This document shows, in pieces, positions 1-64,000 of a stretch of 64,000 bases of DNA (the first letter of the stretch is position 1; each line of letters begins with the position of its first letter). The notes under the pieces were generated by a model, which did no database searches, was not told where the DNA came from, and saw nothing but the letters and a program-made list of their open reading frames with translations. The DNA is from Paenibacillus azoreducens (lineage in GTDB: Bacteria; Bacillota; Bacilli; Paenibacillales; Paenibacillaceae): positions 4,369,501 through 4,433,500 of the forward strand of contig NZ_AP025343.1 in assembly GCF_021654775.1 (NCBI RefSeq), given 5' to 3'. A program made the position numbers and the translations under genes.

Positions 1-590
1 CAGAGATTCCGGTCTTTGATTTTCCGTCGAATGAGCGCGGTATTGGTCCGAATGGATTCCGTAAAGCTTTCTCGCGGACCACGAACGATCGTCTCCGTCG
101 ATGGCTCGGTCACGCTTCGTTGATTCCATTCCCTGATGGCAACGGCAAAACCTTGCGTTTGTCCCTCGAATAACAGAATGGCATCGCCAGATAGCAATGA
201 CGTATAAAACGTTTCAAAATTCGTTACTTCCGTGATCCCGTTCACCGTAATGGCACGTTCTTTCAGGACATTCAGCAGATCCTTCTCGAAAGAGACCATA
301 TTGTCCAATTCGGCGTCTTTCATATCCAATAACAGAGATTCCATAATAAAATCTGCAAGAGCTTTAGTGCCTGTTAGGCCGTCTGTATAGAAGATCGCTG
401 CTTTAAAATCACCTTTTTTGCCAATCCCTATTTCTCTGATCATAATGTCAGTACTATTTCCTAACTCTTGTTTGACCTGATCTATATTTTGTTGGAGATT
501 AGCCGAAATGGATTCCGCGGTATCCGCCGGGGCTTTCGAAGACGGGGAGGTTTCTTGTCCTTCTCCAAAATTCTCATTTGTATGCTCCAT
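1..590 (-). CDS. Spore germination protein, GerA (GerAA/KA) family, 5' part only
   Basis: The N-terminal 196 or so residues of a GerA-family A subunit are present; the gene runs off the left edge. These proteins form the membrane nutrient receptor of the spore inner membrane together with B and C subunits. The visible part is the soluble N-terminal domain: an acidic Ser/Thr-rich leader, then the region ending in the family hallmark RGPRESFTE followed by RTNTALIRRKIK. The ATG at 590 is preceded by a GAGGG box at suitable spacing. Partners would lie left of the window. The family is recognised by motif; which nutrient is sensed cannot be told. Confidence 0.9.
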   Translation of the reverse strand, partial: MEHTNENFGEGQETSPSSKAPADTAESISANLQQNIDQVKQELGNSTDIMIREIGIGKKGDFKAAIFYTDGLTGTKALADFIMESLLLDMKDAELDNMVSFEKDLLNVLKERAITVNGITEVTNFETFYTSLLSGDAILLFEGQTQGFAVAIREWNQRSVTEPSTETIVRGPRESFTESIRTNTALIRRKIKDRNL

Positions 591-763
591 ATGCAATCCC
601 TCGATTTATCCGCTATCTATGGAACAATTGTTGCCTAATTGATGCCATTATATTCCGGACATGCGGTCGTAAAGTATAAGTACGAACGGAGAAGCTGTTC
701 ACTACAAAGAGGAGCCAATGAAATGAAAGTTTACTGAAAGTAGGCAGCTGCGCAGCAAAAAGA

Positions 764-807
764 AGCGAGGGTTTATGGAAAACGGACCACGAACCTCGCT
801 CTTTTTT
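764..807. terminator. Bidirectional rho-independent terminator
   Basis: AGCGAGG (764) pairs with CCTCGCT (ending at 800) and a TTTTTT run follows. The A-rich other side lets it work on the minus strand too. It closes the minus-strand operon that ends near 880-1055. Confidence 0.7.
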
Positions 808-879
808 GGCTGAATTTATAGCCCGAGCATCCGCACGGACTTTTCTTTCGAATTTCTGCCCTCGATTGTTAATATTCGT

Positions 880-1047
880 TTACACGAGCGGACCTGCCTC
901 ATCCACCCATACCGTAAGTTCCTGAAATGATTTCCGTTTTCCTTCCGCAGCCACGTTTTCCGCCGGTACACCCAAATAGATAAAACCCAATACCTTATCC
1001 GTAGAGCGGAGACCAAAATGCTTTATTCGATGTCGTAAAATGAGCGC
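880..1047 (-). pseudogene. C-terminal remnant of a nitroreductase-family protein
   Basis: One minus-strand frame reads about 55 residues that resemble the end of a nitroreductase: KHFGLRSTDKVLGFIYLG, then VPAEN, then a WVDEAGPLV terminus and a TAA at 880-882. FIYLG(Y/V)P is typical of the C-terminal part of NADPH-dependent flavin nitroreductases. There is no start codon or RBS, the frame is closed by a TAA at 1048-1050, and the rest of the roughly 190-residue protein is missing. The operon gene ending at 1055 abuts the break, so an old deletion or insertion probably removed the front of the gene. The assignment rests on a short motif. Confidence 0.5.
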
Positions 1048-1054
1048 TTATGTC

Positions 1055-2200
1055 CTACGGTTTCCTGCTTCCAAAGCGGAACTGGTACACGTCCGTCCCG
1101 CTTATGCCTTCCGCCATGCAAACCAGGACAGGCTCGTCTTTTTTCCACTGCAGTATACGTACATAACCGGGATCGCTGTACACGGTCGTTTCATCCACAA
1201 GCCGATTCCCCTCCATTCTGGCGGCCATAAGCTTGTATTGGCCATCCGCGGTGCGCATGGAGTAAGCCACTCCATCCTCATTGGGAGTTGCAGCAATGTT
1301 TTGGAAGGAGCCCTGTTTGACCGGCCGAAGTCCTTGCTGCTCATCCACCTTAAATAAACCTTCCTGTCCGTTTATTTGGCCGGAGACGAGAAGCGACCCG
1401 CCGCCAAGCACGGAGAGGTCGTGCACTTCCCCTTCTGCAAGTTTGCTGACGACGCCGGAGGCGGGGACGATCGACAGAAGCACGCCCTGAGTCGGCTGAT
1501 CGATCGAAGGCAGCGAAACGTAGATACGGCTTTGGTCCGGGGAGGCGACCCATTTCACCATGCTCAAATCATTTTTGGGGATGGTCATGCCGGATGAGTT
1601 CAGGCTGGCAACGGTACGGGTTTGGCCGGTATTCAAATCCCGCAACAAAATGTCCAAACCCAGCAGTTCCAAGCTGTGCCGGTCATCCGGCATGGCGATG
1701 AGGAGCGACCAATCCTGCCAGGACCGGATGACCTTTTTCTGAACGATATCGTAATATACGATTTGCGGAGCATCACTAGCCGAATACGTGGTGTATACCG
1801 CTTTTGTTCCGTCCGCTGAGGCGACAGCGTTCTGCACAGGCTCATTTGGTTGATAGACCTCCGGTCTGCCTGTTGTCAAATCGATGAAGTGTAGGCCCGT
1901 CCCGTCAGCGGACCGGTTATCTTTTAACCAGTAAAGCAGCGCATTGTTTGACAGCAGCCGAGCCTGTTTAACGGGCTCTGAAATCTGCTGTTTGACCACG
2001 CTTTCCACGCGAAATCCGGCAAGTTTGGATTCCGCGAACAAAGCCGGATCCATAACGACGGTCTTTTCCCTATTCAGCGAATGAGTGTACAGCTCGATCA
2101 TGCCAAGAAAGGCTGCCGTGACAAGCCCCATGAGCGCTGCAAGCCAAACGATGCGGGGAAAGGGATAACGCCGCTTCTTTTCCAACGCCGACATGCTCAT
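1055..2200 (-). CDS. Membrane-anchored beta-propeller-like protein linked to a two-component system
   Basis: 381 residues. A basic N-terminus (EKKRRYPFPR) precedes one transmembrane helix at about residues 17-37; the rest is predicted extracellular and contains repeated strand patterns such as SADGTKAVYTTYSAS, ASPDQSRIYVSLPS and EDGVAYSMRTADG. These are the look of WD40/TolB-like propeller blades. It overlaps the sensor kinase stop by 4 bp and is third in a response regulator-kinase-propeller operon, so an accessory sensing or kinase-modulating role outside the membrane is inferred, by analogy only. No enzyme motif was seen. Confidence 0.7.
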   Translation of the reverse strand: MSMSALEKKRRYPFPRIVWLAALMGLVTAAFLGMIELYTHSLNREKTVVMDPALFAESKLAGFRVESVVKQQISEPVKQARLLSNNALLYWLKDNRSADGTGLHFIDLTTGRPEVYQPNEPVQNAVASADGTKAVYTTYSASDAPQIVYYDIVQKKVIRSWQDWSLLIAMPDDRHSLELLGLDILLRDLNTGQTRTVASLNSSGMTIPKNDLSMVKWVASPDQSRIYVSLPSIDQPTQGVLLSIVPASGVVSKLAEGEVHDLSVLGGGSLLVSGQINGQEGLFKVDEQQGLRPVKQGSFQNIAATPNEDGVAYSMRTADGQYKLMAARMEGNRLVDETTVYSDPGYVRILQWKKDEPVLVCMAEGISGTDVYQFRFGSRKP

Positions 2201-3663
2201 CCCTCCCCTATTTCAATGATGACTTGCGTACCAGCATTCAGCGTGCTTGCAAGCCTCACCGACCCGCCGTGTTTTTCAGCGATGGCCTTGACAAGGGACA
2301 GACCGAGCCCGGCGCTGCCCCGCTCTGCTTCTTGAGGCTCGCCTGACACCCGATAAAAAGGTTCGAAAACATGTTCGATATGCTCCTCCGCTATCCCCTT
2401 GCCTTGATCAGATACGCGAATCGTCACCTTGCCCGTATCCGCCCTCTTCAGCGAAACCGTCACTGTCGATTCAACGCCCCCGTACTTGACCGCGTTATCG
2501 ACGACATTGATCAGCATCTCCCGCAGCTTTTCCCGGTCTCCCCGAAAATCAAAATCCGCACCGGTTTCGCACCGGATATCGATCTTGTATTTTCTCGCCT
2601 TCACGGTCATATCTGTGCACACGTCCCTGACCAATACAGGCAAATTCACTTCTTCATACCGGTAATCCGTTTGTCTGGAGACAGCGGTGGACACTTCCAG
2701 AATTTGAACCACCTTATCATTCAGCCTGCGGCTTTCATCCATAATATACTTCATCCCTTTATCGAAAAAAGGCTTATCCCGAAAACCGTTCTCCATCATC
2801 GTCTGCGCATATCCGCTAATGATTGTCAGCGGCGTTTTGAGCTCATGGGTTACGTTGTCAAAAAACGTTTTGCTCATTTTCTGCGTTTTCAAAAGCGTAT
2901 CCCGCTCCCTTTTGATCACGCCCATCTGCTCTTCAATTTTTTCGGCCATCCGGTGAAACGCCCTCGCCAAATCGCCGATTTCATCTGTTCTGTGATTCAG
3001 TCGCAGCGGTTCATAACGCCCGTTCGAAAAATCCTTCAAGCTTCTCGACAGTCTGCCGATCGGACCGGTCAGGCGGCTGGACAAAAATACGGCAGTGATG
3101 AAGACCAGGGCAAAAATTGCCACCGCAATCCATTTCACCGCAAAAAGAAAGCGGCTTGTAAAATCATGCAAAGCCGCATTATCTTTAACGACGCGAATCA
3201 CTCCGATTAATGACCCATTCGCCAGAACCGGACTGGATAAGCTGATGGTGGAATCAGTCCCGGACTGGCTGACGGCATACGAGATTCTCCCCTGCAGCGC
3301 GCCCGGAAAATCCGATGTGTCCGGTACCGGACCATTCAAATCTGACAAGCTTTTCCCCTTCGAATCATAGATCGAAACGGTGCTGCCGACGGCTGAGCCG
3401 AGCTCTTTGACGAGTCCGTCCGCTTCCGCATGGAAAGAGTCTGCGCTTAGGACCATGTTTCGGGTCAGGAAATATTGTTTCAAATAAAGGTCTACCGTTT
3501 TTTTTGTCTGCACCATATCCCGGTCGATGAGGCGCGAAACGTTCTGCTCGGTAATTTTGACGGATACTAGCAGGAGGGACAGGAGCCCGATAAAAATGAC
3601 CAAGGTGAATGAGAGTAGAATTTTGTACCTTATGGTAAGCCTCATGCGTCCGATTAGGTTCAT
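2197..3663 (-). CDS. Membrane sensor histidine kinase (HAMP-HisKA-HATPase)
   Basis: 488 residues from the ATG at 3663, which overlaps the regulator stop as ATGA. The longer open frame only reads the regulator gene out of frame. Order: TM1 (about 10-32), an extracellular sensor of about 130 residues, TM2 (about 170-192), a HAMP linker (RLTGPIGRLSRSLKDF), the H-box FFDNVTHELKTPLT with the phospho-accepting His, the N-box NVVDNAVKYGG, G1 DQGKGI and G2 GSAGLGLSLVKAIAEKHGG. It autophosphorylates and passes phosphate to the adjacent OmpR-type regulator. The signal is unknown; the divergent VanY-type peptidase suggests a cell-wall stimulus. Confidence 0.93.
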   Translation of the reverse strand: MNLIGRMRLTIRYKILLSFTLVIFIGLLSLLLVSVKITEQNVSRLIDRDMVQTKKTVDLYLKQYFLTRNMVLSADSFHAEADGLVKELGSAVGSTVSIYDSKGKSLSDLNGPVPDTSDFPGALQGRISYAVSQSGTDSTISLSSPVLANGSLIGVIRVVKDNAALHDFTSRFLFAVKWIAVAIFALVFITAVFLSSRLTGPIGRLSRSLKDFSNGRYEPLRLNHRTDEIGDLARAFHRMAEKIEEQMGVIKRERDTLLKTQKMSKTFFDNVTHELKTPLTIISGYAQTMMENGFRDKPFFDKGMKYIMDESRRLNDKVVQILEVSTAVSRQTDYRYEEVNLPVLVRDVCTDMTVKARKYKIDIRCETGADFDFRGDREKLREMLINVVDNAVKYGGVESTVTVSLKRADTGKVTIRVSDQGKGIAEEHIEHVFEPFYRVSGEPQEAERGSAGLGLSLVKAIAEKHGGSVRLASTLNAGTQVIIEIGEG

Positions 3664-4346
3664 GGCATCCGGTAGCCAACGCCGAAGACGGTATCGATGA
3701 TGGCTGCATCGAGCTTTTTGCGGAGCCGCTGCACATGAATGTCCACCGTTCTTGTATCGCCTGCGAACTCGTAACCCCACACCTGATCGAGCAATTGGGA
3801 TCTCGTAAACACAATGCCTCTATGCTCCGCCAAAAACAGCAGCAAATCGAATTCCATGTTCTTCAGCACGACTTTCTCTCCTTCCTTTTTCACTTCGCGC
3901 TGCCTCTTGCCGATTTCGATCGAATCATAAATACGGATCTTACCTTCGCCGTCCAAGTCCGATTGCTCCATCACCTGCTCGATCCGCCGGAAAATAGCCT
4001 TAATCCGCACGATTACTTCCCGGATATCAAATGGTTTGGTGACGTAATCATCCGCCCCCAGCTCCATCCCCAGCAGCTTGTCCACAATGTCGGATTTGGC
4101 GGTCAACATGATGATCGGAATATTCCAATTCTCTGTCGACGCAATCCGGCAAATATCGAAGCCGCTCATATCCGGCAGCATCAGATCCAGCAATATCAAG
4201 TCCGGACGATTCGCGCGGATGAGCTCCAGAGCCTCTTCCCCTTTTCCCGTACTGGCAACGACATACCCTTCTTTCTCCAGATTATATGCAAGCAGCTCCG
4301 CAATCGGAGCTTCGTCTTCCACAATGAATACTTTCTGCTTCCTCAT
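3660..4346 (-). CDS. OmpR/PhoB-family response regulator
   Basis: 228 residues. The receiver domain (1-120) has the acidic pair EDE, the phospho-acceptor in LILLDLMLPDMSGFDIC, the switch Thr in IIMLTAK and KPFD. A winged-helix DNA-binding domain follows (VLKNMEFDLLLFLAEH to RTVDIHVQRLRKKLD). It is first in the operon, before the kinase. A divergent VanY-type gene starts 230 bp away, so the shared intergenic region is a plausible target; no clear direct repeat was identified there. Confidence 0.93.
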   Translation of the reverse strand: MRKQKVFIVEDEAPIAELLAYNLEKEGYVVASTGKGEEALELIRANRPDLILLDLMLPDMSGFDICRIASTENWNIPIIMLTAKSDIVDKLLGMELGADDYVTKPFDIREVIVRIKAIFRRIEQVMEQSDLDGEGKIRIYDSIEIGKRQREVKKEGEKVVLKNMEFDLLLFLAEHRGIVFTRSQLLDQVWGYEFAGDTRTVDIHVQRLRKKLDAAIIDTVFGVGYRMP

Positions 4347-4576
4347 GATCCATCCTCCGCCCTCGCAATTGAAGTTCCCTGCCTATCTTAGCACGTCTCC
4401 CTGGGCGGAAATCAATTGATCTGCCTGCGTCCACCGAGATTTTACATTTTGGATACAAGTCGGCAGTATTCCGGATACATCGACAGAAAACGCGGAAACA
4501 TCCTTCCTTTACACTTCCGTTATGACCAGCGAGGGATCATGATTCCCCGACTATCCTTAAAAGGAGATTGAACACA

Positions 4577-5425
4577 TTGAAAAAAGCAATTCTGATTTTT
4601 TCCGCTGCGGCATGCCTTCTAAGTGCCTGCGACAAACCTGCGGATACGGCTGTCGTGAAACAAAACGTACAGAAGGAAAAGCAAAGCAGTGCGGGTAGCA
4701 GCGAAGCATCCCTTCAGAACAGTGGGGAAATCACCACCTCCACTCCGAGCGAAAGCGGAAGTAGCGACTTGAGTAATACGGACAAGGGGACAAGCCCTTC
4801 AGGGAAAGATGGAATCGGCGATATCCAAACCGTCGCCAATCCCGCCTCCACAGACGTGCTCGTAAACAAGCAGCATAAGCTGCCGGAGAACTATGCGCCG
4901 GACGACCTCGTATATCCGAACGTACGCTTTACCTTTAAAGAGAAGATCGAAAAGCGCATGATGCGGAAAGAGGCTGCGCAGGCTCTCGAAAAATTGTTCA
5001 AAGCTGCGGACAAGGACGGCCTGCCGCTCGCAGGAGTATCCGCTTACCGTTCCCACAAAAGACAAAAAGCGGTGTTTGAAGCATACGTCCAAAAGGACGG
5101 CGAAGAAAAAGCGCGTACTTATAGTGCTTATCCAGGCACCAGCGAGCATGAAACCGGCCTCGCCATCGACGTGACCAAATCGGACGGCAGCTGCGCCGCA
5201 ACGGGTTGTTTCGCCGGCACGCCGGAAGCGGAATGGCTTGCGGAGCATGCGCATGAATTTGGCTTTATCATTCGATACCCGAAAGGAAAAGAAAACATTA
5301 CGGGCTACACTTACGAGCCGTGGCATCTTCGTTACGTGGGTCAGCCTGCGGCCGATGACATGTTCAAAAATGATCTTACGTTTGAGGAATATGCAGATCA
5401 GGCACGTGTCGCATCCGGTTCCTAA
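4577..5425 (+). CDS. VanY/LdcB-type D-Ala carboxypeptidase lipoprotein
   Basis: 282 residues from TTG 4577, chosen because AAGGAG at 4561-4566 is 10 nt upstream; the TTG at 4568 is too close. The lipoprotein signal ends in LLSAC, so the Cys is lipidated and the protein sits on the outer membrane face. A Ser/Thr/Gly-rich spacer (about residues 25-95) leads to a peptidase M15B/VanY domain. The zinc and active-site signatures are SAYRSHKRQ, SEHETGLAIDV (His, Asp) and EPWHLRYVG (Glu, His). It is expected to trim D-Ala or related residues from peptidoglycan stem peptides. It is divergent from the regulator/kinase operon, which may control it (inference). Confidence 0.9.
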   Translation: MKKAILIFSAAACLLSACDKPADTAVVKQNVQKEKQSSAGSSEASLQNSGEITTSTPSESGSSDLSNTDKGTSPSGKDGIGDIQTVANPASTDVLVNKQHKLPENYAPDDLVYPNVRFTFKEKIEKRMMRKEAAQALEKLFKAADKDGLPLAGVSAYRSHKRQKAVFEAYVQKDGEEKARTYSAYPGTSEHETGLAIDVTKSDGSCAATGCFAGTPEAEWLAEHAHEFGFIIRYPKGKENITGYTYEPWHLRYVGQPAADDMFKNDLTFEEYADQARVASGS

Positions 5426-5469
5426 GCTAATCACTGTCGGTTCATGATTGCTGGCCGCAATTTATCCAA

Positions 5470-5513
5470 AAATACACCATCATCTCTCTTATACAGGAGA
5501 TGATGGTGTTTTT
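5470..5513. terminator. Bidirectional terminator between convergent genes
   Basis: A 13-bp perfect stem, ACACCATCATCTC (5474-5486) with its complement at 5497-5509, is followed by TTTTT and preceded by AAAAA. It serves both the VanY gene and the rhamnosidase. Confidence 0.85.
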
Positions 5514-5569
5514 GACAGGCGCTTGTTGTTTTGTACTCCTAAACCGGCAATTGTCCGCCCACAAACCGC

Positions 5570-8566
5570 TTAATTTCCGTACTCTACTTTTAGTTTATAG
5601 CTCTCGGGCGCTACTATCTCGATTTCGACCTGCGACGGCGCAGCAATGGTAAGCAGGAGCTGATCCTTCCCTTCGACCCGCCAGGAAACATCGATACGCC
5701 CGCCATCCGGCAAAGGTACGGAACCTGACGCCCGCTTCAGGCCACATGGCTGAGGGGCAACCTTTACCTTGGACCAACCCGGGCTCGCGCCCTGAACGCC
5801 CAGAATATGCGCTCCGAGGAAATAGGCGGGGCCAGCGGACCAGGCATGGCAATGGCTCCGGGTCAGTATTCTCGGATCTTTGAAATATCCGCTCCATGGG
5901 TACATCTCCCAACACGCCGTGGCGCCGTTTTCGATCATAATGCCATAGCTCTCGCGCATATCGTTGACCATGACATCCAGCCGTCCCATCCGGGCTAACG
6001 CTTCGTAATAAAAGAAGGACATAAACGGGCTGCCGATCTTCACGAAAGATTGCGGCGGATCGAGAATATAGGACTTGAGCTTCTCTAACCGCTCCCCCTC
6101 CGCCACATCGCATAAATGAGCCGCAACTTGCGTCTGGGCGCTAAGCGTTTCGGAGAAGCTGCCGTCACGACGGATACAATCGGCATACGCCTGCCTCGAC
6201 TCATCCCAAAGATGCGCATTGATCGAGGTTTTCAGCTTTGCGGCTTCTTCACGAAAACGCTCGGAGCTCTCCTGATCACCGGCAATGGTTCCGATCTCGG
6301 CTGCATGATTGAGCGTTCTGTACAAAAACATATTCTGTGGGGCGACCACGCCTTCATTCGGCTGCTCAAATGGAGCCCAGTCCAGCAGGTTCCAGCCGTC
6401 AAACGCAAACAGTCCCTTATCGTCAATATGTTTCAAATATTGTTCCATCGTCCGTTTCACGTGAGGCCAAATCTCCTTCAGAAACGAATCGCGCCCGGCA
6501 TATTGATAATATTCAAGGCATGCCGTCACCCAAAAAAAGGTCCAATTCGGGATGACGCTGTTCCAGCCGCTTGGCACCTGGTCAGCGTACAGCGGCGTTT
6601 GGAAATCGGAGCCCGGCACAAGCTTCAGGCAGCGTTCGACGATTTCTTTTGCGCCAAATGCATAATAACCGACCAGCGCTTCATTTCGGGCATCGCCGAC
6701 CCAATAGGCCTGTTCGTAAGCCGGACAATCAACGAACGTATCCTCCATGCACAGCCGGGTCGTATCCCGGCTGATTCTCCATATTTCATTGAGCATCGCG
6801 TCACTGCTGCGGAAACTGCCGATATTCGCCACCGGGAAGTTGCTCTGAATCATCTTCACCTCGAACAGCCGGACGGGCCGGGAGGCGCCTCGGGCGGTCA
6901 ATGCCAAATAGCGCAGCCCGCGCCGGATCAACGAGGTATAGACCTGCCTCCCCTCTCGGCAGCGATAGCGGAGCGTATTATCCAACTGGTAAGTGTGCTG
7001 CCGCCATCCATCCTTCATAAACTCGAAGCCATACAGGTCTATCACGGTCCCGCTTGCGGCGTCCAGCTCAAAAGAGATATATCCCGACAACTCCCTTCCG
7101 AAATCAATGACAATTTCGGTATCCATGCCCTGCAGCACGGGCAGGACGGCCGCATCCGGACCTGCAGTCACGGCATGCTGCAAAGACGCAGGCATCTGCT
7201 GCACTGTTTCGGCCTTTTTCCATACGCAAGCCGCGAAGACATCATTGCGATTGATGAATGGAGCATCAACAGAACGTATCCAAGCTTCGAACGGCTGCAG
7301 GCCGGAAGCGGATGCAGCGTGTCGAATCGCTTGATAGGCCGGATGTTCGCGGTTCAAGGGTCTCGTCGGCTGGTGATCAATGATCGCCACCGCATCAAAT
7401 GGGCCGACAAGGCTGAACTCGGGCGGATAAGGTTGCGCTGCCGATCCCGCAGCCTCGACCGCACTCGCCTCCGACTCCTCCCCCGACGATACTCCGGTCG
7501 CCAATGCCTTGGCCTCAGTCACATCTATGGCTTGCAGCTGGAAAGGAACCTCGCAGTCAAAGCCGATATGGAAACCATGCCCGTGGCTCACGCCGGTCAC
7601 GTCCAGCAGGAGGAAATGTTCTCCCGCTTCCAAGAATACGTTCAGATAACGCTCGGGCTCTTCACCGGTATAGTCCTCTGATTCGTATTGGTGCCCGTCG
7701 ATGCGAATAACAGGAGCGATGCGCCCCGAATCGGGAATGCCGATCGTAAAAGGGGCCGACTCCTCCAGCATCATCCTTGTCGCCAAATATCCGCAGAATG
7801 CGATATTATTGGCATGATAGCCGCTGTCCGGCGACATCATGCCGTACAAATCGATAACCGCACTCCAGGCAGGAGGCTTCACGCCGTGCAAACTCTCCAC
7901 CCTTGACGGATAGACAGGTTCCTCCGTCAGGTAAGGAATGTCCCTAGGAACCAGCTCCGTCCATGGCTTCACACCAACGGGCCCGATAACCGAAGCTTGC
8001 TCCCAGCCGCTGTCGTCATATGCGGCGGTGACCCATCGGCCGTCCCATTTCCCGGCATCCATGATTTCCGTAAAAGCTATCTGACAGGAAATGCGCGAGG
8101 AATTCGGGTCATGTCCTTGGTGGATGGCTGTTTTCCAAGAGGCATCCGAGACGATGCTCCAATCGATAGGATTTGAACCGCCAGAGGCAAAACCTGAATC
8201 TGCATTTTGCATATCCAGCTGAACCAAAAGCCCCCCACGGCCTCGTATGTATTGAAATGTAGAGATGCCGTAATGCATGACCAGCACCGCAATGACCGTT
8301 TCTTTTCCCGCTTCCAGCAGATGGCTGATCTCATATTCGTCATAGGCCCAAGCGGATGGCCACGAGCGGACAGGCCCCCGTCCAAGCAGCTTGCCGTCGA
8401 TGTACAGCACATACCGGGAATCGGCGCTAATTCGTAATTTGGCGGAACGAACGGAACTCCCCGAAGTGAAAACGCGGCGGAAACAGCGCCATTCATTCCG
8501 GGGGCTCGGCTCGCCGGATCCCCAAATCCAGGAAGCCTTCCATTCCGGGAGTACGGATTGATTCAT
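5570..8566 (-). CDS. Alpha-L-rhamnosidase (GH78)
   Basis: 998 residues with no signal peptide, so it probably acts inside the cell on imported oligosaccharides, releasing terminal alpha-L-rhamnose. The N-terminal half is beta-rich (ASWIWGSGEPSPRNEWRCFRRVF, RISADSRYVLYIDGKLLGRGP), matching the rhamnosidase accessory domains. An (alpha/alpha)6 catalytic region from about residue 590 carries DCPAYEQAYWVGDARNE, ENGATACWEMYPW and SHCHAWSAGPAYFLG. The small C-terminal beta domain ends in KLKVEYGN. The acidic residues in the DCPAYEQ and ENGATACWE segments sit where GH78 catalytic carboxylates are expected. It is monocistronic and complements the polysaccharide locus at 31-40 kb. Confidence 0.88.
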   Translation of the reverse strand: MNQSVLPEWKASWIWGSGEPSPRNEWRCFRRVFTSGSSVRSAKLRISADSRYVLYIDGKLLGRGPVRSWPSAWAYDEYEISHLLEAGKETVIAVLVMHYGISTFQYIRGRGGLLVQLDMQNADSGFASGGSNPIDWSIVSDASWKTAIHQGHDPNSSRISCQIAFTEIMDAGKWDGRWVTAAYDDSGWEQASVIGPVGVKPWTELVPRDIPYLTEEPVYPSRVESLHGVKPPAWSAVIDLYGMMSPDSGYHANNIAFCGYLATRMMLEESAPFTIGIPDSGRIAPVIRIDGHQYESEDYTGEEPERYLNVFLEAGEHFLLLDVTGVSHGHGFHIGFDCEVPFQLQAIDVTEAKALATGVSSGEESEASAVEAAGSAAQPYPPEFSLVGPFDAVAIIDHQPTRPLNREHPAYQAIRHAASASGLQPFEAWIRSVDAPFINRNDVFAACVWKKAETVQQMPASLQHAVTAGPDAAVLPVLQGMDTEIVIDFGRELSGYISFELDAASGTVIDLYGFEFMKDGWRQHTYQLDNTLRYRCREGRQVYTSLIRRGLRYLALTARGASRPVRLFEVKMIQSNFPVANIGSFRSSDAMLNEIWRISRDTTRLCMEDTFVDCPAYEQAYWVGDARNEALVGYYAFGAKEIVERCLKLVPGSDFQTPLYADQVPSGWNSVIPNWTFFWVTACLEYYQYAGRDSFLKEIWPHVKRTMEQYLKHIDDKGLFAFDGWNLLDWAPFEQPNEGVVAPQNMFLYRTLNHAAEIGTIAGDQESSERFREEAAKLKTSINAHLWDESRQAYADCIRRDGSFSETLSAQTQVAAHLCDVAEGERLEKLKSYILDPPQSFVKIGSPFMSFFYYEALARMGRLDVMVNDMRESYGIMIENGATACWEMYPWSGYFKDPRILTRSHCHAWSAGPAYFLGAHILGVQGASPGWSKVKVAPQPCGLKRASGSVPLPDGGRIDVSWRVEGKDQLLLTIAAPSQVEIEIVAPESYKLKVEYGN

Positions 8567-8915
8567 GATATAAATCCCCTCTCCAATTTCCTTTAAATGA
8601 TAGATGCTCTTTGAATAACTCTATTATTCATCAGCACCATTCATGAGTGAAGGGTAATTCTAACTAACTCTGAAACAGATTCAGGTTCCAACTGAAGTAT
8701 TTAAATAAAGGGAATCGCGGAGTTATAATCAGAATGAGATAGGTTTACGATTTGTGGCGAGGACAAGTTTTTCCAATGCGTATAAAAAAGAACGCCTCTT
8801 CTCCCATTGGAGTAAGATGCGTTCTTTGCATTATGGAGTATCTAATATTCCCGGCATTTCTATGGTCCCTATGGGAATACCTGGCCCCCACTCTTCCAGG
8901 CTATTCCTTTTCTAG
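8567..8915. other. Intergenic region upstream of the rhamnosidase
   Basis: 349 bp with no gene. It holds the rhamnosidase upstream region, where no clear operator was seen, and the terminator of the metal ATPase at 8783-8827. Confidence 0.5.
8783..8827 (-). terminator. Terminator of the metal ATPase gene
   Basis: On the minus strand AAGAACGC pairs with GCGTTCTT and runs straight into TTTTTT. Confidence 0.75.
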
Positions 8916-11132
8916 TTATTTCGCCTTCAATACCCGCATCGCGTTTAGTACCGCAATAAGCGTGACCCCAACATCCGAGAACACCGCTTCCCACATTGTC
9001 GCAATCCCAAATGCGCCCAAGAGGAGGAAGATTGCTTTAACCCCCAGCGCAAAAACAATGTTCTGCCATACAATCGAGCGCGTGCGCTTTGCGATATGAA
9101 TCGCCGTTCCGATCTTGGAAGGCTCATCCGTCATAATGACCACGTCCGCCGCTTCGATGGCGGCATCCGAGCCCAGACCGCCCATCGCCACGCCGACATC
9201 AGCTCTGGCGAGTACCGGCGTATCGTTGATGCCGTCGCCCACAAATACGATTTTTTCTTTTGCGGATTTCTTGCTGTCCAGCTTCTCGATCTCTTCCACT
9301 TTATGCTGCGGCAGCAGTTCGGCATGAACCTCATCCAATCCCAGCGAGCGGCCAACCGCTTCGCCAACCGCCTTGGAATCCCCTGTCAGCATAACGGTTT
9401 TCTTGCCCATCTGCTTCAGCGTGCGGATCGCTTCCGCCGCATCTTCCTTCACTTCATCCGAAATGGTAATGTATCCGGCATACCGGCCATCCACGCTGAT
9501 ATGCACCGTTGTTCCGGCAAGTTCCGGCTGTTTGAAAACTATAGATTCCTTATCCATGAGTTTGGTATTTCCGGCCAACACGGCTTTGCCGTCTACTTGC
9601 ACCTGAATGCCATGTCCGGAGATTTCGTTATAGCTTTCTATCCGTCCTTCATCCAACTCCCTGCCATAAGCCGTACGGATGGATTCGGCAATGGGATGCG
9701 TCGAATGAAATTCGGCGTAAGCTGCAATCTCCAGCAGCTGTTCCTTATTCATTCCCTCCAAGGTTGGACGGATATCCGTTACCTTAAAAGCGCCTTTGGT
9801 TAATGTGCCGGTTTTGTCGAAAACAACATATTTGACATCATTTAACGCTTCGAGATAGTTGCTTCCTTTGATCAGGATGCCCGCTTTGGAAGCCGCTCCG
9901 ATCCCGCCGAAGAAACCAAGCGGAATGGAAACGACCAGCGCGCAAGGACAAGAGATAACCAGGAATATAAGTGCTCTGTATATCCAATCCGAAAAGGCTG
10001 CTCCGCTGATTACAAGCGGCGGCACAAGCGCAAGGAGAACGGCCACGATCACCACGACCGGCGTATAGTATCTGGCGAATTTCGTAATAAAATTTTCGGT
10101 CGGAGCTTTCTTGCTGCTCGCATTTTGGACCAAATCCAAAATTTTCGAAACCGTCGATTCTCCGAAACCTTTGGTTACTTTAATGGTCAAAACGCCGTTT
10201 TTGTTGATAAATCCGCTTAATACATCGTGTCCTGTTTCAATTTCGCGGGGAACGGATTCGCCGGTCAAAGCCGATGTGTCCACCATCGAACTTCCTTCGA
10301 CTACCACACCGTCGAGCGGTACCTTTTCTCCCGGTTTGACGACGATATAATCGCCGACCTGCACTTCTTCCGGAGCCACGCGTTTCGTATCGCTGCCCAC
10401 TTTCAGGTTGGCAAAGTCCGGACGCAAGTCCATCATAGCGCTGATGGATTTGCGGGAACGGTTGACGGCAATTCCCTGGAACATCTCGCCGAGCTGGTAG
10501 AACAGCATAACCGCAACGCCTTCCGGATACTGGCCGACGCCAAATGCGCCTATGGTTGCGACCGACATCAGGAAATATTCATCGAATACCTGACCCCGGA
10601 TGATATTTTTGACGGCTTGAAGCACGATATCCGCGCCGGCAACCAAATATGCCGCAAGGAAGATCGCAAGCTCCACATACGGGCCGGCATCGATAAGCAA
10701 TCCAGCTGCGGTCAAAGCTGCGCCAACAACTAAACGGATCGCCATCTTTTTCGTTCCGCCGCTACCATGATCATGAGCATGAGAATGTCCTTCCGCTCCA
10801 TGGTCATGTCCGTGTGCATGGCCGTGTTCGTGACCATGATCATGACCGTGTTGATGGTCATGGTGACCGCCTTGTTTCTTATGCCCTGCAGATGGGTGGT
10901 CCATCACTGTAATATGCGGCTCAAGCTTTTTGATTTTCTTTTTCACATCGTAAAGCAGTGCTTCATTTTCCTCATCCGTTTCATAGATTAACGTCTGCTT
11001 GACGAAATTGACGGAGCAGGAACGAATTCCATCCATTTTCTTGACGTTGTCTTCAATTTTCATTGCACAATTGGCGCAATCCAAGCCGTCCAACACGAGT
11101 TCGCGTTTCACTCTTCCGGTTGCCTCAGCCAT
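8916..11132 (-). CDS. cadA: Zn/Cd(/Pb)-exporting P1B-type ATPase
   Basis: 738 residues from ATG 11132 (GGAGG 9 nt upstream); the longer frame would begin inside the operator. Order: a heavy-metal-associated domain with GLDCANCAMKIED, a His/Asp/Gly-rich linker of about 45 residues (repeated GHDHGH), eight predicted membrane helices, the actuator TGES, the metal-binding SCPCALVV, the phosphorylation site DKTGTLTKG, and GDGINDTPVLARADVGVAMG. The last helices carry LGVKAIFLL and SDVGVTLIAVLNAMR; the Lys and Asp are diagnostic of the P1B-2 Zn/Cd/Pb class rather than Cu. It exports divalent metal using ATP. An ArsR/SmtB-type operator lies over its transcription start, but no repressor gene is adjacent. 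Confidence 0.93.
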   Translation of the reverse strand: MAEATGRVKRELVLDGLDCANCAMKIEDNVKKMDGIRSCSVNFVKQTLIYETDEENEALLYDVKKKIKKLEPHITVMDHPSAGHKKQGGHHDHQHGHDHGHEHGHAHGHDHGAEGHSHAHDHGSGGTKKMAIRLVVGAALTAAGLLIDAGPYVELAIFLAAYLVAGADIVLQAVKNIIRGQVFDEYFLMSVATIGAFGVGQYPEGVAVMLFYQLGEMFQGIAVNRSRKSISAMMDLRPDFANLKVGSDTKRVAPEEVQVGDYIVVKPGEKVPLDGVVVEGSSMVDTSALTGESVPREIETGHDVLSGFINKNGVLTIKVTKGFGESTVSKILDLVQNASSKKAPTENFITKFARYYTPVVVIVAVLLALVPPLVISGAAFSDWIYRALIFLVISCPCALVVSIPLGFFGGIGAASKAGILIKGSNYLEALNDVKYVVFDKTGTLTKGAFKVTDIRPTLEGMNKEQLLEIAAYAEFHSTHPIAESIRTAYGRELDEGRIESYNEISGHGIQVQVDGKAVLAGNTKLMDKESIVFKQPELAGTTVHISVDGRYAGYITISDEVKEDAAEAIRTLKQMGKKTVMLTGDSKAVGEAVGRSLGLDEVHAELLPQHKVEEIEKLDSKKSAKEKIVFVGDGINDTPVLARADVGVAMGGLGSDAAIEAADVVIMTDEPSKIGTAIHIAKRTRSIVWQNIVFALGVKAIFLLLGAFGIATMWEAVFSDVGVTLIAVLNAMRVLKAK

Positions 11133-11164
11133 CTTAAACAGCCTCCGATCTAAACTGCGATATA

Positions 11165-11230
11165 ATATGAGCATATGTTCATATGTGACTTGTTAAGCAT
11201 ATTATATTCACTTTACCGGGAAGATGTCAA
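11165..11230 (-). promoter_or_regulatory. Promoter of the metal ATPase with ArsR/SmtB-type operator
   Basis: Minus-strand -35 TTGACA (11225-11230) and -10 TATAAT (11201-11206) are 18 bp apart. Just downstream, at 11165-11184, is the 20-bp symmetric site ATATGAGCATATGTTCATAT (ATATGA-N8-TCATAT), the form bound by CzrA/CadC/SmtB-type metal-responsive repressors. Its place after the start site fits simple repression lifted by Zn or Cd. The cognate repressor is not in the window. Confidence 0.75.
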
Positions 11231-11261
11231 TGCACTCTCTCCTAAAATTAGTATCATCGGC

Positions 11262-11287
11262 AAAAAAAACCGCGTTTATACGCGGTT
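11262..11287 (-). terminator. Terminator downstream of the 226-residue membrane protein
   Basis: On the minus strand AACCGCG, a 6-nt loop and CGCGGTT run into eight T. Confidence 0.8.
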
Positions 11288-11296
11288 CATGCAGAA

Positions 11297-11977
11297 TTAT
11301 GTACATTGGGATTCTTTTTTCTCAAGGATTACTTTCATGATCAAAGCCATAATGGCCATGAACAGCAAGATAAGCTGCATCCCGCCAAGTCCCAGCCATA
11401 ACGCTTCTACCGATTCGTCCACAAGCGATACGGCAAACAAGCCGATCGCTGACCACATCACGGTGCAAACCAGAAGATAACTGCTGAAGATCCGCTCCCG
11501 ATGCCGGAATTGATAGACAACGACGGCTGCTGCAACAATGGCGGTACCGACTGCGGGATACCCCCCGTCGTCCAGAAAAATTCGCAGCAGATCCCAAATG
11601 CCATACGCGGAAATTAGCCAGGTCAGTCCCGTATTGGCGTAAACCGTCCAAGGCTTATGCTGTTTCACGCACTTGTAAGCAATGATCAGGACGGCCGCCA
11701 AAGCAGCCAGCAGAATTCCCGATGTCCCGCCTGTATAATAAAGCAAAGATTTCGGCGAATGCATCATTGCCTTCGCGTTAAAAACGAACGGACTGAGTCT
11801 CCATATCAAAATGCCGATCAAAAGCGCAACCATAAGATCGTCCAATACTGCCTTTCGAAGCCGGGTATCCAAATGTCTTGTCCGGAAAAGAATGACCAGA
11901 TATCCGGTGGACGCAGCAATGATTGCCATAATCAATGAGTACTTTAGCATGATCGGACCGATCATAATCACCTGCAA
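11297..11977 (-). CDS. Polytopic membrane protein of unknown function
   Basis: 226 residues from TTG 11977, with AAGGAG about 9 nt upstream. At least six hydrophobic helices; charged loops include RTRHLDTRLRKAVLDD and YQFRHRERI. The second helix with LDDLMVALLIGILIWRLSPF followed by GGTSG has a faint resemblance to prolipoprotein diacylglyceryl transferase, but the protein is short and the Lgt catalytic residues are not evident, so no function is assigned. It follows the rhodanese gene on the same strand after a hairpin at 12063-12097, and may share its expression. Confidence 0.6.
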   Translation of the reverse strand: MQVIMIGPIMLKYSLIMAIIAASTGYLVILFRTRHLDTRLRKAVLDDLMVALLIGILIWRLSPFVFNAKAMMHSPKSLLYYTGGTSGILLAALAAVLIIAYKCVKQHKPWTVYANTGLTWLISAYGIWDLLRIFLDDGGYPAVGTAIVAAAVVVYQFRHRERIFSSYLLVCTVMWSAIGLFAVSLVDESVEALWLGLGGMQLILLFMAIMALIMKVILEKKESQCT

Positions 11978-12062
11978 TATGTACGGCTCCTTCCTTTCAT
12001 TGATTGTAACGGTTCCAGGCTGGTATACCGCAAGGCCCTTCAGTTCCCCCGCCTTATAGCAA

Positions 12063-12097
12063 GAAAGAACCCGGCAAAGCTAGGCCTGGTTCTTTCA
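12063..12097 (-). terminator. Hairpin between rhodanese and membrane-protein genes
   Basis: GAAAGAACC with GGC pairs with GCC and GGTTCTTTC around a short loop. The following T run is poor, so it may be a weak terminator or a processing hairpin. Confidence 0.45.
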
Positions 12098-12133
12098 GTA
12101 ATGCAACTTCTCGACCATCAAGTCGTTAAAAAA

Positions 12134-12538
12134 TCAGCAACCGACCGAGCGGCAGCAGCAGCCGCAATTCCAAGGAGCTTTGACGTTGCTTGGAGCATAT
12201 ATCCTCAAGAAACCATACCTCTTCAGCATACGTGCCGCCTTTTTGGTCTTGCGGACGTTTTCTGCCAAAATGACCACAGGCGCTTCGGATGTAAGCTGCG
12301 ACTCATGAACATAGGGCAGTCTGCCTATGGAAATATTGATCGAACCCGGAACATGATGCTTTATATAATCTACCTGATCCCTTACATCAAGCAATTGCAT
12401 TCCATGCCGATCCTTTTCATATGAATATAGATCTTCATTGCTAATAAAGGTCAGACCTTGAACCGGGGTCAGTTCCCGAACAACCCATACAACAGCCGTT
12501 GCGGCAGCAAACAATGCAAACAATATCCACAGTATCAA
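12134..12538 (-). CDS. Membrane-anchored rhodanese-like protein lacking the usual catalytic Cys
   Basis: 134 residues from TTG 12538, with GGAGG 7 nt upstream. One N-terminal helix (1-20) anchors a rhodanese fold (about 28-125) with LLDVRDQVDYIKHHVPGSINI and a helix like KKAARMLKRYGF. The active-site loop, normally VxCxxGxRS, reads VVILAENVRK, so the persulfide-carrying Cys is replaced by Ala. The C-terminus is NCGCCCRSVGC, five Cys in the last eleven residues, which could take over sulfur or metal binding (inference). Its promoter overlaps a CsoR/CstR-type operator identical in form to those of the 44-kb sulfur cluster, which puts it in the same regulon. Confidence 0.8.
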   Translation of the reverse strand: MILWILFALFAAATAVVWVVRELTPVQGLTFISNEDLYSYEKDRHGMQLLDVRDQVDYIKHHVPGSINISIGRLPYVHESQLTSEAPVVILAENVRKTKKAARMLKRYGFLRIYAPSNVKAPWNCGCCCRSVGC

Positions 12539-12582
12539 TTTCGTTCCTCCTTGAACCGTGTCTTGTTTAACGACGTAATTAC

Positions 12583-12633
12583 ATACCCAGAGGGGTATAA
12601 GAACATTATAGAAGCGCTCATTCTAAAAATCAA
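12583..12633 (-). promoter_or_regulatory. Promoter and CsoR/CstR-type operator of the 12.1-kb rhodanese
   Basis: Minus-strand -35 TTGATT (12628-12633), 17-bp spacer, -10 TATAAT (12605-12610). Overlapping the expected start is ATACCC-AGAG-GGGTAT at 12583-12598, a perfect inverted repeat of the CsoR/CstR class. CsoR responds to Cu(I) and CstR to persulfides; the rhodanese target favours CstR. Confidence 0.75.
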
Positions 12634-12646
12634 CAAAAATTATTCA

Positions 12647-14404
12647 TCACCCTTGTGAGATCGAATCGGCAATCCGCAGCTGCTGATTGGCAAACTCCCG
12701 ATACATGGCATGGTTTTCAACCATTTCATGATGCGTGCCTCTTCCCGTTATATGCCCTTTTTCAATAAACAGGATCTGGTCGGCATCCACGACAGTAGAC
12801 AAACGATGGGCTATAACCAGCGTTGTGCGCCCTTTCATCAGATTTTGCAGCGCCTTCTGCACAAAAACCTCCGACTGGCTGTCCAGACTTGAAGTCGCTT
12901 CATCCAACATCAGAATTTGCGGGTTCCGGAGAAGCGCACGGGCAATGGAAATCCGTTGCCGCTGACCTCCCGATAATTTGATCCCGCGTTCTCCAACTTC
13001 GGTCTGATAACCCTCAGGCAATTCATCGATAAATATGTCGGCATACGCCATATGGGCAGCATGTTTGAGTTCTTCCTCGCTTACTTCGCGGTCCATGCCG
13101 TAACATATGTTATCCCGGATTGTCCCTGCCACGATCGGACTTTCCTGCGGGACGTATCCGATTTGCTTGCGCCATGACTGGAGTGAATATTCGCTGACAT
13201 CCTCTCCTCCGACCCGGATGACCCCGCTGTCAGGAAGATAAAAACGTTCCAGGACGGAAAACAGTGTGGTTTTGCCACCCCCGCTCGGTCCGACAACAGC
13301 CGTCACTTTCCCCGGTTTCAGCGTAAAACTGATGTCATGCAGAACGGTATCGCCTTTTTCATATGAAAAATGAACATGCTCAAGCTCGATGGTTTGAATG
13401 GGACCGGACAGCGTTTTGCCTTCCGATACGTTTTCCTGTCTATCTTCCAGTATATTGACAATACGTTCCGTAGCCCCCACCGATTTTTGCAGTTGTGTAA
13501 AAAACATCGTAATCTGGTTCATCGGCATGATAATCTGTACCAGATATAAAATAAATGCCACCAAATCACCTGCGGACAGCGCCCCGCTTGATACTCGCAA
13601 GCCACCGTACCCGATAATAAGCACCATGAGACCCATCATTACAAAAGAAATAATCGGACCGATAAAAGCCTGGATTTTGCCCTCACGTATGCCGAGCCTC
13701 AACAATCCCTGAATCGCCTTTTGACCGACTTCCGTTTCCCGGTCTTCCGCATTGGAGGCTTTTACAAGCCGAATCTCGGAGAGGACCTGATTCAGGATCG
13801 TCGTAAAATCGGCGGTCTCATCCTGCAGACGGCGCGAGATGTGAAGCATAACCCGGCCGAGCGGAACCAAAACCGCAGCCGTAACGGGAATTGCCGCAAG
13901 GATAATCAGCGTCATTTTCCAATCGAGAAGCAGCAAAATGACGATTGCCCCCACCATCGAAATCACGCCGTTAAAAAATCCCGTGACATGCTCGGACACA
14001 AGTCCCTTCAGCACCGCAGTGTCATTTGTCATCCGGCTAATCGTATCGCCTGTCCGGTGATTGTCGTAGTATGGAATGGGCAGCTTCAGCAGCTTTTTCC
14101 AGAGACGGTCGCGCAGCTTGGCAACCACCTCTTGTCCCAACCTGTTCAGCAAATAAATCGATACCCCGCCGGAAATGGCGGAAACCACGAAGCTTACCAC
14201 AAGCAAAACAATTTGAACGGGTTTGATGTCGTTCACCGTAAAACTGTCCACCAGCCCTTTGGTAAACAAAGGCACCACAAGACTCACCAAAGTGGAGAAA
14301 ATGCTTAAAACCGCCGCCACAGAAAGCATCCAGGCGGATGGCTTGGTTTGGCGGACCAGGTGGACAAACGCTTTCCAGTTCCCTTTTTGATAACCTTCTT
14401 TCAT
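12647..14404 (-). CDS. bmrA: BmrA-type multidrug ABC exporter (half transporter)
   Basis: 585 residues from ATG 14404 (AGGAG 10 nt upstream), close to the 589 of B. subtilis BmrA, which it resembles along its length. Six transmembrane helices (about 25-310) precede the nucleotide-binding domain with Walker A GPSGGGKTT, Q-loop YVPQESPIVAGTIRDNICYG, signature LSGGQRQRISIARALL, Walker B ILMLDEATSSLD and switch His IAHRLSTV. It acts as a homodimer exporting drugs or other hydrophobic compounds. It is divergent from a phosphotransferase gene; a palindrome at 14461-14478 sits between them. Confidence 0.93.
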   Translation of the reverse strand: MKEGYQKGNWKAFVHLVRQTKPSAWMLSVAAVLSIFSTLVSLVVPLFTKGLVDSFTVNDIKPVQIVLLVVSFVVSAISGGVSIYLLNRLGQEVVAKLRDRLWKKLLKLPIPYYDNHRTGDTISRMTNDTAVLKGLVSEHVTGFFNGVISMVGAIVILLLLDWKMTLIILAAIPVTAAVLVPLGRVMLHISRRLQDETADFTTILNQVLSEIRLVKASNAEDRETEVGQKAIQGLLRLGIREGKIQAFIGPIISFVMMGLMVLIIGYGGLRVSSGALSAGDLVAFILYLVQIIMPMNQITMFFTQLQKSVGATERIVNILEDRQENVSEGKTLSGPIQTIELEHVHFSYEKGDTVLHDISFTLKPGKVTAVVGPSGGGKTTLFSVLERFYLPDSGVIRVGGEDVSEYSLQSWRKQIGYVPQESPIVAGTIRDNICYGMDREVSEEELKHAAHMAYADIFIDELPEGYQTEVGERGIKLSGGQRQRISIARALLRNPQILMLDEATSSLDSQSEVFVQKALQNLMKGRTTLVIAHRLSTVVDADQILFIEKGHITGRGTHHEMVENHAMYREFANQQLRIADSISQG

Positions 14405-14460
14405 TTTATGATTTCTCCTATCCATGTATAATAATGTTAACATCCTTTTCTTAACTAATT

Positions 14461-14478
14461 ATACATTCACTAATGTAT
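14461..14478. promoter_or_regulatory. Palindromic operator candidate between bmrA and the phosphotransferase
   Basis: ATACATT-CACT-AATGTAT is a perfect 7-bp inverted repeat in the 103-bp divergent intergenic region. Size and symmetry suit a MarR- or TetR-type repressor controlling one or both genes; the protein is not identified. Confidence 0.45.
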
Positions 14479-14507
14479 GAAGTCATATCTTGGAGGTGAG
14501 CGTGCAC

Positions 14508-15488
14508 ATGAAAGAGAATTGGGAACGGCCGGCTGCTCCGGCGCCAATGAACCAGACCCAGGCTTCCGCACTGGTCTCGGACTTATTTCCCGGAAAACAG
14601 GTCTTGCAGGTTGAACGAATTGGAACAGGCCTCAGCAACTCCAACTACGTCATCAGGTTTTCAGGCATGTCAGTTCCATACATACTAAGAGTATATCGGG
14701 AAGGGGCATGGATTGCCGAAAAAGAACAGGCTATTCATCAGCTTGTAATGAATTCGGCGCCCGTTCCGCAGATTTTATATATGGATGCGAGCTGCACACG
14801 GTTAAGCCAACCTTATGCCGTACTGGAATGGATGCCGGGAAAACTGCTGCGGGATGTACTCCAAAACGGTGATGCCGATGAAATTTCCCGATGCGCCGCT
14901 TCCGCCGGGGCAGCGTTGGCCCAAATCCACAGCCATCAGTTCGAAGAACCGGGGTTCTTTGGCAGCGAACTGAATATCGCCCAACGCATCAAGATGGATG
15001 CGGACACATTTACGGCTTTTATCGACGACAGCCTCGAGCAGCAAAACGCCGGCCAATATCTTGGGAGCGGCATTGCACGCCGATTGCAAGAATGCTGCGC
15101 AAAACTCGCCCCCTACTTGGATGAGCAAGCCGGTAAACCGGTGCTGGTTCATTCCGATTACAACGGTCTCAATATCCTGTTCAAAGACGGCGCCGTATCG
15201 GCCGTTCTCGATTGGGAGTTCGCGTATTCAGGCAGCCGGCTCTGCGATATTGGAAATATGTTGCGATACGAAAAACCGGACTCTATATTCGAACAAGCCT
15301 TTATAAAGGGCTATGTAGAAGCTGGAGGGCAGCTCCCCTTCAACTGGCGTATGCTTGCCAGACTGGAGGATCTCGTTGCTCTCTGCGATTTGTTGAACCG
15401 ATCGACACCGGCCATGCCGAACCGCATTTCGGATTTGAAGTCGTTGATTGCAAACAGCATTGAGGAACTCAGTCTATGCATGGGCTAA
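14508..15488 (+). CDS. APH/choline-kinase-like phosphotransferase
   Basis: 326 residues; ATG 14508 is 9 nt after GGAGGTG, better than the TTG at 14490. The kinase fold is clear: N-lobe RIGTGLSNSNYVIRF and PYILRVYREG, catalytic loop PVLVHSDYNGLNILF (HxDxxxxN) and metal-binding AVLDWEFAYSG. Members phosphorylate small hydroxylated molecules such as aminoglycosides, homoserine, choline or sugars. The substrate cannot be told. Being divergent from a BmrA exporter behind a shared palindrome suggests a possible detoxification role, but this is inference. Confidence 0.85.
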   Translation: MKENWERPAAPAPMNQTQASALVSDLFPGKQVLQVERIGTGLSNSNYVIRFSGMSVPYILRVYREGAWIAEKEQAIHQLVMNSAPVPQILYMDASCTRLSQPYAVLEWMPGKLLRDVLQNGDADEISRCAASAGAALAQIHSHQFEEPGFFGSELNIAQRIKMDADTFTAFIDDSLEQQNAGQYLGSGIARRLQECCAKLAPYLDEQAGKPVLVHSDYNGLNILFKDGAVSAVLDWEFAYSGSRLCDIGNMLRYEKPDSIFEQAFIKGYVEAGGQLPFNWRMLARLEDLVALCDLLNRSTPAMPNRISDLKSLIANSIEELSLCMG

Positions 15489-15620
15489 CGAAACACATAA
15501 TCGTTATTCGAGCAAAAAAGAGCTTCTAAAACTTTATATGAAAATATGCTTTTGCTGTTTTTGAGACAAAAACCATAACATTTTCATTGTTGGTGTTGAC
15601 CGTGAGGTTATGTGAGTTTC

Positions 15621-15803
15621 TAACGGACACCACAGCCGCTAAGAGGTCAAAAACAGCCTTTTTTAAATTTTAACGGACACCACGACGCTTAATTGCTCCA
15701 AAACACCACCACAAAGGGACTTTTTGATTAAATAGCGGCGTCTGTGTCCGTTAGAATTCAAAACGGTCGAAATCATCCTCGATAGCGTCCGCTGTGTCCG
15801 TTA
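15621..15803 (+). repeat. Four-arm palindromic repeat, family 1, copy 1
   Basis: 183 bp. Arms start with TAACGGACAC at 15621 and 15671 (50 bp apart); the mirror arms end with GTGTCCGTTA at 15753 and 15803 (50 bp apart). The centre carries AAAGGGAC. It lies between the convergent ends of the phosphotransferase and DUF418 genes. Confidence 0.9.
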
Positions 15804-15956
15804 GAATTCTGCGCAGGTCAGCATCGTGTCATTTTGCGGCTCTGGCTCTGTACTTCTCAGAATTTCACTGAAGATTTGGAATGAGGTGCTGCCCCAAATG
15901 TAAGGTTCAATTGGTCTTGAAAACAGCCGACCTCATAGACTGCGAACTCCAATTAA

Positions 15957-16132
15957 TTGCAAAAGTGCAGTTTTTGGAGCTCGAATTGCAAAAAAATATC
16001 AAATGGTTGCGATAGTGCATTTATTTTCTCGTTCGAAGGATAAATGTAAATATAACAACGTAAAAAGATGCACTTTTGCAGGCTTTCTCCTGAAATTGGG
16101 CTAATACGATTGAAAAACCTGCACTTTTGCAA
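15957..16132 (+). repeat. Four-arm palindromic repeat, family 2
   Basis: 176 bp. Outer arms TTGCAAAAGTGCAG (15957-15970) and CTGCACTTTTGCAA (16119-16132) are perfect complements. Inner arms TTGCGATAGTGCAT (16007-16020) and ATGCACTTTTGCAG (16068-16081) are near complements. Offsets are 50 and 51 bp, the same plan as family 1 with unrelated sequence. The 60-codon minus-strand ORF across it is a by-product of the repeat. Confidence 0.8.
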
Positions 16133-16258
16133 CAATCTCGAATTTTCCCTTTACATCACATCGCAGTACATCAAAGCAAATCGCAACTGGCGAGTATAAT
16201 CAAAAAAGTCTATCCAAGAAGGGAATTACGGATGAGCCAGTCCCAAATTTAGAACAAC

Positions 16259-16307
16259 AAAGCCTTCAAAACCACCGCAGCAGCGGGTTTGAAGGCTTCT
16301 TTATTGT
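16259..16307 (+). terminator. Strong terminator without an assigned gene
   Basis: AAGCCTTCAAA with CC pairs with GG and TTTGAAGGCTT across an 11-nt GC-rich loop, then CTTTATTGTTT. It may end a short transcript starting near 16207. Confidence 0.65.
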
Positions 16308-16380
16308 TTGAAATCCTGCCTGTGGCGGGGCTTAAAAAGCATAAACGACTTTTAGGACAGCCCCTTCTCAGGCAATCTAG

Positions 16381-16473
16381 GACGCGGATTCTACCTGCGT
16401 CTTTTTGGTTCAAGCTCATCCATGAGGACCGATTCCGGCAGCTTGATCCCGCGGATTCTACCCGCGTCTTTTT
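16381..16473 (+). repeat. Two tandem copies of a terminator-like hairpin
   Basis: GCGGATTCTACC(T/C)GCGTCTTTTT occurs at 16384-16406 and again at 16451-16473. Each copy folds into a GC stem with an ATTCTA loop followed by five T and then (G/A)GTTCAAGC. The copies are 67 bp apart. Confidence 0.55.
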
Positions 16474-16548
16474 AGTTCAAGCAAACTTGCACCCTTATTT
16501 TCTTTAAAAATTCTAAATGTTCTATGGAATATCATTTTTCTATAAGTC

Positions 16549-17571
16549 CTATTGAAAATCATTTTTCAGCTGACGTTCCTGCTTCCCCTCAGATTTATAA
16601 TGCTCAGGAATTTTACCATACGTGCCTAACCGCCAAATCCATTCCAGAGGTCCCATAGCAAAACGTTTCAACCACATGGTGCTGATCACCATTTGGAGCA
16701 GCAGAATCTCTGCGGCAATCATGGCCAAGATCAAATAATAAGCACGCCCGCTCAGGCCCAGCACTGCATCCAATGTTAAAATGATGACGGTCTGCATAAT
16801 GTAATTGGTCAGCGCCATGCGTCCGAGCCGATTCAGCGGCATCAGCCACTTTCTCATGAACGGATACTGCAAAAGCAGCGTAAGCGACGTGACGTAAAAT
16901 ACATCTTCCGCAATGGCCCCCGCCGCCATCCCAACATCGAGCATCCCGGTTCGATCAATAATGGCATACTGCGCCCATAAGCCGAACGGGATGAGGACCA
17001 GCGAAACCACCTGCGCAATGATCCAGCGCTTCTTATATTGGCCCACCTGCTCAAATATGCGGCTTTGGCCCGCCCACAGGCCCAGTACAAACATGCTGAG
17101 ACTCATGCCGAGAGCTCCAAAACTTTGGCCCAAAACCAAGATCACGATTCCCAGAAACAGATTGACTGCAGGTTTCAAATTATACAACGGCAGCAGCAGG
17201 AAGCCCAAAATCGAATACAGCATCAACGCTTCTCCAGGCTGGAACTTGCTATGGATAAACCCGAATACGAGCAGAATCAGCAGCCTTCGCACAAACAAGA
17301 GATAGGCTTTATCCCCTCTCGCTTTGGCGCGGGAAATAAACAAGTAAAAACCTATACCGAATAAAAAGCTGAATATCGTATAAAAACGGCCGTATATCCC
17401 ATAATCAATTAGTTTTAATACGCCAACCTCAAGCTGGCTCCAAAATCCATAATCCTGCGGCATATGCTCATAAGGAATCATCTGAAAGATGTTGATGAAG
17501 ATAATCCCGACAAGCGCAAATCCGCGCAAATAATCCAGGACGTCAATTCGTTTCATGGTGAATCCGTTCAT
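16549..17571 (-). CDS. DUF418-family membrane protein
   Basis: 340 residues, starting at ATG 17571; an alternative ATG at 17556 (MKRIDVLDYLRGFAL) is possible. About nine to ten hydrophobic helices. The N-terminus RIDVLDYLRGFALVGIIFINI and the C-terminal half with NRLGRMALTNYIMQT match the DUF418/YeiB-like family of membrane acyltransferase-related proteins, whose substrates are mostly unknown. It starts 7 bp after the BceB-like permease, so it is probably cotranscribed with that transporter; a link to envelope resistance is inference. Confidence 0.85.
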   Translation of the reverse strand: MNGFTMKRIDVLDYLRGFALVGIIFINIFQMIPYEHMPQDYGFWSQLEVGVLKLIDYGIYGRFYTIFSFLFGIGFYLFISRAKARGDKAYLLFVRRLLILLVFGFIHSKFQPGEALMLYSILGFLLLPLYNLKPAVNLFLGIVILVLGQSFGALGMSLSMFVLGLWAGQSRIFEQVGQYKKRWIIAQVVSLVLIPFGLWAQYAIIDRTGMLDVGMAAGAIAEDVFYVTSLTLLLQYPFMRKWLMPLNRLGRMALTNYIMQTVIILTLDAVLGLSGRAYYLILAMIAAEILLLQMVISTMWLKRFAMGPLEWIWRLGTYGKIPEHYKSEGKQERQLKNDFQ

Positions 17572-17578
17572 CACCTTT

Positions 17579-19507
17579 CTAAACCATCACCCTTTTCAGT
17601 TTTTGAATATATCTGGTGCTGACCAGCAGGAAATACAGCGTCTGGGCTGCAAGAAATGCCGCCGAAGCGATTAGGACAGGCTGATTGACGTCATCCAAAC
17701 CAAATCCTTCCCGCACCCGGTTTAACACCACAAGTGTCTGGATTGCCGAGACGATTATCGGCGTAAAAAACAATACCGCAATTTGAATCGCCGATGATTT
17801 GCCCATTTCGCCCGGCTGCAGGCCGATTTTGGACATGGCGGTGTACATCTCTTGATCCTGCCGGAGTTCGGAATGAAGTTTGAAGTAGAGGAAGCTGGCC
17901 GAACAGACCGATAGCAAGGAAGCGATAAACACGCCGACGAAGCTCATCATCGCTACCCCTTGTTCTTGCATGGCATACCTTCCCCCGCGGCTATCCAGAA
18001 GATTGGCCGAGTGTTCTACGGAATTCTGTTTATACGCCCATTGTTGAAGCTCCAGGCCTAGCTTGTACTCCTGATCCTCTCTTCCCGGTTTGCCCGCATT
18101 GGTCCAGGCAGGAACCATATAAATGTACACGTCGTTGATCCGATAGCTTTTATTTTCCGGAATTTGTTTTGTCAGCTTTTCATAAACCGGACGGGATACG
18201 ACGAGCATATTCGTACCGGACAAGGGCGAAACCTCCTGTTTTGTCCGGATCTCCTTCATGATCTGCAGCTGCAGATCCGGATCCGCAAGCTTCACAGCGG
18301 AATTTTTGCCCCAATCCGGATTATTGCGCGCTTCATTATCGGATTGCACCAGCACGGCCTGATCACCCTGTAGAGAACTTGCTGCATCCAGCCCAAGCGC
18401 CTTCGCAATCTTTAAGTAAGTATCCGCCGGAACGATCGCAACTTCCGGTGTACGACCGGAGGCTTTGGCAGCAAAAGATTCCGTCCGGAACATTTGATAT
18501 TCGATGCCTGTTTCGTCCAACTTTTGCCCAATCACCATTAGATCATTTTCTCCCCGGCTTGGATCATTCAAGAAAAAACGGATTGCATAAGGGTTATTTT
18601 CGTATGCCCTCAGGTTGCCCAAATTCACGGACATGACAAAAGCGACAGCCATGCAGCAAATAGCGGTCACGACGGTAACCATAAACAGAACCCGCGCGTT
18701 ATCCTTGATTTTATAAGCCATTTCAGAAATCCAGATCAAGCGGGTACCCTTCCAGGTCAAGCGGCGGCTTTTTTTGAGCATGCGGAACACTAGAACCGTG
18801 ATCTGCGTGTAGAAGAAGTACGTTCCGGCAATTCCCGTCGCTGCGGCGATCGCGAGGTTTTTATCGACCGTATAGTAGCCTGCCGCCAGAAGCAAAATGC
18901 CGAACAAGGAAACCCCAATGGACACCCTCGGTTCTTTTTTCGGTTTGCTTGAACCTTTCAGCAGCTCCAGCACGCGGCTTTGATTGATAAAAAACAAGGT
19001 AAAGGCCGAGATGACTACAAATAAAAGGATAAACGAGCCTGCCGTCAGCAGGATTGCTTTTGCAGGAAAATATAATCCAAGTTCCTCGATGCCGATCATG
19101 CGGGCGCTCAGCGTCAAAAAAAGCTTGGAGAGCAACAGGCCTGCCAGCATCCCGGCGATGATCGAGAGAGCCCCAATCAGCATGTTTTCAACGAAAACCA
19201 ATCTGCTTATCTGACCTCGAGTCCCCCCAAGTATCGTCAAAATGCCGAATTCTTTATTTCTTGCCTTCAGAAAGATTCCGATCGAGTAAAGCACAAATAA
19301 AAATGCAAAAATGTAGATGACATATTCCATGATTCTCATGACCATCTGCACGTTGGACCCCAGCTCGGTCCGGTCGATATCCGGATGGAAAATAAACAGC
19401 GCATACGTAAAGAAAACCATGACCATAAAACAGCTGCTTAAAAAATAGGCAAAATACGCGCGTGAATTCCGTTTGACATTGTTAAACGCGAACTGAAGAA
19501 AGCTCAT
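17579..19507 (-). CDS. BceB-like ABC transporter permease (FtsX domains)
   Basis: 642 residues from ATG 19507 (MSFLQFAFNNVKRNSRAYFAYFLSS), overlapping the ATPase gene by 26 bp; the longer frame reads the ATPase out of frame. Ten predicted helices with the large extracellular loop between helices VII and VIII (about residues 310-520) that typifies BceB proteins and senses bacitracin, lantibiotics or similar peptides. FtsX-type regions lie at the N-terminal helices II-IV and the C-terminal helices. With the adjacent ATPase it frees lipid-II-cycle targets from antibiotic and signals to the BceS-like kinase at 20671. Confidence 0.92.
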   Translation of the reverse strand: MSFLQFAFNNVKRNSRAYFAYFLSSCFMVMVFFTYALFIFHPDIDRTELGSNVQMVMRIMEYVIYIFAFLFVLYSIGIFLKARNKEFGILTILGGTRGQISRLVFVENMLIGALSIIAGMLAGLLLSKLFLTLSARMIGIEELGLYFPAKAILLTAGSFILLFVVISAFTLFFINQSRVLELLKGSSKPKKEPRVSIGVSLFGILLLAAGYYTVDKNLAIAAATGIAGTYFFYTQITVLVFRMLKKSRRLTWKGTRLIWISEMAYKIKDNARVLFMVTVVTAICCMAVAFVMSVNLGNLRAYENNPYAIRFFLNDPSRGENDLMVIGQKLDETGIEYQMFRTESFAAKASGRTPEVAIVPADTYLKIAKALGLDAASSLQGDQAVLVQSDNEARNNPDWGKNSAVKLADPDLQLQIMKEIRTKQEVSPLSGTNMLVVSRPVYEKLTKQIPENKSYRINDVYIYMVPAWTNAGKPGREDQEYKLGLELQQWAYKQNSVEHSANLLDSRGGRYAMQEQGVAMMSFVGVFIASLLSVCSASFLYFKLHSELRQDQEMYTAMSKIGLQPGEMGKSSAIQIAVLFFTPIIVSAIQTLVVLNRVREGFGLDDVNQPVLIASAAFLAAQTLYFLLVSTRYIQKLKRVMV

Positions 19508-20255
19508 GCGCGTTACCTCCCAAATACGAAAGCATGTCGATGATTTTCTGGAAAAAGGTTTGGCGGCTGTCGCCCCGGCGGATTTCACCCGAAAGCTTTC
19601 CGTCTTTGATGAACACCACGCGATGGCAATAACTCGCTGCCAGCGGATCATGCGTCACCAGCATCATCGTTACGCCGTCGTCGGCATTCAGCTTTTCCAT
19701 GGTCTCCATGACCGTCTTCGAGGAAGCCGAATCCAATGCGCCCGTGGGCTCATCCGCAAGTAAAAGCGACGGCTCGGGAATGATGGCGCGCGCGATGGCG
19801 GCACGCTGTCTCTGTCCTCCGGATATTTCATACACCCTTTTGTTCAAAATCTCTTGAATGCCAAGCCGGGTCGCGATTTGCTCCAGCTTCGCTTCCATCG
19901 TCTGCAGATCCGCCTTATCCAGCGTAAGCGGCAGCACAATATTTTCCGCCACCGTCAGCGTGTCGAGCAGATTGAAATCCTGGAATACGAACCCCAGCTC
20001 GCGTCTCCTGAACAGGGACAGTTCTTTTTTCTTCAGAACATGCGGGTTGCTGCCGTTGATCAGCACGGTACCCGAGCTTGGCGTATCAATCGTGGACACC
20101 ATGTTCAGCAGAGTGGTTTTGCCGCTCCCGGACGGTCCCATCACGCCTACGAACTCTCCTTTTTGAATCGTTAATTCAATATCGGTCAAGGCCCTTGTGA
20201 TCACTTTGCCCGGATACACTTTGCTGAGGCCGGTTACTTTTAAAATATCACTCAT
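19482..20255 (-). CDS. BceA-like ABC transporter ATPase
   Basis: 257 residues. Walker A GPSGSGKTT, Q-loop FVFQDFNLLDTLTVAENI, signature ISGGQRQRAAIARAI, Walker B SLLLADEPTGALD, switch His MLVTHD; this is the MacB/LolD/BceA subclass. It powers the FtsX-type permease encoded next, with which it overlaps. The gene starts an operon whose upstream region carries a perfect AACCTTA-N8-TAAGGTT repeat, the probable site for the BceR-like regulator. Confidence 0.93.
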   Translation of the reverse strand: MSDILKVTGLSKVYPGKVITRALTDIELTIQKGEFVGVMGPSGSGKTTLLNMVSTIDTPSSGTVLINGSNPHVLKKKELSLFRRRELGFVFQDFNLLDTLTVAENIVLPLTLDKADLQTMEAKLEQIATRLGIQEILNKRVYEISGGQRQRAAIARAIIPEPSLLLADEPTGALDSASSKTVMETMEKLNADDGVTMMLVTHDPLAASYCHRVVFIKDGKLSGEIRRGDSRQTFFQKIIDMLSYLGGNAHELSSVRV

Positions 20256-20440
20256 CCTCGTTCTCCTTCCTGTATCTATTAAGTTGAAACGATGGTCATA
20301 CGGATGAAGGCGGCCCTTTTTTAGAATATCGAACCCTCTTGCCTATTCCTTCTCCTCTTCTTTAGTCAACTTATATAGCTTCTCTATGTATCCCACTTTA
20401 TAGCATTGGCGCTTTGCTTACTATGGATTCCCCTTAAACC

Positions 20441-20462
20441 AACCTTAAAGATTTGTAAGGTT
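20441..20462 (-). promoter_or_regulatory. Putative BceR-type operator upstream of the bceAB-like genes
   Basis: AACCTTA (20441-20447) and TAAGGTT (20456-20462) form a perfect inverted repeat with an 8-bp spacer, about 180 bp before the ATPase start. Bce-type transporters are normally activated by their own response regulator from such upstream repeats. Confidence 0.6.
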
Positions 20463-20502
20463 CTGTTCGGTATGATGTCATAACTCAGCCAAAATAAAAT
20501 AA

Positions 20503-20618
20503 CCCCACAAAGAGTATCGGAAAGAAGTAAGGGCGCCTCTCAAAGAGGGGCGCTTTTGCGGAGCAAAAGTACTGAGTGGGGCCTGCGCTTTGATGCTTAT
20601 TCCTATTACTTTCCGGGG
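20503..20618 (+). repeat. Nested hairpin repeat, family 3, long copy
   Basis: The left end CCCCACAAAG and right end TACTTTCCGGGG, with the shared core GATGCTTATTCC, match the 52-bp element at 59687-59738. Here about 60 bp carrying GCGCCTC/GAGGGGCGC and CTTTTGCGGAGCAAAAG hairpins sits between the left end and the core. Confidence 0.6.
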
Positions 20619-20670
20619 ACTTAAATAGAGCGCTATTCGTTATCGAGAGCGCCCTTTTGATCCATATACT

Positions 20671-21657
20671 TCACTTTTCAAACGTAAACCGAACCGTCGT
20701 CCCCTCGCCGGGTTCCGACTCCAACTCGATTTGGTGATCCAGCTTCAAGCATACTTCCCGTACCAGAAACAATCCCATGCCTGTCGATTCGTGATATTGT
20801 CTCCCTTGGTTGCCTGTAAAATAAGGCTCGAATACCCGGCCCAAATCCTCTTTGGCAATCCCGATTCCTTCATCCCTGATCTCCAAAACCGTATGCGGTC
20901 CCTGCCCATAAGCTATGAAAACAACTTTTCCCCCTTCCTCAATCGAATAATTCACCGCGTTGACGATCACCTGACCAAGAATAAAAGCCAGCCATTTGGC
21001 ATCGCTTATGATGCTTAGATCGGCAGGAACCCTGATTTCCGGGTAAATCCCCTTGCGGATAAACCACTGACGATTTACCGCAACGGCCTGCTCCACCGCA
21101 TCCCGCAGCGGAATGCTTTCCACCTTGAAATCCTGTTCAAACTTGTCCAGTCTGGAGGTATATAGTGCCATCTCCAGCCCTTTTCTCAGTCTGTCGATTT
21201 CCTCCTGCATTCCATCCGCCGCCTCATCTTCAATGTCCAAATCCTGCAGCGTGAGCTGAAGAACGGAAACCGGAGTTTTCATTTGGTGAACCCAACGGTT
21301 GATGAAGGCGGTATGATTATCCAGCTTCTGCCGCGTATCATACAGTTCATTTTTGTACATTTGGAATTGATGGCGGAGCAGATCGGTTACGGCGGCGGCC
21401 ATCGGCGTTTCTCCCAGGTCGCCCAGCGCTTGGTCCATTTCGGCCAGCGATGATTCAAGCCTCGCATACAATTTTCTTTGACTGTAGTAACGGAAGGCCA
21501 GATATAACAGCAGTACGGCAAAGCTCAGTAAAGCGCCGTAAACGACGGTAAACGCGGCATGATCCGGGACCGCAAGCCAATACCACAAGCCGATCAGCAT
21601 CATCTGTCCCGCGTAAAATAGCAGCAGCGGCAGCTGCTCACGTATGAACAGTCTCAT
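20671..21657 (-). CDS. BceS-like intramembrane-sensing histidine kinase
   Basis: 328 residues. Two N-terminal helices (about 12-30 and 37-57) with almost no external loop, the hallmark of intramembrane-sensing kinases that take their signal from the BceB permease. The H-box is FINRWVHQMKTPVS, the N-box VIVNAVNYSIEEGG, then RDEGIGIAKEDL and STGMGLFLVREVCLK. It overlaps the regulator gene by 4 bp. Location beside the BceAB-like transporter and the domain type together support a bacitracin- or lantibiotic-responsive module. Confidence 0.93.
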   Translation of the reverse strand: MRLFIREQLPLLLFYAGQMMLIGLWYWLAVPDHAAFTVVYGALLSFAVLLLYLAFRYYSQRKLYARLESSLAEMDQALGDLGETPMAAAVTDLLRHQFQMYKNELYDTRQKLDNHTAFINRWVHQMKTPVSVLQLTLQDLDIEDEAADGMQEEIDRLRKGLEMALYTSRLDKFEQDFKVESIPLRDAVEQAVAVNRQWFIRKGIYPEIRVPADLSIISDAKWLAFILGQVIVNAVNYSIEEGGKVVFIAYGQGPHTVLEIRDEGIGIAKEDLGRVFEPYFTGNQGRQYHESTGMGLFLVREVCLKLDHQIELESEPGEGTTVRFTFEK

Positions 21658-22361
21658 TTTTCAGCATATCCTTCCAGCTTCAGCTTGTAGCCCGCACCGC
21701 GAACAGTTTCCACCGGCTCGGCTAATCCTAGCTCGCTCAGCTTCTTTCGGATTCTTGTAATGTATACGTTCAAGGTATTATCATCGATAAAATGCTTGTC
21801 CTCCCACATTAAATCCAGCAGGCGCCCACGGCTGACAATGCGGTCGGTCTTTTTCATGAGCGCTTCAACCAGCACCGATTCTTTTTGCGTGAGTTCAACC
21901 GTTTCGCCGCGGTAGGTCAATATAAACCGTTCCGGATACAACACCAGCCCCGATGTTTCCACGGTTCGTTCTTCCGTTCTGGCGGAATAGGAACCGTATG
22001 CCCTCCGCAGATGACTGCGGATCTTGGCGACGACCACATCGTAATAAAAAGGTTTCGTGATGTAGTCGTCGGCTCCGTTCTCCAGCGCCATCACCTGGTC
22101 CATCTCGCTTTCTCTGGCCGATATAAACAGAACTGGACAGGTGGACAGCGACCGGATTTGCCTGCACCAATAAAATCCGTCAAACATCGGCAAGTTCACG
22201 TCCAGCAAAACCAAATGCGGCCCTATCTCTTTGAACTCATCCAAAACATGGGCAAAGTCCGCCACCCTGAAAGCCGTATAACCATATTTCTCAATATGCG
22301 TTTTTAATAGAGAAGCAATTTTGGCATCGTCCTCAATAATCAGTATTTTCACTTGATCCAC
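21654..22361 (-). CDS. BceR-like response regulator (OmpR family)
   Basis: 235 residues. Receiver with EDDAKI, phospho-acceptor LVLLDVNLPMFDG, VLFISARE and KPFYYDV; the C-terminal winged helix has LTQKESVLVEALMKK and NTLNVYITRIRKKL. It is the first gene of the kinase operon. It likely activates the transporter genes through the repeat at 20441-20462. The absence of a separate repeat before this gene suggests its own expression is less tightly controlled, as in B. subtilis bceRS. Confidence 0.93.
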   Translation of the reverse strand: MDQVKILIIEDDAKIASLLKTHIEKYGYTAFRVADFAHVLDEFKEIGPHLVLLDVNLPMFDGFYWCRQIRSLSTCPVLFISARESEMDQVMALENGADDYITKPFYYDVVVAKIRSHLRRAYGSYSARTEERTVETSGLVLYPERFILTYRGETVELTQKESVLVEALMKKTDRIVSRGRLLDLMWEDKHFIDDNTLNVYITRIRKKLSELGLAEPVETVRGAGYKLKLEGYAEK

Positions 22362-22511
22362 GGTCTTACCTCCATTCTCGCCCCATTCGCGGATTGTGAA
22401 TCTCTTTTATATCAAATCAGCCAACCGATTCATATCATATACAAAAGTTCTTCGCACGCGCAAAACATGCTTCCGCGATGTGCGGATGATGCGGAAGAAG
22501 GGGATGACAAC

Positions 22512-23045
22512 ATGGTCAATTTCAAGATCTTCAACAAATCCAGCCTGCCTCTGTACACGCAAAACGTCAATACGTACACATCGCCCGGCATCGGTTCGCT
22601 CCCAAGTTCCAGTGCCGCGTCGGCCGGGGCTTCTTTTACCTTGACATCAGGCAGCGTCACCGTTCCGATTTCGCAAAACCTTCTGCTTCAAATCAGCAAC
22701 CCTGCTGGAAGCGGTAAAACGGTCTACGCTTCCAGTATCTCCGGAGGGTCTACGGCTGCGGCCACAGTGAATGTGTATTCCGGCGGCACGATTACTGGAG
22801 GGACGACACCTACGCCTCAAAATAATCTGTTTGGAAGCACGATCACCTCCATCGTAACGACACATCAAAACAACGGAACCCTCGGCGGCAGCCCGGTGCT
22901 TTACATCAACGTTCCCGTTACGGCCGGACTGTACTCGATTAGTTTGAACGGTTCGCTCGTCGTCCCCCCTGGCCAAACATTGACGATCACTCTTGGAACA
23001 GGCGCGCTGACGGGCTCGATCAATCTTTCCTGGTGGGAAGCTTAA
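22512..23045 (+). CDS. Ser/Thr/Gly-rich beta protein, paralog A, unknown function
   Basis: 177 residues from ATG 22512, 9 nt after an AAGGGG box; the open frame extends upstream without an RBS. It begins VNFKIFNKSSLPLYTQNVNTY and ends GSINLSWWEA. The composition is rich in Ser, Thr, Gly and Ala, with almost no charge or Cys, and strand-like alternation. Internal marks shared with the next gene are ISNPAGSGKTVYASSISGG, TPTPQNNLFGSTIT and VVPPGQTLTIT. No signal peptide. The look is that of a self-assembling beta-sandwich, as in fibres, spore-surface or tail-like proteins, but the family is not recognised. Confidence 0.75.
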   Translation: MVNFKIFNKSSLPLYTQNVNTYTSPGIGSLPSSSAASAGASFTLTSGSVTVPISQNLLLQISNPAGSGKTVYASSISGGSTAAATVNVYSGGTITGGTTPTPQNNLFGSTITSIVTTHQNNGTLGGSPVLYINVPVTAGLYSISLNGSLVVPPGQTLTITLGTGALTGSINLSWWEA

Positions 23046-23083
23046 GAGCTGCAGCTAATGGCGAACAATAAGGAGGAAAATAC

Positions 23084-23662
23084 ATGCCTAATCATTTCGT
23101 CTTTGACAAATCCAGCCGGCCTGTCTACACAAATCTTACCAATACGTATAAATCGCCCGGAACGGTTGCGCTTCCGGAGACCGGTGCGGGAGCAGCCGGC
23201 AATCTTTATGCAGCAAGCGCCACAAACTCGGCGACGCTTGCTCTAGGCGGTACTGTTGCGATCACCCTGCAAGTCGCAAATCCAGCCGGCAGCGGTAAAA
23301 CGCTTTACGTCTCCAGAATTGCGGGCGGGGTTACCGTGGCGCTTAACCTGCTTTCATCCTTTACCGGCACGCTGACGCTCACGAAAGGAGGAACGTTAAC
23401 TTCCCCGACGACACTTACTCCCGTTAACAGTAATTTTGCGAGCACCAATACAAGCGTTATGACTGTCCATTCCTCAACTTCCGCGCCGAATGGAGGCACT
23501 GCCTTCTTTAGCATTCCTCTGCAAGCCGGTCCTTTCCTTTATGATGAAGCCGGAGGCTATGTCGTACCGCCGGGACAGACGATTACAATGTCAGTCAGCG
23601 GCTCCCTATCCGTAACCGGAGTCGTCGGCACAACCGCCGATCTGGTCTGGTGGGAAGCCTGA
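23084..23662 (+). CDS. Ser/Thr/Gly-rich beta protein, paralog B, unknown function
   Basis: 192 residues, ATG after a good AAGGAGG box. It shares the framework of the previous gene: FVFDKSSRPVYTNLTNTYKS near the start, VANPAGSGKTLYVSRIAGG, TLTPVNSNFASTNTS, VVPPGQTITMSVSGSL and the same WWEA end. It lies 38 bp after its paralog, so the two are probably cotranscribed and may form a heteromeric assembly (inference). No signal peptide, membrane helix or catalytic motif is visible. A spore or surface appendage role is a guess from composition only. Confidence 0.78.
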   Translation: MPNHFVFDKSSRPVYTNLTNTYKSPGTVALPETGAGAAGNLYAASATNSATLALGGTVAITLQVANPAGSGKTLYVSRIAGGVTVALNLLSSFTGTLTLTKGGTLTSPTTLTPVNSNFASTNTSVMTVHSSTSAPNGGTAFFSIPLQAGPFLYDEAGGYVVPPGQTITMSVSGSLSVTGVVGTTADLVWWEA

Positions 23663-23678
23663 ACCGAAGGGCTGGGCT

Positions 23679-24584
23679 TTACGTCGATCCGGATCCCGTT
23701 TGCTGTGACGGCTGCCAGCCTGTCAGCCACTCTTTGGCGCAGCGGATCAGCTGTTTCGTTGCCGGGGCGCTGCTTTTGGCCGTGTTCAAGGCAATGCCGA
23801 GCGACCGGAAGCTTCGGTCTTCCAGCTCAAGCGCGACAATAGGGCTTGTTCTTGCCTGCAAAATCATTTCCGGTAAAATGCTGATACCCAGCCCGTTCTC
23901 TACCATGGCGATGATGGCGTAATCGTCCGACGCCTGAAAGGGGACAGGCGGTTTGATCCTGCCTTTGCGCAATACGCGCCGGACATCATAGTCGCTCCCT
24001 TCCTTCGGCATGATAAAAGGAATGTCGGCGATTTGGCTGTAGCGCACATAAGGCTGCGAGGCCAGCGGATGACCGGGAGGCACCACGCATAACATCCGGT
24101 CGCGGTGCAGCGGGATAATATGAAAGGAATCCATGGTCGGAAGGGACACGAACCCCAGATCGATTTCTCCATTAAGCAGCCATTCCTCGATTTCGTGATA
24201 GTCCCCTTCATACAGCTTAATTTCAATGTTCGGGTGTTGGCTTAAAAATTGCCTGATGATTCCCGGCAGCCACTGCATCGATATGCTCGTAAAGGTGCCG
24301 ATCCGGATCGTACCGATCTCAATTCCGTTAATCAAGGAGACCTCTTGCTTCAATTGCTCTTGAACAAGAAGCATGTCCCGGATATATTTCAAGACGCGCT
24401 GCCCATTGTCCGTAAGCTTAACGCCGGACCGGCTTCGGCTGAGCAAAGAAAACCCAAACTCCGACTCCAGGCTGCGAATCGCGTGGCTGACGCCGGACTG
24501 CGTTAAACCAAGCACTTCTGCGGCTTTGGTTAAGCTGCCCAGCTCAACCACCCGCTGCAGTATCTCATATTTGATCAAACTCAT
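23679..24584 (-). CDS. LysR-family transcriptional regulator
   Basis: 301 residues. The N-terminal winged helix-turn-helix is LGSLTKAAEVLGLTQSGVSHAIRSLESEFG; the effector-binding domain spans about 90-295. It is divergent from an EamA transporter 153 bp away, the usual arrangement in which a LysR protein controls a neighbouring exporter in response to a metabolite. It ends 16 bp from the stop of the convergent beta protein with no obvious terminator between. Confidence 0.92.
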   Translation of the reverse strand: MSLIKYEILQRVVELGSLTKAAEVLGLTQSGVSHAIRSLESEFGFSLLSRSRSGVKLTDNGQRVLKYIRDMLLVQEQLKQEVSLINGIEIGTIRIGTFTSISMQWLPGIIRQFLSQHPNIEIKLYEGDYHEIEEWLLNGEIDLGFVSLPTMDSFHIIPLHRDRMLCVVPPGHPLASQPYVRYSQIADIPFIMPKEGSDYDVRRVLRKGRIKPPVPFQASDDYAIIAMVENGLGISILPEMILQARTSPIVALELEDRSFRSLGIALNTAKSSAPATKQLIRCAKEWLTGWQPSQQTGSGST

Positions 24585-24624
24585 GTCTTGTTTCCATCCC
24601 TTGAAATTCCTTTTTTCTTTTTAC

Positions 24625-24639
24625 ATGAATTTTTCTCAT
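24625..24639. promoter_or_regulatory. LysR-type binding site candidate
   Basis: ATGA-N7-TCAT in the divergent LysR/EamA intergenic region has the T-N11-A form typical of LysR recognition. Short, so tentative. Confidence 0.35.
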
Positions 24640-24737
24640 GTTAACAATGATAAACATTCAATTTTCTTATCTTAGAATACCATTTATACTGATTCAGGCA
24701 CAATCTTGATTATAGAAAAAAGGCTGGGACACTTTTG

Positions 24738-25640
24738 ATGAAACAACACAAAGCGGATTTAATCATTCTTTTGGTCACCTTGTTTTGGGGAACTTCGTAT
24801 TTATTTATGAAAATCGGTCTGGATACGCTGCAACCTTTCAATTTGATCCTGCTTCGGTTCGGCGTGGCTTTTATAGCGGCAGGCTGTTTATTTTATAAAA
24901 GGATACTGCATGCGAGCCGTAAAACCATCCATTACTCTTTGCTGCTGGGAAGCCTTCTGTTTGGGCATTTTGCCTGCATCACAGTCGGCCTTCGCAGCAC
25001 CTCGACTTCAAACGCAGGATTTCTCATGAGCTTGACGGTTATTTTCGTGCCTATATTAACTGCCTTGTTCATGAAGAACAAACCCGGGAAACGGATCATC
25101 GCCGGTATCGCAGTGGCCGTTGTCGGCATTGGGCTGCTTACATTAAAACCGCATACCGCCTTACAGTCCGGGGATGTCTGGTGCATCCTTGCCGCCTTGC
25201 TGTTTGCCATACATATCATCATCACGGGGCACGCCGCAAAGAAAACCGACTCGATCGGTTCGGGCATTCTTCAGCTTGGCTTTACCGCATTCTTCGGGCT
25301 TATCTTCTCCCTGCTGTTCGAGAAACCCGAACTGCCTGCTACGACTTCCGGCTGGATGTCGGTACTGGCCCTAGGCGTGTTTTGCAGCGCGGTCGGCTTC
25401 GTTTTGCAGGCTATTGCCCAAAAATATACGTCGCCAACCCATACCGGACTTATCTTCGCACTGGAACCCGTTGTCGCGACCGTATGCGGAATTGCTTTCA
25501 TGGAAGAAACGATCACGCTGCAGGGATATATCGGCGCAGTCCTTGTCCTTCTTGGCGTTGCATTTTCCGAGATCGATTTCCGCAAGTTATGGCCTGGACG
25601 AAAACGGCAAACGCTGCTTCATATCCATGACGTCAAATAG
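24738..25640 (+). CDS. EamA/DMT-family transporter
   Basis: 300 residues from ATG 24738. Ten hydrophobic helices in two EamA repeats: the first starts LIILLVTLFWGTSYLFMKIGLD, the second about residue 150 (WCILAALLFAIHIIITGHAA). The C-terminal repeat contains YTSPTHTGLIFALEPVVATVCGIAFMEE, a strong DMT signature. Such proteins export amino acids, metabolites or drugs. Divergent from its probable LysR regulator. Confidence 0.92.
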   Translation: MKQHKADLIILLVTLFWGTSYLFMKIGLDTLQPFNLILLRFGVAFIAAGCLFYKRILHASRKTIHYSLLLGSLLFGHFACITVGLRSTSTSNAGFLMSLTVIFVPILTALFMKNKPGKRIIAGIAVAVVGIGLLTLKPHTALQSGDVWCILAALLFAIHIIITGHAAKKTDSIGSGILQLGFTAFFGLIFSLLFEKPELPATTSGWMSVLALGVFCSAVGFVLQAIAQKYTSPTHTGLIFALEPVVATVCGIAFMEETITLQGYIGAVLVLLGVAFSEIDFRKLWPGRKRQTLLHIHDVK

Positions 25641-25653
25641 ATGTTAAACCGTC

Positions 25654-25693
25654 AAAAAGCCCCGCTTATATATTTACATAAGCGAGGCTTTTT
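25654..25693. terminator. Bidirectional terminator
   Basis: AAAAAGCC-CGCTTAT pairs with ATAAGCG-GGCTTTTT. It serves the convergent EamA and nagZ-like genes. Confidence 0.85.
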
Positions 25694-25711
25694 GGCATAT
25701 GAGCAATTCTT

Positions 25712-27028
25712 TTACTTCCGCAAACCGTATTTCTTCAACAGCGCCTTCAAGTCGTCGTTTATGCTTTTCACGTCGGGGCCTGCGGCGGGCCCGTCCGAAA
25801 TATCATACTTCTGCTTCAGCTTCAGGATGGCATATACCCGGTTGTTCAGCATATCCTCCGATATCCTGCCGCCCTCGACCGCCTTTTTTAATGCGTTAAT
25901 GGCCGTCTTTTCCTTTTCGTAATCATGGCCGACCAGAATCATGTTCCCTCCGGCCAAAATCGCGTTGACTGAAGCTTTACCGATATCATAGTTTTTTTCG
26001 ATGGCTCCCATCGTCATATCGTCCGAAATTACGACGCCCTGGAACCCGAACTCGCCCCGGAGCAGATCCGTAATCAGTTTTTTGGAGAAAGAAGCCGGGT
26101 GATCGGGATCGATCCGGGGCATCAGCAGATGTGCGATCATAACGACATCGGCCTGATGTTCCACCGCTGCCTTGAACGGAACAAGCTCCAGCTGCCGGAG
26201 CCGTGCCAGATCATGATTCACGACGGGCAAACCGATATGGGAGTCGACCGAAGTATTCCCGTGCCCGGGAAAATGTTTGACCACCGGAACCACTTTCTGT
26301 TCTCTGATGCCTTCCATCGCGGCGATCCCGAGGCGGCTGACCAACTCCGCTTTATTGCCGAAAGAGCGGTCGCCGATGACCGGATTTTTCGGGTTGCTGT
26401 TCACATCGAGCACAGGCGCAAAATCCATGTTCAAGCCAAACCCCGCAAGCTCGCGGCCAAGGATATTTCCGATTCCTTTTGCCAGCTCTGTGCTGTTTTT
26501 CGAGCCGATCGCCCGGCTGGACGGCACTTTCACGAATTCATTCGGCATACGGGAAACGCGCCCGCCCTCTTCATCGACGCTCATCCAGAGCGGGATGGGG
26601 TTCGATTTATTATCCTTCTTGAGATCATTAAACAGCTTCAATGCCTGCTGCGTGCTTTCGATGTTGTTTTTATAGAAAATAAAACCGCCGACATGGTATT
26701 TGCTTAAGAGTTCACGGGTCGCATCGCTGCTCGCCGTCCCATCCATCCCTACCAAAACCAACTGGCCGATCTTTTCTTCGGTACTCAACTTGTTCAGCTG
26801 CTCCAGCACCGGATCGCTCGGAACCTTGCCTGCATCCTCTGTTCCTTTATCGCCGCCTTCCGCCGGGGGGCTTGTCCCGCCGGAGTTAGAAGCGCCGCCC
26901 TGCCCTTGTTGAGATTTTGCGGCATCTGATCCCCGCTCTGCCGTCTGCTGTTTATCGGCTCCGGCTCCGCATCCGGCAAAAAGCATCACGGCTAACATTA
27001 AAGTGCTTAAACGCCATAACTGTTTCAA
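25712..27028 (-). CDS. nagZ: Beta-N-acetylhexosaminidase NagZ-like lipoprotein (GH3)
   Basis: 438 residues. The lipoprotein signal ends LFAGCG, followed by a Gln/Ser/Gly-rich linker (about 22-65). The GH3 domain carries MSVDEEGGRVSRMPNEF, the diagnostic KHFPGHGNTSVDSHIGLPVV with the catalytic His/Asp pair, and the nucleophile in VVISDDMTMGAI. It cleaves GlcNAc from muropeptides outside the cell and takes part in peptidoglycan recycling. Gram-positive NagZ often works with an amidase; none is adjacent. It stands alone between the EamA and CLC genes. Confidence 0.92.
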   Translation of the reverse strand: MKQLWRLSTLMLAVMLFAGCGAGADKQQTAERGSDAAKSQQGQGGASNSGGTSPPAEGGDKGTEDAGKVPSDPVLEQLNKLSTEEKIGQLVLVGMDGTASSDATRELLSKYHVGGFIFYKNNIESTQQALKLFNDLKKDNKSNPIPLWMSVDEEGGRVSRMPNEFVKVPSSRAIGSKNSTELAKGIGNILGRELAGFGLNMDFAPVLDVNSNPKNPVIGDRSFGNKAELVSRLGIAAMEGIREQKVVPVVKHFPGHGNTSVDSHIGLPVVNHDLARLRQLELVPFKAAVEHQADVVMIAHLLMPRIDPDHPASFSKKLITDLLRGEFGFQGVVISDDMTMGAIEKNYDIGKASVNAILAGGNMILVGHDYEKEKTAINALKKAVEGGRISEDMLNNRVYAILKLKQKYDISDGPAAGPDVKSINDDLKALLKKYGLRK

Positions 27029-27153
27029 ACTCCATCCCTCTTTCCGTCGGATTTGCGACCTTGCCTGTACAATTCATTTTATTATGATTTTATGAATAAC
27101 TGATTATATTTAAACGCGAGAGCCCCCTGTTATGATCACCATCATTCTTCTGC

Positions 27154-28485
27154 CTACGACTCCTTACGGCCGCCTTTCTTTTTATTGTACTGCTTGACGC
27201 TTCCGAGCGTCGTTCCTAACGGAAAACGAAGATGCTGCGATTTCGGGACCCCGATTTGCTGTGAGGTGTAAATGCCCGTGTGACCCGAAGCCAGATAGCT
27301 GACGATGCAGGCGATAAACATATACACAGCGCCGCTTGATCCGAATAATTCGATCCCCATAATAAAGCAGGCAATCGGGGTGTTCGTCGCCCCGCAAAAT
27401 ACCGCGATAAAACCAAGCGCTGCCAAAAATGGCGCATAAAGCCCCAATATTCCTGACAAGGTGTGACCCAACGAAGCTCCGATCGCAAACAACGGAGTAA
27501 CTTCCCCGCCTTGAAATCCGGCACCCAAGGTAAGCGAGGTGAAAACCAATTTCCACAAAAATGCCAGCGCGGGCACCGACTTATCGAAGGAATCTTGAAT
27601 CAGCGGAATGCCTAAGCCCAAGTAAGCCCGGCTTCCTACAGCATATACCAAAGCGATGATGACGATACCGCCAACCGCGCTTTTGATCATCGGATTTTTG
27701 AAGACGGAGCTGTACCATTTTTTAAGAAAATGCGTCAATTCGCTGAAAAGGAAGCTTGCAAAGCCGAACAAAACGGCAGCGGCAATCACCTTAAGCAGAA
27801 CCGGTAACGATATTGCCGGTACATTACCCATGTGATAATGAATATGGGAGACGCCCCAAAACGAACTTGTGACAAGATTTCCGACGAAGCTGGCGATAAA
27901 AGCGGGAACTAAAGCTTCATGGGAAATCAGTCCGATGGCGAGCACCTCAACTCCGAAAACCGTTCCTGCGAGCGGCGTTCCGAAAATCGAGCCGAACCCG
28001 GCGCTGATGCCGCAGATCAATAAGATTTTCCGGTCAACGCTATTCACTTTCAACAACCGTCCAAACGTTTCCGCCAAACTGCCTCCCATTTGCACCGCGG
28101 TTCCTTCACGCCCCGCCGAGCCGCCGAACAAATGCGTGACTAAAGTGCCGAATAAAACCAGCGGGGTCATTCGCAGCGGGATGACTTCGCCGCCATCATG
28201 GATCTGCTCTAAAATCAGATTATTCCCTTTTGAACTGTTTTTCCCGAATTTCAAATACAAGTAGCTGACTAAAGCTCCCCCAAGCGGCAATCCAAACAGG
28301 AGCCATGGATGATGATTGCGAAGTCCGGTGACATACTCCAAACTGACCAGAAAAAACGCCGACAACGTACCTGCCAATACGCCGACACAGCCGCCCAGGA
28401 CAATCCACTTCAGAAACGTAACCAAAATAGCCGCCGGTGTTGACGTTTCCGCAAAACGATAAAGTTTAGTTCTAATCCACCCCAT
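27154..28485 (-). CDS. CLC-type fluoride/proton antiporter
   Basis: 443 residues from ATG 28485, with GGAGAGAG close upstream; the in-frame TTG at 28515 lies in the terminator of the riboswitch. About 10-12 helices of the CLC fold. The gating-glutamate motif is GREGTAVQMGG, with Thr where chloride CLCs have Pro, and the later motif reads GAGFQGGEVTPLFAIGASLG in place of GxFxP. Both fit the CLC-F clade of fluoride exporters. The fluoride riboswitch directly upstream fixes the substrate. It expels F- in exchange for H+. Confidence 0.92.
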   Translation of the reverse strand: MGWIRTKLYRFAETSTPAAILVTFLKWIVLGGCVGVLAGTLSAFFLVSLEYVTGLRNHHPWLLFGLPLGGALVSYLYLKFGKNSSKGNNLILEQIHDGGEVIPLRMTPLVLFGTLVTHLFGGSAGREGTAVQMGGSLAETFGRLLKVNSVDRKILLICGISAGFGSIFGTPLAGTVFGVEVLAIGLISHEALVPAFIASFVGNLVTSSFWGVSHIHYHMGNVPAISLPVLLKVIAAAVLFGFASFLFSELTHFLKKWYSSVFKNPMIKSAVGGIVIIALVYAVGSRAYLGLGIPLIQDSFDKSVPALAFLWKLVFTSLTLGAGFQGGEVTPLFAIGASLGHTLSGILGLYAPFLAALGFIAVFCGATNTPIACFIMGIELFGSSGAVYMFIACIVSYLASGHTGIYTSQQIGVPKSQHLRFPLGTTLGSVKQYNKKKGGRKES

Positions 28486-28513
28486 ATGTTCTCTCTCCAG
28501 TTCCCTAATTTCC

Positions 28514-28600
28514 AAAAAAACAGACTCCTACCAGTAAAGAAAAGTTCTACTGGTAGGAGTCATTAGCCTTACGGCGGTTATGGCGAACTCCATCGCCTAT
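28514..28600 (-). ncRNA. Fluoride (crcB) riboswitch with terminator
   Basis: Minus strand. The aptamer reads GGCGATGGAGTTCGCC, ATAACCGCC, a short linker, then CTAATGACTCCTAC (28600 to 28551), matching the crcB-motif consensus including the GAUGG and CUCCUAC pseudoknot parts. The aptamer 3' strand also pairs in the terminator: ACTCCTACCAGTA with TACTGGTAGGAGT followed by seven T. Fluoride binding holds the aptamer and should prevent the terminator, turning on the CLC exporter. Confidence 0.93.
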
Positions 28601-28613
28601 ACAAGTTATTCCC

Positions 28614-28642
28614 ATCATAATGAATTCTTTAACCGGAGTCAA
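28614..28642 (-). promoter_or_regulatory. Promoter of the fluoride riboswitch-clc transcript
   Basis: -35 TTGACT (28637-28642), 17-bp spacer, -10 TATGAT (28614-28619), placing the start just before the aptamer. Confidence 0.75.
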
Positions 28643-28743
28643 TATCAATTCCCCGAGCGTTAACTATCACGTTTCTTATTGTAAAATTCCCGTTTTTCAG
28701 GCAAACTTGATATCGTGACATTAATGATAAGTAGGATGAACTG

Positions 28744-29166
28744 ATGATAAAAAATAATGCGGCTACCATGTTTAGTAAAATAAGAAACGCCATCAACGAC
28801 ATGATTGTGTCTGAACTGGAGAAACACGGAGTGACAGGGATTGTCTCATCACATGGAGACATTCTGTGGTCCCTTTATCAGCACGACGCACTCCCAATTA
28901 AGACGTTAGCGGATAAGATCCACCGAACGCAGCCGACGGTTACCGTACTAGTGAATAAGCTGGACTCGCTGGGATATATTCGCAAAATGAAAAGTCATGA
29001 GGACAATAGGATTACGCTTGTATCCTTAACCGAAAAAGGAAAGCAGCTAGAACCTGTATTTCATGAGGTTTCCAACCGGCTGAATGAGGCCGTTTATGGG
29101 GGACTGACGGACAGCGAGCAGATGCAATTGGAATCAATGCTGGAGAAGATCTTTTCCCGGCTTTGA
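28744..29166 (+). CDS. MarR-family transcriptional regulator
   Basis: 140 residues; ATG preceded by AGGATG at 8 nt. The winged helix-turn-helix is centred on LPIKTLADKIHRTQPTVTVLVNKLDSLGYI, followed by the wing KMKSHEDNRITLVSLTEKG. Two nearly identical 14-bp palindromes stand between it and the hydrolase gene, and it most likely represses that gene through them. Ligand unknown. Confidence 0.92.
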   Translation: MIKNNAATMFSKIRNAINDMIVSELEKHGVTGIVSSHGDILWSLYQHDALPIKTLADKIHRTQPTVTVLVNKLDSLGYIRKMKSHEDNRITLVSLTEKGKQLEPVFHEVSNRLNEAVYGGLTDSEQMQLESMLEKIFSRL

Positions 29167-29181
29167 TTTTTTCGACTAATA

Positions 29182-29231
29182 CATAGACATCTATGTAAAT
29201 TTCGAGTACGATAATTACATAGATGTCTATG
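29182..29231 (+). promoter_or_regulatory. Twin MarR-type operators before the alpha/beta hydrolase gene
   Basis: CATAGA-CA-TCTATG at 29182-29195 and CATAGA-TG-TCTATG at 29218-29231, centres 36 bp apart. A GATAAT -10-like box lies between them at 29210-29215, so bound repressor would enclose the promoter. Confidence 0.75.
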
Positions 29232-29253
29232 GAATTATCGAGGAGGGGTGATT

Positions 29254-30069
29254 ATGAAGTGCGAATTGGATTCGGTGACGGTTCATTATGAGGTATTCGG
29301 ATCAGGACAGCCCATTTTGATGCTGCATGGTTTTTCATGTGATCATAGATTAATGACAGGATGTATGGAACCTATATTTACTCATCGTCCGCATTGGAAA
29401 CGGGTATATATGGATTTACCCGGAATGGGCAGGACAAATGGAATAGATGATATCCTTAGTTCGAATGAAATGCTTGAGATCGTCGACGCTTTTGTAGAAA
29501 AGGTATTTCAGCAAGAACCCTTTTTGTTGGCCGGGGAATCCTACGGAGGATATTTATCAAGAGGCTTGTTAAAAAAACGTTTCAAACAGGTTCAGGGACT
29601 GTTGCTAATTTGTCCGACAGCCGGGCAAGCCAGACATGATGCGCCGGAATTTACGATCATTGCCCAAGACAAAAATTTTATTGAACGGCTACAGAACAGA
29701 GACAAGGAGAAATTCACAAGTATGCATGTCGTTCAGGATCATTACAACTGGAACCGCTTTGAACGGGAAATCCTTTCAGGCATAAGAGCAGCGGATACAA
29801 CCTTTTTGGATCGGATCAGTCTTCGGTATGATCTTTCTCCGGAACTTGAGGTATTAGATACTCCTTACGATAGACCGGTCCTTATTATGGCCGGACGACA
29901 GGACCACGTGGTCGGATACCGGAACCAATGGAATTTTGCATGCGAGTACCCTAGAGCCAGCTTTGTGATGCTGGACCGAGCGGGTCATAATCTTCAAATT
30001 GAACAGAGCCGGATATTTAGCGTTTCCGTTGAGGAATGGCTTGATCGGGTCACTGAAAGCCAAGGTTAA
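29254..30069 (+). CDS. Alpha/beta hydrolase
   Basis: 271 residues from ATG 29254; AGGAGG at 29241-29246 gives 7-nt spacing, while the GTG at 29248 is too close. Oxyanion segment HGFSCDHR, nucleophile elbow GESYGG (Ser), a late Asp in AGRQDHVVGYRN and His in RAGHNLQIEQ complete the triad. The fold is that of small esterases or lactonases; the substrate is unknown. It is controlled with the MarR gene upstream, so it may degrade a compound that also acts as the MarR ligand (inference). Confidence 0.88.
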   Translation: MKCELDSVTVHYEVFGSGQPILMLHGFSCDHRLMTGCMEPIFTHRPHWKRVYMDLPGMGRTNGIDDILSSNEMLEIVDAFVEKVFQQEPFLLAGESYGGYLSRGLLKKRFKQVQGLLLICPTAGQARHDAPEFTIIAQDKNFIERLQNRDKEKFTSMHVVQDHYNWNRFEREILSGIRAADTTFLDRISLRYDLSPELEVLDTPYDRPVLIMAGRQDHVVGYRNQWNFACEYPRASFVMLDRAGHNLQIEQSRIFSVSVEEWLDRVTESQG

Positions 30070-30093
30070 AAAGACCAAAATGCTTATTCTTTT

Positions 30094-30131
30094 AAGAAAG
30101 AAGACTTCGTTTTCGGGGCCTTCTTTCTTTG
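30094..30131 (+). terminator. Terminator after the alpha/beta hydrolase
   Basis: AAGAAAGAAG pairs perfectly with CTTCTTTCTT across a 16-nt loop. Confidence 0.6.
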
Positions 30132-30252
30132 GATTCATTGTTTATCCTGCTTGTATAAATCTTCGATATTACTTAGATGTGATTCATCCAATACATAAAG
30201 TGATTTTAGTTTATAATAAGGAATGAAATGGTAAATGATGGAGGTTTTATAG

Positions 30253-30768
30253 ATGACGGATAAATATTGCAAAGAATCAAGAACCGTATTTTCAAATTAT
30301 GTCCTTCCGCCGGACACCAATAATCATGGAACGCTTTTCGGCGGCAAACTCGTGGCGTATATCGATGACGTGGCCGCAAGGGCGGCCATGAAGCACTCCC
30401 GGCGCACCTGTGTAACAGCCTCCATGGATTCCATCGATTTTATTGCCCCGGTCAAAGCAAATGATGAAGTCGTTCTGGAAGCATTCGTAACTTGGACTCA
30501 CCACACATCGATGGAGGTATTCGTCAAAGTTATCGACGAGAATCTACTCACTGGTGAACGTGAAGTTTGCGTGACGGCTTTTCTGACATTCGTGGCTTTG
30601 GACGATCTGGACCGTCCTACGCCCGTTCCGGGAGTCATTCCGGAGAGCCCCGAAGAAATCGAACTCAACCAATCGGCTTCAAAACGTGCCGAGACGAGAA
30701 GACTTCGGCGAACGGAAAGCAAACGCATCGCCGCCAGATTCGGCGTCGGGTTCCCTTGGGAACGATAA
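30253..30768 (+). CDS. ykhA: Acyl-CoA thioesterase, hot-dog fold (YkhA-like)
   Basis: 171 residues, ATG after GGAGG. It closely resembles B. subtilis YkhA: NNHGTLFGGKLVAYIDDVAARAA holds the catalytic Asn/Asp and helix, TASMDSIDFIAPV and the HHTSMEVFVKV strand follow. It hydrolyses acyl-CoA esters in the cytosol. The basic tail RAETRRLRRTESKRIAARFG is an extension beyond the core. A family 1 repeat lies directly after the gene. Confidence 0.9.
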   Translation: MTDKYCKESRTVFSNYVLPPDTNNHGTLFGGKLVAYIDDVAARAAMKHSRRTCVTASMDSIDFIAPVKANDEVVLEAFVTWTHHTSMEVFVKVIDENLLTGEREVCVTAFLTFVALDDLDRPTPVPGVIPESPEEIELNQSASKRAETRRLRRTESKRIAARFGVGFPWER

Positions 30769-30810
30769 AACCCCGCCGTTTTTGCAATCCAACTTTTGTG
30801 TTCACACACT

Positions 30811-30993
30811 TAACGGACACCACGGACGCTATTTCGCAAAAAACAATGATTTTCACATTCTAACGGTCACCACAGCACTTAATGGCTGTAAACTATCGCC
30901 AAAAGGGACATTTTTAGCTAGTTAACGGCCGCTGTGTCCGTTAAAAAGCAAAACGCATGAATTTGAGCTCAATAGCGGCAACTGTGTCCGTTA
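30811..30993 (+). repeat. Four-arm palindromic repeat, family 1, copy 2
   Basis: 183 bp. Arm starts at 30811 and 30861, mirror-arm ends at 30943 and 30993, all 50 bp apart. The second arm has TAACGGTCAC as in copies 3 and 4. Centre CCAAAAGGGACA. Confidence 0.9.
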
Positions 30994-31083
30994 GCGATCC
31001 TCTCACCGGCGAAAGATGAATTCAGGATAATCGGGGTGGGCAGCGATTGGAGGAATACTTCGTCCCACTCCTTTATAACAGAC

Positions 31084-31126
31084 AAAGGGACCACCCTGGG
31101 TCAAGCGGCTTTGGGGCGGTCCCTTG
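31084..31126 (-). terminator. Hairpin terminating the AraC-type gene
   Basis: AAGGGACC pairs with GGTCCCTT around a GC-rich loop. The T run on the minus strand is short, so efficiency is uncertain. Confidence 0.55.
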
Positions 31127-31133
31127 CAGGTCG

Positions 31134-33527
31134 TTATCCGGCATCATCTGAAGCATAAGACAGCATGTTCTCGCGGTATCTGCCCGGCGTCACTCCTTCA
31201 AGTTTTTTAAAGGCGCGAATAAACACGACATCGCTTGTATACCCGACAAGCTGCGCAATTTGGGCATTCGTAAGATCCTTCTCGCACATATGCCGTTTGG
31301 CAAGTTCAATTCTTTTTCTGACGATATAATCGCTCAAATTCATGCCGCTTTGTTTCTTATAAAAAGTCGATACATATTGGGGCGTCATCTCAAAACGATC
31401 GGCCATCATCCCGAGTCCCATATTCGGGTCCGTGACATTTTCCTCCAAAAATTGCTCCATCTCCTGCAGAAGCTGAACGCTATGATCGGTTCGATCCGTG
31501 ACAAGCGATTCCGTCAGCAATGCATACAGCTTTTTGATTCTTTGATGCATGCCTTCCGCAGTTTCATACGAAAAAATATCCTTCACGGGATCAATATCCC
31601 GCCCCAAAATATCATGCTGGTTTATCCCGGTCGCGTTTATGATCTTGAGGAATGTGCTGGTGATGTTAAAGAACAGGCATCTGCCGAATTCCGGCGTGAT
31701 GCTGCCCGACTCAAAATTCATCATATAAATCGTGTCCAGCAGTTTCAGCACATTTTCCGTATCCCCGCTGCGGACGAAATTGATGAGCTGCACCTCGATA
31801 TCGATCGGATAATAGTAGTGCGAGTGGACGTTCTTAATGTCCTGAAAATAAATGATGGTCCCTCCGCCTTTAACGATGCGATATTCAAGCGCCGCCGTCG
31901 CTTCCGCGTAACTTTCGCCAATGCTTTTTGCCCCGGCATGAGGCAGGCCGACAGCCACGGTAATATCGATTTTGAAACGCTGCTCGATCAGGTTTTTCAG
32001 CGACTCGGCCATCTCTTTGATCACCTGGTCCGCTTCCTCCGGCTGTTCCGCCGAAAAGTTGCTCAGCAGAGCCACCCGGTCACGATCCAGCTCAACAGCA
32101 AAAGATTTATGCGGCTCCTGTATGATATCCATTCCGATGTTGGAGACGATAAATCTGGCGAGCGCCCACTTCTCCTCGCTTTGCTCCTCATTAAACCTTA
32201 AAATGCTGTCAAGTTGAACAACGATCACCGCAAAGTAATCGCTTACAAATGAAATATCCATAAATTTCAGCGCTTGCCCGCCCTTCTCCGAAGTATCCAC
32301 GTCCATTTGCCCCCGGATCAGGCGCGAAAGATAATTGGAACGAATGACGGGAGTTTGCCGGGCTAGCATGCTGCGCAATGTTTTTTCTTCATGAAGTGAA
32401 CCTTCAATGGTTTGCAAAATAAAGTCGTATTCGTTTACCGAAGGTTTGCTGCTCCAATCTTTCCCCCTAAGAATGGCGTTCACCGCTCTTCGCAGCGGGC
32501 TGTAATTTCGGTATGTAAAAGTAAAAGCGGCCGACAAACCAATGGCAAGACATAAGGAAAACAAAATGATCGTCCAGTTTTTAATCAAAATCACTTGCTG
32601 CATAAATACGCTTCTTGGCGTGACCAACACGTATTTCCAGCCTTCCTTTTGGGAAGGGGTATACGAAATGACCTTCGGGTCCCCGTTCAAGGTTTGGTTG
32701 AACAAACCTCCATTCCCGCCGATCCGTGACAAAAGCTGCGAGGGAAGCGTGTCCTTATCCGACGCCATGATGGTTCTTCCATCGCCGTCAACGATATAAA
32801 TCGAACTGTCGCTTGCGGATTCAATCTGGGCAAACATCTCTTTGATTTGGCTTTCATCGATCAAAATGACAAAACTGCCGGTAATGTCCCTCCGGTCTCG
32901 TCCGGGCAGGGATTGCGTAAACGTAATCACGTTCAACGGCGTTTTTTCGATGCTTTGCATGGGATCATATTCCGCGCGCCGCAGCAGTGTAGCGGAGGGC
33001 AGGTACGCCATCGTATGAAAAGAGGTGAGCATCCCTTCCCGCCACTGCTCGTAAGACATGCCCCGGTAGCTATAATACATATCGTAAAATTTGCGTGAGT
33101 CTGTTAGAAGACCGGACTTAAGTACCAGGTCGCTATTGCGGAAATACACGTAATAATCCAATACAAAATTGGTGATATTGCCCGGCCGGGACATCGTGTC
33201 CCGCATAAATTCAACAAATTTATAACGGTCCGGGCTGTTTTGGTCCTCATTCAGCTTTAATAAATATTCAAGCTTTGGATCAAAAATAATTTGCTGGGCA
33301 AGTTTTTCCACTTCGTTCAGTTTGCTGTCCAAAGACAGCTTGAGCTGCTCCAACATCGCTTGATTGGAACGGTTTGCCCCATTTTGCAGGCTTGCTTCAA
33401 CTTTGGTATACAAGAAAGCCCCCATAGACAAAGGGATCAGCAGCAGAACCAGGTTGGAGATTAGCATCGTCATCCATACACTTCTCAAATTTTGAAATCC
33501 AAGCGGACGAAGCAGCCGTTTCAACAA
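31134..33527 (-). CDS. Membrane-bound AraC-family regulator (sensor domain plus HTH)
   Basis: 797 residues. TM1 (about 18-40), an extracellular region of about 250 residues with Cache-like character, TM2 (about 300-322), a long cytoplasmic linker (about 340-680) and a C-terminal AraC domain: NMGLGMMADRFEMTPQYVSTFYKKQSGMNLSDYI and LTNAQIAQLVGYTSDVVFIRAFKKLEGVTPGRYREN. This architecture is common beside Lpl-type sugar ABC systems in Paenibacillus, where it is thought to sense a sugar outside and activate the operon. It is the last gene of the locus. Confidence 0.9.
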   Translation of the reverse strand: MLKRLLRPLGFQNLRSVWMTMLISNLVLLLIPLSMGAFLYTKVEASLQNGANRSNQAMLEQLKLSLDSKLNEVEKLAQQIIFDPKLEYLLKLNEDQNSPDRYKFVEFMRDTMSRPGNITNFVLDYYVYFRNSDLVLKSGLLTDSRKFYDMYYSYRGMSYEQWREGMLTSFHTMAYLPSATLLRRAEYDPMQSIEKTPLNVITFTQSLPGRDRRDITGSFVILIDESQIKEMFAQIESASDSSIYIVDGDGRTIMASDKDTLPSQLLSRIGGNGGLFNQTLNGDPKVISYTPSQKEGWKYVLVTPRSVFMQQVILIKNWTIILFSLCLAIGLSAAFTFTYRNYSPLRRAVNAILRGKDWSSKPSVNEYDFILQTIEGSLHEEKTLRSMLARQTPVIRSNYLSRLIRGQMDVDTSEKGGQALKFMDISFVSDYFAVIVVQLDSILRFNEEQSEEKWALARFIVSNIGMDIIQEPHKSFAVELDRDRVALLSNFSAEQPEEADQVIKEMAESLKNLIEQRFKIDITVAVGLPHAGAKSIGESYAEATAALEYRIVKGGGTIIYFQDIKNVHSHYYYPIDIEVQLINFVRSGDTENVLKLLDTIYMMNFESGSITPEFGRCLFFNITSTFLKIINATGINQHDILGRDIDPVKDIFSYETAEGMHQRIKKLYALLTESLVTDRTDHSVQLLQEMEQFLEENVTDPNMGLGMMADRFEMTPQYVSTFYKKQSGMNLSDYIVRKRIELAKRHMCEKDLTNAQIAQLVGYTSDVVFIRAFKKLEGVTPGRYRENMLSYASDDAG

Positions 33528-33616
33528 GAATACCCCCTACCAATTTTATGCATTTAACGAATGAAAGCGCATCCATAACTTCATTATAATGCAATGGTCA
33601 GGGCTTAGTCACCATT

Positions 33617-34495
33617 TTATTCCTTGATGGCCCCGATCAATACCCCTTTGACGAAGTATTTTTGCAGGAATGGATACAAGCAAATGATCGGAAGCGTGGA
33701 CACGATAATCGTAGCATATTTGATCGTTTCACCGATTGCGTATTTGTCGTCCGCAGCCACGCCCGTTGACATCGAATCCGTCGAATTGGCGATCAGAATT
33801 TCGCGCAAAACCAGCTGCAGCGGATACATGGTGCGGTCGCGCAAATAGACCAGCGCCGAAAAGTAAGAGTTCCAGTGGCCAACCGCGTACCATAAAATCA
33901 TGACCGCAATTACCGGCATGGATAATGGGATAATGATGCGAAACAAAATCGTAAACTCGCCGGCACCATCGATTCTTGCCGATTCCTCCAGTGATACCGG
34001 AACCCCCTGAAAAGCGGTTCTCATAATGATCAGATTAAACGTCGAGATCGCACCCGGAATCAGCAGCGCCCACGGCGTGTTCATCATCCCCAGTTTGTTG
34101 ATCAAAATATAATTCGGAATCAAACCGCCGCTGAATACCATAGTGAGTACGATCCCGAACATCATCACGTTTTTGAAATACAAGTTACGGCGGGAAAGTA
34201 CATACGCCCCGAGTGCCGTCATAAACAGATTGATCGTCGTTCCGGCCGCAACGTAGAGAAGCGTGTTCCTGTAACCGCTCGTGATCATCGGATTTTCAAA
34301 CACCGCTTTGTAAGCTTCCAGGTTGAATCCGAGCGGCCTCAGCAGCATGCCCCGATGCTGGATAAAACTTGATGCCTCGCTTAGGGAGGCAAACAGAACA
34401 TACAAAAACGGGTACAACGTAACAAAGCAAAGCAGCAGCATCAATATGGTATTGATGACGTTGAATATTTTTTCACCTGTTGTTTGTGCGCCCAT
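33617..34495 (-). CDS. Carbohydrate ABC transporter permease, LplC/MalG type
   Basis: 292 residues from ATG 34495 (GGAGG 8 nt upstream); the longer frame reads upstream sequence. Six helices with the EAA loop VSLEESARIDGAGEFTILFRIIIPLSMP that docks the ATPase. It pairs with the permease encoded 13 bp upstream. No ATPase is encoded in the locus, so a shared MsmX-like ATPase is presumably used. Imports an oligosaccharide delivered by the solute-binding protein. Confidence 0.92.
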   Translation of the reverse strand: MGAQTTGEKIFNVINTILMLLLCFVTLYPFLYVLFASLSEASSFIQHRGMLLRPLGFNLEAYKAVFENPMITSGYRNTLLYVAAGTTINLFMTALGAYVLSRRNLYFKNVMMFGIVLTMVFSGGLIPNYILINKLGMMNTPWALLIPGAISTFNLIIMRTAFQGVPVSLEESARIDGAGEFTILFRIIIPLSMPVIAVMILWYAVGHWNSYFSALVYLRDRTMYPLQLVLREILIANSTDSMSTGVAADDKYAIGETIKYATIIVSTLPIICLYPFLQKYFVKGVLIGAIKE

Positions 34496-34508
34496 CGCTT
34501 TAGCCTCC

Positions 34509-35477
34509 TTACCACAATTTATTTTCGGACACGCGTTTGCTGATGGCATTCGCCGACACGATCAGAATCAGGCTGATGACGGAATTAAACAAACCGACCG
34601 CCGCCGTAAAGCTGTAGCTTGCCTCCAAAATACCTTTGCGGTACACATAGGTGGAAATAACGTCTGCCGTTTCATAGGTGAGCGGATTGTATAACAAAAG
34701 AACCTTTTCGCTGCCGACTGACAGCAGATTGCCCATGTTCAGAATAAACATGATCACGATCGTAGGCATGATGCCGGGAATCGTAATATGGAAAATTTGT
34801 TTCCAACGGTTGGCGCCATCGATTTTGGCCGCTTCATACAACGTCGGATCGATATTGGCTATCGCAGCCAAATAAATGATGGAGCCCCAGCCTACGCCCT
34901 GCCAAATACCGGAGGATACGAAAATAAATCGGAACCATCCGGCCTCTTTAAGGAAGTCGATCGGTTCAACCCCGAAAAAACCAATCAGTTGGTTGATCAA
35001 GCCGTCGCGGCTTAAGAAATCGAACAGCATGCCTGCCACAACCACGATCGAAATGAAATGCGGCAAATAAGATATCGTTTGAACCACGCGTTTGAACATC
35101 ATTCTCCGGACTTCGTTCAGCAAAATAGCCAAAATGATCGCTGACGGGAATCCGAAAATCAGGTCATAGACATTGATCAGCACCGTATTCCGGATCAGTC
35201 TCCAGAAATAGATGCCGTTAAAAAAACTGTCGAAATGCTTAAAGCCGACCCATGGACTTCCCCAAATGCCGCCGGCCGGGCTGTAATCTTTAAATGCGAT
35301 TTGCAGGCCGTACATCGGACCGTAATGAAAAATTATATAGTAGGCAATGACAGGCAGCGCCATCAGGTAAATGATCCAGTTCCGACGCAGATCCTTCCGT
35401 ATGATTTGCCCTTTGGAAAGATCCATGCTGCTTTTCGCCGGCTTGTTCATCATCTTTTTATTCGATATCTGCCACAT
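34509..35477 (-). CDS. Carbohydrate ABC transporter permease, LplB type
   Basis: 322 residues; ATG after AGGGAG. A cytoplasmic N-terminus, six helices and the EAA loop DPTLYEAAKIDGANRWKQIFHITIPGIMPT. HYGPMYGLQIAFKDYSPAGGIWGSPWVGF near the N-terminus is typical of the LplB subgroup. It forms the translocation pore with the LplC-type partner. Confidence 0.92.
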   Translation of the reverse strand: MWQISNKKMMNKPAKSSMDLSKGQIIRKDLRRNWIIYLMALPVIAYYIIFHYGPMYGLQIAFKDYSPAGGIWGSPWVGFKHFDSFFNGIYFWRLIRNTVLINVYDLIFGFPSAIILAILLNEVRRMMFKRVVQTISYLPHFISIVVVAGMLFDFLSRDGLINQLIGFFGVEPIDFLKEAGWFRFIFVSSGIWQGVGWGSIIYLAAIANIDPTLYEAAKIDGANRWKQIFHITIPGIMPTIVIMFILNMGNLLSVGSEKVLLLYNPLTYETADVISTYVYRKGILEASYSFTAAVGLFNSVISLILIVSANAISKRVSENKLW

Positions 35478-35572
35478 TCGTCTCCCTGCCTTTCCATGTC
35501 GTAATTCTCGATTTGTGAAAAGCCGGGAGATGAGCGTTCATCCCCCGGGCTTCAAAAACGCTGTCTTGATGA

Positions 35573-37198
35573 TTAACGCTTATTGAACCGGTCAAGGGCT
35601 GCCTGTTGAATCTTGATTGCGTCTTCAATGCCCATAGCCTCGATTTTCTTCACGTATTTATCGAAGTTTTCAAGCGGCTCGGCGCCCATGATAAACTTCA
35701 GGAACATTTCATCGCGGTAAGTATTAATATCCGTCATGAGCGAGGCATATTGCGAGCTTTCATCTTTGGTTGGCGTCACGAGCGGCATTCTGCGTTCACC
35801 CGTCGGCTGGGACCAAACCTCCAGCGCTTCCCGCTGGTTCGGCAGAGCCAAATATTGCATTTGGAAATCGTCGCTCAGAACAAACGGCGCGCTCCATGTG
35901 GAACGGTTATGCTTGGCAAACGACTGCTGCAAACTGACTCCGCTTGGCGGATTCAGCACTTCCGGCAAAAAGACCGGCTTGCCGTTTTCCATTTTGTAGG
36001 CTTCGCCTTCCTTGCCGTAGTTGAACAGCAGATCTCCTTTTTCGCCATATGCATAGTCAAGCCATTTTACCGTTTCGATCGGGTTCGAATTGCTTGTCGA
36101 GATGGCAGCCCCTACGCCATTAGTGGCAAAATCCTTTTGTCCCCAAATCGCCTTATCTCCTTTTTTCAGCACCGGATACGGGGCAGCCACCAGATTGAAG
36201 TTCGGGTCTTTGTCTTTCATCAGATTGGCATATTTGCCGATCCCGCCGCCATTGTATGTCGGGGCCGCTCCCAGTTGGTTGCCCGTCATTTTGGCGTCGA
36301 ACAGTTTATCGTTAGGTGCCGCAAAATCTTTATCAAGCAAACCTTCCTTATACCACTGGTTCAACGTGGTCAGGAACTCTTTATATTCCGGCTGGATCGG
36401 GCCGTATTTCACTTGATTGTCCATTTGGTAAAAGCCATAATTGATACCCCAGGCACCCAGGAAAGGAGCGCCGACACTCACGTCTTCCTTGGTGAGATAA
36501 AGCGGGATTTCATCAGCCTTGCCGTTGCCGTTCGGATCTTTTTCTTTAAAAGCCTTCAGCACTTCATGCCATTCATCAATCGTTGTCGGGACTTCCAGTC
36601 CAAGCTTATCCAACCAGTCTTTGCGGATCGAAGGTCCGTAGAATACCCGGACTTTTTCGCCGCCGCGGAAAAACGGAAACATATACAAGCTCCCGTCATC
36701 CGTCGTCACCTGCTTTTTCCAATCCGGATGCTCTTCCAGCAGCTTTTTCAAATTCGGGGCGTATTGGTCGATCAGATCATTTAATTTAATGATTTTATTG
36801 TCTTGAATTGCTTTCTCGGGTCCCCCCGGGTATCCAATCCATGAGGTTTCAATGACATCCGGCAGCTTTTCGGAAACCATCATCAGGTTAAACTGCTCTT
36901 GCGCTTGGGCCGAATCTGTCGGCGGATGCTGGAATTCCACTTTCACGCCGGTAATGTTCTCAAGTTCTTTGTACATCCCCATTTCGGCATAGGTTTTCAT
37001 TTGTGCCGCTGCCGCGGAATGCATGCTAACCCAATAAGTGAGATTCGTCAGCTTTTGCGCCTCTCCCGCCTGTTTTTCCGACGCGGATGTTTCCCCTTTG
37101 GTTTCGCCATTCCCGGAACCGTTTCCGCATGCTGCAAGTGATAAAACCAAAGTAGCTGCTAATAACATGGTTCCTAATTTTTTGCCTTTCCCCTTCAT
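35573..37198 (-). CDS. Extracellular sugar-binding lipoprotein, LplA type
   Basis: 541 residues. The lipoprotein signal ends LSLAACG. The mature protein is a large family 1-like solute-binding protein: TNLTYWVSMHSAAAAQMKTYAEM, VIETSWIGYPGG, DGSLYMFPFFRGGEKVRVFYGPSIRKDWLDKLG, DPNGNGKADEIPLYL (a calcium-loop-like segment) and the C-terminal YVKKIEAMGIEDAIKIQQAALDRF. It captures an oligosaccharide for the two permeases. The neighbouring GH88 and GH29 enzymes suggest an unsaturated uronic-acid or fucose-containing glycan. Confidence 0.93.
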   Translation of the reverse strand: MKGKGKKLGTMLLAATLVLSLAACGNGSGNGETKGETSASEKQAGEAQKLTNLTYWVSMHSAAAAQMKTYAEMGMYKELENITGVKVEFQHPPTDSAQAQEQFNLMMVSEKLPDVIETSWIGYPGGPEKAIQDNKIIKLNDLIDQYAPNLKKLLEEHPDWKKQVTTDDGSLYMFPFFRGGEKVRVFYGPSIRKDWLDKLGLEVPTTIDEWHEVLKAFKEKDPNGNGKADEIPLYLTKEDVSVGAPFLGAWGINYGFYQMDNQVKYGPIQPEYKEFLTTLNQWYKEGLLDKDFAAPNDKLFDAKMTGNQLGAAPTYNGGGIGKYANLMKDKDPNFNLVAAPYPVLKKGDKAIWGQKDFATNGVGAAISTSNSNPIETVKWLDYAYGEKGDLLFNYGKEGEAYKMENGKPVFLPEVLNPPSGVSLQQSFAKHNRSTWSAPFVLSDDFQMQYLALPNQREALEVWSQPTGERRMPLVTPTKDESSQYASLMTDINTYRDEMFLKFIMGAEPLENFDKYVKKIEAMGIEDAIKIQQAALDRFNKR

Positions 37199-37447
37199 GT
37201 AAGCGCCTCCTTTTTGATTGTTGCTAAATCGCCGGACTTTGGTTTTATTTCGATCAAGCCGGTATCCAAAGTATAGGAAACAGTCTGCTTCGCAAGAAAC
37301 AGCGAACTTTTCATCAGCCTTGTATTTTCGTAAGATTTCGGGACTGACGATTTTTCGTTTTTCTATCTTTTTTTAAGATCGTTCATGTTCATTCAGGCGA
37401 AAAAGCCTGTCGTGACGCGGTTTTTCCGCACTTCCTTTCATCAGCCT

Positions 37448-39229
37448 TTAACTGCCGCCATAACCCCTCTCATCCTCTATACGCACAAGCCGAACGGCCC
37501 GAAGCTTAACCGGATCGGCATGCCAGATTTCCGTAAACCGGGGTGAGGGGTCCTTAATCTTGGATGAACCGATCACAAGCGTCTGCATCCCCGCTTCATT
37601 CCAGGTAACGCGTCCGATCCGGGACAAAACGGCGGTATACGGATGCTGGCAGGACGGTGAATGCTCATCCGCCGCGTCTTCCATCAAATCTTTGACGATA
37701 TTTTGCCCGGCCGTTTCAACCAGGAGGGGTTCAGGATATAAATCGGACCATTGTTGATCATACCGTTTGAAGCTGACCAGCATCAATTCATACGTTCCCG
37801 GCTCAATCAGCTTAAAGGTCCATCCCGCGCTCCGCAGCGCCGGAAGCCCTTGTTCTTCGTCGGCTTCCCGGAGAATATGGATTGCGGCATGCGGCATATC
37901 CAGCTGAAAAATGCCGTCCGGCATTTGGGTCAGCATACGGTCGAAGTCATTTTCCGCTTCAAGTTCCAGCACAATGACCGATACATGCTGGTCCGTCGGC
38001 TGCGGCGGCAAATGAAGTGTTAATGTATGCAGGTCCAGGTTCCCGTCATAGCTCTGCAGGGCTGCAATACCCGCTTGGTTTGGGTCAGCCAATGGATAGG
38101 CGCGCAATATTTTATTCCGGATGCCGCACAGCCGCAAACCGTCCGCCGGCCATTTGGTGTTGTGGATATGAAGATACAACCTGCCCGGTTTGGCCGTGAT
38201 CGCACCCCAATCCGGCTCGCAAGGGAAAGGGCTTCCCTCCGTGCCGTATATCGCTTCCGCATTGCGCCGGATCCACGCTCCCACTTCCCGCAGCCGTTCC
38301 ACCGAAAGTTCCGGGATGGTCCCTTGCGGAGTCGGCCCGACATTCAGCAGCAGATTGCCGCCTTTTCCGATGACATTCACCAGCTTTTGGATTAATGCAT
38401 CCGCCGTTTTCCAGATTTGATCCCGGGTTGTATACCCCCATGACTGGTTCAGCGTCATCGGCGTTTCCCAAGGCCTCGTATCTTCGCCGCTCATTCCAAT
38501 TTCATTGTCGCCTTTGGACACGTAATCACCCATGCCCATATAATGCGAAACCCGGGAATTGATCAGGCAGTCCGGCTGGAGACTCCGCACATGCTGCACG
38601 ATTGCCTTGCTGTCCTCTTCGGACAACCCCCCGGCCGTATCGAACCATAATAAACCGACCCGGCCGTATTCCGTCAAAAGCTCCTTCAATTGCGGTTTCG
38701 CTTTGCCTTCCCAGTATTCAGAGAAACGCTTTTCCTCCAGCTTGTAATCCCATGTATTGTTATGCTCTTTATGGACGGCATGCGGATGGTGCCAGTCGAT
38801 CACATGTGAATAATAGAAACATAGGACCATGCCCGCTTCCCGGCACGCCTCGGCCAGCTCTTTCAGCGGATCGCGCCGGAAAGGCGTCCTGTCCACGATA
38901 TTAAAAGGATCTGCTTTCGAGTGATACATCGCGAAGCCGTCATGATGTTTGGCCGTAATGACGATATACCGCATCCCCGCTTCCTTTGCCAGGGACACCC
39001 ATGCTTTGGCATCAAATTCCGTCGGATTGAATTGCTGCGCCAGCTTTTCATATTCATGCACCGGTATTTTCTGTCCATACATGATCCACTCGCCTTGCGC
39101 CGGAATCGCATATAACCCCCAGTGGATGAACATGCCGAATCTGGACTCTGTCCACCATGCCGTGCGCCGATCTCTTACATTAGTCCCCGCAGCATGGGCT
39201 GCATTCGGTACACTGTTTGCTTCTTCCAT
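37448..39229 (-). CDS. Alpha-L-fucosidase (GH29)
   Basis: 593 residues with no signal peptide. The catalytic barrel (about 20-370) begins WWTESRFGMFIHWGLYAIPAQGEW; AKHHDGFAMYHSK follows, and the nucleophile Asp is in VGLLWFDTAGGL. KGGNLLLNVGPTPQGTIPE closes the barrel, followed by a C-terminal beta domain. It should hydrolyse alpha-L-fucosides, or related galactosides, from imported oligosaccharides. Its start lies 15 bp after the GH88 gene, so the two are one transcript. Confidence 0.92.
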   Translation of the reverse strand: MEEANSVPNAAHAAGTNVRDRRTAWWTESRFGMFIHWGLYAIPAQGEWIMYGQKIPVHEYEKLAQQFNPTEFDAKAWVSLAKEAGMRYIVITAKHHDGFAMYHSKADPFNIVDRTPFRRDPLKELAEACREAGMVLCFYYSHVIDWHHPHAVHKEHNNTWDYKLEEKRFSEYWEGKAKPQLKELLTEYGRVGLLWFDTAGGLSEEDSKAIVQHVRSLQPDCLINSRVSHYMGMGDYVSKGDNEIGMSGEDTRPWETPMTLNQSWGYTTRDQIWKTADALIQKLVNVIGKGGNLLLNVGPTPQGTIPELSVERLREVGAWIRRNAEAIYGTEGSPFPCEPDWGAITAKPGRLYLHIHNTKWPADGLRLCGIRNKILRAYPLADPNQAGIAALQSYDGNLDLHTLTLHLPPQPTDQHVSVIVLELEAENDFDRMLTQMPDGIFQLDMPHAAIHILREADEEQGLPALRSAGWTFKLIEPGTYELMLVSFKRYDQQWSDLYPEPLLVETAGQNIVKDLMEDAADEHSPSCQHPYTAVLSRIGRVTWNEAGMQTLVIGSSKIKDPSPRFTEIWHADPVKLRAVRLVRIEDERGYGGS

Positions 39230-39244
39230 CGCCCCTGCTCCCTC

Positions 39245-40432
39245 CTACCAGTATGGCTTCCAGTCTTTGGCGGCCCGGACGAGAGCTTCATACATGAAAT
39301 AATCGCCCCAAATGCAGCATTCATCCACGCCGGTATTTCCCGGCTTACTGTACACCGCATGCAGTAAAATGCCGTTGGATTCCGGCGTATCGCATGTCAT
39401 ATAGTTATCGATCAGAGATTCCAAAATCAGCAGGGCCGCGTTTTCATATATCCGTTTATGAGGATCGGTCAGCGGCAGATGTTTGGCGGTTTCCAACAGG
39501 CCGCAAACCGCAATGGCAGCGGCGGAACTGTCCCTCTCTTCTTCGCCGTCCGTAAAAATCAAATCCCAATAGCTGACATAGTCCTGCGGCAGCCGGTTAA
39601 GGAAATAATTCGTAATTTTCTTCGTCAATTCAATCAACTCAAAATCATCCGTGTAACGGTAAGACAGCGGAAAACCGTATATTCCCCAAGCTTGTCCGCG
39701 CGACCAGCAGGAATCATCCGCGTATCCTTGGGCGGTGGAGCCATATTTCGGCTCACCCGTTTCGGTATCCATATAAAAGGTATGGAAGCTGGATGCATCC
39801 TCCCGAATTAAATATTGTGCGGCCATCCGGACATGGGAAGCTGCGGCATCATCGTATTTGCGGTCCCCGGACACTTCGCTCGCCCAATATAACAGCGGCA
39901 GATTCATCAAGCAGTCGATAATCATGCGGCCCTGCTGCCTCGGATCGCTTAAATTCCCCCAAGCCTGAATGATTCCCGCTTTATCCAAATAGCGGATGTA
40001 AAGAAGCTCGGCAGCTGCCAGGGCAAATTCTTTGGCCTCTTCGTTGCCGGTCAGTTTGTAAGCTGAAACGCATGACAACGTATAAAGAAAACCCAAATCA
40101 TGCGTATCTGTGTAACGCCGTTCTTCCACCCGCTGCTTGTAGCTGCCCAGCTGCTGTTCGGCTGCGAGACGGTATTTCTCATCACCTGTCGTCTCATAGG
40201 CAAGCCACAACATCCCTGTCCAAAAGGCCGGCGTCCATTCCGTATTGCCCACCTGCCTGTAAACATTGTTTGTGCTGGCTTCGGAAGGAAACGTGCCTTT
40301 GAATGTTTCAAGATTACGGTCTATCTGCTTCAAAATAAAAGCCATCGCTTCTTCACAGCGTTTTTGGGTCAGCTGCGGTTCACGATTATACCTGCCGGCA
40401 TCCTGAATACCTTCGTCTTTAACCTGCTTCAT
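39245..40432 (-). CDS. GH88 family unsaturated uronyl hydrolase
   Basis: 395 residues, cytosolic. It has an (alpha/alpha)6 barrel pattern with DTHDLGFLYTLS (catalytic Asp region), YADDSCWSRGQAWGIYGFPLSY (the second conserved Asp and RGQAW signature) and DSSAAAIAVCGLLE near the end. GH88 enzymes open the 4,5-unsaturated uronic acid left by polysaccharide lyases, by hydration of the double bond. With GH29 and the Lpl-type importer it completes intracellular breakdown of lyase products. First gene of the locus. Confidence 0.9.
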   Translation of the reverse strand: MKQVKDEGIQDAGRYNREPQLTQKRCEEAMAFILKQIDRNLETFKGTFPSEASTNNVYRQVGNTEWTPAFWTGMLWLAYETTGDEKYRLAAEQQLGSYKQRVEERRYTDTHDLGFLYTLSCVSAYKLTGNEEAKEFALAAAELLYIRYLDKAGIIQAWGNLSDPRQQGRMIIDCLMNLPLLYWASEVSGDRKYDDAAASHVRMAAQYLIREDASSFHTFYMDTETGEPKYGSTAQGYADDSCWSRGQAWGIYGFPLSYRYTDDFELIELTKKITNYFLNRLPQDYVSYWDLIFTDGEEERDSSAAAIAVCGLLETAKHLPLTDPHKRIYENAALLILESLIDNYMTCDTPESNGILLHAVYSKPGNTGVDECCIWGDYFMYEALVRAAKDWKPYW

Positions 40433-40618
40433 GTTTGCATTCCCCCCTGGTAATGGATTGGTCTTGCGTGATTGAATTGTACCCAGAGAAGGATCAAGAC
40501 GACAATCGTTATCTTTTCGTATGGACTGCCGTTTTTACTTCACATGCCCATGGTTGAAAAAAAGTTTATACGGTTGAATAATCGTTGGTATCGGAAAATT
40601 CTGCTTTAGTCCTCATAC

Positions 40619-40675
40619 GAAAATACCGCAAGGACGAGCACCTGATGCTTTAAGGTGTCTATCCTTACGGTATTT
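40619..40675. terminator. Hairpin terminator after the TauE-like gene
   Basis: AATACCG pairs with CGGTATT, with AGGA/TCCT and CACCT/AGGTG extending the stem. On the minus strand it ends TATTTTCG. The stem overlaps the TauE stop codon. Confidence 0.65.
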
Positions 40676-41474
40676 ACGGCAGGATGATTCCCCACCAGAT
40701 CTTGACAGCCGTGGCCGCAATCAAAACAGCAAGGGCGATCCGCAAGTAGTTCACATTCAAATGCCGGCTCACCCGCGTGCCTATAGGCGCACCCAAGATA
40801 CTGCCGATCACCGTAAAAAGCGTCGGTAGAAAAGGTACGCCTCCGCCGATCAGTTTCCCGGTAACTCCGCCGATAGCCGAGATAAACACAATAGCCAGTG
40901 AAGATGCCACCGTAATACGGATGGGAATCTGCAGCAGCGTCAGCATGATCGGAATAAGGATAAAAGAACCGCCCGCTCCGACAATACCGGATACAACCCC
41001 AACCAAAAGCGCCGCAACTGACGCGACAACCGGATTAAAAGCTAAAGACTCCAAAGCCTCTTCTTCCCTGCTTCCCCGGTTGGGCACCATCATTAAAATA
41101 ACAGCTATGACGGCCAATACACCGTATACGATATTAATCGTATCGCTATGAAGATATCTCGAACCGACGCTTCCTAACAGGCTGCCGATCAGAATGCTGA
41201 TCCCCATATTGGCAACCAGCCCCTTATGGATGAGCATCTTTTCTTTGCTGCTCTGCTTTCTGTAAGCAAGAACACCGGCAAGCGAGGCAAAGAAAACCTG
41301 AAACATGCTGATCGAGGCAACTTCTTTGGCAGAAAAACCGCCCGCATGAAACAGCCCCGGAACATACAGCAGCAGCGGGTAGTTAATAATCGCTCCGCCG
41401 ATTCCCAGCAAACCCGAGAGAAAAGAACCTATCAGGCCAATTAAAAACATGATGATATATCCGAATACATCCAT
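40674..41474 (-). CDS. yrkJ: TauE/SafE-family sulfur-anion exporter (YrkJ-like)
   Basis: 266 residues, eight or so helices in two repeats: LIGLIGSFLSGLLGIGGAIINYPLLLY and VGVVSGIVGAGGSFILIPIM are the paired TauE signatures. The family moves sulfite, sulfoacetate, thiosulfate and similar anions across the membrane. In B. subtilis the related yrkJ lies with yrkE, yrkF and yrkH, whose homologs follow here, so export of sulfite or thiosulfate made during persulfide oxidation is likely. Confidence 0.9.
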   Translation of the reverse strand: MDVFGYIIMFLIGLIGSFLSGLLGIGGAIINYPLLLYVPGLFHAGGFSAKEVASISMFQVFFASLAGVLAYRKQSSKEKMLIHKGLVANMGISILIGSLLGSVGSRYLHSDTINIVYGVLAVIAVILMMVPNRGSREEEALESLAFNPVVASVAALLVGVVSGIVGAGGSFILIPIMLTLLQIPIRITVASSLAIVFISAIGGVTGKLIGGGVPFLPTLFTVIGSILGAPIGTRVSRHLNVNYLRIALAVLIAATAVKIWWGIILP

Positions 41475-41609
41475 TTAAGAAGCACCTCCTCTGCCAAGCT
41501 CATCAATTTGAAAAACAATTTTCGAAAAATTCTACACATGATCAATAAGAGGAGTTATAATATATACATAATACCCAGTAATTCAATAGGATTAGGATGG
41601 TGAGTGGGA

Positions 41610-41774
41610 TTGCTAACCAAAATCAAACATTTGTTTCAGGACCGCTGCCCTAAATGTTCGGAACCTCTCATTGCCGAATCGGATCATCTCCGCTGCATCA
41701 AGAGCTGTCCGAATCAGCATTACACGGAGGAAACATACAGCCATCTTAACGTCAGAATCATTTATCCCAGTTAA
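41610..41774 (+). CDS. Small zinc-ribbon protein
   Basis: 54 residues from TTG 41610, behind a GGATGGTGA box and a TATAAT at 41556-41561. CPKCSEPLIAESDHLRCIKSC gives two Cys pairs (CxxC and CxxxC) spaced as in a small zinc ribbon, then PNQHYTEETY. It lies on the opposite strand inside the sulfur cluster, between the TauE-like gene and the rhodanese-MBL gene. Coding is supported by the Cys pattern, RBS and a tight terminator; the function is unknown. Confidence 0.6.
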   Translation: MLTKIKHLFQDRCPKCSEPLIAESDHLRCIKSCPNQHYTEETYSHLNVRIIYPS

Positions 41775-41784
41775 TTATTATAAC

Positions 41785-41814
41785 TGCAAACACTCCGATG
41801 GCCGGAGTGTTTGC
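41785..41814. terminator. Bidirectional terminator
   Basis: An 11-bp perfect stem, GCAAACACTCC with GGAGTGTTTGC, around an 8-nt loop separates the convergent zinc-ribbon and rhodanese-MBL genes. Confidence 0.75.
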
Positions 41815-41821
41815 TTGACTT

Positions 41822-42979
41822 TTAGTTATCATGTACGGCACAGCGGTTTGGACCTGTCTCCATCTCGCGCCGCTGTTCTTCATCCGGATTTATTTTCCCC
41901 ATGTTGGTCTGGCGGATTTCCTGATATGAATTGGGCTGCGGAGGCAGATTTTCCGTTACCGTTTTTCTGAATTCCGCTTCGTCCGCAATGTTTAGGCCCG
42001 GATTCTGATGAAATAAATCGCCGAGTTTTGCGGAAACTGTTCCTTTTTGATCCAGCTCCGTGATTTTACCGAAGTGGGCGGGGAGAACAATCAGTTGTTC
42101 CGGCATCCCCCCGAATATTCCGTACAAGGAGTTCCGCAGATCACTAACCCAATCTTCCGCCTTGCCGGCAAGATCCGGACGACCGATGGAAGCAACAAAC
42201 AAAATGTCGCCTGTCAAAAGGTACTCTTCATCGACCAAAAAGGACGTGCTGCCAATGGTATGGCCTGGCGTGTAAATCGGATGGATATTTACTTTGCCGT
42301 TTCCGATCCGAATATCACGATTTTCAACCAGCTCGTTATATGGGTACGTCACTTCGTCGGCATCTTTCGGCGGCAGCCAATAAGAAGCCCCTGTGGCTTG
42401 GGAAAGTTCATGTCCACCTGAGATATGGTCTGCATGCAGATGAGTATCCATCACATGTTTGATTTGTACGCCATGCTTTTGGGCAAAATCGACAAAGGGC
42501 TGAATGGTGCGGACAGCGTCGACCACAACCGCCTCGTCCCCCGACAAAATCATATACGAGAGACAACCCTTTCCGATTCTGACAAATTGGTAAACTTCAC
42601 CACCATTCTTCAAGTCCCCCACTTTCACGGGTTCCAAGTGTTCGCTCCACAGCTTCATGCCTCCTTCAAGATAATATACGTTTTCGCGTCCGGATTCCAC
42701 CAATTGTTCCGCTATGAACTTGGATGAGCCTTCCTTGGCGCACACAACAAGCAGCCGCTTTTCGGCAGGAATACGATCGAGCGCCGGTTCCACATCATCC
42801 AGCAGATCGAAGTATGGGATATTGATGATTTCAATCTTCTCGCCTTCGATTTTCCAGTCGTTAAATTCCGCCCAATTGCGTACATCCAAAATAAACAGCT
42901 CTTCCCGGCCGGCGATAATTTGCGATAGTTCGTGCGCCGTCATTTTTGCGAGTGATGTTTGTGTTGTCTTTTCAGTCAT
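41822..42979 (-). CDS. yrkH: Rhodanese-metallo-beta-lactamase fusion, persulfide-dioxygenase type (YrkH/CstB-like)
   Basis: 385 residues. An N-terminal rhodanese domain (about 10-112) has [19 protein letters not shown] and a Cys in [11 protein letters not shown]. The metallo-beta-lactamase domain (about 125-330) has the metal motif THLHADH plus [11 protein letters not shown] and LLTGDILFV. This fusion resembles S. aureus CstB and B. subtilis YrkH, iron enzymes that oxidise persulfides to thiosulfate or sulfite. It is the last gene of the operon running from 44380. The C-terminal 50 or so residues are polar and less conserved. Confidence 0.9.
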
Positions 42980-43000
42980 CGTTTCTCCTCCTCATTGGTA

Positions 43001-43396
43001 TTAGAACGATAAGCTAATGTTGGCATCCTTGGCAAAATCGATAAAGGTCGCTGCGCCTCCCACTTCAATTCCGTTCATAAAATCTTCTTCTTTCAAGCTC
43101 ATGACATCCATCGTCATCTGGCAGGCGATCATTTTCACGCCCAATTCTTGCGCCATAGCCGCAAGTTCAGGAACGGAAGGCACATTGGCATTCTTAAAGC
43201 CTTCGGCAAAATGCTCGGCTCCAGCCGGCATCGGCAGCTGTTTTACAGCCTGCTTATGAATCAAGTTCAATCCTTCAAAAGTAAAAAAGATGCCTACTTC
43301 AGCGTCGCTTGCTGCTGCCGCGGTTGCGATATTGAAAACCTTGTATGCGTCAAACATTCCACCGTTCGCTGCGATAATCGCTACTTTCATTGCCAT
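43001..43396 (-). CDS. yrkE: DsrE-family sulfur-relay protein (YrkE-like)
   Basis: 131 residues; AGGAGG 8 nt before the ATG. A Rossmann-like small protein: KVAIIAANGGMFDAYKVFNIATAAAA, GIFFTFEGLNLIHKQAV and KMIACQMTMDVM with a single conserved Cys as in DsrE/YrkE. Such proteins carry protein-bound persulfide between TusA and rhodanese partners. It lies between the TusA-rhodanese and rhodanese-MBL genes, gaps 12 and 21 bp. Confidence 0.9.
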   Translation of the reverse strand: MAMKVAIIAANGGMFDAYKVFNIATAAAASDAEVGIFFTFEGLNLIHKQAVKQLPMPAGAEHFAEGFKNANVPSVPELAAMAQELGVKMIACQMTMDVMSLKEEDFMNGIEVGGAATFIDFAKDANISLSF

Positions 43397-43408
43397 TTTA
43401 TTTTCCTC

Positions 43409-43978
43409 CTAATCGCGTTCTACAGGTCCTGTCCACTGGGACATGCCTGGAACGACATTTTTAATATGTTTGAATCCTTGTTCACTTAAAAAATGGGCCG
43501 CCAGGCTGCTGCGATAGCCTGTCCGGCAAATGATGCAGATGTCATCCCCGGGATTCAACTCGCCCATGCGCTGTTCCAGGTCTCCCAGAGGTAAATTTAT
43601 GGAGCCTTTCAATCGGCCGAATGCATATTCGGCAGGCTCGCGGACATCCAACACAAGAATGTCACCATTTTCCTCCAGCAGCTCCTCAAGCTCCTCATTC
43701 CGGATGGCATGCGAAAACGTAATTTCTTCCTTGATGTCATCCGGCTCCGACTTGCGGACATAATGACGGTAGATGTTATCTTCTATCTGCGTCCCTAAAA
43801 ATTGGTGGCCTGTCGATTGGGACCAAGCCTGAATATCGGCTACAGAGCCTTTATCGGTAGCCTGGATTTCAAGCACCTGACCGGCGTTTAACTCGTTAAT
43901 GGCTTTTTTGGTGCGGACAATCGGCATTGGGCAAGCCAATCCTTTGGCATCCACAACCCGGTCAACTTTGATATTCAT
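43409..43978 (-). CDS. yrkF: TusA-rhodanese fusion (YrkF-like)
   Basis: 189 residues from ATG 43978, with GAGGTGA 6 nt upstream; the upstream 25 codons lack support. The TusA domain (1-75) has DAKGLACPMPIVRTKKAI, whose CPMP Cys carries persulfide. The rhodanese domain (about 95-189) has ILVLDVREPAEYAFGRLKGSIN and the active loop IICRTGYRSS. Size and order equal B. subtilis YrkF. It passes sulfane sulfur within one chain between carrier and transferase domains. Confidence 0.92.
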   Translation of the reverse strand: MNIKVDRVVDAKGLACPMPIVRTKKAINELNAGQVLEIQATDKGSVADIQAWSQSTGHQFLGTQIEDNIYRHYVRKSEPDDIKEEITFSHAIRNEELEELLEENGDILVLDVREPAEYAFGRLKGSINLPLGDLEQRMGELNPGDDICIICRTGYRSSLAAHFLSEQGFKHIKNVVPGMSQWTGPVERD

Positions 43979-44056
43979 TACCTTCACCTCTTCAATATTG
44001 TATAGATGCTGCAAAAAGCAATGGTTCATGTTGTATCGAAAACGAAAAGCCACTGA

Positions 44057-44380
44057 TTAATCTATTACCGTTTCACTCTGCCAGGCCAGCATTCCACCGG
44101 ACATATTGTAAAGCTTGCGGTACCCGTAAGATGATAGAAATTCACAGGCTTGACGGCTGCGGCCTCCGCTTCTGCAGATCACAACGGTTTCTTTCTTGCG
44201 GTCGATTTCATCATAACGAACCTCAAGTTGGCTCAGCGGAATCAGCTTGACTCCCTTGATATGCCCCTCCCGGTACTCGGCCAGTTCGCGCACATCAATG
44301 AATTGCACATCCCGGCGTGGATTGCGGAGCCAATTTTCCACTTCCTCAGGCATGATATCGATCCAACTTTGTTTTGACAT
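44057..44380 (-). CDS. Single-domain rhodanese
   Basis: 107 residues, ATG after GAGGAGG. VQFIDVRELAEYREGHIKGVKLIPLSQL and the active loop VVICRSGGRSRQACEFL, with an intact Cys. It transfers sulfane sulfur between donors such as thiosulfate or glutathione/bacillithiol persulfide and acceptors. First gene of the sulfur operon, with a CsoR/CstR-type operator 24 bp upstream. Confidence 0.93.
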   Translation of the reverse strand: MSKQSWIDIMPEEVENWLRNPRRDVQFIDVRELAEYREGHIKGVKLIPLSQLEVRYDEIDRKKETVVICRSGGRSRQACEFLSSYGYRKLYNMSGGMLAWQSETVID

Positions 44381-44403
44381 GTTGACAGCCTCCTCTTTGT
44401 TTT

Positions 44404-44419
44404 ATACCCCATAGGGTAT
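44404..44419 (-). promoter_or_regulatory. CsoR/CstR-type operator, proximal
   Basis: ATACCC-CATA-GGGTAT, a perfect inverted repeat 24 bp upstream of the first rhodanese start, between a CAATAAT box and the RBS. Confidence 0.8.
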
Positions 44420-44529
44420 TATTGGGCCCATAAAAAAAACGTCTATCGACGAACTTTCTAAGAAGCGAGGGCCGCATGTAGCGGATGTTTTTCAAGACGG
44501 GCAACCATCCCGTTTCTTCACTCTCATAA

Positions 44530-44574
44530 ATACCCCCGTGGGTATTACTTTAAATTGATTTTAGCATTATGTCA
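44530..44574 (-). promoter_or_regulatory. CsoR/CstR-type operator, distal, with promoter
   Basis: ATACCC-CCGT-GGGTAT at 44530-44545. Just upstream on the minus strand are TTGACA and, 17 bp later, TAAAGT, a usable promoter whose start would fall in the operator. Confidence 0.7.
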
Positions 44575-44715
44575 AGTCAAATTATGATCTTAGCCGTATG
44601 ACCAATATTTACCTAGCACTCAAACATAGCAGACGATGTGTTCTTTAGAGTTTGCGAGCTAACCCTTTGGCCCTTCAAGCAGAAAACAAAGTCCGAAATT
44701 CGATCATGCTAAACT

Positions 44716-44898
44716 TAACGGACACCATGGACGCTAATTCGTAAAAAACAGCCATTTTCAAATTTTAACGGTCACTACAGCGCTTAATTGCTGTGAATCG
44801 ACCCCAAAAGGGACAATTTTCACTAAATAGCTGCAGCTATGTCCGTTAAAAATCATATTAGTTAAAATTGCGCTCTATAGCGTCCGCTGTGTCCGTTA
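44716..44898 (+). repeat. Four-arm palindromic repeat, family 1, copy 3
   Basis: 183 bp. Arms begin at 44716 and 44766; mirror arms end near 44848 and at 44898. Centre CCCCAAAAGGGACA. It lies between divergent sulfur genes. Confidence 0.9.
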
Positions 44899-45030
44899 GA
44901 GTTGAGTGAGTCTAAATATTCTTCCCGCCAGCGTCTGAATCGAATTTTACGATACCCTGATATATAATGAGGATATTCATTTGTTTATCGATTTCGCTTA
45001 ATACCAATTATGCTAAGGCGGTGTGTTTGA

Positions 45031-45867
45031 ATGAATGCAATAGTAAGCAAACCTTGGGTGCTCGCCCGCATGTATGAACCGGATGTAACAATTGTAGACT
45101 GCCGGTTCGAGCTGGGGCAGCCGGAAGCGGGAAGAGAGGCTTTTGAGGAGGAGCATATTCCCAGAGCCGTATATCTGGACTTGGAAAAAGATCTCTCTTC
45201 CCCTGTCCGCGAACATGGCGGACGCCATCCGCTGCCCGATCCGGAGCAGCTCAGCCGTACCCTCGCCCAAAAAGGAATTACTCCCGAAACGCGGGTGATC
45301 GCGTATGATGATCAAGGCGGCATGTATGCTTCCCGCTTGTATTGGCTGCTCAAATATCTCGGACATGGACCGGCCTATGTCATGGACGAAGGCTTCAGCG
45401 CTTGGAAGGCCGCCGGATACCCGGTATCCGCGGATCAACCGATCCGCGTACCGGCAAGCTACAGCTATACCCTTCATCCCGAACTGCTTGCAAGCATGGA
45501 GGATGTACGGGAAGCAGCGGGCAGAGATGATGTCATCGTGATCGATTCACGTGACCCCCGCCGCTATCAAGGACTTGAAGAAACAATGGACAAAGCCGCC
45601 GGCCATATCCCGGGCGCCAAAAACAAGTTTTGGAAGCTGCTGCTGGATGAGAACGGAAAATGGATGGCGGCGGACCAGCTGCAGGAGCATTATCAAGAGT
45701 TCCCTCAGGATAAAGAAATCATTGTATACTGCGGCTCAGGCGTTTCCGCCTGCCCGAACTTCATTGGACTAAAAGAAGCGGGATACGAAAATGTAAAGCT
45801 GTATTCGGGAAGCTGGAGCGACTGGATTTCGTACAGCGAGAATCCGATCGCGACCGGGGAAGAATAA
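45031..45867 (+). CDS. Thiosulfate/3-mercaptopyruvate sulfurtransferase (two rhodanese domains)
   Basis: 278 residues; GGCGGTG box before the ATG. Domain 1 (about 10-130) is structural: TIVDCRFELGQPEAGREAF and HIPRAVYLDLEKDLSSP. Domain 2 (about 150-275) is catalytic with VIVIDSRDPRRYQG, HIPGAKNKFW and the active-site loop IVYCGSGVSACPN. CGSGVSA is typical of the SseA/3-mercaptopyruvate-type class. It lies divergently from the rhodanese operon and probably belongs to the same sulfur metabolism. Confidence 0.92.
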   Translation: MNAIVSKPWVLARMYEPDVTIVDCRFELGQPEAGREAFEEEHIPRAVYLDLEKDLSSPVREHGGRHPLPDPEQLSRTLAQKGITPETRVIAYDDQGGMYASRLYWLLKYLGHGPAYVMDEGFSAWKAAGYPVSADQPIRVPASYSYTLHPELLASMEDVREAAGRDDVIVIDSRDPRRYQGLEETMDKAAGHIPGAKNKFWKLLLDENGKWMAADQLQEHYQEFPQDKEIIVYCGSGVSACPNFIGLKEAGYENVKLYSGSWSDWISYSENPIATGEE

Positions 45868-46319
45868 AAGCTGGAAAATTAACGCCAAGTAACTACTTTC
45901 CTACTTTATAAAACTAAGAATCTCATAATAAGAGACTTTAGAGCATCTTCTTGCAACATGTAAAGAAGATGCTCTTTTGTTTACATTAGAATTGATCTTT
46001 TCAGATTTCCCATAGCCCACCGATATGTATGCGAATACCATTTCAACGTGATCACTACATATGAATTTCCCACATTCTCTCCGAATATAACCAGCTTATA
46101 TAAAATGCTCTTGAATTTTCGTTAATAACGATTCTGATATAGAAATAAATTATTAGTAGCTGATGTATCAAGAAATGTTTTTAAATCTCATTCTCTGGAA
46201 TGTATCAGTACTAAAGATCTATACAGCAAGACTATAGTCATGGTATATTGATAATTGGATTATAGTTCCATCAATATAAAGGGTTTCAATAAATGAAAAT
46301 TTTCTAGGGGGTATAGAAT
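45868..46319. other. AT-rich intergenic region at the left edge of the island
   Basis: 452 bp with no gene. A terminator lies at 45941-45978; the remainder is AT-rich, in contrast with DNA to the left, and holds no operator that could be recognised. Confidence 0.5.
45941..45978 (+). terminator. Terminator after the sulfurtransferase
   Basis: A 12-bp perfect stem GAGCATCTTCTT with AAGAAGATGCTC, then TTTTGTTT. Confidence 0.85.
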
Positions 46320-47891
46320 GTGGACAATCAACAAGAAGTAAAGATAGTTTTTATAGGAGAATCAGGTTGTGGTAAAAGCACACTTATCCGCCATCTGGCA
46401 GAATCCCCAAACGAGCTTAAGTATGCTTCATCTAAGGATGGACATGCTGGTACTACAAAAGTAACTATAGAATATCTTTTTGGAGATTATAAATACATAA
46501 CGGTTAATTCAGTTTTTTGTAACATTAAATATTCTAAAGATTCTGATCTAGTTTTTTTGGGGGATCCCGAATTTGAAGCATTTCTGAGCAATATTGAAGT
46601 TATGCAAACTTTGGATAGATCAAGTGATAACTATGAACAACTCATCAATGACTATGCTAAAGAGTATCTTAACGGTAAATCTCTTAAAGAAGTTTTCGAC
46701 ATAATAAACAATCCAAATACATTCTTTAATCGTATAACAATGCAAGTGCCTGCAAATAAAGAATTATATACTCAAATGAAGGTAAACGATATTGATGAAT
46801 TAAGAATTGTTGATACTAGAGGGCTTGGAGATCAAGATGACATTGAGAGAGTCATCCCATTTGCGGGTGCAGACGCTATCATAATAGTAGGGAAAAATGA
46901 AACACCATCTCCAGTAATACTACAAGGCCTAATCAAAGTCTGTCAAGATTACAAACACTTACCCGTGTTATTCATAGGAAAACATGCAATCAATGAAGAC
47001 GAGGTAAACATAACTTCCATCGATTCAGTGGAAGATTACTTATCGAGGCTGATCAAATTTAATAAAAATCCAGATTGTTCGATTAGACGCTTATATGCAG
47101 ATGTGTGTGAAGAACATTTAGAACTAATTAAACCTGTTCAGGATGTTATGAAAGAATGTCGCATTAATAATGTTCCCTATATCAATTCTTTAGCATTTTC
47201 AACAGCTAAAGAATCTAACTATTACAAGTTTTACGTCCCCGCTTGTATTCAGATTTTTAGTAATTGTATCAAAACAATTAGTTCTTACCAGGTTGCTCAA
47301 AAGGATGTGTCTAATCAATTACGTAATAGTAAGGCTAATCTTTTTCATAGTATGTTTACTAAAGATGTTTTAGATAGTGTTATTAATTATCTATCAATTG
47401 AACCAAAGAATTATAATCGGTATGTAGACTTTCTCTCTGTTGCAAAAGGTTTGTCTGAAAGACATGGGTCTCCTCTTGAGTACTCATATAATTGTGTAGC
47501 TGCAACTATGCATGCCATGCTGAAAACCGCAATTGACCGCGCTATAATAAGTGTTGACAATACTATTAGCAATGATATTCTTCTTTTCTTCTTCAACCGG
47601 GTATTGCAACACAATTCGTATAACTGGTATTGGGGTTATGACAATGGTTACTACTACACCATCATTAATTTCAGTTATAGAGTAGTTCAAGATTGTAAGA
47701 AGAAACTTCAAGAACGAAATCTTAAATTAGATCAAGTAGTATGCACACGATTTGGAAAGCAGTATGATCAGTATGATTCAATAAAAATTCTACTTTTTGA
47801 AGAAAGCCTGAATATGCTAATAAACAAGATGGATAGTGACATCGATGTGAATAATTATTTCTCCAGTATCCTTGACGCCGATCCAGTATGA
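46320..47891 (+). CDS. Orphan P-loop GTPase-like protein
   Basis: 523 residues from GTG 46320 (AGGGGG 8 nt upstream). The P-loop GESGCGKST is at 13-21, a G3-like DTRGLGD at 165-171, and a possible Thr switch in GHAGTTKVTIEYLFG near 40-55. The expected NKxD guanine-specificity motif is not clear; IGKHAIN near 219 sits at that place. The C-terminal half is helical, Tyr/Asn-rich and unlike known families. The closest general look is TRAFAC-type NTPases such as AIG1 or dynamin-like proteins, but no family is assigned. AT-rich codon use and location in a decayed mobile-element island point to acquisition by transfer; a defence role is possible but unproven. Confidence 0.7.
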   Translation: MDNQQEVKIVFIGESGCGKSTLIRHLAESPNELKYASSKDGHAGTTKVTIEYLFGDYKYITVNSVFCNIKYSKDSDLVFLGDPEFEAFLSNIEVMQTLDRSSDNYEQLINDYAKEYLNGKSLKEVFDIINNPNTFFNRITMQVPANKELYTQMKVNDIDELRIVDTRGLGDQDDIERVIPFAGADAIIIVGKNETPSPVILQGLIKVCQDYKHLPVLFIGKHAINEDEVNITSIDSVEDYLSRLIKFNKNPDCSIRRLYADVCEEHLELIKPVQDVMKECRINNVPYINSLAFSTAKESNYYKFYVPACIQIFSNCIKTISSYQVAQKDVSNQLRNSKANLFHSMFTKDVLDSVINYLSIEPKNYNRYVDFLSVAKGLSERHGSPLEYSYNCVAATMHAMLKTAIDRAIISVDNTISNDILLFFFNRVLQHNSYNWYWGYDNGYYYTIINFSYRVVQDCKKKLQERNLKLDQVVCTRFGKQYDQYDSIKILLFEESLNMLINKMDSDIDVNNYFSSILDADPV

Positions 47892-48009
47892 ACATGTCAT
47901 AATCAGTACTGAGTTTCTTTAAAATTATCATTAATAGAGACAATCAATAAGTTACTGTACATGCCAATAAACACTTCAAGAAATTGTAAATCCAAAAAAG
48001 CTGATAGTA

Positions 48010-49075
48010 TCCCTAAACAGCTCTAAGCTGTGTTTGAATTTGAGCGAGAGCTACTCCGAATAGAGCTTGTTTATAAACATATTCAATCCAATGTTGCTTT
48101 TTTCTCATCGATATTGGTGCAACCCATCCAAAAGATTGCCTTGCCCGCTGTAAATACAGCACATTGAAGCAAAAGAGAGTAGCGCCCAGTAGCGATCGAT
48201 CGCTTTCGTAGATCGAACCTGATATCGATCCAAGCCGAGGTGGACCTTCGCCGCTCGAAAATACGTTTCAATCGACCATCGCTTGCTGTAATAGCTCAGA
48301 ATTTGCTTGTTGGTTAGAGAAACATCTGTACTTAGAAAAGCTTTTACTTGCTTTGGGTTCAGTTCTTCTCCTTCTTTCCAGCAGAAAAGAACGACTCCAT
48401 TATCCAGCAAATTGAGCTTTCCTTCGTATCGATAAACGAGGGTAAGAGTCTACTCCGATGGTCACGAGATCGGTATCAGACTCGGAAATAAACGAAGCAA
48501 ATTCTTTAATGGATTGACGAATCCCTTGGGGGTAAATGATGCGATTGGTCTTCAGACCACTAATGACTTGGAACCCTTGCTCGCTACTCACCTGAAGAAC
48601 AGAGGCTGAAGGATACCACGAATCCATTAATACGTAAGTTCGGTGATGAGACTTGGGCACTTGCTGGATCATGTCACAAGCCAGATCAATCTTACTCTTG
48701 CTATTGGATTCATAACGTTCTGCTGCAAAGCACCACCCGCCCGAAGCATCGCTTCCACTACAGCATGACCATAGACCTTCTTGCCCTTGAGATGAGAGTG
48801 GTGAAAGGCTGAACGCTGGATCGAGTCAACCGCCCGTGACGAAGGTTTGGTTTTATCACACACACCGTATCATCTACGAGGACAAAAATCGGACTGTTAT
48901 TGTGTTTGGCGCTGAATTTGACTTGCTGATAGGCGATATTACGTACGACTTGCTTCAGGAACTGTTCATCCCACTTCCCATGGGATAAAAAATGACTTAA
49001 GCTTCTGCGATCCCGATGGTGCAAGCTTTCACGATGTATATCTGTTAAGGTACCTGTAAATGTGTACCTCACGTT
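48010..49075 (-). mobile_element. Decayed insertion sequence (DDE transposase remnant)
   Basis: Three or more frame changes break one DDE transposase. Pieces in order: RYTFTGTLTDIHRESLHHRD up to FVLVDDTVC (49072 to about 48870), DKTKPSSRAVDS (to about 48717), the segment with YVLMDSWYPSASVLQ (48672 to about 48430), then EELNPKQVKAF and RWSIETYFRAAKVHLGLD (48440 to 48105). The Asp-Asp-Glu residues (VDDT, MDSWY, SIETYF) survive. The N-terminus is cut at about 49075 by unrelated sequence. It resembles IS4/IS701-type elements. No terminal repeats were identified, so the limits are approximate. Confidence 0.8.
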
Positions 49076-49989
49076 TGCGTCCGTATTTATAGAAATATGA
49101 AGTGACGGTTTGGATTAGTTGCTATCTTGCTACTCGGTGTAGGTCCTTGGCCACATAGGCAAAGGGCGCTCTCTCTTTCACGGACCAATGCGGGGTTACG
49201 TTTTCAGGTTGGTTTCTTCTCCTCTAGGCATACCTAAACAAGGATCGCCACTACATACACCTGCTACTAGATGCCAGTTCATTTGCTCTATCATTATCTT
49301 GTGTTCTTATTGTGAGTGCCTTTTCTTGAATTGAAGTAACGTGAGCAAAGACTAACGGAGGACCAGAGGGGCGTCGAATAAACACAAGACAATAAGACAA
49401 CTTCACCGTTGAAGCTCGTGCACAGTGTTAGGTGTACTACAAAGCCACTTCTACCTGTATTTGAAGCCAAAAGCGCATGAACAGTATATCTATTAGTATT
49501 GCTAGATTCAGCTCTTGGTTTGGAAGGACCACGGTAAATGTACAAATCCTTTGAAGGTTATGTGCATAAATCTCAAAGGAGGGGCCATCTGAATTACCTG
49601 CGGAGTAATGCTTCAGCTGTAGGTACCTTAGTTACTAAAATCGGTTACAGCGATAACTCAAACCGATATCTCTAATCGATCATCCATGTCCCATCGTGAT
49701 AATTATAATGACAGCGCTTCTATGAAGAGCTTTTTTCTTGAATCTATCAGAAGTTCTCTCTATCCTTTCAACTTACTTTTTGCACCGTTTTTTCACTCTA
49801 AATCATCAAATGTAGTTGTCAGATAATGTGAAGCTACCTTGTATTTCTATTCCTATTAACTTCAATTCCCCCTTAAAACTAGAAACTTGAAAAAGAAAAA
49901 GAGCCAACCTGTGGCTCCTAATTCTTAATTGTTTCAAATCTAGAAATCGAATTCAACATAAAATGCAGTAATAAGACATAACTTGTGTT
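49076..49989. other. Gene-poor region between the IS remnant and the ATPase gene
   Basis: About 910 bp. A minus-strand 83-codon frame (49294-49545) contains YIYRGPSKPRAESSNTNRY, and a neighbouring frame continues FIRRPSGPPLVFAHVTSIQ, so a frameshifted remnant of an older gene is possible; the family is not recognised. Terminator at 49891-49919. Nothing else seen. Confidence 0.4.
49891..49919 (-). terminator. Terminator after the OLD-like ATPase
   Basis: On the minus strand GGAGCCA, a short loop and TGGCTCT, followed by TTTTTCTTTTTC. Confidence 0.75.
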
Positions 49990-51945
49990 TCAAATCACAT
50001 CAAAAAACTGTTCTATTCTTCGAAACAAAGATGGCATCTTATGCCCTCTCTTCATAGCATTTTTAACATATAACTCTGAAATCAAATATTTGTTCCTATA
50101 ATCATCAATAAATTGATAAATAAATTCCTTATGCTCTATTGCTTCAATTGAACTAGGTGCTAATATAGATTGTTCACCTTTTATCTTTGAGTTTTTCATA
50201 TCCTGCTTAAAGGAAAACATTGCTATTGAATCTCTTTGAACACTATCTCCATATTTAGAAATACATTGAACGAGAGAATCATACAGGAGCTCTGGATCAA
50301 GACAATCCTCTATCTCAGTCGGTGTATAAATCCCACCAGATGAAAGTTTAGATAGCAATACATCATCGTCACTCATTTGTATCCTTGCAATCTTAAGTTT
50401 TTCTCCCTTTGTACTACTATTGAAATCAATGATATTTAAGTGCTCATCAGTATCTACTAGACATAGTAGTTTACTATTAATGGCTCTATTTTCTTCTCGT
50501 TCGCAAAAAGGTAGATATAAATAATTATACATTTTAACTACATTAGCACATCCGCCAACTGCAAAGACTTGAAGGTTAGGAACATTACGAAGATAATATT
50601 CAAGATATATTTTATCGTCAGTACCTTCACATATAATCCAATTCTTCTCTTCCGATCTCATCGAACTTAATATTGAGGAAGATAATTCAAAATAGCTTTT
50701 AATAATAATATCATCTGGTAGCTTCCCGCGTTTCTCAAAATAATTGTTTAATTTAAATGAATGCATTTCAACTTTCTTATCACTAATTAATTCAATGTAA
50801 TGTAAATCCCCAGTATCAGTAACTGGTAGAGAACCATACCAGTGAGTGGTGATTAGAATCTGATTTTTAGTAGAAAGATTCCTCAGTCTTTCAAATTGGC
50901 TAAACGCCCTAGATATATGTAATGAATTTTCAGGTTCATCAACAGCTAATATTACATTTTTATGAGCACTTGAACTTTCTATTAGAAAAGCTGTTGCCAC
51001 ATCAAGTAGTGCTGTTCTCTGTTCTCCAGAGCTAAGCTCACTAACCTCTTTTCTATCTTTTTTGAGCGTTCGAATAGAAAAATACGCTTCTAATATTTTC
51101 TTTCTCACATCTGAGGATTTAAGATTTTTCTTATACATCCCCTCAACCTTATAAGCGTATCGCTCATCGATTTTACTTATAATATCATTTATAGAATCCA
51201 TATATGTGTTTAAAGAATTATTTAAAAATTCTATCACACTATAGTGACCCCGACTCCCATTTTTAATATTTTTTTGATTTAATATATTATCGATTTCGTT
51301 TAAAATGTCTCTGTTCATTAATTCTTGCATTTCTCGATTTTCTATCTTGAGAATATCACTTGGGCTCGCTTCAATCGGAATATATACATAAGTATAATAC
51401 TCTTTTACAAGATCAAGAATTTTTTGATATTTATAATCCTTTAAATCAAGAGGAACTTTCTTCAAAAGGCTATCATTAAATGTGATAAAATAAGCATCAT
51501 TCTTGTTGTTAAATGCTATACCAACAAGAAACAAAAAATATTCTTCTTTATCATACTTATTCTTTAAAATATCTCTATATTGATAGAATTTTTTAAATTC
51601 ATCTGTAGAAAAATTTGATCCTAGTTCAGTGTTAGATGACCAGAAATAGTCGCTTAAAAATTCAAAATACAATATATCTTCATCACCTAATTCTAATGTA
51701 TTAATAAATTCTTCTTTTCTCACTAAAAATATAGGAGCAATAAAAGCGTCATCCTTTTTACCATCTTTATTTCTGTTCCAATTAGCACCATTGAAAAATG
51801 TATTTAATGACTCTAATATTGAACTCTTACCCGCCCCGTTGTTACCAATATACACAGAATATTTATTATTATAATCTGAATTAATAGGAATGAAGTATAG
51901 CCCTCGATAAATTTTATAGTGCCTTAGAAATACTCCAATTAACAT
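49990..51945 (-). CDS. OLD-like ATPase with C-terminal TOPRIM domain
   Basis: 651 residues from ATG 51945, 8 nt after GGAGG; the 63 codons further upstream run across the intron boundary and are rejected. The ATPase domain is of the SMC/RecF-like ABC class: Walker A IGNNGAGKSS at 33-42, a long helical insertion, signature SELSSGEQR near 300 and Walker B VILAVDEPENSLH near 330. The TOPRIM-like nuclease domain follows: ICEGTDDKIYLEYYL near 435 (catalytic Glu) and LLCLVDTDEH near 495 (DxD). This is the layout of OLD-family nucleases, including phage-defence effectors such as those of GajA, PARIS and some retrons. It is AT-rich and lies between a decayed IS and a decayed intron; no partner gene is visible. 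Confidence 0.85.
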   Translation of the reverse strand: MLIGVFLRHYKIYRGLYFIPINSDYNNKYSVYIGNNGAGKSSILESLNTFFNGANWNRNKDGKKDDAFIAPIFLVRKEEFINTLELGDEDILYFEFLSDYFWSSNTELGSNFSTDEFKKFYQYRDILKNKYDKEEYFLFLVGIAFNNKNDAYFITFNDSLLKKVPLDLKDYKYQKILDLVKEYYTYVYIPIEASPSDILKIENREMQELMNRDILNEIDNILNQKNIKNGSRGHYSVIEFLNNSLNTYMDSINDIISKIDERYAYKVEGMYKKNLKSSDVRKKILEAYFSIRTLKKDRKEVSELSSGEQRTALLDVATAFLIESSSAHKNVILAVDEPENSLHISRAFSQFERLRNLSTKNQILITTHWYGSLPVTDTGDLHYIELISDKKVEMHSFKLNNYFEKRGKLPDDIIIKSYFELSSSILSSMRSEEKNWIICEGTDDKIYLEYYLRNVPNLQVFAVGGCANVVKMYNYLYLPFCEREENRAINSKLLCLVDTDEHLNIIDFNSSTKGEKLKIARIQMSDDDVLLSKLSSGGIYTPTEIEDCLDPELLYDSLVQCISKYGDSVQRDSIAMFSFKQDMKNSKIKGEQSILAPSSIEAIEHKEFIYQFIDDYRNKYLISELYVKNAMKRGHKMPSLFRRIEQFFDVI

Positions 51946-52111
51946 TTGCGTATCCTCCAATATCTTTTTTACTACTGATATTATATTACAAAATTCTACA
52001 AATGCTATCATTTCAGCTTTGACAACACTATCTTGAGCGCCCTTAAGTATAAATATCCTACTTCTTGGGATAGTTGTAATGACCAGTGCTAATAAACATA
52101 TGGTTAGAAAA

Positions 52112-54274
52112 ATAAAGTAGGGAAACACTCTCATGGCTCCCCCTTATCGAACCGCAGGTGCCTTACTTAGGCATACAGCTCACCAACGTGATTCAACTAG
52201 AAATCAATAAGTAGTTGCTAAACGTTGTGCATATTGTATTTTACGGACACGTTCAGGCGTGTAATAGGCCTCTCCGCGTTCGCTAGCTTTCCGTTTTCTT
52301 TGGACTTGTTTCGTTTTCTGCTTGTTCTTCATGAAATCCATGTAATCATCGAGGGTGTATCCGTACTGCGCGTTGTAATATACCCAGAACGCAGGTACCA
52401 GCCTTATTCGAGCAAAGAATTCGTTGTTCCATTTCGTTTTCATTGCGTGTCCTATTCTTTGGCTTGGATACTTGTGTATCATGGCGACTCGCAGTCGTTG
52501 TCTCACATACCCGTCCATATCAAAGAGCTGGTTTTTGAATCCATTAAAGAAACAACGACTTTCCTGTCCATATCGCTTGTTTTCCTCTACGGCTTTGTAC
52601 AGGTTCAGGAAATAGTTTACCTTCCCTTGAATAATTGGATTGACACGTTCCAGCCATGCTTTCTTGTTCAACGTTAGGGTTTTCCGTGTCTTGGCCTTCA
52701 CTTTCTGCTTGAAACCTTTCCACGTGGAATCCTTGGGTTTCGCGATGAAATACGGGCCTGCCATCCTTCTTCCGCTCCCGCCAGTGTTCAAACGTGAATC
52801 CCAGAAAGTCGAAGTCATCTTTCTTGAAGTTTACCATCTTGGTTTTCTCCATGGCGACTTCCAATCCTAGCTCTGCTAATGTTTCTCGGGTGACTTCAGC
52901 CGCTTTTCGGATTTCTTCCTCCGTTTTCGCGAATAAAAGAAAATCGTCAGCGTAGCGCACGAAGCGGATACCGTGCTCCTCTAACTTCCAATCCAACTCA
53001 TTTAGATATAGGTTGGCTAGTATAGGCGAGATGACACCACCTTGCGGCGTTCCGGCATCTACTTCGTGGTATTTGCCTTCTTCCATATACCCTGCTTTTA
53101 ACCACTTCCAGATCATATCCAGTACCGTTCCATCCGCGATGTACTTCGTCAGGATCCCCATCAGTTTCTTGTGGGGAATGTTATCGAAGAAGCCGCGAAT
53201 GTCACAGTCATAAATAAAATTATGCTCTGTCTCAATGTTCCACAGGATAATCTGGACGACGAGTTTTGCCCCATAATTTGGGCGATATCCGCACGACCAA
53301 CGATGGAAAATCCTTTCCTTCACTTTGGCTGTAACACGTTTACAACGGCTTGTTGCACAATCCGGTCATCAATGTTAGGTATGCCTAGCGGTCGCATCTT
53401 CCCGTTTTTTTTGGGATATATTGTTTGCGTACGGGGGATGAAACATAGGCTTTGTCTCGGAGTTTCTGCAAGAGTCCGCTTAGATTTTCATCCAACTTCT
53501 TCTCATAGCTCTCCAAGGTTTCGCCGTCGATTCCACCCGCCCCTTTGTTTTCCTTTACCTGTAACCATACTTCATGAAGTTTTCGATCAAACAAAATTTG
53601 CCCATAAATACTGTGCCACTTTAACTTCAATTCTTGATTCAAGTCTATCGCCCACCTTTCATTGTGCCCATTCCGTTCGTTCTTACCGCAGTAACGTGAT
53701 GGTTGTCCGGCACCACATTCAAGTGTTTGTCCACGAGGTCGTTCCCCTTCCGTTCGGCAAACGTTTAGTCACCTGCCTACTTCCGTACTATGAGAACGTC
53801 TGAGTTCTCTACCATGAATACAACTTCGGCGAAGCCTTATATGGAAGCATCCTTTACAGGGAAGTAGAGAACTTCACGGGGTCATCGTATCTTCCTTCTG
53901 AACATACCCAGCACCTTCACTTGATAAGCCATCGCCCTCCGTCTGGTTCATTGGACAACGTTTTTTTCCTTAGGCTTCCCGTTATTGCCGCACAGTCGCC
54001 GACTTATCCTGCCGCTGCGTGCTTCACGCTTTCGCATTTGGGTCTGCTCATCCGTCTACGGGTCTCTCGATTTTCCGCATCTCCTTCAGACAATTACCTC
54101 GCGATGTTGTCCTAGATTAGGCTTCTCAACTCACACCAGAGTGGTTGAGGAGGGACTTTCCCCCTCTGAAAAGCATCCTTCTAAGCTCCCGGTTCGTATT
54201 TATGGTAACGTAGCCGCCACTCTTAACAGATGCTCATAGCGTTAACTCTCTAAAGTTACGACTGCCCGTCGCAC
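52112..54274 (-). mobile_element. Group II intron, intron-encoded protein decayed
   Basis: On the minus strand the intron starts with GTGCGACGGGCAG at 54274 and ends near 52112 after a domain V-like hairpin (GAGCTGTATGCC with GGC...CTGCGGTTC, 52190-52140) and a CCCTACTTTAT 3' end. Length about 2.16 kb, normal for a bacterial intron. It sits immediately downstream of a terminator hairpin (54277-54304), the usual target of class C introns. The 3' boundary is approximate to some 10 bp. Confidence 0.8.
52204..53642 (-). pseudogene. Group II intron reverse transcriptase-maturase, frameshifted
   Basis: Domains in order: RT-0 and start (MNQELKLKWHSIYGQI), KENKGAGGIDGETLESYE, the RT core with FIYDCDIRGFFDNIPHKKL, GTPQGGVISPILANLYLNELD and FVRYADDFLLF (YADD intact), then maturase region TLNKKAWLERVNPIIQGKVNYFLN and a basic C-terminus. 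No HNH endonuclease follows. At least three single-base frame changes: a short A run after YIPKK (near 53390), a break before VKERIF (near 53325), and one near 52768 at GRPYFIAKPKD. The pieces otherwise join into one roughly 480-residue protein. Confidence 0.85.
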
Positions 54275-54276
54275 AG

Positions 54277-54304
54277 CAAAAACAGCCCGCTTCAAATGCG
54301 GGCT
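54277..54304 (-). terminator. Terminator abutting the group II intron
   Basis: AGCCCGC pairs with GCGGGCT, then GTTTTTGCT, after which the intron begins. This is the characteristic insertion target of group IIC introns. Confidence 0.75.
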
Positions 54305-54596
54305 TTCAAGTATTGGCAGCAACTCATCAGATCGTGATCGTTTTCTCGATTCAAACACAGATCATAGGGTATTTAGCTTAATCATGTTTTCTTTTATCGC
54401 TTTCAACTCGGAAAAATCAAACATTTGCTTTGATTAAGTTTTCTAACCCCATATTCAATAACCAGGAAGCAGCTTTTCTTTCCCTTACTTTTGATCCTTT
54501 TTTCCTTATTGAATATCGCCGCTCTTTGCGGCCTCATCAGCGCTCCGGCGTACATCAACAATAAATACTCTCTCCCCTATCCCTTTTCCGGATAAG
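54305..54596. other. AT-rich spacer between the intron and the MFS gene
   Basis: About 290 bp right of the intron target. No gene or operator was recognised; it probably marks the right edge of the AT-rich island. Confidence 0.4.
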
Positions 54597-55874
54597 CTAG
54601 TGCTTTTCCAAAGTACGAATAGATTTGACCCGCGGAATCACAAACGCCAGCAGCACCACCAAAATGCCCAATATCATGAACATCATGCCGATGCCGCGTC
54701 CCTCGCCGATCCCAATCAATTCGCCAACAGTAGAGGCAAGCGCGCCCCCCTCCCGCAAGAGCGGGTTAAACACATGGTCCGCCAAAAAACCGGAAACGGC
54801 ATAAGCGGCCACATAACCTAGCTGCGATAAAATGCCGATGATTCCCCAAGCCCGCCCTTGGGCTTCATTCGGAATCGTTTTGCGGATCATGACGTCTGCG
54901 CTCGTATTAACAAACGGCAGCGCGGCGAAAAACAGAAATCCCGTGCCTGCGATAAAATACACATTCGTGGTGAGGCCGATCAATGAAAAGAAGACTCCCG
55001 CAACACCTAAGCCCGCGGCCAACATATAAATGTATTTGCTGTTGATGCTGAATGTACCGATGAACAGGCTGCCGATCAACATTCCCGCCGCGCTTACCGA
55101 CAGGACCGTCCCGATCGTTTGAGAATCCGTGATGGGCATCAGCATTGGCGTAAATAAAGTTTGGAGGAATCCCACATAAAAAGTAACGAGGGAAAGAATA
55201 ACAGTCAACTGCAGCACACCCTTTGCGGCAGCCAAAGTATCCCAGCCTTCTTTTAGCTCTTTGAGAAGCGATTGTCGTTTTTGTGTTTCTTGCTGAGGCG
55301 CTTTGAGATTTCTCTTCACGGCAAAAACCGTAAGCATCGTAACCAGAAAGGTCAAGATGTCTATGATCAGAACGCCCCTGATATCCATTATTCCAAGTAA
55401 AATTCCTGCGATGACCGGGGAAAGAAGATACTTGGAGGAGGCGGCAAGCTGAACAAGACCGCTGGCTTTGGCAAACTGTTCCTCTGTCAGCAAGTCCGTT
55501 ATGGTGGCTTTATATGCCGGCTCCAGCAAAGAAACAAAAATCGAGCTGAACGTAACGCCAAGATATATTTTCCAAGGAGAAGGATCGCCAACCAGCATCG
55601 ATATGAGTATGAATATAAGCCCTATTGCGGAAAACAGGTCGCCAATGATCATCATGAGCCGCCGGTCAAAGCGGTCTGCCAGCACTCCGCCGACGGGGCT
55701 CAGCAAAATGGAAGGCAGGAACGCGCAAAGGGTCAATAAAGCGACACTGGTTGCGGTATGCGTCATTTTGTAAATATGAATTCCCAGCGCAAAAGCCGTT
55801 AAGCCGCTTCCGATACTGGAGATCCATTCTCCGGTCCATAACACCAAAAACTTTCCGAACGATTTATTGCTCAC
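54597..55874 (-). CDS. MFS transporter, enterobactin/macrolide-efflux type
   Basis: 425 residues if GTG 55874 is used (GTGAGCAATAA overlaps the TetR stop by 11 bp, with AAGGAGG 12 nt upstream); ATG 55901 is the alternative. Twelve helices with the MFS loop signature GGVLADRFDRRLMMI between helices 2 and 3. The sequence resembles MefA/EntS-like exporters (GEWISSIGSGLTAFALGI, EPAYKATITDLLTEEQFAKASGLVQ). Probably exports a drug or siderophore-like compound, repressed by the overlapping TetR gene. Confidence 0.88.
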   Translation of the reverse strand: MSNKSFGKFLVLWTGEWISSIGSGLTAFALGIHIYKMTHTATSVALLTLCAFLPSILLSPVGGVLADRFDRRLMMIIGDLFSAIGLIFILISMLVGDPSPWKIYLGVTFSSIFVSLLEPAYKATITDLLTEEQFAKASGLVQLAASSKYLLSPVIAGILLGIMDIRGVLIIDILTFLVTMLTVFAVKRNLKAPQQETQKRQSLLKELKEGWDTLAAAKGVLQLTVILSLVTFYVGFLQTLFTPMLMPITDSQTIGTVLSVSAAGMLIGSLFIGTFSINSKYIYMLAAGLGVAGVFFSLIGLTTNVYFIAGTGFLFFAALPFVNTSADVMIRKTIPNEAQGRAWGIIGILSQLGYVAAYAVSGFLADHVFNPLLREGGALASTVGELIGIGEGRGIGMMFMILGILVVLLAFVIPRVKSIRTLEKH

Positions 55875-56550
55875 CTTCCCGGCCCGCCTCCTTTCCCCCA
55901 TCGCTGTCCGCAAGCTCTGGCTGCGTCTGAATTAATCGGGATACATAGGCGAAACTCCCTTTCTCCGCGCCAAGCATCATCTCCATGTTATAGATAAATG
56001 CCTCGATTTTTCGGGCATACTCCTCAGATTCCCAGCTGAATATTCCTTCATCAAACAAAAACTGCGAGGCTGCGAGCAAAATTTCCATCGATTCTTTCGG
56101 ATATGGATTCCGGAACAGCTTTTCCTTGATCCCCTGTTCGATCACCTCCGTTAAAACGGGAGTGAGCTTATGAATCGTTAATGCTAGGCTGCTCTGGTGA
56201 ATTTGCGCATTCTCCGGTTGGTGAAACTGTTCTATGAGGCGGCCCTTTCTGCCCGTGTCCGGCTTTTGCGCCATGATGATTTGAAACAGCTTTTCATGAA
56301 CCGAAAGCCCGTTATTCGAGGCAATTCGTTTCGCGGCCTCTACCCCTGCATCGATATAACGCATTACAACCGCATCCATGACCTCTTCTTTGGATTTAAA
56401 ATAATAGTAAAAGGTTCCTTTAGCGATACCGATCGCCTGCAAAATATCATTTACCGTCGTTTTGGCATAACCTTTCGTGAAAAAGAGCTGTTCTGCCGCA
56501 TCCAATATTTCATTTCTGCGCTCTTCCGGTTCTTTTAAAATCCTCGTCAT
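55864..56550 (-). CDS. TetR-family transcriptional repressor
   Basis: 228 residues. N-terminal HTH: RRNEILDAAEQLFFTKGYAKTTVNDILQAIGIAKGTFYYYFKSKEEVMDAV; the ligand-binding domain fills the rest. It is translationally coupled to the MFS gene and its own promoter carries a palindrome, so autoregulated repression of the pair is likely, relieved by the exported compound. Confidence 0.93.
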   Translation of the reverse strand: MTRILKEPEERRNEILDAAEQLFFTKGYAKTTVNDILQAIGIAKGTFYYYFKSKEEVMDAVVMRYIDAGVEAAKRIASNNGLSVHEKLFQIIMAQKPDTGRKGRLIEQFHQPENAQIHQSSLALTIHKLTPVLTEVIEQGIKEKLFRNPYPKESMEILLAASQFLFDEGIFSWESEEYARKIEAFIYNMEMMLGAEKGSFAYVSRLIQTQPELADSDGGKEAGREGEQ

Positions 56551-56565
56551 TCGGACCTCCTTTGT

Positions 56566-56618
56566 ATAGACTGACTGTCGGTCTATTATGATTATAGAGG
56601 AAGTCCAGATTTTGTCAA
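56566..56618 (-). promoter_or_regulatory. Promoter and TetR-type operator of the tetR-mfs operon
   Basis: -35 TTGACA (56613-56618), 16-bp spacer, -10 TATAAT (56591-56596). Directly downstream is ATAGAC-TGACTGTCG-GTCTAT at 56566-56586, a symmetric 21-bp site of TetR form (inner GAC/GTC also paired). Confidence 0.8.
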
Positions 56619-56641
56619 TCTTAAAAAAATGGGGTGCAATT

Positions 56642-56673
56642 AAAAAAAAGCGGCTCTTTTACGAGCCGCTTTT
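56642..56673. terminator. Bidirectional terminator
   Basis: AAGCGGCTC with GAGCCGCTT around a 6-nt loop, flanked by eight A and by TTT. It ends the decayed permease gene transcribed leftward. Confidence 0.8.
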
Positions 56674-56678
56674 GGAAT

Positions 56679-57660
56679 TCATTCGTTGCGGATCATGTCG
56701 TGCCTAAAGCGACCGGTACAGGTGCATTTTTTTCTTGATTTGTCTTTAGTACGGTAATTCCCCTTAATTCCCCACGTCATAATTGAAATTGGCAGCAAAT
56801 GCAGCACGAAGCTCCATAGATTCTGTCCAATGTATATGAGCTGCATAAACCCAGGGACCCCTGAAGGCAGGAATTGCCCAATATGTTGATAAAACGGTGC
56901 TAACAATGGGGAAGGAATAATGTTTCCCCCTGTCATTAACATTAGCGGGACAAACAGCAGGTTGAAAAAAGGCACAAAATGGCCAAACAACGCAAGGCCC
57001 ATCTGCGTGACGCAAATACTCTCTAGAAGACGCAGGATTCGAATAGCCACATTTTCCAAAAAGGCGCAGCGGGTTCAACAAAGAGATGAATGATCGATAC
57101 AATAATTAATGGGATGAATATAGAAACAAGCAGTAACAGAAGTTGGCGGCTCCAAAATATTTTCCATTTTGCATGTTTTTTCTTCAGCACTAGCGATGAA
57201 AGTCTTAAGTGAACATTCATCGTCATCGTAGCAATATATGAAATGAAGCCAAGCAAAATCGGTACCATGGTTATAGCAAAGTTTTCCTGTTGATGGGTTT
57301 TGATAATCTCTGCATGCAGAGGCGTGCTTTCTGTATGGCCTCCTATGGCTTTGGATATTCCTTCGGTGATGGAAGTAGCAGCTTTTTTCAGCCGCAGTAG
57401 ATGCAACTTGCGAGGTTCCCTGGTTAATATAACAGGTCAGCTTCGCTTGACCGGATTTGAGGCCGACCGCGAAGTTCCGGGGAATCACGCCAACCATCGA
57501 ATAGTCCCCATGCTCCATTTTTTTATTCGCTTCTTCTACGCTGTAGAGAGTCTTCGCTTGAAAAGGAACCGAACTCATGATTTTATTTTGAATGGATTGC
57601 CAGCTCTCCCGTCCTAATTGACGATGGCGATATGAAGCTTGTTAATATACTGTGTCGCAT
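56679..57660 (-). pseudogene. Decayed YhgE/Pip-type (ABC-2-like) membrane protein
   Basis: Three overlapping frames join into the C-terminal part of a YhgE/Pip-like protein: KLHIAIVN then a stop, SWQSIQNKIMSSVPFQAKTLYSVEEA, MVGVIPRNFAVGLKSG, LTCYINQGTSQVASTAAEK (to about 57400), then a frame change into ATSITEGISKAIGGH and membrane helices (57406-57060), then another into RLLESICVTQMGLALFGHF and further helices to 56679. At least two frameshifts, an internal stop and loss of the N-terminal helix and long ectodomain. An intact relative would be a membrane protein of the phage-receptor/type VII-like family. Confidence 0.75.
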
Positions 57661-57682
57661 TATAGTAACCTGTCATCCAAAC

Positions 57683-59185
57683 TTATGGTCTTTCCTCGGC
57701 AAACTTCGAGGTCAGGTATTTCACCTCGGGGTATTCGCCGCTTGGGGCGTCAAGCAAGCTTCCGCCTTTGTGCTTTAAATATTTGTCAAAGAAATCGAGC
57801 GTATATGCGTTTACGATAGCGGCCGATCTTGCCGGGCTGATTTTGCCGGTTAATTTGAACTGTTGGAAAAGCGGGGTCAAGAACTGCAAATCTGCTAAAT
57901 TGTAATGCTCTGTATTCTCGATATATAAAATTTGACCTCCATTTTTAGCCACATGTTCAAGATGTCCAACCTGGGTTTCTGCTCCTTTGATGTCCTTCTC
58001 GATCTCTTCTTTTGTGACTCCCTTCTCCTTCAACTCTTCGTCCGTATAGACATAATGTTCTCTGACTTTATTGAAAAGATCGAAACCCATTTCAGAAAAC
58101 ATGAACATAAACGGCTTCGACAAAGGCTTTTTGTCGTAAAGGTAAAGCGAACCGTCCAAATCAATCCCTGCCGTGATTCTAGGATCATAGGCCGCGTCGT
58201 ATGATGCGGCTCCGCCGAAGGAATGGCCGAACACGCCCACGCGGCCAAGATCGATTTTTCCGTTGAATTCGCTTGGAATTTCTCCGGAATTGATCCGTTC
58301 AAGCTGATCCAAGGTGAATGTAATATCGTCCGTCCATACCTTACCGACCTTGTTGCGGTATTGTTTTTCGCCGATCAAATCTTCGTCCGTTTTCATCGTC
58401 GTTGTTCGACCATCCGGAAATACGGTAGCTGACGTGCTGTAAGTATGGTCGATGGAGGCAACAATGTAGCCGTGGCTTGCGAGATTTTCCGCCTGGGATG
58501 TATGGTATATTTTCGAAGAGCTATATCCATGATTCAGAATGATTAACGGATAAGACGGGCTGAAGCCGGATATCTCGGCATTTTCGTAAGAATGGCTCGA
58601 AATGTTTTTCATGTATTCCACAAACATCGTTGGGATTCCAAACGTCTTGGACACCGGTTCTTCCTTTAAAACCTTGTCGGCATCGGAGATAAAAGGCAGC
58701 GGCTTCCCCTTCGTATTTTGTGCCGGATACCAAACTTGGACCATCAGCTCCCTTTTGCCTCCTGGCGCATCGCCGAATATTTCTTTCCTGCCTTCATCGA
58801 CGAAGTGGAAGGTTTGCGTGCCTACTTTAAGGCTGCCTGTCGGCTCCGGCAATTGGAATACCGGAAAAACATACATAAGAGCTCCGGTTAAGAGCAGCGA
58901 CGCCGTTCCTGCCGAGAAGAGGGTGATAGATAAGAAGCGCGGCATTTTCCAAGCAGCGGTTTTATCGAACAAAGCCAAGACCGAGACGGTCAGAAAAGCG
59001 ATGGTGATGCAATAAGGGAACAAAAGCTGTATTCTGTAGCCTTCTACTATCAAATGGATGATCAGCAGCAGCGTACCGGTTATGCTGGCAATAAATAACG
59101 GCATTCCATTGTTCTTTTTACAGAACATTTTTATAGCTAATAAACCTGCACTGGTTAGAAGAAGTAGAATCTCAAATAGTCTCAT
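57683..59185 (-). CDS. Membrane-attached PAF-acetylhydrolase-like serine hydrolase
   Basis: 500 residues. About four N-terminal helices (1-115) are followed by an alpha/beta hydrolase domain facing outward. Motifs: VQVWYPAQ, the oxyanion-region HGYSSSKIYH, the nucleophile elbow GHSFGGAAS (Ser), ITAGIDLDGSLY with Asp, and a late His in ENTEHYNLAD. This matches bacterial platelet-activating-factor acetylhydrolase/dienelactone-hydrolase-like proteins, which release short acyl groups from lipids or xenobiotics. Substrate unknown. It stands just downstream of the second kinase region, but transcription appears independent. Confidence 0.85.
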   Translation of the reverse strand: MRLFEILLLLTSAGLLAIKMFCKKNNGMPLFIASITGTLLLIIHLIVEGYRIQLLFPYCITIAFLTVSVLALFDKTAAWKMPRFLSITLFSAGTASLLLTGALMYVFPVFQLPEPTGSLKVGTQTFHFVDEGRKEIFGDAPGGKRELMVQVWYPAQNTKGKPLPFISDADKVLKEEPVSKTFGIPTMFVEYMKNISSHSYENAEISGFSPSYPLIILNHGYSSSKIYHTSQAENLASHGYIVASIDHTYSTSATVFPDGRTTTMKTDEDLIGEKQYRNKVGKVWTDDITFTLDQLERINSGEIPSEFNGKIDLGRVGVFGHSFGGAASYDAAYDPRITAGIDLDGSLYLYDKKPLSKPFMFMFSEMGFDLFNKVREHYVYTDEELKEKGVTKEEIEKDIKGAETQVGHLEHVAKNGGQILYIENTEHYNLADLQFLTPLFQQFKLTGKISPARSAAIVNAYTLDFFDKYLKHKGGSLLDAPSGEYPEVKYLTSKFAEERP

Positions 59186-59780
59186 CTTGAACTCTCCCGT
59201 TATGTTGTAATGTGGATTTCGGAGCTATTATTTCGCCGCGCTATAAGGCCAGACCTTATGGACCTCAAAAGCAAATCCCCGCCGGCTGCAGGAGCGCCTT
59301 TCGCAAAGATGCAGCGAATTTCATGGCGGCGGAGGAATCAAAGAATGACCCGTGCTTGTCGCTTTCGCAATATCCCTCCCTCTTTAGCGTAATGGCCTTT
59401 ACTCTGTGCCCCCGCATTCTCAATGCCCCCATCCTCCTGCCAACGATCATATCTGGCGATTATGAATGGACAGTGAATCGAATATGAACGGAAGATGAAC
59501 AGGATTAAAAAACGTTTTATTGACCTATGACGACGAAGACAGAGCGCTTTTCGCTGCGGTATTTTGCGTTGATGATGGCCTGACGGTTCCGCCATGCGGG
59601 AGTCATCCGGATTCTGGTTCATATGGTTGAAACTTTGCATTAAATGTGTTTTCCCAGGGAATTGACTTTCCCGATATCTAAAAAAGCCCCACAAAGTGGA
59701 GCCTATGCTTCGATGCTTATTCCAAATACTTTGCGGGGGCCCCAAAAAACTTATAAATTCTATAATCGTAAAAAAGCCCC
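59186..59780. other. Intergenic region, 595 bp
   Basis: No gene recognised; small ORFs in several frames give no family. It contains the short copy of hairpin repeat family 3 (59687-59738) and the terminator of the kinase operon. Confidence 0.5.
59687..59738 (+). repeat. Hairpin repeat, family 3, short copy
   Basis: 52 bp from CCCCACAAAG to TACTTTGCGGGG, forming a hairpin with CCCC(A)CAAAGT paired to ACTTTG(C)GGGG. The inner part GCCTATGCTTCGATGCTTAT is shared at about 84 percent (by eye) with 20576-20618. Confidence 0.65.
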
Positions 59781-59809
59781 TTACGGAAAATTCCGTTCAG
59801 AGGCTTTAA
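59771..59809 (-). terminator. Terminator of the second regulator/kinase operon
   Basis: AAAGCC(T)CT...ACGGAA pairs with TTCCGT...AG(G)GGCTTT and runs into TTTTTT on the minus strand. The stem covers the last codons of the kinase. Confidence 0.75.
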
Positions 59810-61202
59810 GCGTCGATACATTTTGCTTGGCAGAGCTTATAGAATTAGAACTACGCCTGCCGGGAAAAACGACTTTGAGAACGGTATCTGTACCGGGGGA
59901 GCTGCGAACGATGAAAATCCGGCCTTCGTGCAGCTCAACGATCTTCCTCACGATCGCAAGGCCAAGCCCGCTGCCCTTGGAAGATCGATTTCGCGACCGG
60001 TCCGCTTTGTAGAACCGTTCGAAAATATGGTTGACCTGATCCGGAGAGATGCCTATTCCCGTATCGGCGACCGTCACTTCGATCCCGCTCGTAGTGGAGC
60101 GTAAGCCGATACTGACCTTGCCGCCTTCGGGCGTGAATTTAATGGCGTTGCCTAGCAAATTCAACCAAACCTGATTTAATTGATCCGGATCGGCGGTAAT
60201 ATAGACTTCCGGCAGATCGAGTTCGATAGTGATGCGCTTGCCGGACCAATGCGGCTCCAGCGCCACGGCAACTTGGCGGATTTGTTCGTCGAGCGCGAAC
60301 GTCATCGGCTCGAATGGATGATGCTCTGACTCCAGAGAGGCCAGATGGAGCAAATTGTCGCTAAGCCTTGAAAGCCTTTCGCTTTCGCCCGCAATGATAT
60401 CCAGGTACCGCTCCCGTTTCTCGCCGGGGATAACGCCATCCCGCAGCGCTTTGGCGAAGCCGGCAATGGAAGTCAGCGGCGACTGCATCTCGTGGGACAC
60501 GTTGGACACGAAATCTTGACGCATTTGCTCTATTTGCTTAAGCTCCCGCACCATATGATCGAAGCTTCGCGACAGTATCCCAAGCTCGTCCTTTCGGTTC
60601 AGGTTCAGCTCGACGCCGAAGTCGCCGCGGGCCATTCGCTCCGTGGCGTCGGTCATGCTGCGAATCGGCCTGACTAGGAAGCGGGAAGCGATCAAAAAGA
60701 TGAGGCTGCCGACACCGAACATGATCAGCAGGAACGTAATTAAAATCCTTGGCAGCGAAACGTCGTTGTTGTATACCGGCATAACGAACAAGGCATACGT
60801 TTCTCTGTTCAGTTCAAAGGGACGGCCGACGATTTCCGTTTCTCCGCCGTCCGATATGACCGTTTCCCCGTTCAATACCTGCGCGGCCTCCTCTGCCGTT
60901 ACGTGAATCCCGTCCGTCGCATGTACGGCGTTAAGAACGAAGACGTCACCGCTGCGGCCGATGATGCGGATCGAGTAGTTGCGCAGGGCACGCACATTGT
61001 TGCGAAGCGATTCCTCGCCTTGATCTGCGGTGTTGGCATAAATATCGACAAGGTCATTTGCGACAGACATTGTCTCTTGATGGACCTCCTTCGCCATCTG
61101 TTTCTGAAAGATCGTCCAGGTGAACATAAAGGCGATAGTCATTCCAACGCTAACCGCAAGCAGAAAGATGAGAACCACGCGGACGTACAATGAACGTATC
61201 AT
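59781..61202 (-). CDS. Membrane sensor histidine kinase (HAMP-HisKA-HATPase)
   Basis: 473 residues; ATG overlaps the regulator stop (ATGA). TM1 (about 8-30), an extracellular PAS/Cache-like sensor (about 31-150), TM2 (about 155-178), HAMP (RFLVRPIRSMTDATERMARGDFGVELN), H-box FVSNVSHEMQSPLTSIAGF (Gln where most have Lys), N-box WLNLLGNAIKFTPEGGK, DTGIGISPDQV and SSKGSGLGLAIVRKIVELHEG. It phosphorylates the regulator encoded just upstream. No target operon is marked by sequence. Confidence 0.93.
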   Translation of the reverse strand: MIRSLYVRVVLIFLLAVSVGMTIAFMFTWTIFQKQMAKEVHQETMSVANDLVDIYANTADQGEESLRNNVRALRNYSIRIIGRSGDVFVLNAVHATDGIHVTAEEAAQVLNGETVISDGGETEIVGRPFELNRETYALFVMPVYNNDVSLPRILITFLLIMFGVGSLIFLIASRFLVRPIRSMTDATERMARGDFGVELNLNRKDELGILSRSFDHMVRELKQIEQMRQDFVSNVSHEMQSPLTSIAGFAKALRDGVIPGEKRERYLDIIAGESERLSRLSDNLLHLASLESEHHPFEPMTFALDEQIRQVAVALEPHWSGKRITIELDLPEVYITADPDQLNQVWLNLLGNAIKFTPEGGKVSIGLRSTTSGIEVTVADTGIGISPDQVNHIFERFYKADRSRNRSSKGSGLGLAIVRKIVELHEGRIFIVRSSPGTDTVLKVVFPGRRSSNSISSAKQNVSTLKASERNFP

Positions 61203-61876
61203 CCGTTCACCTCAAGGCGGTAACCGATTCCGCGCACCGTCTCGATCCGGAATTGGTCGGCATCGCTCGCGAACCGTTCACGCAGCCGTTTGATATGGAC
61301 ATCGACGGTGCGGTCATCCCCATCGTAACCGAGTCCCCATATTTGTTCGATCAGTTGACCTCTTGTGAAAATTTGCCCTGGATAGCTGGCCAGCTTGTAC
61401 AACAGCTCGAACTCCTTTAGCGGCAGCGCGAGCGGCTCGTCGCCGCGGAACACTTTATAAGCTTGCCGGTTCAAAAGCAGCTTGCCAAGCCTAATCGTCT
61501 GAGTCGACGTAATCCGGTAACGCTTCAGCAGCGCCTTGACCCGCATGACCAACTCCAACGCATCGAACGGCTTGGTCATATAATCGTCGGTTCCAAGCCG
61601 AAATCCTTTTACCTTATGCGCGGGTTCCCCTTTGGCGGAAATCATCATGAGCGGTAAATCGGGATATTCCGCGCGCAGCGCACTGCATAATTGCCAGCCG
61701 TCCATACCTGGCATCATAATATCGAGAATGACGAGATCGGCCTGCACGCTCTTAACCGCTGCCAGCGCCGCCGCGCCGTCTTCCGCATACGTCACTTCAA
61801 ATCCTTCACTCTCCAAATAAACACCGATCAACTCACAAATATGCTCGTCGTCATCCGCAACTACAATATGGGCCAT
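61199..61876 (-). CDS. OmpR/PhoB-family response regulator
   Basis: 225 residues. Receiver with ADDDEHI, LVILDIMMPGMDGWQLC, LMMISAKGE and KPFDALE; DNA-binding winged helix LPLKEFELLYKLASYP to RTVDVHIKRLRERF. First gene of the kinase operon. A 790-bp upstream region separates it from GtrA and contains repeat family 1 copy 4. Confidence 0.93.
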   Translation of the reverse strand: MAHIVVADDDEHICELIGVYLESEGFEVTYAEDGAAALAAVKSVQADLVILDIMMPGMDGWQLCSALRAEYPDLPLMMISAKGEPAHKVKGFRLGTDDYMTKPFDALELVMRVKALLKRYRITSTQTIRLGKLLLNRQAYKVFRGDEPLALPLKEFELLYKLASYPGQIFTRGQLIEQIWGLGYDGDDRTVDVHIKRLRERFASDADQFRIETVRGIGYRLEVNG

Positions 61877-62121
61877 TCTTTTCTCTCCTCTTCTCCTTAT
61901 GTAGCTCCATTATATCGCGGTCGCCTAAAATTTGGATAGCCGCGGGTAATGGATTAGTATGATTTGAAGCATTCGAAGAATTTACATTCATTGTGGAATT
62001 TACACTTAATTGGGTAATTTAAGACTAAATAGGATAATTAATTTATAACGGGGCTCAACCTTTAATGAACACAGGAACACAGGGGGCCGCTATTGAGGGG
62101 AATTTCGACCATTTCGATTTC

Positions 62122-62303
62122 TAACGGACACAGCGGACGCTATATGGGCTAATTTCGGTCATTTTGATTTCTAACGGACACAGTTGCAGCTATTTAGTGT
62201 AAAATGCCCTTTTTTCGACGGATTGATGCTATTAAGCGCTGTGGTGACCGTTAGAATTTGAAAATGGCTGTTTTGCGCGAATTAGCGTCCATGGTGTCCG
62301 TTA
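62122..62303 (-). repeat. Four-arm palindromic repeat, family 1, copy 4 (inverted)
   Basis: 182 bp in the opposite orientation to copies 1-3. TAACGGACAC starts at 62122 and 62172; mirror ends at 62253 and 62303. Read on the minus strand, its first two arms match copy 3 almost exactly. Centre AAAAAAGGGCA. Confidence 0.9.
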
Positions 62304-62430
62304 GGCGTTGGTATGATCCGGTTAGGCTCCCCGTTCGCCGCTTAAAGAGCGCAAAGGGTGAGCTCACTTTGTCCTGGAGAGAAATAATTTGTTCATCTTA
62401 ACATAAGTTATGGTGTTCTGCTTCTTCATC

Positions 62431-62583
62431 CATCTTATCGCACTTTGTCGTGTCTCTCCCTCCTTCATCCGCCCTACCGCACGTTGTTTGTCTCTCCCTC
62501 CTTCGTCATCCTACCGCACGCTGCTGTGTCCCCCTCCTTTCTTCATCCTACCGCACTCTGCTGTGTCCCCCCCTTCTTCACCC
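62431..62583 (+). repeat. Degenerate tandem repeat, four units
   Basis: Units beginning CATCCTACCGCAC (or near variants) start at 62431, 62466, 62507 and 62544, 35-41 bp apart, each followed by a pyrimidine-rich TGTGTCTCCCTCCTTC-like tail. Strand bias: almost no purine runs on the plus strand. Confidence 0.7.
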
Positions 62584-62599
62584 ATCAAATGGGAAACAT

Positions 62600-62652
62600 A
62601 AAAAGGGTCGTACCCTTACAGATACTCATCTGCGAAGGAACGACCCTATTTT
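62600..62652 (-). terminator. Terminator of the GtrA-GGDEF genes
   Basis: On the minus strand AGGGTCGT pairs with ACGACCCT, enclosing a CAGAT/ATCTG mini-stem, and ends in TTTTT. Confidence 0.7.
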
Positions 62653-62666
62653 AATAGCGTTCAATT

Positions 62667-63116
62667 TCACATCCCGCTACCAGCATGTCTTATAGCTTCA
62701 TCATTGCCGCGAGTTTCCGCACGAAACACCCACCAGCGGCTTCCGGCAAAGTTAAGCACCACTCCCAAAAGGGTTGCTGTCCCTTTGCTGATCCATAGCG
62801 AGATTCCGATCTGTTCGTGTAAAAGCAGCATGCAAGCGGAAGTAATTCCAAGTGTCAGTACATTCAGTAGAAGAAAACGAAGCAGCCCCTTTACAATCGC
62901 CCCCTGCTGTTTGAACGTAAATTTGCGGTTCATAAGGAAGCTGTTCAGCACCCCGTAGCCGTAGGCAAACACCTGCGCCACCAGCCAAGGCAGTTGCCAC
63001 CAGGTTAAAAGCGTAAATACAGCGACGTCTACGCCAGTATTCAAGATCCCTACTAAGCCAAAGATTATAAAGGAGCGAAAGGACTCACGTGTCGCATTAG
63101 AATTCATAGACTTCAT
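62667..63116 (-). CDS. GtrA-family membrane protein
   Basis: About 149 residues from ATG 63116; GTG 63125 or 63134 are alternatives, since the AAGGTGA box suits the GTG at 63125 better in spacing. Four helices with the GtrA pattern: FIIFGLVGILNTGVDVAVFTLL, YGVLNSFLMNRKFTFK and the C-terminal NFAGSRWWVF. The family helps move or flip polyprenyl-linked sugars for surface polysaccharides or teichoic-acid glycosylation. It starts about 21 bp after the degenerate GGDEF gene and is probably cotranscribed. Confidence 0.88.
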   Translation of the reverse strand: MKSMNSNATRESFRSFIIFGLVGILNTGVDVAVFTLLTWWQLPWLVAQVFAYGYGVLNSFLMNRKFTFKQQGAIVKGLLRFLLLNVLTLGITSACMLLLHEQIGISLWISKGTATLLGVVLNFAGSRWWVFRAETRGNDEAIRHAGSGM

Positions 63117-63137
63117 AGGGACCACAGACCTCACCTT

Positions 63138-63995
63138 CTATACATCATATTCCATCTTCTGGCGCGCTTTCGCGATAAAATCAAGCGGTTCCTCAATCTC
63201 GTCAGGGTTATACTGAATCGCTCCGACCGTAAGTTTCATGTCAAGTTTGTACTTGTTGGAGAATTCGATCGTGTTAAACGATTCGACCTTTTCTTTCAGG
63301 CGCTGCACAACCACTTTTGCGCCGTCTTGATCGGTAAACAGCAGCAGGCCCCAGGTCGGATGATCCGCATTCAACATATATAGGGAGTCATTCATACGGA
63401 TGCTTGTCTCGCTCATCCTCGAAATGTCATAGATCATTTCCGTGACCTGGGCTTCGCTGATCATCCGGCTCATTTCATCCCAATGTTTTACCGTCATCAC
63501 TAGCAGCGTTAACGGGATCTCATAACGATTGGAAAGCGCCATAAAAATGGTTGCGTCGCTTTGAAAGGAGCGGCTGTTTTTCAAGTTTGTGCGTTCATCC
63601 AATGTCGCGAGCGAAGCATTTCTTTTTTGCAGCTGCTCCGCCTCCTGCTGCAAACGCCGGTTGGCAAAGGTCAGAAGCGCAATGACCGCCGTTAAAACAG
63701 GCGTCATGATTAACCAGTAATAATGGTAGCTTTGCAGCGGTTCCCCGACAACGACGGTTTGATAAATGGTATAGGTTCCGTAGCCGAATATAAATACGAT
63801 ATTAAGGATAAGCCCGACGGTGATGTTGGTAAAATAAGTGATGACCGCAATCAAAAAAGATACATTAAGCAGGATCATATTGATCATATAGTGATCCGGT
63901 TCTCCCGCCGTAAACACAATATGAATAAAACAAATCACAAACAGCAGCAAAAAGGCTGTATCCGACAGCAAACTATTCTGATAGCGCTTCATCAT
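63138..63995 (-). CDS. Membrane protein with degenerate GGDEF domain
   Basis: 285 residues as seen; the ATG is 5 bp from the window edge with GGGGA in front (ATG 63992 alternative). Four or so helices (1-120) and a short coiled segment (RRLQQEAEQLQKRNASLATLDERTN) lead to a GGDEF-fold domain (about 130-285). The start DERTNLKNSRSF matches the DxLTGLxNRR region, but the (GG)DEF signature is replaced by ADHPTWGLLLFTD, and the metal and substrate residues are lost. Diguanylate cyclase activity is therefore unlikely; a regulatory or binding role is possible. Confidence 0.75.
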   Translation of the reverse strand: MMKRYQNSLLSDTAFLLLFVICFIHIVFTAGEPDHYMINMILLNVSFLIAVITYFTNITVGLILNIVFIFGYGTYTIYQTVVVGEPLQSYHYYWLIMTPVLTAVIALLTFANRRLQQEAEQLQKRNASLATLDERTNLKNSRSFQSDATIFMALSNRYEIPLTLLVMTVKHWDEMSRMISEAQVTEMIYDISRMSETSIRMNDSLYMLNADHPTWGLLLFTDQDGAKVVVQRLKEKVESFNTIEFSNKYKLDMKLTVGAIQYNPDEIEEPLDFIAKARQKMEYDV

Positions 63996-64000
63996 TCCCC

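Follow-up and report, generated by a model that had tools for sequence, protein, structure and literature searches.

Dispersed short repeats can be kept for millions of years together with a domesticated enzyme, as in the REPIN–RAYT systems. In one group of the Bacillota, Bacillus cereus carries the bcr1 repeat (~155 bp), which is likewise dispersed and has target duplications; its sequence differs from that of the four-arm element described here, and we know of no partner gene for it. Among nucleases, the closest known to the protein described below are the EDxHD homing endonuclease I-Bth0305I (PDB 3r3p) and the endonuclease-like NGO0050 (3hrl), which we take to be Vsr-like. MITEs such as Chunjie and Correia appear, in the excerpts of the source considered here (PMC10969869), as extragenic repeats of less than 500 bp with inverted ends and tens of copies. 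REPIN–RAYT systems combine REP doublets with TnpA-REP tyrosine transposases, and the excerpts of two reports on them (PMC3116915, PMC8049555) describe short elements of constant architecture scattered outside genes, a domesticated enzyme gene that is cognate to the elements and flanked by one of them, multiple sequence flavours accompanied by multiple enzymes, and tandem clusters that take in flanking DNA.

Here we report a four-arm element and a partner gene, previously unrecognised as nuclease-like, that resemble REPIN–RAYT systems in all of these respects. The enzyme gene has an element beside it at 25 of 30 loci, element flavour matches the enzyme at 17 of 19, and the pair is best read as REPIN–RAYT-like and built of unrelated parts. 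It differs from REPIN–RAYT in its enzyme, modelled as a PD-(D/E)XK/EDxHD-like domain with a winged helix, in which our searches found no Y1/HUH domain; in having four arms over 183 bp with conservation at the level of the duplex, rather than two REP hairpins; and in having been found here only in Paenibacillales. Unlike the genes of I-Bth0305I and NGO0050, the partner gene adjoins the element instead of interrupting it in the loci seen, is paired with many dispersed copies and encodes a C-terminal winged helix. The element shares with the MITEs its size, inverted ends, extragenic location and copy number, whereas its four phased sites, its conservation in place and its linked nuclease-like gene set it apart, as do the lack of a target-site duplication (TSD) and of a parental IS in our searches.

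The window (the whole 64-kb stretch of DNA analysed) contains four copies of the element. Direct reading confirmed the size (182–183 bp) and arm order (a, b, b′, a′) given in the first-pass annotation, and both arm pairs are 50 bp apart in all four copies, as it had proposed. Its account of intergenic copies in mixed gene settings also holds, with two convergent, one divergent and one tandem, as judged from open reading frames (ORFs) and Pfam names. With arms taken as 24 bp each, the features are as follows.

15560..15620, + strand: left flank of copy 1, resembling flanks of element copies elsewhere in the genome
15621..15803, + strand: element copy 1, 183 bp, between convergent genes; arms a 15621-15644, b 15671-15694, b′ 15730-15753, a′ 15780-15803
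30811..30993, + strand: element copy 2, 183 bp, between convergent genes; arms a 30811-30834, b 30861-30884, b′ 30920-30943, a′ 30970-30993
44716..44898, + strand: element copy 3, 183 bp, between divergent genes; arms a 44716-44739, b 44766-44789, b′ 44825-44848, a′ 44875-44898
62085..62121, − strand: decayed additional 50-bp right-hand unit (repeat family 62085-62134), next to copy 4 and in register with its 50-bp spacing
62122..62303, − strand (inverted): element copy 4, 182 bp, between tandem genes; arms a′ 62122-62145, b′ 62172-62195, b 62230-62253, a 62280-62303

When the window was searched for 8-mers of whatever sequence repeated in this geometry (50-bp pairs, 160–205 bp overall, up to two mismatches), all 20 matches fell within the four copies. 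The left flank of copy 1 resembles, for example, the flank of the element copy beside the nuclease-like gene in the same genome, and may be a remnant of a larger carrier unit.

The element is abundant far beyond chance. The covariance-model search proposed in the first-pass annotation gave at least 77 strong sites (≥110 bits) in 7.3 Mb, a lower bound because 150 of 2623 candidates were scored; the 77 stand among 138 rows, the remainder of which are opposite-strand or partial matches. The exact four-arm geometry occurs at 54 places in this genome and at none with a reversed pattern. Across the order, the bare geometry was found in 71 of 296 Paenibacillales genomes and 25 of 48 genera (reversed control 0), with copy numbers of 0–54 inside Paenibacillus and up to 103 overall; phylum-wide it was found in 2 of 398 genomes, both Paenibacillus. 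A BLAST search of plasmids and phages with one copy gave no match. Among 193 distinct elements, most of them retrieved by a pattern that allowed 181–185 bp, 165 measure 183 bp, 26 measure 182 bp and two measure 184 bp. The arms, two per half in mirror orientation, are spaced by 50, 62 and 50 bp. Their consensus covers ~22 bp, comprising TAACGG, two or three variable code bases, G15 and Y-TATTT. The code is common to the four arms of one element: within-element agreement at positions 7–9 is 0.89, 0.92 and 0.72 against an expected 0.63, 0.46 and 0.33 (193 elements), with a weaker excess up to position 24 and none from position 25 on.

The element stays in place at fixed length while neighbouring DNA drifts. 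In 11 orthologous pairs, which overlap in species and include three pairs from one trio, gaps occupy 2 of 2011 columns in the element and 427 of 2640 in the flanks. In the nine pairs of equal length, mismatches amount to 65/864 (7.5%) in arms, 140/783 (17.9%) in spacers and 5/288 in the 8-bp cores; part of the exactness of the cores and of the constancy of length follows from the choice of pairs, both sides of which had to match the pattern (exactly, or with up to 4 of 24 mismatches). A comparison of one genome (G031) with another (G036) required no motif on the second side. Eleven stretches were fetched, with anchors for ten, one being cut by a contig end; eight of the ten were located in G036, one more partially, and one not at all. 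The eight sites comprise five intact at 183 bp, one with an arm lost, one with no recognisable element and one at a contig edge, giving five intact among seven testable sites, and the five intact pairs have 25/480 mismatches in arms and 69/435 in spacers. The earlier suggestion of selection on architecture more than on sequence is thus largely right, in that length is held while spacers drift, although the 8-bp cores are also strongly conserved.

The gene that recurs beside elements encodes a Paenibacillales protein of ~215 residues, publicly named only 'transcriptional regulator' or hypothetical; the window's own genome encodes it at C1:5582156-5582797. Its AF2 model has a β-β-β-α-β nuclease-like core followed by a C-terminal winged helix, which suggests a Vsr/EDxHD-like endonuclease fold joined to a winged helix. 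Invariant columns include the acidic and His positions D72, E85, H92 and D103 in the nuclease-fold part, which are candidates for an E-D-x-H-D active site. Pfam searches with four proteins at E ≤ 10 gave no Y1_Tnp and only weak winged-helix matches, and neither HUH nor TnsA appears among the matches listed for the modelled fold, an absence that does not speak against either. The gene is under purifying selection, with a dN/dS of 0.00–0.16 in 12 comparisons.

Gene and element are linked. Of 30 loci taken from the best protein matches, 25 have an element (up to 5 of 24 core mismatches allowed) in the 900 bp that follow the gene, and 8 have one upstream; 13 of the 25 downstream elements have at most 3 of 24 mismatches, and shuffled downstream DNA yielded an element in 0 of 1200 cases. 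The exact element is present in 42 of 50 genomes with a homologue at E ≤ 1e-86 and in 0 of 80 genomes without one at E ≤ 1e-10 (Fisher's test at five cut-offs, p between 7e-12 and 7e-24, with genomes counted as independent of phylogeny). The code also tracks protein phylogeny: it changes 9 times among 40 genes on the protein tree against 21.1 after shuffling (0 of 300 as low), and an earlier count with 'no element' as a label gave 17 against 28.8. On that labelled tree, single codes changed 7 times against 13.1 for AC and 6 against 10.9 for TT (0/500 each), 6 against 7.6 for AA (26/500) and 8 against 8.4 for 'no element'. At 17 of 19 gene loci, the element beside the gene has the code that prevails among the other elements of its genome (mean after shuffling 8.4).

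We think it somewhat more likely than not that the element is a four-site duplex platform with a nuclease-like partner that reads, maintains and very occasionally spreads it. The element would be a double-stranded DNA platform with four ~22-bp candidate protein-binding sites at fixed spacing, one copy of which usually has the partner gene directly upstream. Of the options in the first-pass annotation, binding by a phased protein fits best, and a candidate for the predicted binding protein is now at hand. The protein, as dimers, would read the arm code through its winged helix, occupy the four sites and fold the element into one complex; cutting by the nuclease, with host repair, would then maintain the element and very occasionally spread it, much as single-copy domesticated RAYT transposases serve REPINs. 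Binding, cutting, complex formation and enzyme-driven spread are inferred, as is the dispersal mechanism at large. We give even chances to the broader proposal of a second, independently evolved system of repeat population and domesticated enzyme, in which a winged-helix nuclease of the EDxHD/Vsr type specifically reads and maintains genome-wide four-site elements, with a code that diverges with the protein, and which is old in Paenibacillales and apparently moved between families. If true, an unrelated nuclease and an equally unrelated DNA architecture would have reached the same arrangement, and the question of persistence would become comparative and testable. Hundreds of proteins labelled hypothetical or 'transcriptional regulator' would gain a function-bearing hypothesis, arm bases 7–9 and the winged helix would offer a natural DNA-recognition code, and the element would be a defined four-site substrate for biochemistry.

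An ordinary MITE family, whose arms are sites of some transposase (for example, a TA-targeting, IS630-like enzyme) and whose neighbouring gene has no role, seems to us decidedly unlikely. The first-pass annotation had considered terminal inverted repeats (TIRs) of a MITE, and the terminal arms are indeed inverted in an element that is short (<500 bp), non-coding, multi-copy and dispersed outside genes. Its uneven occurrence, with anything from 0 to 103 copies in related genomes, also suits a MITE, as do its flanks, with C at −1 in 73% and G at +1 in 75% of 193 elements, which fit CTAG/TA, the target preference of IS630. Moreover, the element forms the core of four larger MITE families with their own outer TIRs, and the visible recent amplification came via these larger, unrelated MITEs. 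However, no convincing TSD of 3–12 or 14 bp was found in the 193 elements; the best of 396 length and offset combinations, at 3 bp, gave 8 where 2.6 were expected and is taken as noise, and a TA duplication would be indistinguishable from the arm's own TA. Empty MITE sites were not found among the candidates scored (40/41 and 40/47 first-look candidates in the later search), and no match crossed the joined flanks by more than three bases. Longer interiors examined in a non-exhaustive search for a parent contained IS insertions and no autonomous copy; the transposases there are of IS110, of the IS3 type (rve, HTH_21) or of other DDE kinds, with IS3-type or DDE_Tnp_1 genes in the longer MITE interiors of G281 and G099. 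Old copies hold their length and cores while their flanks are lost, unlike decaying MITEs, and gene adjacency, code matching and the co-occurrence profile would all be coincidences.

Also unlikely, to our minds, is a site of benefit to the host, at which a non-cutting domesticated DNA-binding factor docks or insulates near gene 3′ ends. Such a role would agree with the gene's public name, the low dN/dS, conservation in place and the genomic setting: 198 of the 202 elements lie outside ORFs of ≥120 residues (overlaps of up to 30 bp allowed), and the 191 between two ORFs are enriched between convergent genes (convergent, tandem and divergent 63, 109 and 19, against a background of 175, 612 and 171 in the same loci; p 7e-6). 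It sits poorly with patchy presence inside Paenibacillus and across the order, and with the invariant D72, E85, H92 and D103, needless for a pure DNA-binding factor. A structured RNA, or a bidirectional terminator or attenuator, is highly improbable, even though folds of three single copies beat shuffles (z −4.9 to −6.3) and convergent settings are enriched. The cruciform or structured RNA of the first-pass annotation found no backing: two-sided changes occur in 1 of 28 predicted pairs (covariation term −0.03), an Rfam search gave no match, and position 7 of arm b, which is A or T, is T in 14 of 28 copies, leaving a T:T mismatch with b′. Arm agreement across the 193 elements lies mainly in TAACGG and the code, G15 and the (C/T)TA next to it. 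For want of covariation and of an Rfam match, structured RNA was rejected.

Two other candidates were set aside. Integron attC sites were considered because the arms end GTTAGAA-like; they seem unlikely, as the copies are scattered singly over the genome rather than arrayed as cassettes. An IS110 composite (3977397/5470791) is not an autonomous version, its inner gene being an IS110-family transposase inserted into an element; its two copies differ, inside the composite, solely in the left ~130 bp, which makes unit mobility and conversion indistinguishable. Literature on Paenibacillus repeats or MITEs and on nuclease–repeat pairs, mostly outside subscription journals and judged by titles, contained no description of the element, and text matches to the motif strings, among those listed, were primer-like chance matches by title. 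As for gene copies that have no element, no other four-arm motif was found beside L273, L280, L256 and L245; L285 has decayed four-arm copies upstream, and L274 is accompanied by another four-arm motif, of 193 bp, with a TAACGA core.

In the window, the element is present as four intergenic copies (copies 1–4), each with arms a, b, b′ and a′ and a centre between b and b′. Direct reading and repeat finding gave lengths of 183, 183, 183 and 182 bp, with both arm pairs exactly 50 bp apart in all four, and a motif-blind four-arm scan of the window returned 20 matches, all within these copies. The coordinates in the first-pass annotation are correct, as is its claim of 50-bp phasing with lengths held within 1 bp. 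Repeat finding also revealed a decayed extra 50-bp unit joined to copy 4 (62085–62134).

The first-pass annotation had suggested covariance searches of this genome and its relatives. We searched the P. azoreducens genome by BLAST with one copy and by a covariance model built from 28 copies; the latter located at least 77 sites at ≥110 bits in 7,316,152 bp (150 of 2,623 candidates scored). Tandem groups of five (5683006–5684253) and three (1351907–1352621) elements are among the genomic arrangements. The model also matched at least 34 of 60 relatives (this genome included) and at least 10 of 17 genera, with up to 44 candidates per genome scored. Within the order, the geometry alone occurs in 71 of 296 genomes and 25 of 48 genera, at 1 to 103 copies per genome (reversed-pattern control, 0); a phylum scan found it in 2 of 398 genomes, both of the window's genus. 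A named species collection yielded at least 119 stretches with this geometry; among the matches listed, all titles were Paenibacillus, Cohnella, Fontibacillus, Saccharibacillus, Gorillibacterium or unnamed Paenibacillaceae. A BLAST search of plasmid and phage records with one element copy gave no match. Two viral-classed IMG/VR contigs (L091 and L092) carry one element apiece, and may represent prophage or host flank.

The arm anatomy, derived from 193 distinct elements, follows the ~24-bp pattern TAACGG-NNN-N5-G-N3-(C/T)TATTT, so that the inner end of each arm, which is CCGTTA-like, weakly mirrors the outer one. Within an element, the arms agree at positions 7, 8 and 9, directly after TAACGG, with frequencies of 0.89, 0.92 and 0.72 (0.63, 0.46 and 0.33 expected from pooled composition); beyond position 9 the agreement weakens, holding at certain positions as far as 24, and is absent from 25 on. 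This is the pattern expected of sites read by a single sequence-specific protein. These variable bases, hereafter the code, define subfamilies AC, AA, TT, CG and others, two of which at times share a genome. The first-pass annotation had also offered a structured RNA or cruciform, a reading that RNAalifold disfavours: 1 of 28 pairs showed two-sided change and the covariation term was −0.03, the pairs being invariant or one-sidedly broken. What is conserved is thus the duplex sequence and its spacing.

The strongest new fact is the partnership of the element with a gene, whereas its mechanism is the weakest part of our reading. Clustering of ORFs around elements revealed one unusual family, at seven loci from different species and genera, with the gene 5′ of the element in all seven. 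The protein (~215 residues, modelled as a Vsr/EDxHD-like nuclease with a C-terminal winged helix) gave just weak winged-helix matches, and no identity, in Pfam, NCBIfam, PADLOC and PHROG. It has 744 homologues at E 0.001, the best 120 of which are publicly named 'transcriptional regulator' or hypothetical. The dN/dS values of 0.00–0.16 in 12 comparisons indicate that the gene is maintained. The P. azoreducens genome encodes a distant paralogue with no adjoining element, and also one full copy and two fragments of the partner gene (tblastn E ~2e-7 for each fragment), as follows.

5582156–5582797 (G000:C1): full partner gene, element ~238 bp downstream
Partner gene fragment, ~70 bp upstream of an element (6294006–6294189)
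Partner gene fragment, ~380 bp upstream of another element (5546473–5546656)

The protein from this genome clusters with proteins of another family (f6; genomes G201 and G121; support 100/100) and not with its congeners, a placement that points to horizontal transfer or to an ancient paralogy.

At the 30 loci best matching a protein query from an element-bearing locus (L232–L261), an element with ≤5 mismatches in the 24 core positions lies up to 900 bp downstream of the gene in 25 and upstream in 8, as compared with 0 of 1,200 shuffled downstream sequences. Thirteen of the 25 have ≤3 core mismatches and 12 have 4–5; two of the five loci with no downstream element are cut by contig ends. Excluding four loci whose protein had been collected earlier leaves 22 of 26 downstream and 6 of 26 upstream. 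Even in a genus free of exact-pattern elements (G063), a diverged 193-bp version with a TAACGA core (L274, 2604–2796) lies downstream of the gene (shuffles, 0 of 10); it keeps the 50-bp pairs, and its centre is 10 bp longer, about one helical turn.

Across genomes, 42 of the 50 that encode a close homologue (E ≤ 1e-86) contain the exact element, compared with 0 of 80 lacking a homologue at E ≤ 1e-10 (Fisher P from 7e-12 to 7e-24 over five cut-offs, uncorrected for relatedness). Against this coupling, 9 of 71 element genomes have distant homologues only, and 76 genomes with a homologue at E ≤ 1e-70 lack exact elements. On the protein tree the gene-side code is clustered, changing 9 times among 40 genes (21.1 when shuffled, with 0 of 300 shuffles reaching so few). 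At 17 of 19 gene loci, hand-picked and several from closely related genomes, it matches the predominant code among the genome's other elements (shuffled mean 8.4; 0 of 10,000); both mismatches fall in one genome, G191.

The elements are also conserved at their genomic positions. We compared 11 orthologous pairs, drawn from several pairs of species, chosen for pattern match on both sides and some sharing a species; gaps occupy 2 of 2,011 element columns versus 427 of 2,640 in the adjoining 120-bp flanks, where 490 of 2,213 ungapped positions differ. Mismatches in the nine equal-length pairs number 65 of 864 in arms, 140 of 783 in spacers and 5 of 288 in the 8-bp cores. When the motif was not required on the second side (G031 copies sought in G036), five of seven testable copies were intact at exactly 183 bp; in another a local repeat has overwritten the first arm, the last was unrecognizable, and a further locus, outside the seven, ended at a contig edge. 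Elements lie outside genes in 198 of 202 cases. Relative to a background of 958 heuristic ORF pairs, of which 175 are convergent and 171 divergent, the 191 placed elements are over-represented between convergent genes (63) and under-represented between divergent ones (19) (P = 7e-6).

As for mobility, two groups show recent amplification, each time of a unit that exceeds the element in size: a ~345-bp MITE (G232, G281 and G259) and a ~285-bp MITE (G099 and P. agaridevorans), each with its own outer TIRs around a 183-bp element core. We found no element-free version of either MITE. Two further carrier MITEs of this kind, with two copies each, occur in Paenibacillus daejeonensis and Paenibacillus sp. 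YN15. The 183-bp element forms the core of four unrelated MITE families (L084, L188 and L113; L176 and L185; L097 and L137; L302–L321). Insertions of IS110 and IS3 type (the latter at L362–L365, in G281 and G099) interrupt element copies. In the P. azoreducens genome, an IS110-family transposon occupies the b′–a′ spacer at 3977396–3979164 (L041, 1897–3665) and 5469024–5470792 (L042, 1725–3493); the resulting 1.77-kb composites share 99.3% identity, differ in the left ~130 bp, and lose homology near the element boundaries. The elements thus appear to be frequent targets of insertion sequences and, given that the recently amplified units are larger MITEs with an element core, some of their dispersal is hitch-hiking.

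The closest known analogue is REPIN–RAYT, in which, as would be the case here, an element and a gene work as a pair. The partner, however, is modelled as another enzyme class and the element is not built of two REPs, and we therefore do not class the system as a REPIN–RAYT member. In literature searches on Paenibacillus repeats and MITEs and on nuclease-linked repeats, no paper among those listed appeared to describe anything resembling the element.

Several smaller features accompany the elements. A ~60-bp flank, TTTTGAGACAAAA..CATAACATTTTCAT..GGTGGTGACCGTGAGGTCATGTG, is repeated beside several of them in the P. azoreducens genome:

15560–15620 of the window
L042
L254, downstream of the element
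L041, ~3790–3865

Tandem 19-bp TAACGGACACCACGGCCGC-like units immediately precede an element near 2552027 (L017, ~1460–1500), and single arms can thus multiply too. The window also contains a fluoride riboswitch aptamer (28547–28606, − strand; 62.8 bits).
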